64,000 bases of DNA from Tragulus kanchil. Its lineage: Eukaryota; Chordata; Mammalia; Artiodactyla; Tragulidae. This document shows positions 1-64,000 of the stretch, piece by piece. Every line of letters begins with the position of its first letter. The stretch's first letter is position 1. A model generated the notes under the pieces. The model had not been told where the DNA came from and did not search any database. It saw only the letters and a list, made by a program, of their open reading frames with translations. The position numbers and the translations under genes are program-made. The stretch spans positions 40,161,874-40,225,873 of the forward strand of contig JAIOJX010000003.1 of the NCBI GenBank assembly GCA_022376925.1, in the 5' to 3' direction.

Positions 1-1390
1 GAGAGTACGACTCACAAACACAGAGGCTGTCAGATCAACTCCCACTGCCACCACCTGGCAAGGTTCTGACGTTTTTCTCTTGAGTTTGGGCTGGAATAGG
101 GTAAATATTCCTATTTTTTCCCCTGTGAACAGACCATTATTTTCCTTGTCCTTCTGAAAAGGGAATAGGATTTTCTTGGATGTTTTTACATCTGTGCTTG
201 GGGGGTGGCGGATGGGTTGGGAGTAAAACAACAACCATTTTCCCAAGTCCCGAGGAGATTAACAGCTGGGAAACAGAAAAGAGAAACAATATTTGGAGAG
301 GTGTGAGATCAAAGAAATATATATATGTAATTTTAGGATGGACAATATGAACTTATGTGAATAAATGGAAATGATCCATTAGAGACTAATGATACTATAC
401 AACAGAATGGAGGACAATTGAGTGAGCAAACTGAGTAAGAAAGAGCAGTAAAGAAGTTGCCTCTAGTAGGAATAGGGCCACCAGAGAAGAGAAAGCTATG
501 CGAACAGATACAAGCGGATTTGGGGGTTTAGTGGGACGATGAGATTGTTTTCATCTGACTGCATCTATTTTACTGATTGCAAGATGATGTCACCCAGTGG
601 TGGGAGAAGAGGAGAGGATTAAAGTTATGAGATGAAAGGGTGTATTAGTTTCGTAGGAGTGCATGAACATGCTGGATTATTCACGTTTGCTTGTCACTGC
701 ATTACTCTGTGTCTGCCAATATCAGATGATCCCGAGTGTCATGGGTTTAGAGGTTTCGAACCTCAAACCTTGGGCTTCTCCACATACTTTGTCCCCTCTT
801 CCATGAACACTGCCCACCTCAAGAGACCTGTGGTGGCTTAAAGAACAGTCCACAAATTCTCCACTTGCCTCTCCCTCTAGAGACAGAGCTTAATCCCTTC
901 CCCCTGAGATGGGCTGGTTTTAGTGACTTTTTTCTATTGAGTATCAAAAGGCAGAAGTGATGAAATAACACTTTCAAGATACACTTGTACAAGGACGTCA
1001 CATGGGCCACTGACTCACTGCCTCATAGAAGATCCATGAGGTGGAACTCCAGCTCTCCTTCACACAGCTGACCACTTTCCAGTGGAAGGAGAGTACGACT
1101 CACAAACACAGAGGCTGTCAGATCAACTCCCACTGCCACCACCTGGCAAGGTTCTGACGTTTTTCTCTTGAGTTTGGGCTGGAATAGGGTAAATATTCCT
1201 ATTTTTTCCCCTGTGAACAGACCATTATTTTCCTTGTCCTTCTGAAAAGGGAATAGGATTTTCTTGGATGTTTTTACATCTGTGCTTGAGGGTGGCGATG
1301 GGTTGGTAGCTTCTGAGGCACTCCCCGGGAGGTATGGGAAGAATAACCCAGAGAGGCAACAACCACCATGTTGTTTCCCAAGTCCCGAGG
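1..1390. repeat. Direct duplication 1 (offset 1088)
   Basis: Positions 1-255 match 1089-1390. The first 200 bases align without a gap to 1089-1288. Towards its end the first copy gains and loses bases and lacks about 47 bases present in the second copy, then switches to unrelated sequence at 256. The match already runs at base 1, so the duplicated block probably extends upstream of the window. Confidence 0.93.
620..1088. other. Non-coding stretch, possible old repeat
   Basis: No convincing reading frame. The part around 885-1060, with a run resembling 'gggctggttttagtgact', looks like a common ancient mammalian interspersed repeat, but I cannot name the family. The stretch 256-620 shows nothing recognisable. 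Confidence 0.3.
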
Positions 1391-1802
1391 TCCTAGGCAG
1401 TCAATCTCCTCTCCACATTCAGAGACTTCCTCTGTTTGCTGTCGTATGTCAAGGGTATTTTGTTGTTTCTGTTATAAAGGGGAGGAGCTGGGAGGAATGG
1501 GGCTACTTCACTGTGGAGGAACTGAAAGTCTAGTTTTTTGTCTTGATCAATATCCTAAGTTTTGATGGAGGAAACACAAGATTTCAGGTTTAAGACTGCA
1601 AAGGATGGACTGAGAGTGTTGCTAAGTGCAAATGCCAATGAAGAGTTAATTTGAAAGCTTTCCCCTCTATCCGTGTTCTGCTTACAGTGGTCCACAGGTT
1701 TTTGAGTCCCAATCGTATTTTGCCTATAAGCTCTGTTACTTTTTAGGCACTTTTTGTAGGTTACAAAGGTTTTTCTGGAGCATTTACATGATGTTAGAGC
1801 AG
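1391..1802. other. No recognisable feature
   Basis: Unique-looking AT-moderate DNA between the first duplication and a SINE fragment. Short open frames here lack any recognisable domain. Confidence 0.4.
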
Positions 1803-1897
1803 TCATTGGAGAAGGAAATGGCAACCCACTCCAGTATTCTTGCCTGGAAAATTCCATGGATGGAGAAACCTGGTAAGCTACAGTCCATGGGATCTCA
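1803..1897 (+). mobile_element. Bov-tA/Bov-A2 SINE fragment
   Basis: Carries the ruminant SINE body 'ggcaacccactccagtattc' followed by 'cttgcctgg' and 'ctacagtccatggg'. The tRNA-like head is missing, so this is a 5'-truncated copy. A second, more complete SINE follows about 30 bp downstream in the same orientation. Confidence 0.85.
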
Positions 1898-1925
1898 AAC
1901 ATAGATATTTATATATGTATATATA

Positions 1926-2143
1926 GGTCTTCCCTGATGGTTCATCGGTAAGGAATCTGCCTGCAGTGCAGGAGACCTAGGTTCCATCCCTGGGTTGGGA
2001 AGATCCCCCTGGAATAGGGCATGGTAACCCGCTCCAGTATTCTTGACTGGAGAAGTCCCTGGCTGGAGAAGTCTGGTGGGCTGCAGTCCATGGAGGTCGC
2101 ACAGAGTCAGACACGACTGAAGTGACTAAGCAGCAGCAGCAGC
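1926..2143 (+). mobile_element. Bov-tA/Bov-A2 SINE, near complete
   Basis: Starts with the tRNA-derived head ('cttccctgatggttcatcgg', then a degenerate B-box-like 'ggttccatccctgg'), continues through the body 'ctccagtattcttgactgg' and ends in 'agtcagacacgactgaagtg' plus a short AGC-repeat tail (about 2129-2143). Confidence 0.93.
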
Positions 2144-2850
2144 ACAGAACAGACATACCTATATTCTGTTATCTGAATTTGTAAAGTATTTGTCTTCAAC
2201 AGGTAAATTCACCATTTTTCTTTCTTAGCATAGCTATTTTAATTATCTGTTATGTATAATTAGTTTGATTTCCTCCAACAAGATCTCTTTCGGGTAAGAA
2301 TGTCTGTCATAAGATCTATTCCACTGTGGTCTATATACTAGTCAGGGTGTCACTTGAAAATGCTCCCTCACAAAGGACAATGTGTTGTCCTATTCCTGTC
2401 CATGAAGTACAGTTGAACACTTTATATATTTTACTTAGCACATAATCACATTATCTTTATTTTAAAGACCTTCATGACAATAACTAGTTCAATGGACAGT
2501 GCAGATAAAATACTCCCAAATTCAGTATTTTCTTTCTTCCACAAATGGCTATATTTTTTTTTCATATCACACCACAGTTATGCTTGAGTCAATATAGCAG
2601 AAACCCATGCCTATATAATAAACATGTATTTCATTTCCTCCTTCTTGGTTGGATGAGGTAAGTATTTAGTCCATTCTGAGAAGATGGTCTTGAGGGCCCC
2701 CTAATCACCACATGTTCTTTTGTTTTTAAGCACCTAATCCTTTGTCCAATTTTATTAAAATAAAACTAGGTCTTTTCATAAGGTAGCACATTTGATCTCC
2801 AGTTGGTGCATTTATCAAATGTCTTTTATCAATACAGTCCTTTATATATA
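2144..2850. other. No recognisable feature
   Basis: AT-rich single-copy-looking DNA with no reading frame of note and no repeat that I recognise. Confidence 0.4.
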
Positions 2851-3010
2851 CAAAATATTTTCTCTTCTCCTTTTATCTTGACCTCCTCAATAGAAAAATG
2901 GTTATATTTTTTAATTAGCATTTTTCAAATGAGGAAATGGAATTTCAGTGAAGTTAAATCACATGTCCAAACTCCACATCAAATAAATTGTGGTATCAGG
3001 AATTAAACAA
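2850..3010 (-). mobile_element. MIR SINE remnant
   Basis: Contains the diverged MIR core in reverse orientation: 'tttcaaatgaggaaatgg' and 'agtgaagttaaatcacatg', corresponding to the usual gaggaaactgaggc and ttaagtaacttgcccaagg blocks. Highly diverged, as expected for an element older than the ruminant radiation. Confidence 0.55.
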
Positions 3011-3315
3011 GGGCTTCTTAATATCCTTATAGATTAATTCAACAGCAGGAAAGACTATCTTTTACATGTGAGCTAACTCAGGCCTGACACTTTAGGCTAT
3101 ATGCTGAAATCATCTCAGGGATGGTGCTCATTCTTTATTTTATGCAAAAAAAAATACTCCTCCACCTCTAACAATCTGTCTCTCATCATCTTCACTTGTG
3201 TTTCACATGCCTGAGTTTGCTATTTAGGGAATCATCAGAGTATTATTCCAAATGGAGGGAAATCAGATAAAACCCAGTGTTCCTGGCTACAGTCTGTGTA
3301 ATTATGAACACAATA

Positions 3316-5541
3316 CTGTACATACAGTAGGATACCAGAGTGAATAGAGGCGGCTACCTTTGAAAGGATGAGCATTCGTTCTGACCTAATAACTTTCTAA
3401 CACTGGTACAATTATCTTTCTTCAAGTGGCACATTATTATTTGACACATTAAAATTTCTCTCTGAAAGGCAGGTTGGGAGTCTCATACAAACTGGAGGCT
3501 TCATGAATTATCCATGTCATAAGCTGCAGCACTGATATACCTTTTCCAAAATAAAAGCAACCCAGTCTCATCGTCTATTTCCAGTTACCACAGGCCAATC
3601 CATGCCACTCTGTGACCCTGAGAGCTTTCTTCCTATATCTTGGCATTTCTGATAAACATCAGCCATGGTCCACGGACTACCACTATGAAAGCGTTCCTCC
3701 TCATAGGCAAACCACAAAGACGTATCTTTGGTAGCAGGAACATTCTTTACGACATAGCTTTTGCCTTGGGATTATTGCACCAGAATGGTAGGTCTCCTTT
3801 TCCTGTGTCTGTTCAACCTTAGTTCCACTTTCCAGGAAGGGCTCTTTAGATGGAGAAATGTTACCAGGGCAAAAAGACCCCAGCCGGCCCCAAACATTCA
3901 AGTCTGGATGACCTTCTATCACTGCATCTGCCACACAACCGCCTTCGAAGCTGATGGGCTGGCGGCCCTGGGTTTGCCTCTGGGCCTGTCATCTGTCCTG
4001 TTGTTAGACCACTGACGGGCTGTCGCTGCCTTCCTGGAAACTCACAGCTCCCTCTTCTAAGTTTAGCTGCCACTGGATGATAAAAATCATGCCGCCTTGC
4101 AGCCCTTCATTTTCCTCTAGATCCCAGTGGTTGATTCCATCTGGAAGCAGAAAACACAACCTTCCCATTGTCCTCCCAAATACATGGGGTGTGCATATTC
4201 CACAACAAATTACCATTTTGAGGAAAAAAAAACGAAATTAGAATGCACTTGATGTTCTGTGCTTTGCTACTAGTGAATGCCACACCGCCCCGAAGACCCA
4301 TCTCCCTCTTTGGTTTTAATTGGGTTCTTTCTGTGGCTTTCATATCATTTTGCACCTGACTGACATATATTGCTGCTGATTACCAAGTGAGTTGTTCAGT
4401 GAGCTGGAGGTATGATAAATTAAACATGCTGTACATACAGTAGGATACCAGAGTGAATAGAGGCGGCTACCTTTGAAAGGATGAGCATTCGTTCTGACCT
4501 AATAACTTTCTAACACTGGTACAATTATCTTTCTTCAAGTGGCACATTATTATTTGACACATTAAAATTTCTCTCTGAAAGGCAGGTTGGGAGTCTCATA
4601 CAAACTGGAGGCTTCATGAATTATCCATGTCATAAGCTGCAGCACTGATATACCTTTTCCAAAATAAAAGCAACCCAGTCTCATCGTCTATTTCCAGTTA
4701 CCACAGGCCAATCCATGCCACTCTGTGACCCTGAGAGCTTTCTTCCTATATCTTGGCATTTCTGATAAACATCAGCCATGGTCCACGGACTACCACTATG
4801 AAAGCGTTCCTCCTCATAGGCAAACCACAAAGACGTATCTTTGGTAGCAGGAACATTCTTTACGACATAGCTTTTGCCTTGGGATTATTGCACCAGAATG
4901 GTAGGTCTCCTTTTCCTGTGTCTGTTCAACCTTAGTTCCACTTTCCAGGAAGGGCTCTTTAGATGGAGAAATGTTACCAGGGCAAAAAGACCCCAGCCGG
5001 CCCCAAACATTCAAGTCTGGATGACCTTCTATCACTGCATCTGCCACACAACCGCCTTCGAAGCTGATGGGCTGGCGGCCCTGGGTTTGCCTCTGGGCCT
5101 GTCATCTGTCCTGTTGTTAGACCACTGACGGGCTGTCGCTGCCTTCCTGGAAACTCACAGCTCCCTCTTCTAAGTTTAGCTGCCACTGGATGATAAAAAT
5201 CATGCCGCCTTGCAGCCCTTCATTTTCCTCTAGATCCCAGTGGTTGATTCCATCTGGAAGCAGAAAACACAACCTTCCCATTGTCCTCCCAAATACATGG
5301 GGTGTGCATATTCCACAACAAATTACCATTTTGAGGAAAAAAAAACGAAATTAGAATGCACTTGATGTTCTGTGCTTTGCTACTAGTGAATGCCACACCG
5401 CCCCGAAGACCCATCTCCCTCTTTGGTTTTAATTGGGTTCTTTCTGTGGCTTTCATATCATTTTGCACCTGACTGACATATATTGCTGCTGATTACCAAG
5501 TGAGTTGTTCAGTGAGCTGGAGGTATGATAAATTAAACATG
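3316..5541. repeat. Direct duplication 2 (1113-bp unit)
   Basis: 3316-4428 is followed at once by an apparently identical copy at 4429-5541. Even the nine-A run near 4225 and 5338 has the same length. All small open frames in the first unit recur exactly 1113 bases later, including 60-, 77-, 84-, 70- and 82-residue frames, so they are not a gene family. Content is single-copy-looking non-coding DNA. Confidence 0.97.
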
Positions 5542-6408
5542 CTATGTATCACTGCATCCATCTTTGACTGCTTCATGGTACATTATAATTTGGGAAGGCA
5601 CTATTAAAATAAAATATTAAAGAATAAGCAGAAGCAGCCCACTGTTAACATGTCCGATGGCAAGAGAAAATTACAGGTTTCATTGTATATGCGGCACCAT
5701 CTGCCTCTTCACTGAGGCTGAGCCTTCGGCTCTCCCAGGGGAAATCGCTGTGGATAAGTTATTCAATTAGAACAGCATTATTGGCCAGCTACCTTGGAGA
5801 ATTGGGTTGATGATGTTGTGATTATCCTGCTCTGCATTCCTTCATGTCTCTGGCAGGCTGCAGTGCATGGAAACTTCCTCAAGTGTTTACTGAGCCCTAC
5901 AGTAGAGGTGAACAATTGGAATGAAGAATATCAAGGATTCCTGAAAGAAAATCAATTTTGAATGAACTTTTCTTGCTTAGCTACAGCTCCAATATTCTGA
6001 ATCATACTGTATTTTGGTGAACTTTCACTGGAGTAAGCGATAGAAACAGCACTAGAGAGGGAAGTGAATTTCATGATATGTATTCAACCTGTGGCACTGC
6101 ACAAAATAATTCTTCACTTGAGATTACAAGAGAAATACTCTGGTGCCCTCACATATGATATTAATCTTAGGGATTGGAAAAATCTCATAGGCACATAAGG
6201 CTTTTTTAATAAAGACTTTAATGATCCTTCAAGAACATTTGTTCTATCTGAAGTAATAATTATTTATGAGTCAGTCTCTGCAAAGAGGTCAGGACCCTTC
6301 CTTCACAGATTAAGCCATTCAGCCAGCTTCCCAAATGGGAGATTGTTGGGGGTATTTATCATTATCTTTAGATCTGTGGTTTACAACTGAAGATCCTATC
6401 CAAATAGA
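5542..6408. other. No recognisable feature
   Basis: Unique-looking DNA with no domain-bearing frame and no repeat that I recognise. Confidence 0.4.
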
Positions 6409-6443
6409 ATATATATATATATATATTATATGTATATATAGCT

Positions 6444-6503
<60 letters not shown>

Positions 6504-6513
6504 TATATATTAT
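6409..6513. repeat. Compound TA/CA microsatellite
   Basis: Two TA-dinucleotide blocks, interrupted by 'ttatgtgtatata' type sequence, end in a run of about ten CA units at roughly 6485-6503. The open frames across it on both strands are artefacts of the dinucleotide repeat. Confidence 0.95.
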
Positions 6514-7410
6514 GTGAATGAAATATCAGAAAGAGAAATCAAGGATGCAATCTCATCACCACTTTTGATAGAAAGATTAACTGCTGTTCTTAGAATAGTT
6601 ACAAGCTGAAATTATATCTCCCAATTCCCCAAAACATGAATTCTTTGACACTTCCTGAGCAAAAGAATGAGAAAGGCAGACAGAATTTTTCTGCTTGGCC
6701 ATTACACAAATTCTATCCTGATCATGATAGGTCTCCACGGTATATATATTTGATCAGTGAAACTTGTATATGACCATATAGATCATTTATTTAGTCTAGC
6801 AATTTTTTATGGTAAAAAAAATTGGATACAAAACATTAGATTATTGCCCACACTTCTGATTAACTTGCCCTTTGAGCTGTGTTACAGCAACATGACTTGC
6901 TAGTTAATAAATAAATGCCTACACATTGCTGAACAACTAAACCATTATGGAAATTTAATTGATTATTTGTAAATTATTTATATATTAGCACAAATTTTGG
7001 CACATATTAATCACTTAGCAATATTTCTTGATTTGTTGATTTCAATTTGCAGAAGAAAAATAAAATCCTCTTTATGAGTTTCAGATAAAGGACAATAATC
7101 ATGCTCTTTGTTTTCACTTTGCTCAGTGTGGAAACCAGTATGACATTACTATCTTTTTACCAAATGTTCTTACAGGGAAATTTCCTTTGAAAAGTCCTAA
7201 GTATTTTCTATATTCAGAAAACATGTATCTTACCATTAATGTAGAATCTATAGCATGTTCATTACTCTTTATTGTTTATAGAGATGCTTCCGTTAATAAT
7301 GCCACTATGTAAACATGCTAATGAGCAGAAAAGATCAAGATATGATGGTAATTTTTTGGCAAAGAGCATTGCCTAAATCTGAAAAGCAAATAATATGAGA
7401 ATGTACATGC

Positions 7411-7623
7411 ATGCTAAGTCACTTCAGTCATGTTTGATTCTTTGCAACCCTATGGACTGTAATCTGCCACTCCTCTCTCCATGGAATTTTTCAAGCAAAA
7501 ATACTGGAGTTGGTTACTTTCCCTCCTCCAGGGTGTCTTCCCCACCCAGGGATTGAATATGTGTCTCTTATGTCCCCTGCATAGGCAAACAGGTTCCTTA
7601 CAAGGAGTACCACCTGGGAAGCC
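7411..7623 (-). mobile_element. Bov-tA/Bov-A2 SINE
   Basis: Reverse-oriented SINE: 'aagtcacttcagtcatg' at the 3' side, 'ctccatggaatttttcaagc' in the body, and 'accacctgggaagcc' as the complement of the tRNA-like head. Open frames across it on both strands are typical SINE shadow frames. Confidence 0.92.
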
Positions 7624-7865
7624 TAATATGAGAACACTTAAAGTCTTTTTGAGATTACAAAATATGAATGAATTCTGTGAGATAGTGAATAAACAGATCT
7701 TTAAAGATGTCATCTTAAACTCAGTTAACTCTCCAGTAAATTCTCATTCAATACTATCTTCAACATAGCTTGAATTCTGAAGGGTAACACATGTATCATT
7801 ACACCCTCACTAATTACATACTTTACAGAATGACACAAGACCTTTTACTAGACTCTAAGAAACTC

Positions 7866-7945
7866 CTCTGGCTTCCTCCTCAGTGCTAAACCATCCACCT
7901 GCCAATGCAGAAGGTGTAGGTTCAATCCCTGGATGCCGGAGCAAA
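7866..7945 (+). mobile_element. SINE head cut by duplication junction
   Basis: tRNA-like head 'tggcttcctcctcagtgc' and 'ggttcaatccctggatg' are present, but the body is lost at the junction near 7937-7950. The intact versions are at 8992-9195 and 10085-10288. Confidence 0.85.
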
Positions 7946-8536
7946 TGTCATACAAAACATTAGATTATTGCCCACACTTCTGATTAACTTGCCCTTTGAG
8001 CTGTGTTACAGCAACATGACTTGCTAGTTAATAAATAAATGCCTACACATTGCTGAACAACTAAACCATTATGGAAATTTAATTGATTATTTGTAAATTA
8101 TTTATATATTAGCACAAATTTTGGCACATATTAATCACTTAGCAATATTTCTTGATTTGTTGATTTCAATTTGCAGAAGAAAAAAATAAAATCCTCTTTA
8201 TGAGTTTCAGATAAAGGACAATAATCATGCTCTTTGTTTTCACTTTGCTCAGTGTGGAAACCAGTATGACATTACTATCTTTTTACCAAATGTTCTTACA
8301 GGGAAATTTCCTTTGAAAAGTCCTAAGTATTTTCTATATTCAGAAAACATGTATCTTACCATTAACGTAGAATCTATAGCATGTTCATTACTCTTTATTG
8401 TTTATAGAGATGCTTCCGTTAATAATGCCACTATGTAAACATGCTAATGAGCAGAAAAGATCAAGATATGATGGTAATTTTTTGGCAAAGAGCATTGCCT
8501 AAATCTGAAAAGCAAATAATATGAGAATGTACATGC

Positions 8537-8749
8537 ATGCTAAGTCACTTCAGTCATGTTTGATTCTTTGCAACCCTATGGACTGTAATCTGCCACTCCT
8601 CTCTCCATGGAATTTTTCAAGCAAAAATACTGGAGTTGGTTACTTTCCCTCCTCCAGGGTGTCTTCCCCACCCAGGGATTGAATATGTGTCTCTTATGTC
8701 CCCTGCATAGGCAAACAGGTTCCTTACAAGGAGTACCACCTGGGAAGCC
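8537..8749 (-). mobile_element. Bov-tA/Bov-A2 SINE, duplicate copy
   Basis: The same insertion as 7411-7623, displaced by 1126 bases in duplication 3. I see no base difference. Confidence 0.92.
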
Positions 8750-8991
8750 TAATATGAGAACACTTAAAGTCTTTTTGAGATTACAAAATATGAATGAATT
8801 CTGTGAGATAGTGAATAAACAGATCTTTAAAGATGTCATCTTAAACTCAGTTAACTCTCCAGTAAATTCTCATTCAATACTATCTTCAACATAGCTTGAA
8901 TTCTGAAGGGTAACACATGTATCATTACACCCTCACTAATTACATACTTTACAGAATGACACAAGACCTTTTACTAGACTCTAAGAAACTC

Positions 8992-9195
8992 CTCTGGCTT
9001 CCTCCTCAGTGCTAAACCATCCACCTGCCAATGCAGAAGGTGTAGGTTCAATCCCTGGATCAGGGAGATGCCCTGGAGAAGCAAATGTCAACCTACTCTA
9101 GTATTCTTATCTGGGAAATCCCATGGACAGAGGAGCCTGGTGGGCTATATTCTATGGGGTCACAAAAAAGTCTGACATGACTAATCGACCAGACA
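8992..9195 (+). mobile_element. Bov-tA/Bov-A2 SINE, complete
   Basis: Head 'ggttcaatccctggatcagg', body with 'ctctagtattcttatctgg', then 'agcctggtgggctatattc' and a terminal 'gtctgacatgactaa'. This is the unbroken form of the truncated copy at 7866. Confidence 0.92.
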
Positions 9196-9355
9196 ATAGC
9201 AACAATAAACTCAACACAGTAATATTATGAGTTATATAGTATTATAAGAGTTGGACACAGCTTAGTGACTAAACAACATAGTATTATCTTTATTGCAAAA
9301 CTAAGAAAGGTAAGTTAACAGAGCCCACAAATGTGGGAATTAGTTTTGGATCATT

Positions 9356-9420
9356 TGTATATATTTATATATTAATATACAATATATGCACATATACAAT
9401 ACACACAGAATGATGTGTGT
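9356..9420. repeat. TA/TG-rich low-complexity tract
   Basis: Irregular TATA and ACAC sequence without a clean repeat unit. It recurs at about 10449-10513 through duplication 4. Confidence 0.6.
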
Positions 9421-10084
9421 GTCCACATACTTGTATTTTAAGAAAAACAAGAAAATGAAGAATAGACATTAAAATTTAGGAAAAAAACCCCTGATATCTA
9501 CAGGATAGAATATTGGAATAGAGCTAAGAGGGTAGAAATAAAGGCTAAATTTCAGGGCATATGCTTTGCTTATCGTCCCTATATCTTACACACCGATTTC
9601 TGTGTTCAGTCTAAATTATTTTTGTACCTTGACAGCAGAGACTATATCCATTTGAACTATGTGTTTGTGGTGGCATGAATAGTATGGCCATTTAAGGGCA
9701 CAATCGTATGAGGATTGTCTATAATTATTTTAGGATGAACACTCAAAGCTCCTTCATAGAATTTGATTGTGGTCTGATATCTTTGGGAATCAGTTAGACA
9801 GCCAACTAAAAATCCTTCATTATTGATTAAGGGCCACCAATTGAATAGTGTCATCTTAAACTCAGTTAACTTCTTCCAAAATATGAATGAATTCTGTGAG
9901 ATAGTGAATAAACAGATCTTTAAAGATGTCATCTTAAACTCAGTTAACTCTCCAGTAAATTCTCATTCAATACTATCTTCAACATAGCTTGAATTCTGAA
10001 GGGTAACACATGTATCATTACACCCTCACTAATTACATACTTTACAGAATGACACAAGACCTTTTACTAGACTCTAAGAAACTC

Positions 10085-10288
10085 CTCTGGCTTCCTCCTC
10101 AGTGCTAAACCATCCACCTGCCAATGCAGAAGGTGTAGGTTCAATCCCTGGATCAGGGAGATGCCCTGGAGAAGCAAATGTCAACCTACTCTAGTATTCT
10201 TATCTGGGAAATCCCATGGACAGAGGAGCCTGGTGGGCTATATTCTATGGGGTCACAAAAAAGTCTGACATGACTAATCGACCAGACA
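10085..10288 (+). mobile_element. Bov-tA/Bov-A2 SINE, duplicate copy
   Basis: The same insertion as 8992-9195, displaced by 1093 bases in duplication 4. Confidence 0.92.
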
Positions 10289-10887
10289 ATAGCAACAATA
10301 AACTCAACACAGTAATATTATGAGTTATATAGTATTATAAGAGTTGGACACAGCTTAGTGACTAAACAACATAGTATTATCTTTATTGCAAAACTAAGAA
10401 AGGTAAGTTAACAGAGCCCACAAATGTGGGAATTAGTTTTGGATCATTTGTATATATTTATATATTAATATACAATATATGCACATATACAATACACACA
10501 GAATGATGTGTGTGTCCACATACTTGTATTTTAAGAAAAACAAGAAAATGAAGAATAGACATTAAAATTTAGGAAAAAAACCCCTGATATCTACAGGATA
10601 GAATATTGGAATAGAGCTAAGAGGGTAGAAATAAAGGCTAAATTTCAGGGCATATGCTTTGCTTATCGTCCCTATATCTTACACACCGATTTCTGTGTTC
10701 AGTCTAAATTATTTTTGTACCTTGACAGCAGAGACTATATCCATTTGAACTATGTGTTTGTGGTGGCATGAATAGTATGGCCATTTAAGGGCACAATCGT
10801 ATGAGGATTGTCTATAATTATTTTAGGATGAACACTCAAAGCTCCTTCATAGAATTTGATTGTGGTCTGATATCTTTGGGAATCAGT

Positions 10888-11869
10888 GCAATAGCACTGA
10901 AGACCTCAAAAAAAAAAAAAAAGGAAGAAATAAAAGACTGAAGAATTTTCCAGAAGTCCTAAAGAATTTCCAGAAGGACTGAGGAAGTTACATGTGAGAA
11001 AAGGAGGTATGATGTGGAACTATCGGGTGAGAAGCCAGGGCCATTGCCAAGATTCAACCAGAATAGTTTCATTTCATTGTATATATTGGCCTTCAATGTA
11101 AGATTCTCATTACAGAACAGAATCTGTAGTCTATAGAACAGTTTGAAAACTACTGACTTAGAGAAGAAGTGACATTTTAAAATAACAATTATCTCTCATG
11201 CATCAAATCTACATAAGATTATATGTTTTACAATTATACAACATGAATTCCTATATATATGCCTATTTATATATGTATATATATAATTTAAATAAAAAGA
11301 AACAATGACAAATTCCAAGATAAAGAATAAAAGATCATATTAATGTTAGTCAGAAACCAACACAATATTATAAAGCAGTTATCTTTCAGTTATAAATAAA
11401 TACGTTTATTTAAAAAAGATAAAATGTGCTGGTACCAAATGTCAGCATAGTGTTTAGTTGTCACTGCACATAAAATTGATTCTAGTCTTCCTAGAGGTAA
11501 AATAAGCCAGATAAGTGACTTAGCTCTTATTTTCAGAAAAAAAGGGAGAGAAGCCAGGGAATGCAAAATACTTCCTGCTACTTTATTCAGAAATCAATTT
11601 ATTAGAAAATTATGTGAAAAACGAACAGGGACTGTATCAGTTAGAATCTTTTCAGTGGATAGTAATGGAAAGCCTCACTTGAACTAGCTTAAACAATAAG
11701 ACTGAACTTGAGAAAAGAAGGCCATTTCCAGTAACCCGCAGAAGTCTTCTCATCAATCATGTCTCATTGGCTGAAGTGGAGAATGTTCCCTTATATCTGT
11801 AAGTTTCTAGAAAAGAAGGAAGAATAAATTGCCCTAATACTTTTGTATTATAGGACTAAATACTGTAAC
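10888..11869. other. No recognisable feature
   Basis: AT-rich DNA with a 15-base A run near 10908 and several TATA-rich patches (11240-11290). No frame or repeat family recognised. Confidence 0.4.
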
Positions 11870-12220
11870 AAAACTGACTTCTTTTAGAAAAGAGGAAGGA
11901 GGAATGAATATTGTCATAGGCAACCCAAAATGGATATTTCAGTGGTTCAGTGGAAAATGTCCTGGTTATTTTCCTTTATAACAATCACCAAGATTTGGTT
12001 ATGTGATCTTTTCTCTTGCATCTTTGTTAGTAGTCAGGGGCTCATATGAGAGGATATCTCAGCTAAGGCTAATTAGACTCAAATATGTAGCCTGGTTATT
12101 GAATTTTATCCAAGTGAGATTGAACTGAGAATTCTTAAGTGAATAAACTGAAAAGATTTCCCTTTGACTTGATTTTTCTAGCCCAAATTCGACTTTTTAA
12201 ATTTTCAAATTATTTTAGGA

Positions 12221-12325
12221 CTTCCCTGGTGGTCCAGTGGTTAAGAATTTGCCTGCCAGTGCAGGGAATTGGGTTTGATTCCTGGTCCAGAAAGATTCCA
12301 CATGCTACAAAGACTGAAAGGTGGA
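12221..12325 (+). mobile_element. CHR-type SINE (tRNA-Glu-like), short
   Basis: 'gacttccctggtggtccagt' followed by 'ggttaag', then a B-box-like 'gggtttgattcctggtcc' and 'attccacatgctac' fit the CHR-1/CHR-2 head rather than Bov-tA. The downstream part of the family consensus is absent. Confidence 0.78.
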
Positions 12326-13326
12326 TGCCAATCACATTGCTAACTGCTGATAAGATAACCTAACTTTTCCCAGGAGATGACATGTACTTAGAAGATTCAG
12401 ACTTTTTAGGAAACCGTATTTCCACTAAAAAAAATGACTAAATAGATCACGAAAGAAGGCAAGAATCTTCACTGAATAGTGGTATACAATTACCATGATT
12501 ATAGCATCCATGTGACAGTTCTGTCCAAGTATAAACACATTTACCTAAGAACCACAACTATGGAGTGAGTAAGAGCCATCTGTCGACAACAGCTTCTTTG
12601 TAAGCTGGCCCACATGTAGTTGTTCTAGTGAAAAATGAGGGCTGACTAGACATGCCTGGAACTTCAGGAATTTTGTTCCTTTAAATTCTAGTCCCATCTT
12701 TCATATCTCAAGTGTATTTTGTAGCTTTGTTCTTTAAACCTTGTTGTATCACACAAGTATAAGGTATTAATGATCTTGTTCCCAAAAAGAGAAAAAATTC
12801 ACATGGGTTTGGTTTCCACTTCTGAATTATTCTGTTAGCAAAAGTTTAAATAAGATACTCTGTGGTAATTTTTTTAACTATATTACCATTCTGGTTGATG
12901 TGCTAGGAGACTGATCCATAAATTCCTTCACTTTCTGCTAGGAATTAGATTGTGCATAGGAGTATCACATGACTGAAAACTGACTTCTTTTAGAAAAGAG
13001 GAAGGAGGAATGAATATTGTCATAGGCAACCCAAAATGGATATTTCAGTGGTTCAGTGGAAAATGTCCTGGTTATTTTCCTTTATAACAATCACCAAGAT
13101 TTGGTTATGTGATCTTTTCTCTTGCATCTTTGTTAGTAGTCAGGGGCTCATATGAGAGGATATCTCAGCTAAGGCTAATTAGACTCAAATATGTAGCCTG
13201 GTTATTGAATTTTATCCAAGTGAGATTGAACTGAGAATTCTTAAGTGAATAAACTGAAAAGATTTCCCTTTGACTTGATTTTTCTAGCCCAAATTCGACT
13301 TTTTAAATTTTCAAATTATTTTAGGA

Positions 13327-13431
13327 CTTCCCTGGTGGTCCAGTGGTTAAGAATTTGCCTGCCAGTGCAGGGAATTGGGTTTGATTCCTGGTCCAGAAAG
13401 ATTCCACATGCTACAAAGACTGAAAGGTGGA
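13327..13431 (+). mobile_element. CHR-type SINE, duplicate copy
   Basis: The same insertion as 12221-12325, displaced by 1106 bases in duplication 5. Confidence 0.78.
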
Positions 13432-14369
13432 TGCCAATCACATTGCTAACTGCTGATAAGATAACCTAACTTTTCCCAGGAGATGACATGTACTTAGAAG
13501 ATTCAGACTTTTTAGGAAACCGTATTTCCACTAAAAAAAATGACTAAATAGATCACGAAAGAAGGCAAGAATCTTCACTGAATAGTGGTATACAATTACC
13601 ATGATTATAGCATCCATGTGACAGTTCTGTCCAAGTATAAACACATTTACCTAAGAACCACAACTATGGAGTGAGTAAGAGCCATCTGTCGACAACAGCT
13701 TCTTTGTAAGCTGGCCCACATGTAGTTGTTCTAGTGAAAAATGAGGGCTGACTAGACATGCCTGGAACTTCAGGAATTTTGTTCCTTTAAATTCTAGTCC
13801 CATCTTTCATATCTCAAGTGTATTTTGTAGCTTTGTTCTTTAAACCTTGTTGTATCACACAAGTATAAGGTATTAATGATCTTGTTCCCAAAATGAGAAA
13901 AAAAATTCACATGGGTTTGGTTTCCACTTCTGAATTATTCTGTTAGCAAAAGTTTAAATAAGATACTCTGTGGTAATTTTTTTAACTATATTACCATTCT
14001 GGTTGATGTGCTAGGAGACTGATCCATAAATTCCTTCACTTTCTGCTAGAATTAATTTAAGGGTATCTGATTAGATACATGGTGAACAGTAGACTGAGAT
14101 ACCTTCAAGTCACAGTGTCACTATTTTCTTATGACTTTAGCTTGATAATTAAGATATAATTCTGTTTAAAAACTAAACAGAATAAGTTACTAGGTTTACC
14201 ACTTTGGTGATTCAGTTGTACAGAGACAAGAAGCCATAACAGAAGTCATAATGTTTTCTGCCTTGGAGTGCTAATTGACAGACTACAAAGAGGTTATTAG
14301 AGAGATATAGAACTATTCCTCCTTTAATGGTGCTTATTAATGGTATTTAATATCATAAATTTAAAAAAA

Positions 14370-14855
14370 AAATATTTTACTTTTTACTTTTACAGTATTT
14401 TGTTTATAGATATGTATAATCCCAGATTAGTCATATGTATATCCCTGGCTCCCATCCCTCCTCCATCCCCTTTCTAGTGCCCTCCCACCTCATCCCATCC
14501 CTCCAGGCCATCTCACAGTGCCACTGCAGGATCCCTATTGACACAGCTCAATGGCAATAACTATCTTTTTCACATATGATACTATCGGTGTCCATGTTAT
14601 TCCCTCTACACCTCCCACCCCCTGTTAATTGTCCACAATGTCCATAAGTCTGTTCTCTATGTTTGTTTTTACAACTGTTCACTGCATGTGTTATCAGTAC
14701 CATCTTACTAGATTCCATATAATGTGTTGGTATACTATACTTGTCTTTCTCTTTTTGACTTACTTCACTTTTTATAGTAGGTTCTAGATCCATCCACCTC
14801 ATTAGGACTGATTCTTCTGCATTTCTTTATACAGTTGAGTAGTAATATGGGTAAT
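14370..14855 (-). mobile_element. L1 3' end, antisense
   Basis: Read in reverse, this carries the end of L1 ORF2 (frame at 14548-14802 with residues 'MRWMDLEPTIKSEVSQKEKD'), then the same G-rich 3' untranslated region found at the end of the large L1 near 27060-27400, and an A-rich tail (T-rich here, 14370-14400). It is severely 5' truncated. It represents the same or a closely related L1 subfamily. Confidence 0.85.
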
Positions 14856-15100
14856 TTTTTCACCTTCTCTTAAGTGCAATAATCTTTATTGATTAAAGAC
14901 AGGAAATGGTTAAGGAACCAATTCTACTTCAGATATTTGACTATATAATACATTGTATCAACACAGTGTATTCATTTTTCATAAAATGTACTGGTTTTTC
15001 TATCTATAAAATAAAAAAGTATTGGTAAAAATTAAAAATAAAGTAGGTATATTGTTTAAAGAAATTATTTTATTTTAGGTTACTTATGTAATAAGAAACA
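14856..15100. other. AT-rich DNA, nothing recognised
   Basis: Single-copy-looking sequence between the antisense L1 end and a SINE. Confidence 0.35.
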
Positions 15101-15299
15101 GGGCTTCTCAGTTGGTAAAGAATCCACCTAGCAATGCAGGAGACCTCAGTTCAATCCCTGGGTTGGAAGGATCCCCTGCAAGAGGAAATGGCAACCCACT
15201 CGGGTATTCCTGCCTGGGAAATCTCATGGACAGAGGAGCCTGGCAAACTGCAATCCGTGGGGTCATAAAGAGTCAGACGTGACTTAGCAAGTGAGCACC
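15101..15299 (+). mobile_element. Bov-tA/Bov-A2 SINE
   Basis: Head 'gggcttctcagttggtaaag', 'gttcaatccctgggttgg', body 'aaatggcaacccactcgggt' and end 'agtcagacgtgacttagc'. Full length apart from minor divergence. Confidence 0.92.
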
Positions 15300-15608
15300 C
15301 AACACACATGACAAGAAGCTAGGATGCTAGTAATTTGAAAATGTAGACCTCAAAACATAAGTATAAAAACTAGTCAAAAAGATGGAAGAATGTCAATCAA
15401 TTATAATTTTTTCTCACCAGGGGAAAGAACCATTTTACTTCTTCCTGTAGGAGTTCTTAGAGGGAATACCATTTTTACCCAAGAATGCTTCAATGAATAG
15501 ACTCTACGCAGTCTTTGGAAGAGACTATAACCTTCCACACTAGGGAACAGGACAGTGTATGTTTTCCTGAATCATTGTCAGAGGTTGTTTCACTATAGTT
15601 GGGCTGTG

Positions 15609-15820
15609 CGTGTGTGCTCAGTCCCTTCAATCATGCCTGACACTTTGTGACCCTATAGACTGTAGTCTGGCAAGCTCTTTTGTCCATGGGGTTCTCCACA
15701 CAAGAATACTGGAGTGGGTTGCCATGCCCTCCTCCAGGGGATCTTCCCGACACAAGGATCCAACCTGTATCTCCTGTATGACAGGCAAATTCTTTACTAC
15801 TGAGCCACCAGGGAAATGCC
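15609..15820 (-). mobile_element. Bov-tA/Bov-A2 SINE
   Basis: Reverse-oriented: 'tgtgctcagtcccttcaatc' at the 3' side, 'aagaatactggagtgggttg' in the body and 'tgagccaccagggaaatgcc' as the head complement. Confidence 0.93.
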
Positions 15821-16118
15821 AGTTGTGCCATAGATATAGGGTAATCGTGAAAACATCCTTGTGGAGAATTGAAGCTAAGCATCATTACTAGTGAAGGCCG
15901 GGATGACTTATTGGTCCTCTATATCTTCTGTCTGGATACCAAATGCATTTTCTAAATATGTAAAATTACTTTAAAGAGGTTCATTCAACATTAGGGAATT
16001 TCTGTCACAAGATGTGCTTGTAGTTTTCTTACAGATATGTGGAGCACATCTTGTCTGACAGCAGATTCCAGAATCATTTGTCTTTTAAAGCCACACTTGT
16101 TTCAAGCTGTTAAAGCTG
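15821..16118. other. No recognisable feature
   Basis: Non-coding DNA without a recognised repeat. Confidence 0.35.
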
Positions 16119-16599
16119 TCATTACTTACTAAAGGCACCCATATATAAACCTTACTTTAAAAAGCAATCAGATCATTGAGGTGTAATTTTTTAAATAAAG
16201 GGGAACAACAGAATCAACACTAGAAACTATTTTAAGATAACTTGGAATCTGTGTTAACCTTTTGCAGCTTGGCCAGCAGCCATTTTCCCATCCACGGAAT
16301 CAATGACAAGTGAAAAGGTAATGAAAGCTACCAGGAGACGTACATTGATAAATTGCTCAGGGTTGTATTCAACTGCATAGTACAGAAATCTGACAAACAA
16401 TAGCTCAGACAATTAGGGATTTTTTACATCTCACAGAGCAAGGAACATAGTTGAAAGCCACCTAGGACTGTACACAAAGGGCCAAGCTACTGCTATCTCT
16501 GGTCACATAAGATAGAAAGACCACTGTATTTCTAGACACCACGTTCACATTCAAGGAAAGGGAATAGATTAAGTGAAAGAAATTTACACCAGTTCTATA

Positions 16600-16635
16600 T
16601 ATCTGTGTGTCTGTGTGTGTGTGTGTGTGTGTGTA
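16600..16635. repeat. TG microsatellite
   Basis: About 14 TG units with one interruption. Its duplicate is at 17677-17712. Confidence 0.9.
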
Positions 16636-16956
16636 AAAATGCATTCATGCTCACTAAACTATGAGAAAGCTCCATTTTTCCATGAACACCTCTGATTACA
16701 TCACATTGTCTCCATCTGGAAAACATGATCAGTTGTAGCTTCAAGGGTGTCTAAGAAAAGGAATATTTTAAATAGACTGCATCTTTTCCCTCCAAATATT
16801 ACAGTTCTGCTTATAAATAAGGGAAAAATGGATAGTGGGTGGACAATTAGGAGAGCCTGCCTCAATAATTCTTCAGGGAGTTCTCTATCATACTTTAAAA
16901 AAGGCACAACTGTGAATTTTTAAAATTGGACCAATCTCTACTTGATCTTCACATTA

Positions 16957-17169
16957 TGTGTGTATGCTCAGTCATTTCTGACTCTTTGTTACCCCAGAGA
17001 CCGTAGCTTACCAGGCTCCTCTGTCCATGGTATTTTCTAGGCAAGAATACTGGAGTTAGTTGCCATTTCGTACCCTTGGGGATCTTCCCAACTGCAGATT
17101 GAACTCACATCTCCTGTGTCTCCAGCCTTGGCAGGTGATTCTTTACCACTGCACCATCAGGGAAGCCCC
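16957..17169 (-). mobile_element. Bov-tA/Bov-A2 SINE, copy 1 of 3
   Basis: 'tatgctcagtcatttctgac', 'ctccccatgg'-like body with 'aagaatactggagttagttg', and 'caccatcagggaagcccc' as the head complement. It is present three times through chained duplications 6 and 7. Confidence 0.93.
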
Positions 17170-17676
17170 ATTCTTCACAAAAATTTTAGCTCTCATTACT
17201 TACTAAAGGCACCCATATATAAACCTTACTTTAAAAAGCAATCAGATCATTGAGGTGTAATTTTTTAAATAAAGGGGAACAACAGAATCAACACTAGAAA
17301 CTATTTTAAGATAACTTGGAATCTGTGTTAACCTTTTGCAGCTTGGCCAGCAGCCATTTTCCCATCCACGGAATCAATGACAAGTGAAAAGGTAATGAAA
17401 GCTACCAGGAGACGTACATTGATAAATTGCTCAGGGTTGTATTCAACTGCATAGTACAGAAATCTGACAAACAATAGCTCAGACAATTAGGGATTTTTTT
17501 TTAAATCTCACAGAGCAAGGAACATAGTTGAAAGCCACCTAGGACTGTACACAAAGGGCCAAGCTACTGCTATCTCTGGTCACATAAGATAGAAAGACCA
17601 CTGTATTTCTAGACACCACGTTCACATTCAAGGAAAGGGAATAGATTAAGTGAAAGAAATTTACACCAGTTCTATA

Positions 17677-17712
17677 TATCTGTGTGTCTGTGTGTGTGTG
17701 TGTGTGTGTGTA
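17677..17712. repeat. TG microsatellite, duplicate copy
   Basis: Same length as the copy at 16600-16635. Equal length in both copies would be unusual for a truly old duplication. Confidence 0.9.
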
Positions 17713-18034
17713 AAAATGCATTCATGCTCACTAAACTATGAGAAAGCTCCATTTTTCCATGAACACCTCTGATTACATCACATTGTCTCCATCTGGAAAA
17801 CATGATCAGTTGTAGCTTCAAGGGTGTCTAAGAAAAGGAATATTTTAAATAGACTGCATCTTTTCCCTCCAAATATTACAGTTCTGCTTATAAAAAAGGG
17901 GAAAAAATGGATAGTGGGTGGACAATTAGGAGAGCCTGCCTCAATAATTCTTCAGGGAGTTCTCTATCATACTTTAAAAAAGGCACAACTGTGAATTTTT
18001 AAAATTGGACCAATCTCTACTTGATCTTCACATT

Positions 18035-18247
18035 ATGTGTGTATGCTCAGTCATTTCTGACTCTTTGTTACCCCAGAGACCGTAGCTTACCAGGCTCCTC
18101 TGTCCATGGTATTTTCTAGGCAAGAATACTGGAGTTAGTTGCCATTTCGTACCCTTGGGGATCTTCCCAACTGCAGATTGAACTCACATCTCCTGTGTCT
18201 CCAGCCTTGGCAGGTGATTCTTTACCACTGCACCATCAGGGAAGCCC
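18035..18247 (-). mobile_element. Bov-tA/Bov-A2 SINE, copy 2 of 3
   Basis: The same insertion as 16957-17169. Confidence 0.93.
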
Positions 18248-18298
18248 CATTCTTCACATTATATGGTGGATTAAAAAGATATTTGATGCTTTCAAATT

Positions 18299-18647
18299 AT
18301 GGTGCTAGAGAAGACTCTTAAGAGTCCCTTGGACAGTAAGATAAAATCAGTCAAACCTACTGGAACTCTGCCCTGAATACTCATTGGAAGGACTGATGCT
18401 TGAAGCTCCAATACTTTGAGCACCTGATGCGAACAGCTGACTGATTGGAAAATACCCTGATACGGGGGAAAAAATTTAAAGCAAAAGAAGAGTGTGGCAG
18501 AGGATGAGATGGTTGGATAACATCACTTATTCAGTGGGCATGAATTTGGGTGAACTCTAGAAGATGGTGAGACAGGGAGGCCTGGCTTGCTGAAGTCTAT
18601 GGGGTCACAAAAGAGTCGGACATGACTTAGACTGAACAACAAAAATG
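18299..18647 (+). mobile_element. BovB LINE 3' end
   Basis: Starts within the BovB reverse-transcriptase C-terminal coding region ('agaagactcttaagagtccc'), passes through 'ggatgagatggttggataac', the decayed counterpart of the family's RMRWLDGIT block, and ends with 'agtcggacatgacttagact'. Frameshifts abolish any open frame. Confidence 0.88.
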
Positions 18648-18669
18648 ACAAAAATATCTTTATCTGTTC

Positions 18670-18795
18670 ACTCAAAAGTCATTATTGTATACAAATTCTG
18701 AGTAGGCACTGTCATGTAGATGTCAAGGAAACAAGTGAGACACAAATCTGCCTTTGAGGAATTTACCGTTTGGTAGGTGAAAAAGACTATTTAAA
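18670..18795. mobile_element. Possible old L2/MIR-like fragment
   Basis: The order 'gtaggcactgtcatgtagat' followed by 'gaggaatttaccgtttgg' resembles a common ancient mammalian repeat with gcactgtgct and gagcttacattct blocks. Too diverged for firm assignment. Duplicate near 19779-19904. Confidence 0.3.
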
Positions 18796-19146
18796 AATAA
18801 AAAAGGAGAGGGGCAAGATGGCAGAGGAATGAGAGGAGGATTTCACCAGTTCCCCAACAACATCACCAGAACTAATCAAGAAATAAAACAACACCAAGAA
18901 ACCAGCCTCTAGACAACAAAAGAAGTTTTCAGTTCTACAACAGATGGAGAGCGAGCAGCCCGAACTTTCCCAAAGCTCCCATGGATCCGGAACCCAAACC
19001 CCAGCTCCTACACCTGGGTGGAAAGAGTGCTGGGAAGTGCACTGCGATGACAGAAAGCAACGCCACAAGACCACCATATCATACTTTAAAAAGGCACAAC
19101 TGTGAATTTTTAAAATTGGACCAATCTCTACTTGATCTTCACATTA

Positions 19147-19358
19147 TGTGTGTATGCTCAGTCATTTCTGACTCTTTGTTACCCCAGAGACCGTAGCTTA
19201 CCAGGCTCCTCTGTCCATGGTATTTTCTAGGCAAGAATACTGGAGTTAGTTGCCATTTCGTACCCTTGGGGATCTTCCCAACTGCAGATTGAACTCACAT
19301 CTCCTGTGTCTCCAGCCTTGGCAGGTGATTCTTTACCACTGCACCATCAGGGAAGCCC
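19147..19358 (-). mobile_element. Bov-tA/Bov-A2 SINE, copy 3 of 3
   Basis: The same insertion as 16957-17169, displaced a second time by duplication 7. As assembled it stands between two L1 5' ends, which no ordinary insertion history explains. Confidence 0.93.
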
Positions 19359-19409
19359 CATTCTTCACATTATATGGTGGATTAAAAAGATATTTGATGC
19401 TTTCAAATT

Positions 19410-19756
19410 ATGGTGCTAGAGAAGACTCTTAAGAGTCCCTTGGACAGTAAGATAAAATCAGTCAAACCTACTGGAACTCTGCCCTGAATACTCATTGGAA
19501 GGACTGATGCTTGAAGCTCCAATACTTTGAGCACCTGATGCGAACAGCTGACTGATTGGAAAATACCCTGATACGGGGAAAAATTGAAAGCAAAAGAAGA
19601 GTGTGGCAGAGGATGAGATGGTTGGATAACATCACTTATTCAGTGGGCATGAATTTGGGTGAACTCTAGAAGATGGTGAGACAGGGAGGCCTGGCTTGCT
19701 GAAGTCTATGGGGTCACAAAAGAGTCGGACATGACTTAGACTGAACAACAAAAATG
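19410..19756 (+). mobile_element. BovB LINE 3' end, duplicate copy
   Basis: The same remnant as 18299-18647. It differs by a few bases in the run near 19577. Confidence 0.87.
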
Positions 19757-20179
19757 ACAAAAATATATTTATCTGTTCACTCAAAAGTCATTATTGTATA
19801 CAAATTCTGAGTAGGCACTGTCATGTAGATGTCAAGGAAACAAGTGAGACACAAATCTGCCTTTGAGGAATTTACCGTTTGGTAGGTGAAAAAGACTATT
19901 TAAAAATAAAAAAGGAGAGGGGCAAGATGGCAGAGGAATGAGAGGAGGATTTCACCAGTTCCCCAACAACATCACCAGAACTAATCAAGAAATAAAACAA
20001 CACCAAGAAACCAGCCTCTAGACAACAAAAGAAGTTTTCAGTTCTACAACAGATGGAGAGCGAGCAGCCCGAACTTTCCCAAAGCTCCCATGGATCCCGG
20101 AACCCCCAAACCCCAGCTCCTACACCAGACTGGGTGGAAAGAGTGCTGGGAAGTGCACTGCGATGACAGAAAGCAACGC

Positions 20180-20919
20180 TCAGCATGAGAATCCCACCAG
20201 GGTCAGTACTATGACAGGAATGTGCCAGCTTCCTCTGTCTACGCTCTAACTGTAAAATCTTTTTATATCTACTACTATCCTCTCTATAAATATTTCCTAC
20301 CTTGCTGTCTCTAATGTTCTATTCCAGCTGTGCTAAATTCTACTACATACTAATCTCTGTTACCTAACCATGCAAAATCCTTGCAACACGAATCTATTCC
20401 TTCTCATTACCTATACACTCTCCTTCTTCTCCCAACACATGTCTTCTGTTTTTCCAGCCAGTGTTTTAATTAATTTAGAGCTTAACAGTCAGGTACCAAG
20501 TTTGATTGCATCATCTGCCAGAAAAATTTCCTGTACTTTATCCCTTTAAGACTGTTCAGTTGTGTTTTTTGATGTGTATGCATATATATTTTTCCATTAT
20601 GTTAGAAACTATTTGCATGCTTTTATAACTATCGTCTACCAGGGATGCACCTTTTGTCCCTCATATGCCTATATTTGAAATAATACCACTGAACGCCATA
20701 GCAAACCAGACATAGAGTCTACACTCCCCAACCAGAGATCAAACCAAGGATCCTTGGAGTGGAAGCCCTGACTCCAAGACCCTATGCTACCAAAGAACAT
20801 ACAACACTAGAGATTATTCACCTGCAAACAAGACCCAACACCACCTAAGACAAAAACCACACAGACACACACAAATGAACAAAAATTAACCTAAAAATGA
20901 AAAGACAAACACTACACAA
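20180..20919 (+). other. L1 5' region before ORF1
   Basis: Between the duplicated L1 start and the first recognisable ORF1 codon. Includes a T-rich stretch (about 20250-20680) unlike the L1 5' untranslated regions I know, which may be subfamily-specific or inserted sequence. From about 20690 it becomes A-rich and L1-like again. Confidence 0.45.
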
Positions 20920-21764
20920 ATGAAGGAACAAGTTAGAGAAACACAGTTACAAATGACAGAAAATGAAGTAGACAAATTATCTGAAAGAGAATTCAGAAGA
21001 GAAATACTAGTGAGGATCCAAAACTTCAAAAACAGAGTATTAGAGGAAATTAGTGCACCAAGAAGAGACATGCAAGAAATGAAAAATAAATAGAGACAAT
21101 CAACTCACTTGCTGAACCTAAAAATACTATAGAAGGACTCAACAGTAGAGTACCAGAGGCAGAAGAATGGATAAGTGAATTGGAAGACAGAATGGTGGAA
21201 ATATGTGCTGAAAAACAGAACAAAGCACAAAGAATCAAAAGAACTTAGGATAGCCTCAGAGACCAATGGGACAATATCAAATGCATCGACATTAGAATTA
21301 TAGGGTTCGAGAAGAAGAGGGGAAGAAAGGTTCTGAAAAAATTCTTGAAGAGATTATCGTTGAAAACTTCCCCAGCATGGGAAAGGAAATAGTCAACCAA
21401 GTCCAAGAAGCACAAAGAGTTCCATACAGGATAAACCCCAGAAGAAACACACCAAGGCACATTCTAATCAAGCGAACACAGATGAGATATAAGGACAGCA
21501 AGGAACAAACAACAAAGAACTTACAAAGGGAGCCCCATATGTTTAACCACTGATCTATCAATAGAAACCCTGCAGGTCAGAAGAGAATGGCAGGACACAT
21601 TTAAATGGATAAAAGAGAATAACCTACAACCGAGAATTCTCTACCTGGCAAAGATCTCATTCAGAATTGATGGAGAAGTTAAAAGCTTTACAGACAAGCA
21701 AAAGCTAAAGGAATTTTGTACCACAAAACCAACCTTACATCAAGTGTTAAAGGGCCTGATATAG
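20920..21764 (+). pseudogene. L1 ORF1p remnant (RNA-binding chaperone)
   Basis: ORF1p is the trimeric coiled-coil RNA-binding protein of the L1 ribonucleoprotein. An ATG at 20920 opens a 57-codon A-rich frame of coiled-coil type, with residues such as 'DKLSEREFRREILVRIQNFK', which stops at 21091. Further pieces follow in shifted frames: 'EAEEWISELEDRMVEICAEK' (coiled coil into RRM) and a C-terminal block ending 'TTKPTLHQVLKGLI' with a stop at 21762-21764. Several stops and frameshifts make it non-functional. The stretch from 21147 recurs at 22252-22869. Confidence 0.85.
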
Positions 21765-21821
21765 CCAATAAATACAAGAGTAGGAGAAGTCCTACAAAAC
21801 AAACCCCTAACATCTAAGAAG

Positions 21822-22199
21822 ATGACAATAGGAACATTCGTATCAATAATTACTTTGAATATAAATGGACTAAATGCTCCAAACAAAAGATACAGGCTGG
21901 CTGAATGGATACAGAAGCAAGACCCATATATACGCTGCTTACAAGAGACCCACTTCAGACCTAGAGACACTCATAGGCTGAAAGTGAGAGGATGGAAAAA
22001 GATATTCCATGCAAATGGGAATCAAAAGAAAGCTGGAGTAGCAATCCTCATATCAGACAAAATAGACTTTAAAATAAAGAAGATTATAAAAGACAATGCA
22101 GGTCACTACATCATGATCAAGAGATCAATCCAAGAGGAAGACATAACAATCATAAATATCTATGCACCCAACTCAGGAGCACCCCAATACAAAAATTGA
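21822..22199 (+). pseudogene. L1 ORF2p endonuclease start, first copy
   Basis: This 125-codon frame is the N-terminus of the APE-like endonuclease of ORF2p, which nicks target DNA to start target-primed reverse transcription. Metal-site motifs 'LNINGLN' (residues ~12-18) and 'LQETHF' (~40-45) are intact, and 'GVAILISDKIDF' and 'IINIYAPNSGAPQY' follow. It stops early because the duplication junction deletes the following block. The more complete version is at 22927. Confidence 0.9.
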
Positions 22200-22251
22200 C
22201 GAACAAGAAATTGATAGTAATACAATAATAGTAAGAAAAATAAAGGCTAAA

Positions 22252-22869
22252 AGAGTACCAGAGGCAGAAGAATGGATAAGTGAATTGGAAGACAGAATGG
22301 TGGAAATATGTGCTGAAAAACAGAACAAAGCACAAAGAATCAAAAGAACTTAGGATAGCCTCAGAGACCAATGGGACAATATCAAATGCATCGACATTAG
22401 AATTATAGGGTTCGAGAAGAAGAGGGGAAGAAAGGTTCTGAAAAAATTCTTGAAGAGATTATCGTTGAAAACTTCCCCAGCATGGGAAAGGAAATAGTCA
22501 ACCAAGTCCAAGAAGCACAAAGAGTTCCATACAGGATAAACCCCAGAAGAAACACACCAAGGCACATTCTAATCAAGCGAACACAGATGAGATATAAGGA
22601 CAGCAAGGAACAAACAACAAAGAACTTACAAAGGGAGCCCCATATGTTTAACCACTGATCTATCAATAGAAACCCTGCAGGTCAGAAGAGAATGGCAGGA
22701 CACATTTAAATGGATAAAAGAGAATAACCTACAACCGAGAATTCTCTACCTGGCAAAGATCTCATTCAGAATTGATGGAGAAGTTAAAAGCTTTACAGAC
22801 AAGCAAAAGCTAAAGGAATTTTGTACCACAAAACCAACCTTACATCAAGTGTTAAAGGGCCTGATATAG
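22252..22869 (+). pseudogene. L1 ORF1p C-terminal half, duplicate copy
   Basis: The same sequence as 21147-21764, including the terminal stop. As assembled, an ORF1 fragment lies downstream of an ORF2 start, an order not found in any L1 and best explained by misassembly. Confidence 0.85.
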
Positions 22870-22926
22870 CCAATAAATACAAGAGTAGGAGAAGTCCTAC
22901 AAAACAAACCCCTAACATCTAAGAAG

Positions 22927-23640
22927 ATGACAATAGGAACATTCGTATCAATAATTACTTTGAATATAAATGGACTAAATGCTCCAAACAAAAGATACAG
23001 GCTGGCTGAATGGATACAGAAGCAAGACCCATATATACGCTGCTTACAAGAGACCCACTTCAGACCTAGAGACACTCATAGGCTGAAAGTGAGAGGATGG
23101 AAAAAGATATTCCATGCAAATGGGAATCAAAAGAAAGCTGGAGTAGCAATCCTCATATCAGACAAAATAGACTTTAAAATAAAGAAGATTATAAAAGACA
23201 ATGCAGGTCACTACATCATGATCAAGAGATCAATCCAAGAGGAAGACATAACAATCATAAATATCTATGCACCCAACTCAGGAGCACCCCAATACATAAG
23301 ACAAACACTTTCAGACGTAAAACAAGAAATTGATAGTAATACAATAATAGTAGGAGAATTTAACACTCCTCCCACACCAATGACCAGATCATCAAAACAG
23401 AAAATTAATAAAGAAACACAGCCTTAAATGCCACACTAGAAGAGATGGACCTCGTGGATATCTTTAGGACCTTCCATCCAAAAGCAGAAGAATACACTTT
23501 TCTTCTCAAGTGTTCGTGGAACATTCTCCAGGATAGGCCACATCTTGGGCCACAAATCAAACCTCAGTCAATTCAAGAAAAATGAAATTATATAAACCAT
23601 CTTCTCAGACCACAGTGCAATGAGATTAGAGATCAACTGC
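22927..23640 (+). pseudogene. L1 ORF2p endonuclease domain, second copy
   Basis: The open frame runs 166 codons to 23427 with 'LNINGLN', 'LQETHF' and 'IYAPNSGAPQYIRQTL', then stops, and homology continues past the stop. Two metal or catalytic positions differ from the family: the GDFN motif reads 'VGEFNTP' (about residue 140), and the downstream RIDHILG block reads 'RIGHILG' at about 23531-23551. The SDH motif remains at about 23610 ('SDHSAMR'). The domain would be expected to be inactive even without the stop. Confidence 0.9.
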
Positions 23641-23643
23641 TGG

Positions 23644-23661
23644 AAAAAAAAAAAAAAAAAA
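23644..23661. repeat. 18-base A run inside ORF2
   Basis: An uninterrupted run of 18 As lies where L1 ORF2 normally encodes a lysine-rich linker after the endonuclease. It shifts the frame. It may be a real expansion or a homopolymer length error. Confidence 0.9.
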
Positions 23662-23986
23662 CTGCTACAAACACAAACACATGGAGATTAAACAACACAT
23701 ACCTAAATACAAACTGATTACTGAGCAAATCAAAGGAGAAATTTAAAAAATGCCTAGAAGGAAATGACAATGAAGACACTACAGTACAAAACCTATGGGA
23801 TACCACCAAAGCAGTTCTAAGAGGGAAATTTATAGCAATACAACCTACCTCAAGAAACAAAAAAAGTATCAAGCAGACAACCTAACCCTATGCTTAAAAC
23901 AATTGGAGAAAGAAAAACAAAAATACCACAAAGTCAGCAGAAGAAGAGAAATCATAAAGGTCAGAGCATAAATAAATTAAAAAGAA
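23662..23986 (+). pseudogene. L1 ORF2p linker region
   Basis: A-rich coding remnant between endonuclease and reverse transcriptase, in several frames with stops. It joins the reverse-transcriptase frame at 23987. Confidence 0.7.
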
Positions 23987-25700
23987 ATGAAAGAAGCAAT
24001 AGTAAAGATAAATAAATTGAAAGGCTGGTTCTTTGAAAAGGTAAACAAAATTGACAAGCCACTAGCCAGACTCATCAAGAAAAAAAGAGAGAAGAACCAG
24101 ATCAACAAAATAAAAAACGAAAAAGGAGAGATAACAACAGATAATGCAGAAATCCAAAGGATTATAAGAGACTGTTATGAACAACTATATGGCAACAAAC
24201 TGGACAACCTGGAAGAAATTGACAGTTTCTTAGAAAAGATTAACCTTCCAAGACTGAATCAGGAAGAAATAGAAACTATGAACAACCCAATCACAAGCTC
24301 AGAAATTGACTTTGTGATTAAAAATCTACCCAAAAATAAAAGCCCAGGGCCAGATGGCTTCACAGGGGAATTCTACCAAGCATTTAAGGAAGAGCTAATG
24401 CCTGTCCTTCTAAAACTCTTTCAAAAAATTGCTCAGGAAGGAACACTTCCAAACACATTCTTTGAGGACACCATCACCTTGATACCAAAACCAGGCAAAG
24501 ACAACACAAATACAGAAAATTATAGACCAGTTTCACTGAAGAATTTGGATGCCAATATCCTCAACAGAATCCTAACAAACAGAATTCAACATCACATCAA
24601 AAAACTCATACATCATGATCAAGTCGGGTCCATTCCAGGCATGCAAGGATTCTTCAATATCTGCAAATCAATCAATGTGATACACCATATCAACAAATTG
24701 AAAGACAAAAATCACATGATAATCTCAATAGATGCAGAAAAAGCCTTCGACAAGTTCAACATGCGTTTATGAAAAAAACTTCAAAATACTGTGCATAGAA
24801 GGAATCTACGTCAACATAGTGAACGCCATATATGAGAAGCCCACAGCGAACATTATCCTCAAAGGTGAAAAACTGAAAGCATTCCTTTTATGGTTAGGAA
24901 CAAGACAGGGGTGTCCACTTTCACCACTATGATTCAACATAGTCCTAGAAGTTCTAGCAACAACAATAAGAGAAGAGAAATAAATAAAAGGAATCCAGAT
25001 TGGAAAGGAAGAAGTCAAACTCTCTCTATTTGCAGATGGCATGGTATTATACATAGAAAACCCCAAAGACACTATTAGAAAACTACTAAAGCTAATCAAT
25101 GAATTCAGCAAAGTCGCAGGATACAAAATCAATATACAGAAATCACTGGCATGCCTATATAAAAAGAATGAAAAATCAGAAAATGAAATTAAAAGAGGCA
25201 ATCCCCTTCACCATTGCAACAAAGAGAATAAAGTATCTAGGAATAAACCTACCCAAAGAAACAAACGAATTGTACACAGAAAATTACAAGACACTCATGA
25301 AAGAAATCAAAGAAGACTTAAACAATGGAGAGATATTCCATGTTCCTGGGTCGGAAGAATCAATATTGTGAAAATGACCATACTACCAAATATCATCTAT
25401 AGATTCAATGTGATCCCTATCAAGCTTCCAATGACATTCTTCACAGAGCTAGACCAAAGAATAGCACAGTCCATATGGAAACACAAAAGACCTCGAATAG
25501 CCAAAGCAATCCTTCCTCTTCTTCCTGAGGAAGAAGAATGGAACTGGAGGGATCAGCCTCCCCAACTTCAGACTATATTACAAAGCAACAGTCATCAAGA
25601 CAGTATGGTACTGGCACAAAAACAGAACTACAGACCAATGGAACAAGATCGAGAACCCAGAGATAAACCCACACACCTATGGGTACCTTATTTTTGACAA
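23987..25700 (+). pseudogene. L1 ORF2p reverse transcriptase remnant
   Basis: The 261-codon frame to 24772 shows RT blocks in order: '[17 protein letters not shown]', '[20 protein letters not shown]' and motif A '[11 protein letters not shown]' with its aspartates. Frameshifts then move the reading to the frame at 24732 ('[11 protein letters not shown]', RT block with QG) and to the frame at 25041. Motif C, normally FADD, reads '[13 protein letters not shown]' near 25030, so the second catalytic aspartate is glycine. After it come '[17 protein letters not shown]', '[15 protein letters not shown]', '[17 protein letters not shown]' and '[15 protein letters not shown]'. Reverse transcription is not possible from this copy. 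Confidence 0.93.
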
Positions 25701-26720
25701 AGGAGGTGAAAATCTAAAATGGGACAACAACAGCCTCTTCAACAAATGGTGCTGGGAAAATCGGATAGCTACATGCAAAAAATTGAAGCTGGAACATTCT
25801 CTGACACCATACACTAAGATCAACTCAAAATAGATTAAAGACCTAAATGTAAGACCAGAAACCATCAAACTCTTAGAGGAAAATATAGGCAAAATCCTCA
25901 AGGACATCAATCAAAGCAAGATCATCCATGAACCACCAAATAGAGCAGTAGAACTAAAAACAAAAATTAACATGTGGGACCTATCTAATGAAACTTAAAA
26001 GATTTTGTACAGCAAAAGAAATTACAAAAGAGCTTAACAGAGAGCCCACAGAATGGGAGAAAATCATAGCAAATGAAACAACAGACAAAGAATTAATCTC
26101 CATAATCTACAAGCAACTCAGACAACTCAGCATCGGAAAAATGAACAACCCAATCAAAAAATGGGAAAAAGAAATAAAGAGACAACTCACAAATGAGGGC
26201 GTACAGATGGCCAAAACCACATGAAAGAATGCTCAACCTCGCTTATTATTAGAGAAATGCAAATCAAAACTACAATGAGGTATAACCTTAAACCTATCAG
26301 AATGGCCATCATCAAGAAATCGACAGACAATAAATGCTGGAGAGGGTGCAGATAAAAGGGAACCCTCTTGCATTGCTGGTGGGAATGTAAATTGATACAG
26401 TCTCTATGGAAGACAGGATGGAGATTCCTTTAAAAACTAAAAATAGAAGTACCATATAACCCAGCAATCCCACTCTTAGGCTTATACCCTGATGAAATCA
26501 AAACTGAAAGAAGCACCTCTGCCCCAATGTTCATTGCAGTTCTCTATAAAATAGTTAGAACATGGAAACAACCTTGATGTCCATCAATGAATGAATGGAT
26601 ACAAAAAACTCTGGTACATATATAGGATGGAGTACTTCTCGGCTGTAAAAAGAAATGCAGAAGAATCAGTCTTAATGAAGCGGCTGGATCTAGAACTTAT
26701 CATAAAAAGTGAAGTAAGTC
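25701..26720 (+). pseudogene. L1 ORF2p C-terminal region remnant
   Basis: Continues ORF2 through several frames. A 78-codon piece at 25988-26224 reads '[20 protein letters not shown]' and '[14 protein letters not shown]'. The cysteine-rich zone follows near 26240-26480, and the end 'LELIIKSEVSQKEKD' lies at about 26690-26735. Stops are frequent. The final part is interrupted by a SINE at 26736. Confidence 0.88.
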
Positions 26721-27056
26721 AAAAAGAGAAAGACAGGGCTTCCCTTGTGGTCCAGTGGGTAAGGATACCACCTTGCAGTGCCAGAAGCGCCGTTTCAATC
26801 CCTGGTCTGGGAAGATCCTACGTGCCATGGAGCGGCAGGACCAATGTGTCCAATTACCAAGCCGGAGCTCTGGAGCACGTGTGCCCAGAGCCAGTGCTCT
26901 GCGACAAGAGAGGCCACTGTGATGGGAGGCCCACACGAGCCAAAGAGCAAAGATGGATGAAAATAGACAAATGAAAGACCAATAGAAGTGGCCCGCCCAT
27001 TCCCCTCCCTCCCCACCCCACCCCCCACAAAAAAAAGAAGAAAAAAGAGAAGGACA
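26721..27056. repeat. Target-site duplication around nested SINE
   Basis: 'aaaaagagaaagaca' at 26721-26735 and 'aaaaagagaaggaca' at 27042-27056 flank the CHR-type SINE with one mismatch. Joining them restores an uninterrupted L1 sequence running into 'agtacagtatactaac', so they mark a genuine insertion into L1. Confidence 0.88.
26736..27041 (+). mobile_element. CHR-2-type SINE nested in L1
   Basis: Head 'gggcttcccttgtggtccag' and 'gtttcaatccctggtctggg', then the long CHR body with 'ctggagcacgtgtgcccaga' and 'ccagtgctctgcgacaagag', then 'aaagatggatgaaaatagac' and a C-rich then A-rich tail. Inserted in the sense direction near the end of ORF2, so it is younger than the L1. Confidence 0.88.
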
Positions 27057-27432
27057 AGTACAGTATACTAACACATACATATGGAATCTATTAAGAGGGT
27101 AATGGTAACACATGCAGTGAAGCAATGGAAAAATATAGAGAACAGACATGGACAGTGTGGGGTATGAAGAGTGGATGGGAGGCATAGAGGGAGTAACATG
27201 GAAACCTATACTATCATATGTGAAAAAGATAGCTATTGTCATTGCCCTACGGGAATAGGAGATCCTGCAGGGGTGGGGTGCGATGGCCTGGAAGGGTGGG
27301 ATGAGGGGGACTGGGAGGAGGGAGGGTGCCAGGGATATGCATATGACTGATCTAGGAACATACATGTCTGTGAACAACAAAACTCTAAAAATTAAAAAAA
27401 AAAAATAAATGATAAAAATAAATTTAAAAAAG
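27057..27432 (+). mobile_element. L1 3' untranslated region and tail
   Basis: From 'agtacagtatactaacacat' through a G-rich stretch (27250-27340) to 'aacaacaaaactctaaaaat' and an A-rich tail. The same 3' end occurs antisense at 14370 and, fused to a SINE, at 62516. Confidence 0.88.
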
Positions 27433-27742
27433 ATGCAAGGTGTAAAGAAAACCAGAATAGGTTGCCCCAAAACATGCCATTTCACATAAAAATTACTTTC
27501 ATTTGAGGACAATTAAAAATCAGGAAAGAAAAGAATCTCCCTTTTCTACCCAAGGCAAGATCTGACTTCTCTATTTACTTGAGAAAAACTTATCAGCCAA
27601 GAGACCATCTTCAAATGAACCTTCCTCCATTAGTTTTCAAGCCTGCTGTCCTTTGACCTGTCATTTCTCTATCAAGTTATTCTCCCTTGTTGAGAATGTT
27701 AGGTAAGCTGGAATTTTAAGTCACCTTTTTGAGTTAACTTTG

Positions 27743-28522
27743 TCTCGGCTGTAAAAAGAAATGCAGAAGAATCAGTCTTAATGAAGCGGCTGGATCTAGA
27801 ACTTATCATAAAAAGTGAAGTAAGTCAAAAAGAGAAAGACAGGGCTTCCCTTGTGGTCCAGTGGGTAAGGATACCACCTTGCAGTGCCAGAAGCGCCGTT
27901 TCAATCCCTGGTCTGGGAAGATCCACGTGCCATGGAGCGGCAGGACCAATGTGTCCAATTACCAAGCCGGAGCTCTGGAGCACGTGTGCCCAGAGCCAGT
28001 GCTCTGCGACAAGAGAGGCCACTGTGATGGGAGGCCCACACGAGCCAAAGAGCAAAGATGGATGAAAATAGACAAATGAAAGACCAATAGAAGTGGCCCA
28101 CCTGCCCCCCACCCCCCACAAAAAAAAGAAGAAAAAAGAGAAGGACAAGTACAGTATACTAACACATACATATGGAATCTATTAAGAGGGTAATGGTAAC
28201 ACATGCAGTGAAGCAATGGAAAAATATAGAGAACAGACATGGACAGTGTGGGGTATGAAGAGTGGATGGGAGGCATAGAGGGAGTAACATGGAAACCTAT
28301 ACTATCATATGTGAAAAAGATAGCTATTGTCATTGCCCTACGGGAATAGGAGATCCTGCAGGGGTGGGGTGCGATGGCCTGGAAGGGTGGGATGAGGGGG
28401 ACTGGGAGGAGGGAGGGTGCCAGGGATATGCATATGACTGATCTAGGAACATACATGTCTGTGAACAACAAAACTCTAAAAATTAAAAAAAAAAAATAAA
28501 TGATAAAAATAAATTTAAAAAA
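27743..28522 (+). mobile_element. L1 3' end with SINE, duplicate copy
   Basis: Second copy of the ORF2 end, the nested CHR-type SINE (27842-28132) and the 3' untranslated region. It starts abruptly at 'tctcggctgt' with no target-site signature of its own, so it is not an independent insertion. Confidence 0.9.
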
Positions 28523-28834
28523 GATGCAAGGTGTAAAGAAAACCAGAATAGGTTGCCCCAAAACATGCCATTTCACATAAAAATTACTTTCATTTGAGGA
28601 CAATTAAAAATCAGGAAAGAAAAGAATCTCCCTTTTCTACCCAAGGCAAGATCTGACTTCTCTATTTACTTGAGAAAAACTTATCAGCCAAGAGACCATC
28701 TTCAAATGAACCTTCCTCCATTAGTTTTCAAGCCTGCTGTCCTTTGACCTGTCATTTCTCTATCAAGTTATTCTCCCTTGTTGAGAATGTTAGGTAAGCT
28801 GGAATTTTAAGTCACCTTTTTGAGTTAACTTTGT

Positions 28835-29035
28835 CTTCCCTGGTGTCTCAGTAGCAAAGAATCTGCCTTCACTGCAGGAAACCTAGGTTCAATCCGTGGG
28901 TCAGGATAATCCCTTGGAGAAGGGAATGACTATACACTCCAGTATTCTTGCCTGGAGAATCTCATGGGCAGAAGAGATTGACAGGCTACAGTCAATGGTG
29001 TCACAAAGAGTTGAACGGGACTGAATTACTAACAC
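28835..29035 (+). mobile_element. Bov-tA/Bov-A2 SINE
   Basis: 'cttccctggtgtctcagtag', 'ggttcaatccgtgggtcagg', 'cactccagtattcttgcctg' and 'agttgaacgggactgaatt' mark a near-complete copy. Confidence 0.92.
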
Positions 29036-29700
29036 TACTCCTACCCACCTGATGTGTGCAAAATCAGTAATAATCTGGGGTTTTCTCTTGGTAATGTGTC
29101 TTTTTTGTCAAAGAGTCTCAGCTGCAAACCTAAGGTAGGTTGAGATGGTTTTATCTCCCTATAGTGATTTTGTCCAGGCACCAGGAGTAAGAACAAAAAT
29201 GATGCATTTTACTTGGGGAGACAAGAAATGAGAATGTCAGAAATGACCTTGTCAACTACAAATGGACAACAAGGGCATTTGCCATCTGCCTCTGTAGAGA
29301 CTGAAGGCTGTGCTGTTGGGAGTTACTAACCTTCAACACCCCCTTGGAGAAAATCAGAGTGAGGCAAGGCACTCTGTGCTCCAGGGGAAACCAGTGGAAC
29401 ATGTCTTTACTATGATAGGTAAATGGCTTTTAGGAACAGATTTTATTATCTCAATCCTCGCATCTCCTCACACCTAGAAAAGCACTAACTTCCTTCATGA
29501 AGACATCACATCCTCATGACTGACGCAAATCATTTGTAAAATGCAACCCTTAGGAAACCCTTTGTTTAATAGCATCTGAACTCCCCCACACCCAAATCCA
29601 TATATGGATTTTCCTCCTCTGCCTCTTTGGAGCAGTCTCTCAGAGCCATCTGAGATGCTGCCTCCCAGGTTGCAATCCTAATTATGCCCCAAATAAAACT
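29036..29700. other. No recognisable feature
   Basis: Unique-looking DNA present twice because of duplication 10 (again at about 30213-30878). Confidence 0.4.
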
Positions 29701-30011
29701 TGATGAAAGGTGTAAAGAAACCCAGAATAGGTTGCCCCAAAACATGCCATTTCACATAAAAATTACTTTCATTTGAGGACAATTAAAAATCAGGAAAGAA
29801 AAGAATCTCCCTTTTCTACCCAAGGCAAGATCTGACTTCTCTATTTACTTGAGAAAACTTATCAGCCAAGAGACCATCTTCAAATGAACCTTCCTCCATT
29901 AGTTTTCAAGCCTGCTGTCCTTTGACCTGTCATTTCTCTATCAAGTTATTCTCCCTTGTTGAGAATGTTAGGTAAGCTGGAATTTTAAGTCACCTTTTTG
30001 AGTTAACTTTG

Positions 30012-30212
30012 TCTTCCCTGGTGTCTCAGTAGCAAAGAATCTGCCTTCACTGCAGGAAACCTAGGTTCAATCCGTGGGTCAGGATAATCCCTTGGAGAAG
30101 GGAATGACTATACACTCCAGTATTCTTGCCTGGAGAATCTCATGGGCAGAAGAGATTGACAGGCTACAGTCAATGGTGTCACAAAGAGTTGAACGGGACT
30201 GAATTACTAACA
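30012..30212 (+). mobile_element. Bov-tA/Bov-A2 SINE, duplicate copy
   Basis: The same insertion as 28835-29035. Confidence 0.92.
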
Positions 30213-30878
30213 CTACTCCTACCCACCTGATGTGTGCAAAATCAGTAATAATCTGGGGTTTTCTCTTGGTAATGTGTCTTTTTTGTCAAAGAGTCTCAGC
30301 TGCAAACCTAAGGTAGGTTGAGATGGTTTTATCTCCCTATAGTGATTTTGTCCAGGCACCAGGAGTAAGAACAAAAATGATGCATTTTACTTGGGGAGAC
30401 AAGAAATGAGAATGTCAGAAATGACCTTGTCAACTACAAATGGACAACAAGGGCATTTGCCATCTGCCTCTGTAGAGACTGAAGGCTGTGCTGTTGGGAG
30501 TTACTAACCTTCAACACCCCCTTGGAGAAAATCAGAGTGAGGCAAGGCACTCTGTGCTCCAGGGGAAACCAGTGGAACATGTCTTTACTATGATAGGTAA
30601 ATGGCTTTTAGGAACAGATTTTATTATCTCAATCCTCGCATCTCCTCACACCTAGAAAAGCACTAACTTCCTTCATGAAGACATCACATCCTCATGACTG
30701 ACGCAAATCATTTGTAAAATGCAACCCTTAGGAAACCCTTTGTTTAATAGCATCTGAACTCCCCCACACCCAAATCCATATATGGATTTTCCTCCTCTGC
30801 CTCTTTGGAGCAGTCTCTCAGAGCCATCTGAGATGCTGCCTCCCAGGTTGCAATCCTAATTATGCCCCAAATAAAACT

Positions 30879-31530
30879 TAACCCAGAACTCTCAAGTTGT
30901 TCAGCTTTCTTTAGTTGACAACCTCGTGCCAGCGTTAGTCGTGAACAGCATCTTGAAAGGAAGTAGGCATTTGCTAAATAGAAACCCTAGGGTGACATGG
31001 AGGAAATAGGACATTTGCATAAGTTTAAGCAAAATCACATAAGACTCAGAGAGCTTAGTCTATTTACAGGAATCACAATTTTCCTTTGTGGCACAAAGCT
31101 ATGAGGGAATATAAAATTAAAACTCGAGTGAAAAAGGAAATACTTGGTATAAATATAGCCAATCATCACATAAGCCATTTTCCAAACCAAATATGATTCC
31201 CCAAACTTTTTTCTTAGAGAGCAGGTCCCAGTACATAGATTGAGTTCTCCTGGGAGTTTCAATAAACATGGTGGGTTTGCTTTCCTGTCCTCAGCCACAC
31301 AATAGTACAAATTTAGCTTACAATAGGGTGGTTCCACACTGCTGGCCTTGGTGGTAAAGTAGAATCTGTAATTCCATAGTTTATCTCTCCTAGCTCTATT
31401 GCAAAACCCATCACTTCCTCTGACTCTACAGGAAGAAATGTCCCTGTGGAGTATCTCCCAACATCTTTATTACTCATTATTTCCATTTTCCTGATCCAAC
31501 ATCTTTTCAGTGACTATGAGGCAGGAGATA
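30879..31530. other. No recognisable feature
   Basis: Single-copy-looking DNA. A 100-residue reverse-strand frame at 31035-31337 has no recognisable domain. Confidence 0.35.
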
Positions 31531-31539
31531 GATGGGCCC

Positions 31540-32135
31540 CCAGCCAAAAACTAAAGTTCATTCCCTCTGGACAAAAATTCCATAATAGCAGGAGTGAGAG
31601 GGGAAGCTAAGCCCTGCCCAGATAGGAGATAAGAGACCACCGTCCTGCCTGTAAAGCTCCTGGGAGGTCCAAAGAAGAGTGATGTCAAGATTGCTCACTC
31701 TTTGCTGGAGTCTGTCTTGGCTAAGAGATGCTCATGCACAAATAGGAGGATCCTAGGATGTACCAAATATGGACTCAGAATCAGGCAAATGAAAATGATT
31801 GGCCAAAGGAAACCCAGATGAAATGTCCCATTAAAGTGATTCAAAGTACCCACGGGGCATACTCTCTGTGAGTCTTCCCATGTGTCTATCCACTCTACTG
31901 TACACTTCCCCTCCTCAAACATACTTTACTTGTTTCACTACTCTCCATCTTTGTGGGAATTCTTTTCTGCAGAGCCGAAGGCCAGGGCTTTGTAACTGAC
32001 CATTGGTCTAATGTCTAGGATTCAGTGCTTTCTCTGCTCGGCCCAACCTCAGTTTGTGGCTGAGAACTGAAACCCTGCTTCAATCCACTGCAGGCCAAGG
32101 CCACCCAAGATCAGCTACACCTTGATTGACAATTT
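31540..32135 (+). mobile_element. Possible endogenous-retrovirus solo LTR
   Basis: The order of 'agataggagataagagacca', 'ttggccaaaggaaacccag' and the tRNA-like block 'ctgagaactgaaaccctgct' followed by 'aggccaaggccacccaagat' resembles ruminant ERV1-type LTRs that I recall. No internal retroviral coding sequence is seen. Boundaries and family are uncertain. Part of it recurs at 32741-33218. Confidence 0.38.
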
Positions 32136-32247
32136 CTAGTGAAATTGAAACATCCATGCAGTATGGATACCAGCAGGAAACAAAACTCATTCTCAAAGGT
32201 TCATAGAAAGAAAGTCTAAGAAACAAATATGTACAGAAGTGAGCAGG

Positions 32248-32463
32248 ATTACAGGTGGCTCAGTGGGTAAAAAGTCCACCTGCAATAGAGGAGAAGCAGG
32301 AGATGTAGGCTTATGCCTGGGTCATGAAGACAACCTGGAGGAGGGCATGACAACCCACTCTCATGTTCTTGCCTGGAGAATCTCATGGACAGAGGAGCCT
32401 GGCAGGCTGCATGTAATCCGTGGGGTCTCAAAGAGTCAGACACTACTGAAACACCTGAGCACA
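32248..32463 (+). mobile_element. Bov-tA/Bov-A2 SINE
   Basis: 'caggtggctcagtgggtaaa', 'cctgggtcatgaagacaacc', 'cttgcctggagaatctcatg' and 'agtcagacactactgaaac'. The 114-residue forward frame across it is a SINE frame, not a gene. Confidence 0.92.
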
Positions 32464-33330
32464 AGCATGCACGTGCTGATGAGGCTTCAAGATGTTAGCA
32501 GTAGTCATGGCTATTTCGAGCCAGGGCTAAGAGAACTAAGGAAAGAAAAGCCATCTTCAGAGATAAGTGAGAAAGACAAGTGAAAGGAGTCTGCAGGGCA
32601 GTAGGTGTGATTGTTGAGAGACCTGGCACCAAGGAAGGAGTTGGGACAAAGGGGTAACAAGTGCTTTGATTTTCTGTTCTCCAACCACTATCCTGTGTGG
32701 ATTCTTTCCTCTGGCCAACCCTAAGGGAAAACCAGGAGGGTCCTGGGAGGTCCAAAGAAGAGTGATGTCAAGATTGCTCACTCTTTGCTGGAGTCTGTCT
32801 TGGCTAAGAGATGCTCATGCACAAATAGGAGGATCCTAGGATGTACCAAATATGGACTCAGAATCAGGCAAATGAAAATGATTGGCCAAAGGAAACCCAG
32901 ATGAAATGTCCCATTAAAGTGATTCAAAGTACCCACGGGGCATACTCTCTGTGAGTCTTCCCATGTGTCTATCCACTCTACTGTACACTTCCCCTCCTCA
33001 AACATACTTTACTTGTTTCACTACTCTCCATCTTTGTGGGAATTCTTTTCTGCAGAGCCGAAGGCCAGGGCTTTGTAACTGACCATTGGTCTAATGTCTA
33101 GGATTCAGTGCTTTCTCTGCTCGGCCCAACCTCAGTTTGTGGCTGAGAACTGAAACCCTGCTTCAATCCACTGCAGGCCAAGGCCACCCAAGATCAGCTA
33201 CACCTTGATTGACAATTTCTAGTGAAATTGAAACATCCATGCAGTATGGATACCAGCAGGAAACAAAACTCATTCTCAAAGGTTCATAGAAAGAAAGTCT
33301 AAGAAACAAATATGTACAGAAGTGAGCAGG

Positions 33331-33546
33331 ATTACAGGTGGCTCAGTGGGTAAAAAGTCCACCTGCAATAGAGGAGAAGCAGGAGATGTAGGCTTATGCC
33401 TGGGTCATGAAGACAACCTGGAGGAGGGCATGACAACCCACTCTCATGTTCTTGCCTGGAGAATCTCATGGACAGAGGAGCCTGGCAGGCTGCATGTAAT
33501 CCGTGGGGTCTCAAAGAGTCAGACACTACTGAAACACCTGAGCACA
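33331..33546 (+). mobile_element. Bov-tA/Bov-A2 SINE, duplicate copy
   Basis: The same insertion as 32248-32463. Confidence 0.92.
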
Positions 33547-33823
33547 AGCATGCACGTGCTGATGAGGCTTCAAGATGTTAGCAGTAGTCATGGCTATTTC
33601 GAGCCAGGGCTAAGAGAACTAAGGAAAGAAAAGCCATCTTCAGAGATAAGTGAGAAAGACAAGTGAAAGGAGTCTGCAGGGCAGTAGGTGTGATTGTTGA
33701 GAGACCTGGCACCAAGGAAGGAGTTGGGACAAAGGGGTAACAAGTGCTTTGATTTTCTGTTCTCCAACCACTATCCTGTGTGGATTCTTTCCTCTGGCCA
33801 ACCCTAAGGGAAAACCAGGAGGG

Positions 33824-34329
33824 CAATCTCTAAGATCAGAGAAGGAAAGTGAGGAAAGGAGGCATTGTATCTATTTAAGTGAGATGAGATATTCTTAAGA
33901 AAGGCAGTGTAGGAATGACAACAGAGAACCATGTGACTGTGAACTATAAGGAACTCTACAATGAATAACATAAGAGCCTTTTAAACATGAAGAAATTCAG
34001 TCCTTCAGTCCTTCACAGGTGCTATGTCTGAATGTGTTCATTAAATTGAGAAAAATGGAAACTTTAAATCATTCAGCATTCAGTTGGTGTGATATGTAAA
34101 GATTTTATTAATAGAAAGATAAAGATTGACAGGCAGACCATAATGAAAGAACATTTAGATTAAATGTAAGCATTCTGAAATACTGAAGACATTGATTTGA
34201 TTTTCCCAACAAAATAAAGTTGAAAAAATTATGAAAGATGATGCAAGTGAATGTTTTATGCTAGAAATGATGTTTACAAGTTGTATTTTAAACTGCAGCT
34301 CTTCTTTTCATCTTCATTGTAATCACACT
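33824..34329. other. No recognisable feature
   Basis: Unique-looking DNA, present again at about 34899-35403. Confidence 0.35.
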
Positions 34330-34543
34330 ACTGCTGCTGCTGTTGTTAAGTCGCTCAGTCATGTCTGACTTTTTGCCACCCCATAGACTGTAGCCTGCCT
34401 GGCCCCTCTGTCCCTGGAATTCTCCAGGTAAGAATACTGAAGTAGGCTGTCATTGCCTTCTCCAGGGGATCTTCCCAACTCAGGGATCAAACCCACATCT
34501 CCTGCATTGCAGGCAGATTCTTTTACCACCTGGAAAGCCCCTG
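34330..34543 (-). mobile_element. Bov-tA/Bov-A2 SINE with CTG tail
   Basis: A CTG-repeat (the AGC tail in reverse) is followed by 'aagtcgctcagtcatgtctg', 'gaattctccaggtaagaata' and 'accacctggaaagccc'. Confidence 0.94.
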
Positions 34544-34574
34544 TAATCACACCACTTCAAATATGACTGTGACA

Positions 34575-34756
34575 TGCCAGGACATCCTAAAACTCTTCAG
34601 TGGCTTCCATTTGCACTTAGAATAAAACTGGAACTTTATTCGCTAATGTTGAAAACCCTGTCAGGTCTTACTCCTGAACAGTTTGAAATCTCATCTACAA
34701 AACTATTTACCAACTGTGTTCCAGCTGCCCTTGAATATGGGACGATTCTCCTCTCA
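34575..34756 (+). mobile_element. L2 LINE fragment, cut by junction
   Basis: 'cttcagtggcttccatttgc' and 'acttagaataaaactggaac' match the well-known L2 3' region. The copy is interrupted at the duplication junction; the longer version is at 35650. Confidence 0.72.
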
Positions 34757-35403
34757 AAGACTGGCATTTCATCCAAACTTGTTCACATCTGGAAGGAGTT
34801 GGGACAAAGGGGTAACAAGTGCTTTGATTTTCTGTTCTCCAACCACTATCCTGTGTGGATTCTTTCCTCTGGCCAACCCTAAGGGAAAACCAGGAGGGCA
34901 ATCTCTAAGATCAGAGAAGGAAAGTGAGGAAAGGAGGCATTGTATCTATTTAAGTGAGATGAGATATTCTTAAGAAAGGCAGTGTAGGAATGACAACAGA
35001 GAACCATGTGACTGTGAACTATAAGGAACTCTACAATGAATAACATAAGAGCCTTTTAAACATGAAGAAATTCAGTCCTTCAGTCCTTCACAGGTGCTAT
35101 GTCTGAATGTGTTCATTAAATTGAGAAAAATGGAAACTTTAAATCATTCAGCATTCAGTTGGTGTGATATGTAAAGATTTTATTAATAGAAAGATAAAGA
35201 TTGACAGGCAGACCATAATGAAAGAACATTTAGATTAAATGTAAGCATTCTGAAATACTGAAGACATTGATTTGATTTTCCCAACAAAATAAAGTTGAAA
35301 AAATTATGAAAGATGATGCAAGTGAATGTTTTATGCTAGAAATGATGTTTACAAGTTGTATTTTAAACTGCAGCTCTTCTTTTCATCTTCATTGTAATCA
35401 CAC

Positions 35404-35618
35404 TACTGCTGCTGCTGTTGTTAAGTCGCTCAGTCATGTCTGACTTTTTGCCACCCCATAGACTGTAGCCTGCCTGGCCCCTCTGTCCCTGGAATTCTCC
35501 AGGTAAGAATACTGAAGTAGGCTGTCATTGCCTTCTCCAGGGGATCTTCCCAACTCAGGGATCAAACCCACATCTCCTGCATTGCAGGCAGATTCTTTTA
35601 CCACCTGGAAAGCCCCTG
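35404..35618 (-). mobile_element. Bov-tA/Bov-A2 SINE, duplicate copy
   Basis: The same insertion as 34330-34543. Confidence 0.94.
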
Positions 35619-35649
35619 TAATCACACCACTTCAAATATGACTGTGACA

Positions 35650-36040
35650 TGCCAGGACATCCTAAAACTCTTCAGTGGCTTCCATTTGCACTTAGAATAA
35701 AACTGGAACTTTATTCGCTAATGTTGAAAACCCTGTCAGGTCTTACTCCTGAACAGTTTGAAATCTCATCTACAAAACTATTTACCAACTGTGTTCCAGC
35801 TGCCCTTGAATATGGGACGATTCTCCTCTCAGGGGCTTCACACTTGTCCTTCCTTCATCCTGGAACATATTCATCCAAGATATTCACATTGTTGGCATTT
35901 TCTTTTATTTCGTTGTTGTTTTTATTGTGACTTCAAATTTCGCCTCTTCTGAGAGATTTTTGATGACTCTCATTTCTGAAGTCTTTTAATAGTTTACATT
36001 CTCTGAGGATCATCTCATTACATAAAATCAGAGCTTTTGT
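35650..36040 (+). mobile_element. L2 LINE 3' remnant
   Basis: Beyond the part shared with 34575, it continues with 'ggggcttcacacttgtcctt' and a T-rich stretch, then 'atcatctcattacataaaat', following the order of the L2 3' end. Strongly diverged and non-coding. Confidence 0.72.
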
Positions 36041-37092
36041 TTATTTTTTCTCCTCTTGTGTCTGCCTGTTTGGGGAGAATCATTCCAGGACAGCTTGGAA
36101 GTCCGACTGGGATTTAGACTTGATTAAACCTGGTTGAGGCTGACCAGCTGCCCTCAGACATTCACTGTCGGCTCCGTGTTAACCTGGCCCCACCTTGCCC
36201 ACACCTGCAATTCAGGTATGGTACAACAGAACTTAAGGGCACTGCCTCTCCTATATTGCTTACTTTAAAGAGGTATTACCTGATCAACATTTAGCAAACA
36301 GAATCTTCAGTAGTGATTCTGTGGCACTTAGATTTCTCTGTGCTTGAGTTCATCCCCTCCCTCTGCTCAAACACACAAGGAAAATATACTGAATATAGTA
36401 AATATATTTAAAATATAATGGAAGATATTAAATGTATACAATATTATGGTGTATTAATATACAATATGTATCAACAGTAAATAAAGCAGAGAGGTTATTT
36501 TATAAGAGAACCAAGTGATAGTATGATGTATAAAAAATAGAATAGGAAAATTATAGAATACAATGATTGGGGAGAAAGTAGGTTGAAACTTCAAGCAGAA
36601 CAAATTAAAGAGCTGAAACATAAAGTTAGGAAATTCCCTCATGGCAGAATAAAATAAAGAGAGAAAAAATAGAAAAAGACATGGAATATATACATGGAAT
36701 TGCCAGTTCCAGAAATTAGGTCCCAAAAGGAGAGTAAAATAACAGATAGCATGAAATATTTCAAGAAATGCCCAGAATTAAAGAAGGATGAAAGATCATA
36801 GTTTGAGTGTCAAAAAGAAGGCCACTAAAAGAACACCTTTCACAATAAAAAAGTAACTATAAAACATCAAATAATTATCTCAATTAAAATGCACCACATC
36901 TTTGATAAATTATATAGATGCTTACCTCATGATCCAGCCATCTCATTACAGGTAGTAAGATATCTAGTCTAAATATATACTGATGCATAACAGGCTCTTA
37001 GAGAGTATTTATTGCAGCATATGGTGTGTTGACAGAACTGGAGTCAGAGTATCCTTCAATGGCTATTAGATACCACCAGGTAGAATACACCT
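36041..37092. other. No recognisable feature
   Basis: AT-rich unique DNA. A 90-residue reverse-strand frame at 36454-36726 is low complexity (Phe, Ile, Leu rich) with no domain. Confidence 0.4.
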
Positions 37093-37212
37093 GGTGGAGG
37101 AAATGACAACCCACTCCAGTATTCTTGCATGGAAAATCCCATGGACAGAGAAGCCTGGTGGGCTACAGTCCATGGGGTCACAAAAAGTTGGATTCAACTG
37201 AGCACACATGCA
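37093..37212 (+). mobile_element. Bov-tA/Bov-A2 SINE, 5' truncated
   Basis: 'gacaacccactccagtattc', 'gaagcctggtgggctacagt' and 'ccatggggtcacaaaaagtt' form the SINE body. The tRNA-like head is missing. Confidence 0.9.
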
Positions 37213-38704
37213 TTTAAGCAGAATACAATGTAATATTAGAAGCAAGAGGTAAATGTACACATAGCAACCTGGGAAAATTCTTCAAGGCACAATTCTTGGT
37301 GAAATAGTAAGCAACAAAATGAAATTTTTACTGCAAAATCATTTATGTAAACTTAACCTTTAGACACAATAACAATGCATGTTGTACAAGAACACATAAA
37401 AATAGAAAGCTATGTGAGGTGTTTGAAAGATTGTCTGTTGTTGTGTCAAGGGTTAGGGAAAGGATGAGTGTGAGGCATGGGGCCAAAAGGAAAGAAATAA
37501 AACATAACCAAAGTAATAACAAGAAAATTTAGCAAGGACATATAAAGGTAGAGTGTCATAAGCTGAGAAGTATAACTAACCTGATCTTTTGCACCTGGTA
37601 CACAGAAAAGTAAGATAACCTCAGAAGATGGCCTCATTCTCTGTCTGTAAGCACCTATATTCAGAGCTGTGGTAACAGTTGCAGCAAAGAGGAGTGAAAT
37701 GGTTAAGGTCAGCTGCCCTGGTAGCAGATCCACAAGATAAATGAGGCTAGGGAGCAGCACCATTGGTTCTGGGCTATGTCCATCTTTCTTGCAACAGAGC
37801 AAACAAGACAGGAACACATTGATTTACAGTAAAAGGGCCTATCTTGGCAACCAGAAGGGTGGGAAGCTTTATTTTTTTTTCGATGAGAGCAAATCACTCT
37901 TTTAAGAAAGTCACTGAACATCTAAAGAGAGGCTTTGAAAAATAAGTTGATAAAAGAGGTGGGTGCTTTATGTGTCTCCTCAAAGAGCATCATAATTTTC
38001 AGCCTTGTAGGAGCCATTTTTCCTTCCTTTCCCAGTTCAACTGCAACCCAGGTGATTACAGACTTTATTCAGGACCATCCTGAAGTGGGGATTGTTAATG
38101 ACAGCCTGCATTACTAATCTGAGTTTCCTTACGGTGTAATGAATAATATATAGCATCATTATTAAGCCCTAGAAAAAGAAAAGGAGGGGTGCTTGTTCAT
38201 GGAGTGATGAAACTAGAGACTTCAGACTGAATCTCAAGAGGTGACTGGCATTTAGGGAAATGAGGGGTATTATTTCCTCTAAACGATTCTTGTTTGCTGC
38301 CAAATGCCATTTTAAGATTCACATAATACAATGACTGCTTTGCCACTTGAACTCCAACATGAAATAACCTCTCTGTCTGGGACTTCTTCAACTGCTATCA
38401 GCTAGTTTGTTTTGGCTGGCTCTCTGAATTTTGTTTTATGCATGCAACTATCTGGAGAGAAAAATTATTTGCTTTTAGCTTCTTTCACAGGAACCTGATT
38501 TTTAGGCTCAATGGGAAAAAAAGAAAGCATGATAGATTTTGGAAAGGTTTCCAAAGTTACTTCTTTGGAATCTGAAATGACATCATTAATCTCAGGATAA
38601 AGGCATTAAATTTATTCTATTAAGGGAAAATTGAATATTTTTTCTGTTTATAAAAGAACCTCCTGGGAATTGAAAGCATAACTTCAAGGAATACAAAATA
38701 TCCC
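37213..38704. other. No recognisable feature
   Basis: Unique DNA. The reverse-strand 123-residue frame at 37446-37817 contains hydrophobic runs but no start context, domain or splice pattern that supports a gene. Confidence 0.4.
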
Positions 38705-38754
38705 AGCAATGGAGTCTCCAGGGTATAGAGTCAATGTACTAGGGATAATAAAAT

Positions 38755-38920
38755 GCAAGTATTTGACTTTTATTATGTACCAACATTTTTATTGTTCAAT
38801 TCAGCTTATGGTCATTGAGGATCTGATATTTCCATGTACTCTGTGTGATACAAAATATAAATATGTCCTAATTCCTACCCTCAAGGAACTTGAAAATTAT
38901 AACTTACAGAAGAGGATATG
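38755..38920. mobile_element. Possible old L2-like fragment
   Basis: 'ttattatgtaccaacatttt', then 'ctgtgtgatacaaaatataa' and 'cctaccctcaaggaacttga' follow the order of a common ancient mammalian repeat also suspected at 18670. Confidence 0.35.
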
Positions 38921-38954
38921 TACTAATTGTAACACACGATGAAAGGTGATAAAG

Positions 38955-39150
38955 TGAAAATGTTAGTCACTCAGTCATACAATTCTGAGATCCCATGGAC
39001 TATAACCTTCAGGTTCCTTTGTCCATAAGATTCTCCAGGCAAGAATACTGGAGTGGGTAGTCATTCCCTTCTCCTGGGAATCTTCCCATCCCAGGCGTCA
39101 TACGAGGGTCTCCTGAATTGCAGGTGGACTCTACCATCCGAGCCACCAGT
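38955..39150 (-). mobile_element. Bov-tA/Bov-A2 SINE
   Basis: 'gttagtcactcagtcataca', 'caagaatactggagtgggta' and 'atccgagccaccagtag' mark a reverse-oriented, moderately diverged copy. Confidence 0.9.
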
Positions 39151-39679
39151 AGCACAGTATATATTGCAAAAAATAACACAAAAGACATCTATAGGAAGTA
39201 ACACCGGAGAATTAAAAAGGGAGGAATTAGCTTCTGAGAAGGGAATCTGGAAATACTTGATGGAGAAAGTAATGTCTGAGCAGAGCATTTAAGGGTGTAT
39301 AGAATTTCACTGGGCAGATATGGGGGTACAGAGTCATTCTGTGCAGCAGTATCAATACATCTAGATGAGTATAGGTTACTCATCTGTGAAATGGTGAATA
39401 GCTTGTATCGTCAAAAGTATGGGACAATTGCATTTCTCAGGACATAAGGCCTGGTTGTGGAAGGCTTGGCTTTGATGCAAAGGAGACTGGATTTGCTATG
39501 GGGTTAACACTCAGGTGCCAGAACCTACTTGAGAAGGGTAGTGACTAATACTTGGGTGAGAGCGTGGCTAATACTTGGGTAAGAGTATGAAGGTTGAATT
39601 CCAGGGAAGAGAATAGAGCCAAAGTAATCAGTTGGAAGAATTTCACAAAAGTCAAAGATAAGAGTGGTGAGAATAGGGG
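39151..39679. other. No recognisable feature
   Basis: Unique non-coding DNA. Confidence 0.35.
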
Positions 39680-40140
39680 AAAGAAATGCCTTCAGAGGAC
39701 TTATGGACACATCATTTGAACCAGTTATGTGACGACATGTATAAACATGCTTTCTTCTCAAGTTTATTTCGTTGTGACTTTTTCCCTCTTCAGTCAGTGG
39801 CAGTCATTTGACTTAGGAGTTATTAGGACTGTAATAATAAGATTGAAAGAGAAACTAAAAGGTGATATTGAGCCCTTAAAAATTAAAAGAGAAATGTGGC
39901 AATAACCTTGAAGACTAGCTCTGTCATATCAAAACTACTTATGAAAAAGAAATAGAATGAAACCTGGAAAGGCTGATCACTTTTACAAGAGACCATTGTT
40001 AACTCAAGGGACTACTTTAAATAGGAAGAGATGATGTACCTTAAGTTGGCAATTTTAAGGGGTGGTTTTAACCCAATCACCTACCACCATCACCAGAATA
40101 AGTAAGCTGTGAGCTCAAAAGTGATGTTAGAATTATATAG

Positions 40141-40265
40141 AGGACATCCTCAGTGGCCCAATGATAACGACTTCACCTTCTAAGTCAGGGGTTGTGGGTC
40201 CAATGCCTGGTTGGGGAGCTAAAATTTCATATGGCTCATGGCCAAAAACACAAAACATAAAGCAG
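40141..40265 (+). mobile_element. CHR-type SINE, short
   Basis: 'catcctcagtggcccaatga', 'gtgggtccaatgcctggttg', 'gggagctaaaatttcatatg' and 'ctcatggccaaaaacac' match the CHR-1-like tRNA-Glu SINE ending in a 'ggccaaaaa' tail. Confidence 0.78.
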
Positions 40266-40639
40266 AAGCAATATTGGAAAAAGTTCAAAAAAGACTTTTT
40301 AAAAAATAGTAAAACATTAAATAAAATAATTATGAAGGGTAAAAAGTTACAGATTCATTATGGATTATCAGTCTTCTACATGATCGATATTACTTGCTAA
40401 CTGATTAAAAGGGTTGAGAGTAGAGAATAATGAGTCAGGAAAAAACAAATAGCATTCCAAAGTTTGGAATCTGAGTAAGAAGGAGCATAAAGACCCCAGA
40501 AGGGAACTGGGTAGAGAGGTGGGATTCAAAGGATCTGTTTAGAGCTTTTGATGCTAAAGTACGAATCTGGATCAGACAATACCTGAAGCTAGGGCTGATT
40601 GAATTGACTATAGAAGCTAGGAGTAAATACAATTTACTT

Positions 40640-40793
40640 CCTGCCTTAGCACAGACTTCTATAACAAAATAACGTAGAATGGTGACTTGAACTACAGACA
40701 TTTATTTCTCCCAGTTTTGCAGTCTGTGAACTCCAAGGTCAAGGTGCTATTGGATTGAGTTCCTAGTGTTGACCCACTTCTTGGTTCGCCACC
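40640..40793. mobile_element. Ancient interspersed repeat, cut by junction
   Basis: 'cttctataacaaaataacgt' and 'cagacatttatttctcccag' begin a common mammalian repeat that I cannot name. It is complete at 41755-42145. Confidence 0.5.
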
Positions 40794-41255
40794 AAAGAAA
40801 TGCCTTCAGAGGACTTATGGACACATCATTTGAACCAGTTATGTGACGACATGTATAAACATGCTTTCTTCTCAAGTTTATTTCGTTGTGACTTTTTCCC
40901 TCTTCAGTCAGTGGCAGTCATTTGACTTAGGAGTTATTAGGACTGTAATAATAAGATTGAAAGAGAAACTAAAAGGTGATATTGAGCCCTTAAAAATTAA
41001 AAGAGAAATGTGGCAATAACCTTGAAGACTAGCTCTGTCATATCAAAACTACTTATGAAAAAGAAATAGAATGAAACCTGGAAAGGCTGATCACTTTTAC
41101 AAGAGACCATTGTTAACTCAAGGGACTACTTTAAATAGGAAGAGATGATGTACCTTAAGTTGGCAATTTTAAGGGGTGGTTTTAACCCAATCACCTACCA
41201 CCATCACCAGAATAAGTAAGCTGTGAGCTCAAAAGTGATGTTAGAATTATATAGA

Positions 41256-41380
41256 GGGACATCCTCAGTGGCCCAATGATAACGACTTCACCTTCTAAGT
41301 CAGGGGTTGTGGGTCCAATGCCTGGTTGGGGAGCTAAAATTTCATATGGCTCATGGCCAAAAACACAAAACATAAAGCAG
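41256..41380 (+). mobile_element. CHR-type SINE, duplicate copy
   Basis: The same insertion as 40141-40265, with one extra G near the 5' end. Confidence 0.78.
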
Positions 41381-41754
41381 AAGCAATATTGGAAAAAGTT
41401 CAAAAAAGACTTTTTAAAAAATAGTAAAACATTAAATAAAATAATTATGAAGGGTAAAAAGTTACAGATTCATTATGGATTATCAGTCTTCTACATGATC
41501 GATATTACTTGCTAACTGATTAAAAGGGTTGAGAGTAGAGAATAATGAGTCAGGAAAAAACAAATAGCATTCCAAAGTTTGGAATCTGAGTAAGAAGGAG
41601 CATAAAGACCCCAGAAGGGAACTGGGTAGAGAGGTGGGATTCAAAGGATCTGTTTAGAGCTTTTGATGCTAAAGTACGAATCTGGATCAGACAATACCTG
41701 AAGCTAGGGCTGATTGAATTGACTATAGAAGCTAGGAGTAAATACAATTTACTT

Positions 41755-42145
41755 CCTGCCTTAGCACAGACTTCTATAACAAAATAACGTAGAATGGTGA
41801 CTTGAACTACAGACATTTATTTCTCCCAGTTTTGCAGTCTGTGAACTCCAAGGTCAAGGTGCTATTGGATTGAGTTCCTAGTGTTGACCCACTTCTTGGT
41901 TCGCCACCAGCCACTATGCCATTGTGTGCTCACAGAACCTCTTCTTTTCACATGGGTGCAAAGAGATCTTCATGTCTTCCTTTTCTGATAAAGGCAGTCA
42001 TTCCACCAAGGAGGGCCCCACCCACCTAACTCATCTAACCTGATCATTTTACAATGACCCCTCTTCCAAATACCATCACAATGCAGGTTAGGGTTTCATC
42101 ATATGAATTTGGTGGGGGAGACACAAACATTCAGCCCAGCACACT
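41755..42145. mobile_element. Ancient interspersed repeat
   Basis: Continues past 'gacccacttcttggttc' to 'gggccccacccacctaactc', 'aataccatcacaatgcaggt' and 'acacaaacattcagccca'. The sequence at 56125-56330 shares the second half of this order, so both belong to one old family. Confidence 0.55.
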
Positions 42146-43206
42146 TGTCTTGGAATAACATAGAAGAGGAGAGAAAAAAAAAAATAGGATGAAAAAATAT
42201 CCATGAAAATAAACCTTTAAGAGGTGTGTGTGTGGTGTGTGCCAGTCACAGTGTGAGAAACTGAGAAGCATTGAGTAAAATCAGTCAGAGAAAGAGGAAT
42301 GGAACCAGAGGGAGCAGGAGTGAGATATGAGAGTGTCAGAGAGAAAGAGAACACTGAGCAAGAGAAGGTAGGTAACCAGGTCGAAAGCTTCAGAAAATGT
42401 AGCTATCAAAGAAACCGGAAATAGCCATAGGGTGTGGCAGCTAACAGTGGTGATATTACTTGATAATGCTTTCTATCTCAGCATTGCCAGTTGCTGTCTT
42501 AGTTGTTCTTAATTACAATATTACACAGGCACCATAAAAACACTTTATCTAAATCAGCTTTGACCTCTGGCTCTTTATCTGAAGGATAAAATATAATGTA
42601 GGGTTGGTCATTCAGCTAGCTTATGAACATGTTAGGAGATTTAATTAACGCTTTTAAGTCAGTCCTGCTCTAGTGCCCAAAATAATGGTTTTGAGTCCTG
42701 TCCAAGTTAACAAAGCTTCCCAAATGCTTAATTAATGGGCAGATTGAATAGTGTTTGCAATAGGATATTTCCTTGTGCTATAAGTTCCTCTCTGGCAATA
42801 AGTTTTCTGCAAAGGTATCAATTAGTGACCTACGACCACTAAATGGATTTCTCATTCCAGCTTTCACCGTATGACCCCTAAATTCACAATTGCTATAATC
42901 AGTCACTGTGTTGTGTACATAGTACTTAGGACTGTCTTCATAAAATATTTGGAAATTACTTGCTTGCTAGCATTATGAATTTCAATTCAGAATCTCCAAG
43001 TAAGATTTCAAAAAACATTACCCTTTTTACAAAGCCAAACAAACAGGTCAGTGGTGGAAGACAATCCAACAAAAGAAATGCTTGCAAAGGAGCCCGATGC
43101 CTGTAGCCTCAAATAAAAAGTGCTCTTTACCTTAGTTATTAACATAAACATGAAAACATTAAACATAAATGTGGTTATATTATCAGTTAAAATAATAAGG
43201 AGGCTC
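42146..43206. other. No recognisable feature
   Basis: Unique DNA with a 13-base A run near 42173 and a short TG run near 42223. Confidence 0.4.
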
Positions 43207-43421
43207 AGCTTCCCTGGTTGCTCAGTGGTAAAGAATCCGCCTGCCAGTACAGGAGACTCAGGAGATAGAGTTTCAATCTCTGGGCAGGAAAGTTTCCCTG
43301 GAGAAAGAAATGGCAACCCGCTCCAATACTCTTACCCAGAAAATCTCATAGGCAGAGGAGCTTGGTGAGCTACAGTCCTTGGGGTCACAAGAGTCAGATA
43401 CGACTTATCAACCAAACAACC
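43207..43421 (+). mobile_element. Bov-tA/Bov-A2 SINE
   Basis: 'cttccctggttgctcagtgg', 'aaatggcaacccgctccaat' and 'agtcagatacgacttatcaa'. Full length with a few small insertions. Confidence 0.92.
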
Positions 43422-43859
43422 ACGGTAAGGAGGCCATATAGTTAGTATCTTGTCTTCAATTCTTATTGAATTAAAATGACTATGAACATGTCAATTGATA
43501 ATGAGAAGCTTAAAAGAGAGTCCTAAAAACTTCACAGGATATGTATCTAAGCGTTTTTATGGAATCTTGGTTTCTTTACAGAAAAAAAATAGCCCAAGAA
43601 ATGACTACTTAATGGTTTGCTATTGTTTTGTTCTTTTGAAAGAAGCCAATTTTGAGAGAGAGGAAGGCTGACAAGAAATGATAAATCCAGTGAAGCCTAC
43701 CAGTACTTGGATTATTAGGCAGCAAATGGTCAAGCTTATCGTGTGCCTAATTGTAGTTTTTACTAAAGAATGATAAATGATCATAGTAAAAATAGAAGTA
43801 ACAGCAGGATCGATTTAACTCTTATTTTTGTGCTAGTATTCTGTTTGTTATGTACAATT
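43422..43859. other. No recognisable feature
   Basis: Unique AT-rich DNA. Confidence 0.35.
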
Positions 43860-44015
43860 CATTAAATCTTCACTATAACCCTCTACAGTAAACATTATAA
43901 TTATCTATTCTAAAGATATTATACTTAGCACTTTTTACATGTTAGAAAAATGAAGGCCAAAAAGTTAAATAAGTTTCCCAAAGTTGTAACACCTTGGGTT
44001 TTTAAGTGAAAGTCC
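43860..44015 (-). mobile_element. MIR SINE remnant
   Basis: 'cactataaccctctacagta', 'gaaaaatgaaggccaaaaag' and 'ttaaataagtttcccaaagt' follow the reverse-oriented MIR core. The right part recurs at 44944-45060. Confidence 0.6.
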
Positions 44016-45993
44016 CTACATTTCTCATTTGTTAGATAAAATGTCTCTCTTAATATTCTGAAAAAGTTACATGGGAGAACTGTTTTCTTTGGACCCCTGG
44101 AATACATCTCTTCTCCTTCCCACCCTTAATGTACAAGCCTTACTTTATTATTTTACACTTACTTTGCATCTTTCTACCTTCACTTGCTGGTTTCATTTAG
44201 GTCCCAGATCAAAACATGTTGGATATCATATTTTCAAACAAACAAATGGGCTCCTAGGTCCTCTGGGGGGAAGAAGAGCATAAGAAGGCTTGCTGTCTTG
44301 AATATAAGATAACAGTCAACAGTTTGGAGTGAATTCCGTTTCAGCTATTGAATGACTCGAGACTTGTGAGCTCTTGATCTTTTTTACTAAATACCTTGAA
44401 ATGTTTTTAAAATGGAAAACTCAGCGTCAGTATTGTTTCTTTCAAGAATTGTAAATTGAATTGTATAATTTTTATATACAGTACAAATAAACAGTAAATA
44501 TTCAAGACTTTACAGCATTGCTGTTTTTAAACATTCTCATTTGCCTTCCTCTCCATCAATGATTATTTTACAATTATGAGGTTACGAATTCTTCGTATTC
44601 TCTAGGTGCTGTAAGAATTAAATGAGATGGTGGTTCTAAAGGACTTTTGTGAACCCAACACATCAGCAAAAGATAAGCTGTTTTGATTATCATAATTGGG
44701 TTGAAACAATCCACTATAGCATTCATTCTCAGAGAGACAGAGCTGAGGTGCTGTGAAACTATTGCTCTTGTGAGAAACAGAGGTAGAAATTACAAGCTGC
44801 TCCACAGTTCACTGAACCATGACCCTGAAGTTCACTCATCACTCTTAGAAGCTGCATTCCCCCCGTCCTTTCTCTGCCATACCTCTTTTTCTTCCCTCGC
44901 TTCCTTCTCTGTCTCCGATTGATTGTTAAGGCTCCAGTGACTTTAATTATCTATTCTAAAGATATTATACTTAGCACTTTTACATGTTAGAAAATGAAGG
45001 CCAAAAAGTTAAATAAGTTTCCCAAAGTTGTAACACCTTGGGTTTTTAAGTGAAAGTCCCTACATTTCTCATTTGTTAGATAAAATGTCTCTCTTAATAT
45101 TCTGAAAAAGTTACATGGGAGAACTGTTTTCTTTGGACCCCTGGAATACATCTCTTCTCCTTCCCACCCTTAATGTACAAGCCTTACTTTATTATTTTAC
45201 ACTTACTTTGCATCTTTCTACCTTCACTTGCTGGTTTCATTTAGGTCCCAGATCAAAACATGTTGGATATCATATTTTCAAACAAACAAATGGGCTCCTA
45301 GGTCCTCTGGGGGGAAGAAGAGCATAAGAAGGCTTGCTGTCTTGAATATAAGATAACAGTCAACAGTTTGGAGTGAATTCCGTTTCAGCTATTGAATGAC
45401 TCGAGACTTGTGAGCTCTTGATCTTTTTTACTAAATACCTTGAAATGTTTTTAAAATGGAAAACTCAGCGTCAGTATTGTTTCTTTCAAGAATTGTAAAT
45501 TGAATTGTATAATTTTTATATACAGTACAAATAAACAGTAAATATTCAAGACTTTACAGCATTGCTGTTTTTAAACATTCTCATTTGCCTTCCTCTCCAT
45601 CAATGATTATTTTACAATTATGAGGTTACGAATTCTTCGTATTCTCTAGGTGCTGTAAGAATTAAATGAGATGGTGGTTCTAAAGGACTTTTGTGAACCC
45701 AACACATCAGCAAAAGATAAGCTGTTTTGATTATCATAATTGGGTTGAAACAATCCACTATAGCATTCATTCTCAGAGAGACAGAGCTGAGGTGCTGTGA
45801 AACTATTGCTCTTGTGAGAAACAGAGGTAGAAATTACAAGCTGCTCCACAGTTCACTGAACCATGACCCTGAAGTTCACTCATCACTCTTAGAAGCTGCA
45901 TTCCCCCCGTCCTTTCTCTGCCATACCTCTTTTTCTTCCCTCGCTTCCTTCTCTGTCTCCGATTGATTGTTAAGGCTCCAGTGACTTTAATTA
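43898..45993. repeat. Direct duplication 14 (offset 1046-1044)
   Basis: 43898-44943 is followed at once by 44944-45993. The second copy is one T and one A shorter in two runs near its start (about 44977 and 44991). The rest, including several small open frames, appears identical. Confidence 0.96.
44944..45060 (-). mobile_element. MIR SINE remnant, partial duplicate copy
   Basis: Right part of the MIR at 43860-44015, repeated by duplication 14. Confidence 0.55.
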
Positions 45994-46309
45994 GGCTCTC
46001 CTTCTGGCATATTTTCTAGCTCTAAAATCTAGCAGAGTTGTTAGCCTGTTTATTTATTTATTTATGCACTGATTGTTTTTTCTCTCACCAAGGTACAGGG
46101 GTCCTAAGAGGTTAAATTATTTGTAAGAGTGTATTTCATTCCTCAAATTATATGCATGATGCAGAGCTGAGAAAGGCACTACTGCATAGACTAATGCCTG
46201 CACGAGACCTCAGTCCTTATGCTTTTCATAAAAAGAATGTTCTACCACTTATTGAGGTGCTTATTTTTCTTTGTTTTTAATTTTTTTTTAACCAGTCAAA
46301 AACCATCCA

Positions 46310-46495
46310 AGATTATTTACTTCATTCTCTCTGTTGAAACTCTCAATAACCCTGCAAAGGAAATTTTACTTTCCCCATAGCAGACATGAGGAACTGAGAC
46401 TCGGTATAACTAAGGTAATTGGCCCCAAATAACACACAAGCTAATGTATGGGGTCGAGATTCAAATGTAATCTTGGCTAATACCAAAAACACTCC
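46310..46495 (-). mobile_element. MIR SINE remnant
   Basis: 'gacatgaggaactgagactc', 'taactaaggtaattggcccc' and 'ggggtcgagattcaaatgta' line up with the reverse MIR core and tRNA-like part. Confidence 0.7.
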
Positions 46496-46598
46496 ATTGC
46501 ATTAGGGGAATTTGTTTGAACTCACTCACTACATTTAAGCCCCAATATGCTTATTGAGCATAAAACAACACAATAATCCTCTTAAAGCTGTATAGAGC

Positions 46599-46765
46599 AG
46601 TGGTCCCCAACCTTTTTGGCACCAGGGATTGATTTTGTGGAAGACAGCTTTTCCACGCATGAGTTGAGAGGGGGATGGATGGGTCAGGCAGTGATGTGAG
46701 CCATGGGAGAAACATATGAAGCTTCACCTACTTGCCACCCCACCCCCCCACCTCCTACTGTGTAG
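46599..46765. mobile_element. hAT-type DNA transposon fragment (MER30-like)
   Basis: Opens with 'cagtggtccccaaccttttt' and 'ggcaccagggattgattttg', then 'ggaagacagcttttccacgc', typical of a non-autonomous hAT element with a CAG terminus. The family name is from memory and unverified; the other end is lost. Confidence 0.65.
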
Positions 46766-47444
46766 CCTGGTTTGCCCCAGCGGTTGGTATAGAGGTCTAG
46801 AGGATAATTTAGTCTAATTCTCTATGTAATCTACTATTGTGTGTAATAATTTCCATCTATGCTTAAACCGATGGTTTGGTCATTTACCAAGAACAAACCT
46901 GGCTGCCAAAATCATGCTTCCTGTCACAAACTTTGAAGTAGACTGTGCAAAGTCAAGTTCAGTCTAGACAGACCTTTTGGGGATGCCTGAAGTTCACTAA
47001 AATCTGTAATTTCTTTTAGAAAGACTCCCATTCCCCGCCTGTCCTTTCTCTGCCCCCGATACCTCTTTTCTTCCTCGCTTCCTTCTCTGTCTCCGATTGA
47101 TTGTTAAGGCTCCAGTGACTTTAATTAGGCTCTCCTTCTGGCATATTTTCTAGCTCTAAAATCTAGCAGAGTTGTTAGCCTGTTTATTTATTTATTTATG
47201 CACTGATTGTTTTTTCTCTCACCAAGGTACAGGGGTCCTAAGAGGTTAAATTATTTGTAAGAGTGTATTTCATTCCTCAAATTATATGCATGATGCAGAG
47301 CTGAGAAAGGCACTACTGCATAGACTAATGCCTGCACGAGACCTCAGTCCTTATGCTTTTCATAAAAAGAATGTTCTACCACTTATTGAGGTGCTTATTT
47401 TTCTTTGTTTTTAATTTTTTTTTAACCAGTCAAAAACCATCCAA

Positions 47445-47630
47445 GATTATTTACTTCATTCTCTCTGTTGAAACTCTCAATAACCCTGCAAAGGAAATTT
47501 TACTTTCCCCATAGCAGACATGAGGAACTGAGACTCGGTATAACTAAGGTAATTGGCCCCAAATAACACACAAGCTAATGTATGGGGTCGAGATTCAAAT
47601 GTAATCTTGGCTAATACCAAAAACACTCCA
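47445..47630 (-). mobile_element. MIR SINE remnant, duplicate copy
   Basis: The same element as 46310-46495, displaced by 1134 bases. Confidence 0.7.
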
Positions 47631-47732
47631 TTGCATTAGGGGAATTTGTTTGAACTCACTCACTACATTTAAGCCCCAATATGCTTATTGAGCATAAAAC
47701 AACACAATAATCCTCTTAAAGCTGTATAGAGC

Positions 47733-47899
47733 AGTGGTCCCCAACCTTTTTGGCACCAGGGATTGATTTTGTGGAAGACAGCTTTTCCACGCATGAGTTG
47801 AGAGGGGGATGGATGGGTCAGGCAGTAATGTGAGCCATGGGAGAAACATATGAAGCTTCACCTACTTGCCACCCCACCCCCCCACCTCCTACTGTGTAG
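47733..47899. mobile_element. hAT-type fragment, duplicate copy
   Basis: The same element as 46599-46765, with one base different. Confidence 0.65.
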
Positions 47900-48129
47900 C
47901 CTGGTTTGCCCCAGCGGTTGGTATAGAGGTCTAGAGGATAATTTAGTCTAATTCTCTATGTAATCTACTATTGTGTGTAATAATTTCCATCTATGCTTAA
48001 ACCGATGGTTTGGTCATTTACCAAGAACAAACCTGGCTGCCAAAATCATGCTTCCTGTCACAAACTTTGAAGTAGACTGTGCAAAGTCAAGTTCAGTCTA
48101 GACAGACCTTTTGGGGATGTTCATCCTCC

Positions 48130-48424
48130 CACAATAGGTCATTTTTAAAAATTCAATGATTCACATAATATAATGCTATCATGGTCCGCCCATGTTATTG
48201 CACACGGCAATTCTTTCTGTGACTTTCTATGAATTCCATTCTTTCTATGACTGAGTAGTATTCCATGTATATATATATATATATGACTTCTTTATCCATG
48301 CCTTCATAGATAAGCAATTAAAGTTATTTCCATCTTACCTTTTGTAAATAGTGTTTTAATGAACATAGGGACACTAATCTTTTTGAATTTGTGTGTGTGT
48401 GTTTTAATAAATATCCAGAAGTGG
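48130..48424 (-). mobile_element. Old L1 fragment, inverted part
   Basis: In reverse this reads as the end of an old L1 ORF2: 'ccacttctggatatttatta', 'ggcatggataaagaagtcat', a TATA run and 'tggaatactactcagtcata'. It abuts a forward L1 piece at 48425, the arrangement expected from an inversion during insertion. Confidence 0.75.
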
Positions 48425-48520
48425 AAGAGGATTAAGAGGCTCAAACTCCCAGCTATAAAATAAATAAATAGCATGGTATAATACACATAAAGATACTCTA
48501 GCATACTATAATAGACACAG
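48425..48520 (+). mobile_element. Old L1 3' UTR fragment, forward part
   Basis: 'aggattaagaggctcaaact' and 'ctataaaataaataaatagc' match the L1 3' untranslated region that also occurs near 49438-49500. Confidence 0.62.
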
Positions 48521-48868
48521 AGGTACTCAGTGATTAAGAATCTGCCTTCTGGGCTTCCCTGGTAGTCCAATGGGTAAAGAGTCCAATGCAGTTCAGGGGC
48601 CACTGGTTCGATCCCTAGCCTGGGAAGATCCCATGTGCTGCAGAGCGGCTGGACCTGTGTGTCCAATTACAAGCCAGGGCTCTGGAGCACATGTGCTCAG
48701 AGCCAGTGCTCTGCAGTGAGAGAGGCCACTACAATAGGAGGCTCATGCATGACAAAGAATAATAATAATAATAAGATGGATGAAAATAAAAATATAAATA
48801 AAAGAGACATGAAGAGGGAAAAAAGCAAAAAAAAAAAAAAAATCTCCTTTCCAATGCAGGAGACATAC
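48521..48868 (+). mobile_element. SINE split by a CHR-type insertion
   Basis: 'cagtgattaagaatctgcct' (to 48549) and 'ccaatgcaggagacatacc' (from about 48850) are the two halves of one Bov-type SINE head. The 11-base flanks 'aatctgccttc' (48539-48549) and 'aatctcctttc' (48841-48851) look like a slightly diverged target-site duplication. Confidence 0.6.
48550..48840 (+). mobile_element. CHR-2-type SINE
   Basis: 'gggcttccctggtagtccaa', 'ggttcgatccctagcctggg', 'ctggagcacatgtgctcaga', an AAT-trinucleotide run (48757-48772), 'aagatggatgaaaataaaaa' and a terminal A run. Same subtype as the copies at 26736 and 56420. Confidence 0.88.
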
Positions 48869-48869
48869 C

Positions 48870-49635
48870 ACACACCTAATGGAATGTCTGTCATTAAATG
48901 AACAAATAATAAAATTTGGTGTTGATGAAGAGAAGAGAAAACCCTTGTACACTGTTAATAAAAATGTAAATTGGGGAAACCACTATGGAAACCATTTTGG
49001 AGGTTCCTCAGAAAAGTAAAAATAGAACCACCGTATGATCTAGCAACTCTACTCCTTGGTATATACATCCAAAGAAAACAAAGACATTAATTTTTAAAGA
49101 TATTTGTGGTCCAATGTTCTTAATAGTGTTGTTTTTAATACTCAAGATACAGGAACAACTTAAATGTCCATTTAGGTTAAGTGGATAAAGAAGATGCAAT
49201 ATACATGATGGAATGTTACTCAGCAATTAAAAAGACTGAAATTTTGACATTTGCAACAACATGAATGGACCTAGAGGGTACTGTGCTTAGTGAAGTACAT
49301 TAAAGATGAATATACTTACATGTGGAATCTAAAAAATGAAGCAATGATGTATATAACAATATAACAAGAGACCCCCCAGATATAGAGAACAAACTAGTAG
49401 TCACCAGTGGAGAGAGAGAGGGACAAGATAGGAGTATGGGATTAAGAGATACAAGCTACTACCCATAAAATAGGTAAACAGCATAGATATATTGTTACAG
49501 CACTGAGAAATACAGTCATTATCTTGTAATAACTCTAAAGAGGCTATAATCTATGAAAATATTGAATCATTATATTGTACAACTGAAGCTAATATAATAT
49601 TGTAAACCAACTATGCTTCAATTAAAAAATATTTT
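48870..49635 (+). mobile_element. Old L1 3' end
   Basis: Forward remnant of ORF2 C-terminus and 3' untranslated region: 'ggggaaaccactatggaaac', 'agaaccaccgtatgatctag', 'gaatgttactcagcaattaa' and 'ttatcttgtaataactctaa'. More diverged than the large L1 and without that element's G-rich 3' region, so from an older subfamily. Confidence 0.82.
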
Positions 49636-49789
49636 ACTCAGCTTGGCATGAGGTAAATGAAGAAATTCCTGAGCCAATTAAATTGAGTGTGAAAGGCTTT
49701 ACTGCTTTGAAGAATCTAAGCATCCCGTCTAAGTTTGTGCCTCATCCCCCTACTTGAGAGGCACTGAAGTCAGCAACTTGGCAAAAGGG

Positions 49790-49925
49790 AAAATGCATGG
49801 AACTCATATCCTGGGAATGAATCCTGACATTGTTATTTACTATGTGCATGACTGTATTCAAACTTCACAATATGAAGTATAACATCTCTAAAATGGTGCT
49901 ATAAATACTGCCTTATTTAAAGGTC
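49790..49925 (+). mobile_element. MIR SINE remnant
   Basis: 'tgaatcctgacattgttatt', 'ctatgtgcatgactgtattc' and 'aacatctctaaaatggtgct' follow the forward MIR order. Confidence 0.6.
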
Positions 49926-49927
49926 AG

Positions 49928-49929
<2 letters not shown>

Positions 49930-49967
<38 letters not shown>

Positions 49968-50035
49968 TATATATATGTATATATACATGCAGTATCTATT
50001 ATTATTATTGTCATTATTGTTATTATATTAAACAT
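49930..50035. repeat. TA microsatellite with TTA-rich flank
   Basis: About 15 uninterrupted TA units (49932-49961) plus interrupted TA units to about 49987, then ATT-rich sequence. Confidence 0.93.
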
Positions 50036-50640
50036 GTAATGGTAAGGTTTTGTTGCATAATAAAACATACTCAAATTAGTTGCAAATTTTTAATGATTCC
50101 ACAGATCGCACTGATGTTCTCTGAGCACAGCTCATTTAAGATTATTTTGTTCAAGGCCGCTTTAGTCACATGTCTGGCAGTTGGCACCTTATTGGTGTAG
50201 GAGGACCTCAGTTTGGACAGTTCATTTCTGCTTCCTATATTATCTCGTGCTCTAGCTAGTCTACGCTTCTTCATATGGAGTCTCAGAGTTCCAAGCAGGA
50301 ACGTGGAGCAAGGCCCAAAATGCAGATGCTTTCTGACTCTCTGCTCAGATCATGCTTACTAGTGTCTGATTGGCCAAAGCATATCACCAGATGGATCACA
50401 AAAGTGTAGACACCCTGTGATACCTGGCTGTCAAAGACACGGTTAAAGGGTATGAAATGACTGGTAGACATTTTTACCAAAATCTGTCAAAATTCTTAAT
50501 TATTTTAGAATATATAATCCCTCTTTCAAGTCCGTGGCACAAGCCCAATTTGTAAGTCACCCTCAAACTTTAATACTTGTTTTGCTTATTCCATTTCATT
50601 TGGCATGAATATATCTTATTTTCTCAATCCCAATTCTTTT
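50036..50640. other. No recognisable feature
   Basis: Unique DNA without supported genes or repeats. Confidence 0.4.
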
Positions 50641-50644
50641 GTTC

Positions 50645-50980
50645 CTTGGACAGTGAGGAAATCAAACCAGTCTATCCTAGCGGAAATCAACTCTGAATAT
50701 TCATTGGAAGGTCAGATGCTGAAACTGAAGCTGAACTTCAGCGTTTTGGTCATCTGGTACAAACTTTCGACTCATGGAAAGATCAGTGATGTTGGGAAAG
50801 ATTGAGGGCAGAAGGAGGAGAGGTCAACAGAGGATGAGATGGCTGGATGGCATCACTGATGCAATGAACATGAACATGGACAAACTTTGCGAGATGGTGG
50901 GGAACAGGGTGGCCTGGTGTGTGGCAGTCCGTGAGGTCATGAAGAGTTGGTCACAACTGGGCAACTGGTCATGCACACAC
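50645..50980 (+). pseudogene. BovB LINE RT C-terminus and 3' end
   Basis: BovB is an RTE-clade LINE whose reverse transcriptase copies its own RNA. The frame at 50774 reads 'MLGKIEGRRRRGQQRMRWLD' then 'GITDAMNMNMDKLCEMV', the diagnostic BovB C-terminal block, and continues into the 3' untranslated end near 50960. Only the last part of the protein is present, with no start or catalytic motifs, so this is a 5'-truncated dead copy. Confidence 0.92.
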
Positions 50981-51104
50981 AAAATTATCCTTTAGAATTG
51001 TAATTACAGGATTGTAATGCTGTGTGTGTCCTATATTCCCACAATGAATTTATTTTGAAAATGAAGACAATGCACTAGTGAATCTTCCATTTAGATATAT
51101 ATCG

Positions 51105-51309
51105 GTGTGTTAGTTGCTTGTCATATCCAGCTCTTTGTGCTGCCATGGACAGTAGCCTGCCAGGTCCCTCTGTCCTTGGAATTCTCCAGGCGAGAACACT
51201 GGTGTAGGTAGCCATTCCCTTCTCCAGGGGATCTTCCTGACCCAGGGTTCGAGCTTGGGTATCCTGCATTGCAGATGGATTCTTTGACATCTGAGCCACT
51301 AGGGAAGCT
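51105..51309 (-). mobile_element. Bov-tA/Bov-A2 SINE
   Basis: 'gttagttgcttgtcatatcc', 'gaattctccaggcgagaaca', 'gggatcttcctgacccaggg' and 'tgagccactagggaagc'. Confidence 0.92.
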
Positions 51310-51800
51310 GCTATCTGGATATCAGACTATCTAAATATATAATAACTGATTGCAACGCCATATCATATAAATAAGATTTAAAGCCTTTTTGTAAAATCTG
51401 TCAGGTATGACTATGCTGTGGGACTATGTTGTGGGACTTACACTTGGTGTCCTGGTGCAGTAGACAGTGATTTTGCTCAACTAAGTCATCCTGTCCTTGA
51501 CTGCCACATACTAGTACATTCTCTCAGCTTTAGTTGTTTCTCTGCTCTCTGCTGTGATGTTACATTGCTTCAGGCTGTGATTCAGAGTCTTTCAAATGCA
51601 TCCTTGGGCACTCATGCTCAACCAATGTCCTTGAGCTTAATCTAAGCTACTTTTCAGTGTACTTTATTCTTCCATCACTCATAATCCTAACATGTTTGAG
51701 CTCAGCAAGGGTGAATTTCTGATATTTGAGTATCTGGCTTCTAGAAGCTTTGTCTACCAAGCGTAATGAAGAGCAAATTGTGGGAAGTAAGAACAGAATT
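51310..51800. other. No recognisable feature
   Basis: Unique non-coding DNA. Confidence 0.35.
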
Positions 51801-51811
51801 TACCCAAATAA

Positions 51812-52900
51812 CTAAATGGGACATGTATAATTGTGGCAGTCGCATAAATCGGAGTGGACATTTTCACATCGTGTGAGCTGCAAAACTATAAAGCAACAAG
51901 TTCTGGACAAAAATCAGCTTTTCTATTTCCTCAGGGATGCAGTGACATATGAATTTCAGGCAATTCAGAAAAAAAATAAGATTACCAGCTTTCTAGGTGT
52001 GATGTAGTTTTTCACAGCTCAACAAGCAAACACGGTCTTAAAGAAAAAAACTGGCTTCTCTCTGGAAGATTGCTACATTATTTATAGTCTCTGAAACAAG
52101 GATGATTTTCTCTTTTATGTTGGTGTGTTTTAAATTTTGTGGCACTTTGAGCATGACCCAAGTTTCTTCTGTTATGTGAGTTTCTTTTTACTCTTGGCGA
52201 TCATTTCCTGGTCTGGGAATCCCATGGCTGTTTTGAATCACAAGAGTTTAATCAAAGGAGCTGGTCACAATACAGTAAAAGTGTAAATGGTCCTGAGCTT
52301 CTACAACCTATCCAGAGAACTTTTAAGACAAATGGAAGGTTCTTGATTTAGTCATGAAAGCTGAGCTTCCTCCACCCTTGGGTCTTCACTCTTGTACCCA
52401 GCCTGTCATTGAAGGAAGGGGCTTGCCTTTACCTTCACTGTGGAATGGTCATGCACCTTCATTAATACATGCTGTAGCCACCAGAAAAGCAGATATGGGT
52501 ATACTCTTCTTAAGAACATTTTAATTCTCTTGAGGGACTCCCAAAAGATGCTTCGTTTTACTTTCAGGTGTTTAAAACAGCCTATTCTAATCTTAATCCC
52601 ATCACCTTGCTACTAAATTACTAGCTTTTTCAGGATCCTCAATATAACTTATTCTAAGAGATCCACTAGATATCCAAGCTAATAAGACTCTTATTACTGA
52701 GGGTAGCTCTTCCTAATTTCACAGTGCCATAAATATTAACTTCTCAAAACTTACAGCCTACTGTACCAGTAAAAGCCAACTTTGTGCCTCTCACCCTTTT
52801 CACTTTTTCATTTCCTTTTCTAAAATAGTCTTGTAGATTAAAACGCCTTTTGTTCCTTCAGTAATTATATTCCACTGCATGAGACTTAGAATGAACTCCT
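51812..52900. other. No recognisable feature
   Basis: Non-coding DNA present twice (again at 53010-54100). No domain or repeat recognised. Confidence 0.35.
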
Positions 52901-52903
52901 TTC

Positions 52904-52998
52904 TGTTGTTTGGTCTTAAGTCATGTCTAACTCTTTGTAGTCTTATGGACTGTAGCCTGCCCTCAAGCTCCTCTGTCCATGGAATTTTTCAGGCAAGA
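52904..52998 (-). mobile_element. SINE fragment cut by junction
   Basis: 'cttaagtcatgtctaactct' and 'ctccatggaattttt'-type sequence, ending at the junction. Less truncated copies are at 54102 and 55221. Confidence 0.85.
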
Positions 52999-54101
52999 TA
53001 CCCAAATAACTAAATGGGACATGTATAATTGTGGCAGTCGCATAAATCGGAGTGGACATTTTCACATCGTGTGAGCTGCAAAACTATAAAGCAACAAGTT
53101 CTGGACAAAAATCAGCTTTTCTATTTCCTCAGGGATGCAGTGACATATGAATTTCAGGCAATTCAGAAAAAAAATAAGATTACCAGCTTTCTAGGTGTGA
53201 TGTAGTTTTTCACAGCTCAACAAGCAAACACGGTCTTAAAGAAAAAAACTGGCTTCTCTCTGGAAGATTGCTACATTATTTATAGTCTCTGAAACAAGGA
53301 TGATTTTCTCTTTTATGTTGGTGTGTTTTAAATTTTGTGGCACTTTGAGCATGACCCAAGTTTCTTCTGTTATGTGAGTTTCTTTTTACTCTTGGCGATC
53401 ATTTCCTGGTCTGGGAATCCCATGGCTGTTTTGAATCACAAGAGTTTAATCAAAGGAGCTGGTCACAATACAGTAAAAGTGTAAATGGTCCTGAGCTTCT
53501 ACAACCTATCCAGAGAACTTTTAAGACAAATGGAAGGTTCTTGATTTAGTCATGAAAGCTGAGCTTCCTCCACCCTTGGGTCTTCACTCTTGTACCCAGC
53601 CTGTCATTGAAGGAAGGGGCTTGCCTTTACCTTCACTGTGGAATGGTCATGCACCTTCATTAATACATGCTGTAGCCACCAGAAAAGCAGATATGGGTAT
53701 ACTCTTCTTAAGAACATTTTAATTCTCTTGAGGACTCCCAAAAGATGCTTCGTTTTACTTTCAGGTGTTTAAAACAGCCTATTCTAATCTTAATCCCATC
53801 ACCTTGCTACTAAATTACTAGCTTTTCAGGATACTCAATATAACTTATTCTAAGAGATCCACTAGATATCCAAGCTAATAAGACTCTTATTACTGAGGGT
53901 AGCTCTTCCTAATTTCACAGTGCCATAAATATTAACTTCTCAAAACTTACAGCCTACTGTACCAGTAAAAGCCAACTTTGTGCCTCTCACCCTTTTCACT
54001 TTTTCATTTCCTTTTCTAAAATAGTCTTGTAGATTAAAACGCCTTTTGTTCCTTCAGTAATTATATTCCACTGCATGAGACTTAGAATGAACTCCTTTCT
54101 G

Positions 54102-54222
54102 TTGTTTGGTCTTAAGTCATGTCTAACTCTTTGTAGTCTTATGGACTGTAGCCTGCCCTCAAGCTCCTCTGTCCATGGAATTTTTCAGGCAAGATACTGG
54201 AGTGGATTTCCACTGTGGCAAA
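54102..54222 (-). mobile_element. Bov-tA SINE, truncated
   Basis: 'gtcttaagtcatgtctaact', 'ctgtagcctgccctcaagct' and 'aagatactggagtgg'. The tRNA-like head is missing. Confidence 0.87.
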
Positions 54223-54376
54223 GTAAGGCCTCTTGGAGTTCCATTGGACCCTATCTCTGGATTCTGCTCTGACCTCACTCCCATCTACATCATACTCTTT
54301 CATACCCTCTCACAACTTTTCTCCAGCATCTTTTGTTTCTCCCCACTTATCTGTTTTATTTCCTGTTCTTCATCTT

Positions 54377-54458
54377 TGTTGTTGTTGTTTAGTCACTAAG
54401 TCATGTCTGACTCTTTGTGACACCATAGACTGCAGAATGCCAGGCTGCCATCTACCTC
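54377..54458 (-). mobile_element. Bov-tA SINE 3' fragment
   Basis: A GTT-repeat tail, then 'gtcactaagtcatgtctgac' and 'cagaatgccaggctgccatc'. Only the 3' third is present. Confidence 0.85.
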
Positions 54459-54532
54459 AAGTAGGTATGGCTTTTTCTCCCTCCAATTCTCTCATCAGAA
54501 TCACAGTGTTTTCCTTCTGCAGGTGCCATGCT

Positions 54533-54753
54533 AGGCAAGTGCCTGCTCAGTCATGTCCCACTCTTTGTGACTCTAAGAACTGTAGGAACTCCAAGCTCCT
54601 CTGTCCATGGGATTTTCCCCACAAAATTACTGGAGTGGGTTGCCATTTCCTACTCCCAGAGGATCTTCTTTATCCAGGGATCAAACCCATGTCTCCTGAG
54701 TCTCCTGCATTGACAGGCAGATTCTTTACCACTGAGCCACCTGGGAAGCCCCT
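54533..54753 (-). mobile_element. Bov-tA/Bov-A2 SINE
   Basis: 'tgctcagtcatgtcccactc', 'actggagtgggttgccattt' and 'tgagccacctgggaagcccc'. The 190-residue frame at 54233-54805 is built mainly from this and the preceding SINE. Confidence 0.94.
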
Positions 54754-55220
54754 CCTCTATACATTAAGAGAGATTTCTATAGTTATATCCTTTTTCTGTA
54801 TGTGAGTCTGTGTGTATGCATGCATATGGGTGTATATCTTAGTTCAGTCATCATAGATTGGGCACCTTAAGCACCTGTTACAGGTGTTTAAAACAGCCTA
54901 TTCTAATCTTAATCCCATCACCTTGCTACTAAATTACTAGCTTTTCAGGATCCTCAATATAACTTATTCTAAGAGATCCACTAGATATCCAAGCTAATAA
55001 GACTCTTATTACTGAGGGTAGCTCTTCCTAATTTCACAGTGCCATAAATATTAACTTCTCAAAACTTACAGCCTACTGTACCAGTAAAAGCCAACTTTGT
55101 GCCTCTCACCCTTTTCACTTTTTCATTTCCTTTTCTAAAATAGTCTTGTAGATTAAAACGCCTTTTGTTCCTTCAGTAATTATATTCCACTGCATGAGAC
55201 TTAGAATGAACTCCTTTCTG

Positions 55221-55341
55221 TTGTTTGGTCTTAAGTCATGTCTAACTCTTTGTAGTCTTATGGACTGTAGCCTGCCCTCAAGCTCCTCTGTCCATGGAAT
55301 TTTTCAGGCAAGATACTGGAGTGGATTTCCACTGTGGCAAA
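55221..55341 (-). mobile_element. Bov-tA SINE, truncated, duplicate copy
   Basis: The same element as 54102-54222. Confidence 0.87.
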
Positions 55342-55495
55342 GTAAGGCCTCTTGGAGTTCCATTGGACCCTATCTCTGGATTCTGCTCTGACCTCACTCC
55401 CATCTACATCATACTCTTTCATACCCTCTCACAACTTTTCTCCAGCATCTTTTGTTTCTCCCCACTTATCTGTTTTATTTCCTGTTCTTCATCTT

Positions 55496-55577
55496 TGTTG
55501 TTGTTGTTTAGTCACTAAGTCATGTCTGACTCTTTGTGACACCATAGACTGCAGAATGCCAGGCTGCCATCTACCTC
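55496..55577 (-). mobile_element. Bov-tA SINE 3' fragment, duplicate copy
   Basis: The same element as 54377-54458. Confidence 0.85.
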
Positions 55578-55651
55578 AAGTAGGTATGGCTTTTTCTCCC
55601 GCCATTGCTCTCATCAGAATCACAGTGTTTTCCTTCTGCAGGTGCCATGCT

Positions 55652-55872
55652 AGGCAAGTGCCTGCTCAGTCATGTCCCACTCTTTGTGACTCTAAGAACT
55701 GTAGGAACTCCAAGCTCCTCTGTCCATGGGATTTTCCCCACAAAATTACTGGAGTGGGTTGCCATTTCCTACTCCCAGAGGATCTTCTTTATCCAGGGAT
55801 CAAACCCATGTCTCCTGAGTCTCCTGCATTGACAGGCAGATTCTTTACCACTGAGCCACCTGGGAAGCCCCT
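55652..55872 (-). mobile_element. Bov-tA/Bov-A2 SINE, duplicate copy
   Basis: The same element as 54533-54753. Confidence 0.94.
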
Positions 55873-56041
55873 CCTCTATACATTAAGAGAGATTTCTATA
55901 GTTATATCCTTTTTCTGTATGTGAGTCTGTGTGTATGCATGCATATGGGTGTATATCTTAGTTCAGTCATCATAGATTGGGCACCTTAAGCACCTGTTTT
56001 TCAAGCTGGGAAGTTTATGATCAAGGTAGCGCTAAATTTGA

Positions 56042-56120
56042 TAGGGAAGCCTGGTGTGCTGCAGTTCATGGGGTTGGAAATAGTCGGACACGACTGAGTG
56101 ACTGAACTGAATGAACTGAG
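56042..56120 (+). mobile_element. BovB/Bov-tA 3' tail
   Basis: 'gggaagcctggtgtgctgca', 'agtcggacacgactgagtga' and an ACTGA-type repeat tail typical of BovB-related 3' ends. Confidence 0.85.
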
Positions 56121-56124
56121 ACTC

Positions 56125-56330
56125 TGCTTCCTGGTTCACAGACAGCTGGCATTAGGTGTCAATGGAGATCTCTTCTGACCCTTTAATAAGGACAGTAACC
56201 CAATTCATGACGACTCTGCCCTCATGACTTAATCACCTCTCAGTGGCCCAGCTCATAACACCATTATATTGAGGATTAGCCTTTCAACACATAAATTTGG
56301 AGATTTACATTCAGTCCATAGCAGTGCAGG
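56125..56330. mobile_element. Ancient interspersed repeat
   Basis: 'catgacttaatcacctctca', 'aacaccattatattgaggat' and 'acattcagtccatagcagtg' share the block order of the element at 41755-42145. The BovB tail at 56042 seems to be inserted in it. Confidence 0.55.
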
Positions 56331-56419
56331 CCTTCATGTGTGATGGACATAAGTGAGAAGTAGAGATAGTGATGGTGGTGGTCAATGAGGCAGAAATCTA
56401 CTGCATGGGTTTTAATTTT

Positions 56420-56685
56420 TGGGGGGCGTCTTTTATTGGTCCTTCATTTATTTATTTTCATCCATCTTAATTCTTTGGCACGTGTGGGCCTCCCATAGAG
56501 GTGGCCTCTCTGGTTACAGAGAAACAGCTCTGGGCTCATGTGCTCCAGAGCACTGGCTCTTACTTGGACACACTTGTCCAGCCACTCTACAGCATATGGG
56601 ATCTTCCCATGCCAGGGATCAAACCAGTGCCCCTTGCATTGCAAGGTAGACTCTTTACCCACTGGACCAGCGGGGAAGCCCCTTA
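56420..56685 (-). mobile_element. CHR-2-type SINE
   Basis: Reverse-oriented: 'gtccttcatttatttatttt', 'catccatcttaattctttgg', 'atgtgctccagagcactggc' and 'ggaccagcggggaagcccc'. Same long subtype as 26736 and 48550. Confidence 0.9.
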
Positions 56686-57020
56686 CTGCGTGGTTTTTAT
56701 AAGTGAGATTGTTTAAATGTTCTCACCAAAAGGAATCCAATAGACTTAAGTCAGCACAAAATAATGAAGAGGGAGTCCTTTCAGATTTAAATCAATTCTT
56801 TAAATACTTAATGTGTATTTGCCTTTTCAGGGCTTTTAAATACAGAATATTTTGGATTATATAAACTACATAATTTATTCAAGTGATGATTACTTAGTGT
56901 TTTTTTGTAAACTTCCTATTATCTTGCTCCCCTTTGTTATTTTCTGTTCATTTGGGTAGCAGCATTCCCTACCTGATCTGTCATGTACATTTTCAATGAA
57001 GATCCCTGAGGTCATTACCA
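56686..57020. other. No recognisable feature
   Basis: AT-rich DNA, repeated at 57822-58156. Confidence 0.35.
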
Positions 57021-57177
57021 ATCGGGACTGAACTATAGTTATATCCTTTTTCTGTATGTGAGTCTGTGTGTATGCATGCATATGGGTGTATATCTTAGTT
57101 CAGTCATCATAGATTGGGCACCTTAAGCACCTGTTTTCAAGATGGGAAGTTTATGATCAAGGTAGCGCTAAATTTGA

Positions 57178-57256
57178 TAGGGAAGCCTGGTGTGCTGCAG
57201 TTCATGGGGTTGGAAATAGTCGGACACGACTGAGTGACTGAACTGAATGAACTGAG
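57178..57256 (+). mobile_element. BovB/Bov-tA 3' tail, duplicate copy
   Basis: The same element as 56042-56120. Confidence 0.85.
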
Positions 57257-57260
57257 ACTC

Positions 57261-57466
57261 TGCTTCCTGGTTCACAGACAGCTGGCATTAGGTGTCAATG
57301 GAGATCTCTTCTGACCCTTTAATAAGGACAGTAACCCAATTCATGACGACTCTGCCCTCATGACTTAATCACCTCTCAGTGGCCCAGCTCATAACACCAT
57401 TATATTGAGGATTAGCCTTTCAACACATAAATTTGGAGATTTACATTCAGTCCATAGCAGTGCAGG
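57261..57466. mobile_element. Ancient interspersed repeat, duplicate copy
   Basis: The same element as 56125-56330. Confidence 0.55.
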
Positions 57467-57555
57467 CCTTCATGTGTGATGGACATAAGTGAGAAGTAGA
57501 GATAGTGATGGTGGTGGTCAATGAGGCAGAAATCTACTGCAGGGGTTTTAATTTT

Positions 57556-57821
57556 TGGGGGGCGTCTTTTATTGGTCCTTCATTTATTTATTTTCATCCA
57601 TCTTAATTCTTTGGCACGTGTGGGCCTCCCATAGAGGTGGCCTCTCTGGTTACAGAGAAACAGCTCTGGGCTCATGTGCTCCAGAGCACTGGCTCTTACT
57701 TGGACACACTTGTCCAGCCACTCTACAGCATATGGGATCTTCCCATGCCAGGGATCAAACCAGTGCCCCTTGCATTGCAAGGTAGACTCTTTACCCACTG
57801 GACCAGCGGGGAAGCCCCTTA
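57556..57821 (-). mobile_element. CHR-2-type SINE, duplicate copy
   Basis: The same element as 56420-56685. Confidence 0.9.
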
Positions 57822-58156
57822 CTGCGTGGTTTTTATAAGTGAGATTGTTTAAATGTTCTCACCAAAAGGAATCCAATAGACTTAAGTCAGCACAAAATAA
57901 TGAAGAGGGAGTCCTTTCAGATTTAAATCAATTCTTTAAATACTTAATGTGTATTTGCCTTTTCAGGGCTTTTAAATACAGAATATTTTGGATTATATAA
58001 ACTACATAATTTATTCAAGTGATGATTACTTAGTGTTTTTTTGTAAACTTCCTATTATCTTGCTCCCCTTTGTTATTTTCTGTTCATTTGGGTAGCAGCA
58101 TTCCCTACCTGATCTGTCATGTACATTTTCAATGAAGATCCCTGAGGTCATTACCA

Positions 58157-58870
58157 TGATGAATAAAGAAATCTGTACATTTGTACTACACAGTCCTTGT
58201 TGAATTAATGAGAGCCATGCCAGTGGGGCTAAATCAAGCCTATCATTTCTGAAAGGCTTTGATTTTTGGACATTCATACCAATTACCCTGCTGTTGTTGA
58301 CAAGACAATGAGATATCCAGCACAACATTGGTCACATTATTTTTACTGAAGAGAGATGACTAATGTGGACCCACACATAGTATGAGTTTTTCAAAGGGTA
58401 AAAATTTTGATGAGGGAAAGAAAAACCTTTTACCTTCTGTTGGAAATGAAAGAGCAATACTTTGATTTTTTTCATTTCATTCAAACTAGAGTTGTTGGAA
58501 CTCAGCAGGATAGTGTTGGGAACATTCTCCAATTTCCTGGTCTTGTTCTTGAGGAGCATATTAAACTTTCTAAAACATCAACTGGGAGGGAAAAAATTGA
58601 TTTTCGAGGTAAAAACAGAAGGTATTGCCTTTTCTCCTTCCTGTGTTTTTCCCCTCTCCTCCCTTCTACCTACTGTTCTATTTCTTCTCTCCTTTCCTTT
58701 TCAGACTCCATAATCACCACGTACATTCTTCCTACTGCTACTCTCTGCCCTCCTTACAAGGCTCACTATTGAGATTGCTGTATGGTTCTCTGATCACTCA
58801 TTCATTGATTCTGTCAGTCAGTAGTTATTCATCAGACACATGAGTATGTATGGTAGATGGAATGTTAGTA
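58157..58870. other. No recognisable feature
   Basis: Unique DNA. Overlapping frames of 121 and 83 residues at 58407-58772 are pyrimidine-rich and show no domain. Confidence 0.4.
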
Positions 58871-59236
58871 TCTGATTAGTATATTTATGGTCTTTGCATA
58901 TTTTTGTGAAGTAACAGCACAATGACTTTATGACTTGGTAAGCATATGACAGATATCACTATGAATGAATTTTCTACCATAGAAGCTTGCCAAATATAAC
59001 AATTATGAAAGTTAGAAGTTAGGAGAAATTGAGTGGAGTTTGAGAAGTAAATGGGAATTTTGTTGCTGAGGTTGTTCTTCTGACACAGGTCTGTAAGTTT
59101 GCTTCATGAATATTCAGTGGGGACTGCAGCTTCTAGTTTTATTTCAACTCTGGGTGGACTTTTTCTATCACAAGATTGGCTAAGCTGGAAGAGAAAAGAA
59201 TAAACTTAGCTGTCAAATATCTGAGTAGCCAATCAA

Positions 59237-59451
59237 GTGCTTGCTTGCTCAGTTGTGTCCAAATCTTTATGACCCCACGATCTGTAGCCCACAAGGTTCC
59301 TCTGTCCATGGAATTTTCCAAGCAGAAATACTGGAATGAGTTGGTACTTCCTATGCCTTGGGATCTTCTTGACCCAAGGAACGAACTCAGGTCTCTTGAG
59401 TCTTGCACATGGCAGGTGGATTCTTTACCACTAGCACCACCTGGAAAGCTC
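59237..59451 (-). mobile_element. Bov-tA/Bov-A2 SINE
   Basis: 'tgcttgctcagttgtgtcca', 'ctccatgg'-type body with 'agcagaaatactggaatgag', and 'accacctggaaagctc'. Confidence 0.92.
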
Positions 59452-59956
59452 AATCAAAGCACAAGTCAAAAATGAAAGAGTAAGCCTTTCATCACTTACT
59501 ATGAATGTTATAAGTAGAAGTTTAATACCTGAAGAAACATTGTCCCATTTTCCCACATGGGATAACACCTTGGTCCAGGCTCAGATGTAACAACATAAAT
59601 GTGAAGTTCATCGCCATGAACAAGCCTCCAAAAGTTTTATGGACTCTGGAATCATGGGGATAGCTTAAAGGAAAAAGCAGAAGTGGGAAAAGGAGTGTGT
59701 AATGAGTCAGAGTGGGAAAAATTATATTCAGGGTTCCTCTTTCCTCGTCCCGTAAGAAGACCTAGCATAGGCACCTGAAGAAGACTGTGTGACTCAAGGT
59801 GTCAGATAAAGAAATCTCAGAATGAATGCACTTGGGCTGGGAATAAAAATGCATGAGAGAGCATGACTGGCCAGAAAGATCTGAGCTCTTAACTGCAACT
59901 CCCTTCTGATACTGTAATGCACTGGCCATGCACCAGTCTGGTGTAGGGAGAGCAGT
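59452..59956. other. No recognisable feature
   Basis: Unique-looking DNA, repeated at 60552-61056. Confidence 0.35.
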
Positions 59957-60336
59957 GACAAAATTTTTTTTCTGATTAGTATATTTATGGTCTTTGCATA
60001 TTTTTGTGAAGTAACAGCACAATGACTTTATGACTTGGTAAGCATATGACAGATATCACTATGAATGAATTTTCTACCATAGAAGCTTGCCAAATATAAC
60101 AATTATGAAAGTTAGAAGTTAGGAGAAATTGAGTGGAGTTTGAGAAGTAAATGGGAATTTTGTTGCTGAGGTTGTTCTTCTGACACAGGTCTGTAAGTTT
60201 GCTTCATGAATATTCAGTGGGGACTGCAGCTTCTAGTTTTATTTCAACTCTGGGTGGACTTTTTCTATCACAAGATTGGCTAAGCTGGAAGAGAAAAGAA
60301 TAAACTTAGCTGTCAAATATCTGAGTAGCCAATCAA

Positions 60337-60551
60337 GTGCTTGCTTGCTCAGTTGTGTCCAAATCTTTATGACCCCACGATCTGTAGCCCACAAGGTTCC
60401 TCTGTCCATGGAATTTTCCAAGCAGAAATACTGGAATGAGTTGGTACTTCCTATGCCTTGGGATCTTCTTGACCCAAGGAACGAACTCAGGTCTCTTGAG
60501 TCTTGCACATGGCAGGTGGATTCTTTACCACTAGCACCACCTGGAAAGCTC
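60337..60551 (-). mobile_element. Bov-tA/Bov-A2 SINE, duplicate copy
   Basis: The same element as 59237-59451. Confidence 0.92.
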
Positions 60552-61056
60552 AATCAAAGCACAAGTCAAAAATGAAAGAGTAAGCCTTTCATCACTTACT
60601 ATGAATGTTATAAGTAGAAGTTTAATACCTGAAGAAACATTGTCCCATTTTCCCACATGGGATAACACCTTGGTCCAGGCTCAGATGTAACAACATAAAT
60701 GTGAAGTTCATCGCCATGAACAAGCCTCCAAAAGTTTTATGGACTCTGGAATCATGGGGATAGCTTAAAGGAAAAAGCAGAAGTGGGAAAAGGAGTGTGT
60801 AATGAGTCAGAGTGGGAAAAATTATATTCAGGGTTCCTCTTTCCTCGTCCCGTAAGAAGACCTAGCATAGGCACCTGAAGAAGACTGTGTGACTCAAGGT
60901 GTCAGATAAAGAAATCTCAGAATGAATGCACTTGGGCTGGGAATAAAAATGCATGAGAGAGCATGACTGGCCAGAAAGATCTGAGCTCTTAACTGCAACT
61001 CCCTTCTGATACTGTAATGCACTGGCCATGCACCAGTCTGGTGTAGGGAGAGCAGT

Positions 61057-61378
61057 TTTCCCACTGAGACTTGCCAAGTTAGGCCATTGCCATCATCTAG
61101 GTTCCAGCCTGGAAAATCTCACATAGGCTTTTAGCCAGGATCCAGACTCCTTACCCATTACTTTCCATCTGTGGCATAGAAAATAGATAAGGAATAACAG
61201 AAGCAATACTAGTAGGTAAGTTTCAAGAAGACCCAGAAAACCAAAGGAAAAGTCTTAAACATTGCAGTATAGCATCTGTACCTCAGTACCAGAGCCTCAA
61301 GAAAGATACATTCATAAAAAATATGGAAGTAGATTGTTTGTGTCAAATATCATACATATTTTAGCATATAACAGACAT
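61057..61378. other. No recognisable feature
   Basis: Unique non-coding DNA. Confidence 0.35.
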
Positions 61379-61560
61379 GCATGCATCCTTAGTCATGCCT
61401 GACTCTTTGAGAAGCCATGGACTGTAGCCTGCCAGGCTCCTCTGTCCATGGGATTTCCCACATAAGCATATTGAAGTGTATTGCCATTTTCTTCTCCAGG
61501 AGATTAAGCCCACATCTCCTGTGTTGGCAAGTGGATTCTCTGAGCAACCTGGGAAGCCCC
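61379..61560 (-). mobile_element. Bov-tA/Bov-A2 SINE with small deletions
   Basis: 'ccttagtcatgcctgactct', 'ctgtagcctgccaggctcct', 'attgccattttcttctccag' and 'aacctgggaagcccc'. About 20 bases are missing after 'ctccag'. Confidence 0.92.
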
Positions 61561-61739
61561 ATAGAACAGACCCGAAGTTCTAAAGGATGAAAGTCTCATA
61601 TGAATTCCTGCCTCCTTCCCACTCCATTCTACTCCATGAGATCCTAGTCTCTTGGGTTATCTCTAGTCCTAAAGTATCTGTTTGTTTCTATCTTCTCAGC
61701 AATAGGCGGCATGGATAGATGGACATAATGTAGTCTTAG

Positions 61740-61885
61740 AAAGAACATGGATTTTTGAAATTAGTGCTGCAACCTTGGACAAGTTGCTGAATCTCCATCT
61801 CAAGTTCCTTGCCTGTATGTTGAGGATAACAATACTGAACTAAGACTTACATCACAGTGGGGAGTAAAGGAGATAATCAATGTAC
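61740..61885 (+). mobile_element. MIR SINE remnant
   Basis: 'caaccttggacaagttgctg', 'ttgaggataacaatactgaa' and 'gtaaaggagataatcaatgt' match the forward MIR core and 3' part. Confidence 0.75.
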
Positions 61886-62027
61886 CTTCACATTATACTC
61901 AATTGTTTAATCATAGCTTTTGCTTCCCTTCCTTAGTTCTGAGAGTACCATGTGAGTTGTTATGTCAATTACTGAGTGTAAGTGATGAGAAAGATACAGG
62001 AGAAGAAGAGATAAAGGTATTTGTAAT
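61886..62027. other. No recognisable feature
   Basis: Short unique stretch before the last duplication. Confidence 0.3.
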
Positions 62028-62322
62028 CCAGGTTTTGAGCAGCATAAAGGTTGTGTTCCAAAATTCAGGTTATAAGGACTCTCTGGTGATCTTGAGATGA
62101 TGGTTAGAGACTGGATTAGCTGAAATTGCCTGATGATAGCACTAGTGACCTGACTAGATGCTCTAAACAAAGGATATAACAATATGTCTATTTGTAAACC
62201 AAAATGAAAATACACTAACCTACAAGATAAATCCAATGAAATCAAACAATATTTTTTCTATATTTACATTTGTATGCTTTTAAAAAAAGACAACATTAAA
62301 TGCAAAATTCTTCAGGAAAAAG

Positions 62323-62516
62323 GGAACTTCCCTGGTGACTTAGATAGAGAAGAATTTACCTGCAATGCAGGAGGATCTACCTTCTATCCCTGGGTTAGGA
62401 AGATCCTCTGAAAAAGTGAATGGCAACCCATTCCAATATTACTCTCATCTGTAGAATTCTATGGAAAGAGGAACATACTGGGCTACAGTCCATGGGGTCA
62501 CAAAAAGTCAGATACA
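62323..62516 (+). mobile_element. Bov-tA/Bov-A2 SINE, 3' end replaced
   Basis: 'aacttccctggtgacttaga', 'atggcaacccattccaatat' and 'ctacagtccatggggtcaca' are SINE. The usual ending breaks off at 'agtcagatac' and L1 3' sequence follows directly. Confidence 0.88.
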
Positions 62517-62600
62517 CTAATCTGGGAACATACATATCTGTAAACAACAAAACTCTGTAAAAGTTAAAAGTAAAATAAAAGTTTAAAAATAAAATAAAAT
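62516..62600 (+). mobile_element. L1 3' terminal fragment fused to SINE
   Basis: 'ctaatctgggaacatacata', 'aacaacaaaactctgtaaaa' and an A-rich tail match the last ~60 bases of the L1 ending at 27432 and, in reverse, 14385-14440. Confidence 0.78.
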
Positions 62601-62923
62601 GGAAACAAACAAACAAAAAGATACAACTGCGTGACTAAATACCTTAGATAAAAAATGGCTTTGCTTTGATGATATACGGGCATTTGCTTAGCCTTTTTAA
62701 TTGGAAATTTAACCAAGGAAAGGCCTAGATCCTTTCTGCTGACTTTTATTTTCCCACACTTCACTACAGCTGCTATGCTTAAAAGTTCACTGTGCAAAAC
62801 TTCAGTGAAATTCTGATTCCAGACAACCCCAAGCAATTGACTTCTTTCCACTTATCCCACTAAATGCAAATATTAATTCCTGAAAGAACTCTAGCAACCC
62901 TCTGAGGACTCTGAAAAGTAGAT

Positions 62924-63104
62924 GATAGCAGATACCCTCATATTCCAAACCAAGAAGCAAGAAAGGGAACTTGTGTATCGATATCACAGCAAAAGGTCCG
63001 ACTACAAAGAGGCATTATGGGTATGGGGGAGTCAAACTATTTTTTATCCTGATTGTAATGTAGTTCCATTAATCTATGTAAGTATTAAAGTAAAAAAAAA
63101 TTTT
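62924..63104. other. Unique stretch between the last two copies
   Basis: Nothing recognised. Confidence 0.3.
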
Positions 63105-63399
63105 CCAGGTTTTGGGCAGCATAAAGGTTGTGTTCCAAAATTCAGGTTATAAGGACTCTCTGGTGATCTTGAGATGATGGTTAGAGACTGGATTAGCTGA
63201 AATTGCCTGATGATAGCACTAGTGACCTGACTAGATGCTCTAAACAAAGGATATAACAATATGTCTATTTGTAAACCAAAATGAAAATACACTAACCTAC
63301 AAGATAAATCCAATGAAATCAAACAATATTTTTTCTATATTTACATTTGTATGCTTTTAAAAAAAGACAACATTAAATGCAAAATTCTTCAGGAAAAAG

Positions 63400-63677
63400 G
63401 GAACTTCCCTGGTGACTTAGATAGAGAAGAATTTACCTGCAATGCAGGAGGATCTACCTTCTATCCCTGGGTTAGGAAGATCCTCTGAAAAAGTGAATGG
63501 CAACCCATTCCAATATTACTCTCATCTGTAGAATTCTATGGAAAGAGGAACATACTGGGCTACAGTCCATGGGGTCACAAAAAGTCAGATACACTAATCT
63601 GGGAACATACATATCTGTAAACAACAAAACTCTGTAAAAGTTAAAAGTAAAATAAAAGTTTAAAAATAAAATAAAAT
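63400..63677 (+). mobile_element. SINE/L1 fusion, duplicate copy
   Basis: The same composite as 62323-62600, displaced by 1077 bases. Confidence 0.87.
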
Positions 63678-64000
63678 GGAAACAAACAAACAAAAAGATA
63701 CAACTGCGTGACTAAATACCTTAGATAAAAAATGGCTTTGCTTTGATGATATACGGGCATTTGCTTAGCCTTTTTAATTGGAAATTTAACCAAGGAAAGG
63801 CCTAGATCCTTTCTGCTGACTTTTATTTTCCCACACTTCACTACAGCTGCTATGCTTAAAAGTTCACTGTGCAAAACTTCAGTGAAATTCTGATTCCAGA
63901 CAACCCCAAGCAATTGACTTCTTTCCACTTATCCCACTAAATGCAAATATTAATTCCTGAAAGAACTCTAGCAACCCTCTGAGGACTCTGAAAAGTAGAT

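Follow-up and report, generated by a model that had tools for sequence, protein, structure and literature searches.

Twenty direct repeats of about 1.1 kb in a 64,000-base window, very probably unmerged overlaps between neighbouring assembly blocks

The window, that is, the whole 64,000-base stretch of DNA that was analysed, carries 20 direct pairs of near-identical segments of about 1.1 kb, which we interpret, with high confidence, as unmerged overlaps of neighbouring blocks and hence as an assembly error of whatever source. The duplications are almost certainly not biological, and, judging from the sequence, each of the 20 places most likely exists only once in the genome. The spacing of the junctions, the matches of the junction inserts and the differences among triplicated segments together indicate that the window is a chain of blocks whose overlapping ends were concatenated unmerged. 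The window would thus consist of consensus blocks of about 1.9–6 kb, the final ~1.1 kb of each representing the same genome stretch as the first ~1.1 kb of the next, with the blocks pasted end to end and the overlap not collapsed. Overlaps left unmerged are an established source of false duplications.

By self-BLASTN on the whole window at an E cut-off of 1e-10, we recovered all 20 direct pairs that had been listed in a preliminary description, with left-copy starts 0–5 bases from the values given there. Offsets between copies range from 1046 to 1198 bases, with a mean of 1109 and an SD of 35 (20 pairs); the upper bound claimed previously, 1198, is unchanged, but the minimum of 1044 becomes 1046. 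The copies are 98.2–100% identical to each other, and since kilobase matches at above 98% identity are at issue, a chance model for repeats is unnecessary. The offsets sum to 22,179 bases, in agreement with the earlier estimate of ~22 kb of redundancy, so that false sequence would make up about a third of the window. The pairs, all in direct orientation, are as follows.

Pair 1, 1–1309, clipped by the window start: left copy 1–223, right partner 1089–1309; offset 1088; junction near 223/224
Pair 2, 3313–5543: left 3313–4430, right 4426–5543; offset 1113; copies overlap by 5 bases at the junction
Pair 3, 6826–9060: left 6826–7934, right 7950–9060; offset 1124; insert of 15 bases, 10 matching 9080–9089 beyond the right copy
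Pair 4, 8781–10887: left 8781–9794, right 9874–10887; offset 1093; insert of 79 bases, part a noisy match to 8668–8696 before the left copy
Pair 5, 11870–14054: left 11870–12947, right 12976–14054; offset 1106; insert of 28 bases
Pair 6, 16114–18258: left 16114–17179, right 17188–18258; offset 1074; insert of 8 bases
Pair 7, 17965–20179: left 17965–19063, right 19077–20179; offset 1112; insert of 13 bases
Pair 8, 21147–23358, inside a LINE-1: left 21147–22239, right 22252–23358; offset 1105; left diverges from right at 22192
Pair 9, 26637–28836: left 26637–27745, right 27743–28836; offset 1106
Pair 10, 28523–30879: left 28523–29701, right 29702–30879; offset 1179
Pair 11, 31658–33823: left 31658–32740, right 32741–33823; offset 1083; 100% identity
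Pair 12, 33716–35831: left 33716–34756, right 34791–35831; offset 1075; 100% identity; insert of 34 bases, a noisy match to 35860–35889 beyond the right copy
Pair 13, 39680–41909: left 39680–40794, right 40794–41909; offset 1114
Pair 14, 43898–45993: left 43898–44949, right 44944–45993; offset 1046
Pair 15, 45899–48119: left 45899–46985, right 47029–48119; offset 1130; insert of 43 bases, a noisy match to 45868–45894 before the left copy; many differences at the right-copy start
Pair 16, 51801–54197: left 51801–53001, right 52999–54197; offset 1198
Pair 17, 53759–55998: left 53759–54879, right 54878–55998; offset 1119
Pair 18, 55896–58156: left 55896–57020, right 57033–58156; offset 1137; insert of 12 bases
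Pair 19, 58871–61056: left 58871–59956, right 59971–61056; offset 1100; 100% identity; insert of 14 bases
Pair 20, 62027–64000, clipped by the window end: left from 62027, right from 63104; offset 1077

The two clipped pairs were kept for offsets, blocks and simulation, with the junction of pair 1 set to 224; only the final 223 bases of its left copy lie inside the window, and the apparent 180-base gap in pair 20 is an effect of clipping. In all 18 complete pairs (2–19), the left copy ends within −6 to +79 bases of the right-copy start, an abutment that is expected also under real tandem duplication. Extra bases, 8–79 in number, occur at 10 of these 18 junctions. Where successive pairs overlap, at seven places, 95–440 bases are present in triplicate.

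Junction spacing follows two rules. Duplicated units never extend across another junction, and the smallest junction-to-junction distance is 1879 bases, with blocks extending from 1879 to 6003. Among 200,000 simulated histories of random tandem duplication, the first rule alone was obeyed in 1.2%, and the two together in none. The spacing is therefore unlike that of independent duplications, in which some later units would run across older junctions and distances would have no lower limit; this disfavours real tandem duplication. The range of block sizes also led us to reject a polishing or chunking fault of fixed step.

The junction inserts point the same way. Nine inserts of at least 12 bases, from the 18 complete pairs, were compared with the flanks of the copies, which were permuted among pairs. 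Four of the nine (pairs 3, 4, 12 and 15) are indel-rich, noisy matches to the flank past the other copy, and the observed sum of matches was reached in 202 of 100,000 joint permutations; the other five showed no match to the other copy's flank. For the match to hold at pairs 3, 4 and 12, about 15, 70 and 24 bases, respectively, would have to be missing. In a local test, P fell under 0.05 at pairs 3, 4, 12 and 15 only, uncorrected for 21 tests on 11 pairs, which took in the 8-base insert of pair 6 and the clipping-effect 'insert' of pair 20 (P = 0.39). An anchored test gave P of 0.015 or less at pairs 7, 8 and 15 only, so that the two tests concur on pair 15 alone.

Differences between copies were counted in the 18 complete pairs, the clipped pairs being left out; they occur in 15 of these and total 54 events, some of which are ragged alignment ends. 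The seven three-copy regions contain 25 differing columns: in 23 of these the copy that opens a block is the odd one out, and each of the other two copies has a single private column. This lopsidedness is dominated by one stretch in pair 15, which supplies 17 of the 23 private columns; seven of the 23 lie in the first six columns, and with both the stretch and those columns excluded the counts are 3 versus 1 and 1. Before trimming, 23 of the 54 events pile up at copy ends versus 5.9 expected, much of the excess being ragged alignment ends. Trimming leaves a modest effect: 7 of 26 clusters lie within 60 bases of copy ends versus 2.6 expected (P = 0.011), or, in a second count, 5 of 24 versus 2.1 (P = 0.057).

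As to which step left the overlaps, we lean towards reading the blocks as edges of the fuzzy Bruijn graph built from noisy long reads by wtdbg or wtdbg2 (Redbean). The constant length may come from the 1024-base node of such an assembler. Each edge would span two neighbouring nodes of 1024 bases (four bins of 256) and receive its own consensus; consecutive edges would have one node in common, and neighbouring nodes would overlap by at most one bin. Where the joining of edge consensuses failed, the shared node would stand twice, with ragged ends left at the junction. With an overlap of at most 256 bases between neighbouring nodes, the start-to-start advance would be at least 768 bases (1024 − 256), and nodes would be positioned on 256-base bins. 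The 18 start-to-start advances, counted without the one after junction 1, have 760, 777 and 780 as their smallest values versus this limit of 768; the 760-base advance falls 8 bases under it, within read-indel noise. The advances appear phase-locked to 256 (V = 0.38, P = 0.011, n = 18) in a post hoc test, made after the clustering had been noticed, and a period near 200 does slightly better than 256 for the 13 advances shorter than 2500 and for the 7 shorter than 1100. The observed overlaps, with their mean of 1109, SD of 35 and minimum of 1046, lie near the 1024-bp segments into which Redbean splits reads and which become its graph vertices, according to a passage of PMC7730629; the overlaps are, however, ~85 bases longer on average, and that passage does not describe node-length duplications.

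SINE-like translations make a ruminant origin of the window plausible. Ruminant assemblies have been made wholly or partly with wtdbg or wtdbg2, none of them linked to the window (passages of PMC9650288, PMC10372904 and PMC8854726). The published wtdbg2 assemblies consulted are a point against wtdbg as a general culprit, as they are not inflated: passages report a mean of 2.81 Gb for human assemblies (PMC7483855) and duplicated BUSCOs of 3.3% for a wtdbg2 mule deer assembly and 2.1% for an Ankole one to which wtdbg2 contributed (PMC9650288, PMC8854726). Among the matches listed in a literature search, which comprised titles, abstract starts and passages, no description of node-length duplications from wtdbg was found, and the passages of PMC6629541, PMC7483855 and PMC9915519 give no clear answer on the joining of edge consensuses. 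On a milder novel reading, the pattern may be an undescribed fingerprint of one assembler, for which public assemblies could be screened: direct repeats offset by ~1.05–1.2 kb, junctions at least ~1.88 kb apart, and short inserts in which the flank of the other copy runs on in noisy form. Such a fingerprint is simple to look for and could flag affected assemblies; if the fault runs assembly-wide, genome size would be inflated, genes may be broken and young duplications faked.

Another step may have left the overlaps unmerged, either negative-gap joins by a scaffolder or gap-filler, or a concatenated clone or contig tiling path with a 1-kb minimum overlap. We regard this as possible though doubtful in itself; it belongs under the same general reading of unmerged overlaps that we hold with high confidence. 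The same signs at block ends would be expected, namely inserts and three-copy differences, and precedents are available in the passages of several papers: incorrect gap filling connects some false duplications (PMC9516828), and the LRScaf scaffolder is prone to artificial contig duplications (PMC8849508). The mis-assembled high-fidelity duplications of the Btau 4.2 assembly (Zimin et al. 2012, PMC3411808) are, in the passage concerned, likewise near-identical, from a ruminant and conjectured to reflect failed merging, but they exceed 5 kb and are conjecturally traced to unmerged overlapping BACs that came from different haplotypes. Homotype false duplications, a VGP name used in PMC9516828, resemble those of the window in that under-collapse stems from read errors and not from alleles, sometimes with joins through unsupported sequence; they show low read depth and discordant read pairs, and the passage mentions no fixed length. 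Against another step stand the absence of any N in the window, the nearly constant overlap length and the 1879-base floor on junction spacing; overlaps from negative gaps would be expected to vary widely in length. The preliminary description had proposed unmerged ~1-kb overlaps from a noisy long-read assembly or from gap-filling. The failure to merge is supported by junction spacing, inserts and three-copy differences, the last dominated by one stretch. Gap-filling seems the less likely origin, as it would be expected to leave block length without a lower limit and overlap length variable.

Haplotype (heterotype) false duplication, in which both alleles of heterozygous stretches are placed side by side, is known to have produced false duplications in cow and other vertebrate assemblies (passages of PMC2864568 and PMC9516828), but we consider it very unlikely here and rejected it on identity and on the type of difference. 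Three of the 18 complete pairs (11, 12 and 19) are 100% identical and 13 reach at least 99.5%, indels account for 31 of the 54 differences, and a length of 1.1 kb would not be set by allelic divergence. In the duplicated overlapping contigs (DOCs) of Kelley and Salzberg (2010), as a passage of PMC2864568 describes them, the overlapping ends of neighbour contigs are likewise set side by side to give a false direct duplication; there, however, haplotype divergence is blamed, the contigs are separate and few align above 99.5%, whereas the window has gapless joins within one sequence, a near-constant length and most complete pairs reaching that identity.

Real, recent tandem duplication at 20 sites with a controlled length of ~1.1 kb is less probable again, and we give it very little credence. 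The copies do lie head to tail and are near identical, 1–6 bases are common to both sides of the joint at 6 of the 18 complete junctions, as in microhomology, and some break repair also yields inserts copied from nearby sequence. The explanation was nevertheless rejected on the spacing simulation, on the match of four of the nine inserts to the flank of the other copy and, with less weight, on the lopsided three-copy differences, where real copies would be expected to diverge symmetrically. We are not aware of any mechanism that would duplicate unrelated 1.1-kb segments at intervals of ~3 kb. Spacing and junction inserts also argue strongly against a novel process that would make fixed ~1.1-kb tandem duplications at unrelated sites every few kilobases of a mammalian genome, which we consider scarcely credible.

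The duplicated sequences had been said to have nothing in common. Between segments that are more than 2.6 kb apart or inverted, the whole window contains neither a repeat of 150 bases or more at 90% identity nor any repeat of 400 bases or more, and to this extent the duplicated sequences are unrelated; self-BLASTN does reveal diverged repeats (71–79%) shared with nearby sequence. With no Rfam match at gathering score either, we rejected a long shared mobile element.

The right copy of pair 8 is collinear, without gaps, with residues 6–166 of LINE-1 endonuclease chains; the last 48 bases of the left copy no longer follow the right copy, and the left copy is the faulty one when set against LINE-1.

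Self-comparison of the 64-kb window recovered the 20 direct pairs listed in the preliminary description, with coordinates differing by at most 5 bases. Numbered left to right, the pairs have offsets of 1046-1198 bases between left and right copies (mean 1109, SD 35). Eighteen of them, pairs 2-19, are complete inside the window; pairs 1 and 20 are truncated by its start and end, respectively, and because of this clipping the apparent gaps of 865 bases (pair 1) and 180 bases (pair 20) are not real. Apart from the pairs, the window showed no repeat reaching 150 bases at 90% identity, whether farther apart than 2.6 kb or inverted, and it contains zero N bases. We defined the junction as the start of each right copy; over the whole window, the blocks between successive junctions measure 1879-6003 bases. 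In 18/18 complete pairs, the left copy ends -6 to +79 bases from the junction, with six junctions having 1-6 shared bases, two flush and ten carrying inserts of 8-79 extra bases. Concatenated pieces with ~1.1-kb end overlaps would give such geometry, and unmerged overlaps in general are almost certainly the source of the pairs.

Tandem duplications resemble pasted pieces at first sight and would mimic concatenated overlaps, so further tests were run to tell the two apart. Were the duplications independent, an older junction would sometimes be included in the duplicated unit, and some junctions would lie close together. In the window, no duplicated unit contains another junction. Of the simulated tandem-duplication histories, 1.2% lacked a unit spanning an older junction, and 0 of 200,000 also had all spacings of at least 1879 bases, a figure that is descriptive because the 1879 floor was taken from the data.

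At seven places successive pairs share sequence: the right copy of the earlier pair extends into the left copy of the later one, and 95-440 bases are present in triplicate at each, copy 1 at a block end, copy 2 inside the next block and copy 3 opening the block after. Of 25 differing columns private to one copy in these regions, 23 belong to copy 3, one to copy 1 and one to copy 2. All but one of the 23 fall among the opening 45 columns of copy 3. Of the 23, however, 17 come from one noisy stretch in pair 15 and seven from the first six columns, where the alignment is ragged, leaving three outside both. In the 18 complete pairs, clusters of differences are mildly concentrated towards the ends of the copies: 7 of 26 were at most 60 bases from an end versus 2.6 expected (P=0.011), or 5 of 24 versus 2.1 with wider trimming (P=0.057). 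Interior disagreement between copies amounts to 51 of 17,653 columns (0.29%). The copies of pair 9 (26637-28836) show several indel differences well within the overlap, in a C-rich stretch at 26991-27014, perhaps a consensus error.

Pair 8 (21147-23358), in a LINE-1 element within an A-rich part of the window (AT skew 0.34 at 20-24 kb and 0.31 at 24-28 kb), could be judged by an outside yardstick, LINE-1-type endonuclease chains:

About 21700-26800 (outer limits approximate), + strand, LINE-1 element, containing pair 8
22870-23427, + strand, LINE-1 ORF2 endonuclease frame
23981-24772 and 24984-25697, + strand, LINE-1 reverse transcriptase pieces, in separate frames

A stretch encoded by the right copy follows residues 6-166 of the solved LINE-1-type endonuclease 2v0r gaplessly, and chains annotated as LINE-1 ORF2, 1vyb among them, match it across the same residues. 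The left copy diverges from the right at 22192, 48 bases short of its own end, through several deletions. By this yardstick, the faulty copy is the one at the block end. Farther along, a reading frame at 26591-26974 opens with what looks like the terminal part of LINE-1 ORF2 and passes into apparently SINE-like sequence; a SINE may have inserted into the 3' end of the LINE-1.

If pieces had been pasted, bases past the overlap at a piece end would be a poor copy of the next piece's post-overlap sequence, or the reverse. Among the nine inserts of at least 12 bases, four fitted the other copy's flank by local alignment, and the remaining five gave no flank match in that test.

Junction inserts and the flanking sequence that they match (P uncorrected)
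Pair 3 (6826-9060), matches 9080-9089, P 0.006
Pair 4 (8781-10887), matches 8668-8696, P 0.029
Pair 12 (33716-35831), matches 35860-35889, P 0.002
Pair 15 (45899-48119), matches 45868-45894, P 0.015

Pairs 4, 12 and 15 align with several small indels, as would be expected of raw long reads. The match lies near its expected place in pair 15 only; pairs 3, 4 and 12 require ~15, 70 and 24 missing bases, respectively. When each insert was also compared with the flanks of the 17 other pairs, its own flank gave the highest score for pairs 3, 4 and 12, and the pair 15 score was reached once. With flanks permuted among pairs, the observed total was reached in 202 of 100,000 trials. A strictly anchored test instead selected pairs 7 (17965-20179), 8 and 15.

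The wtdbg2 assembler family has a length constant comparable in size to the ~1.1-kb overlap. Its segments consist of four bins of 256 bases, and neighbouring segments share no more than 256 bases. The contig layout is a series of edges that each span two adjacent nodes; the consensus program derives a sequence for every edge and then joins consecutive edges. A failed join would leave one node repeated. In the passages cited here, wtdbg2 (Redbean) decomposes reads to 1024-base segments, used as vertices (PMC7730629), and outputs contigs as overlapping read sequences, with consensus by a second program, wtpoa-cns (PMC9915519). Failed joins would predict a smallest start-to-start advance of 768 and advances at multiples of 256. 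The smallest observed were 760, 777 and 780, and the 18 advances were phase-locked to 256 (P=0.011, for a pattern noticed before testing); a period near 200 did slightly better for the shorter advances. The ~85 bases by which the overlap exceeds 1024 would have to come from extended ends or from reads with a net bias towards deletions. On balance, we consider failed joining in wtdbg or wtdbg2 the probable source of the pairs.

As far as the cited passages go, published figures speak against wtdbg as a source of such errors in general: human wtdbg2 assemblies had a mean size of 2.81 Gb, without inflation (PMC7483855), and duplicated BUSCOs were 3.3% in a mule deer wtdbg2 assembly (PMC9650288) and 2.1% in an Ankole cattle assembly made partly by wtdbg2 (PMC8854726). 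Redbean genome sizes exceeded the reference when simulated reads were mediocre, were lower when reads were of low quality and showed no difference for real reads (PMC7730629, in the part cited). A wtdbg2 failure, if to blame, must therefore have been local or peculiar to a single run. A further ruminant assembled with wtdbg is the sika deer (PMC10372904); no link was found between the window and the mule deer, Ankole cattle or sika deer assemblies.

The pairs belong to the same error class as duplicated overlapping contigs (PMC2864568), homotype false duplications (PMC9516828) and the conjectured unmerged BAC overlaps of Btau 4.2 (PMC3411808), as the cited passages describe them. Their unusual features are a constant length and a density of 20 pairs in 64 kb. 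No description of node-length duplication was found among the literature matches listed.

Elsewhere in the window, two ~100-base repeats, 78% alike and 434 apart, occur at 54115-54645 and 55234-55764; the surrounding translation presumably resembles ruminant SINEs, and pair 17 (53759-55998) duplicates again the unit that holds them. AT dinucleotide microsatellites lie at 6409-6485 and 49932-49991.
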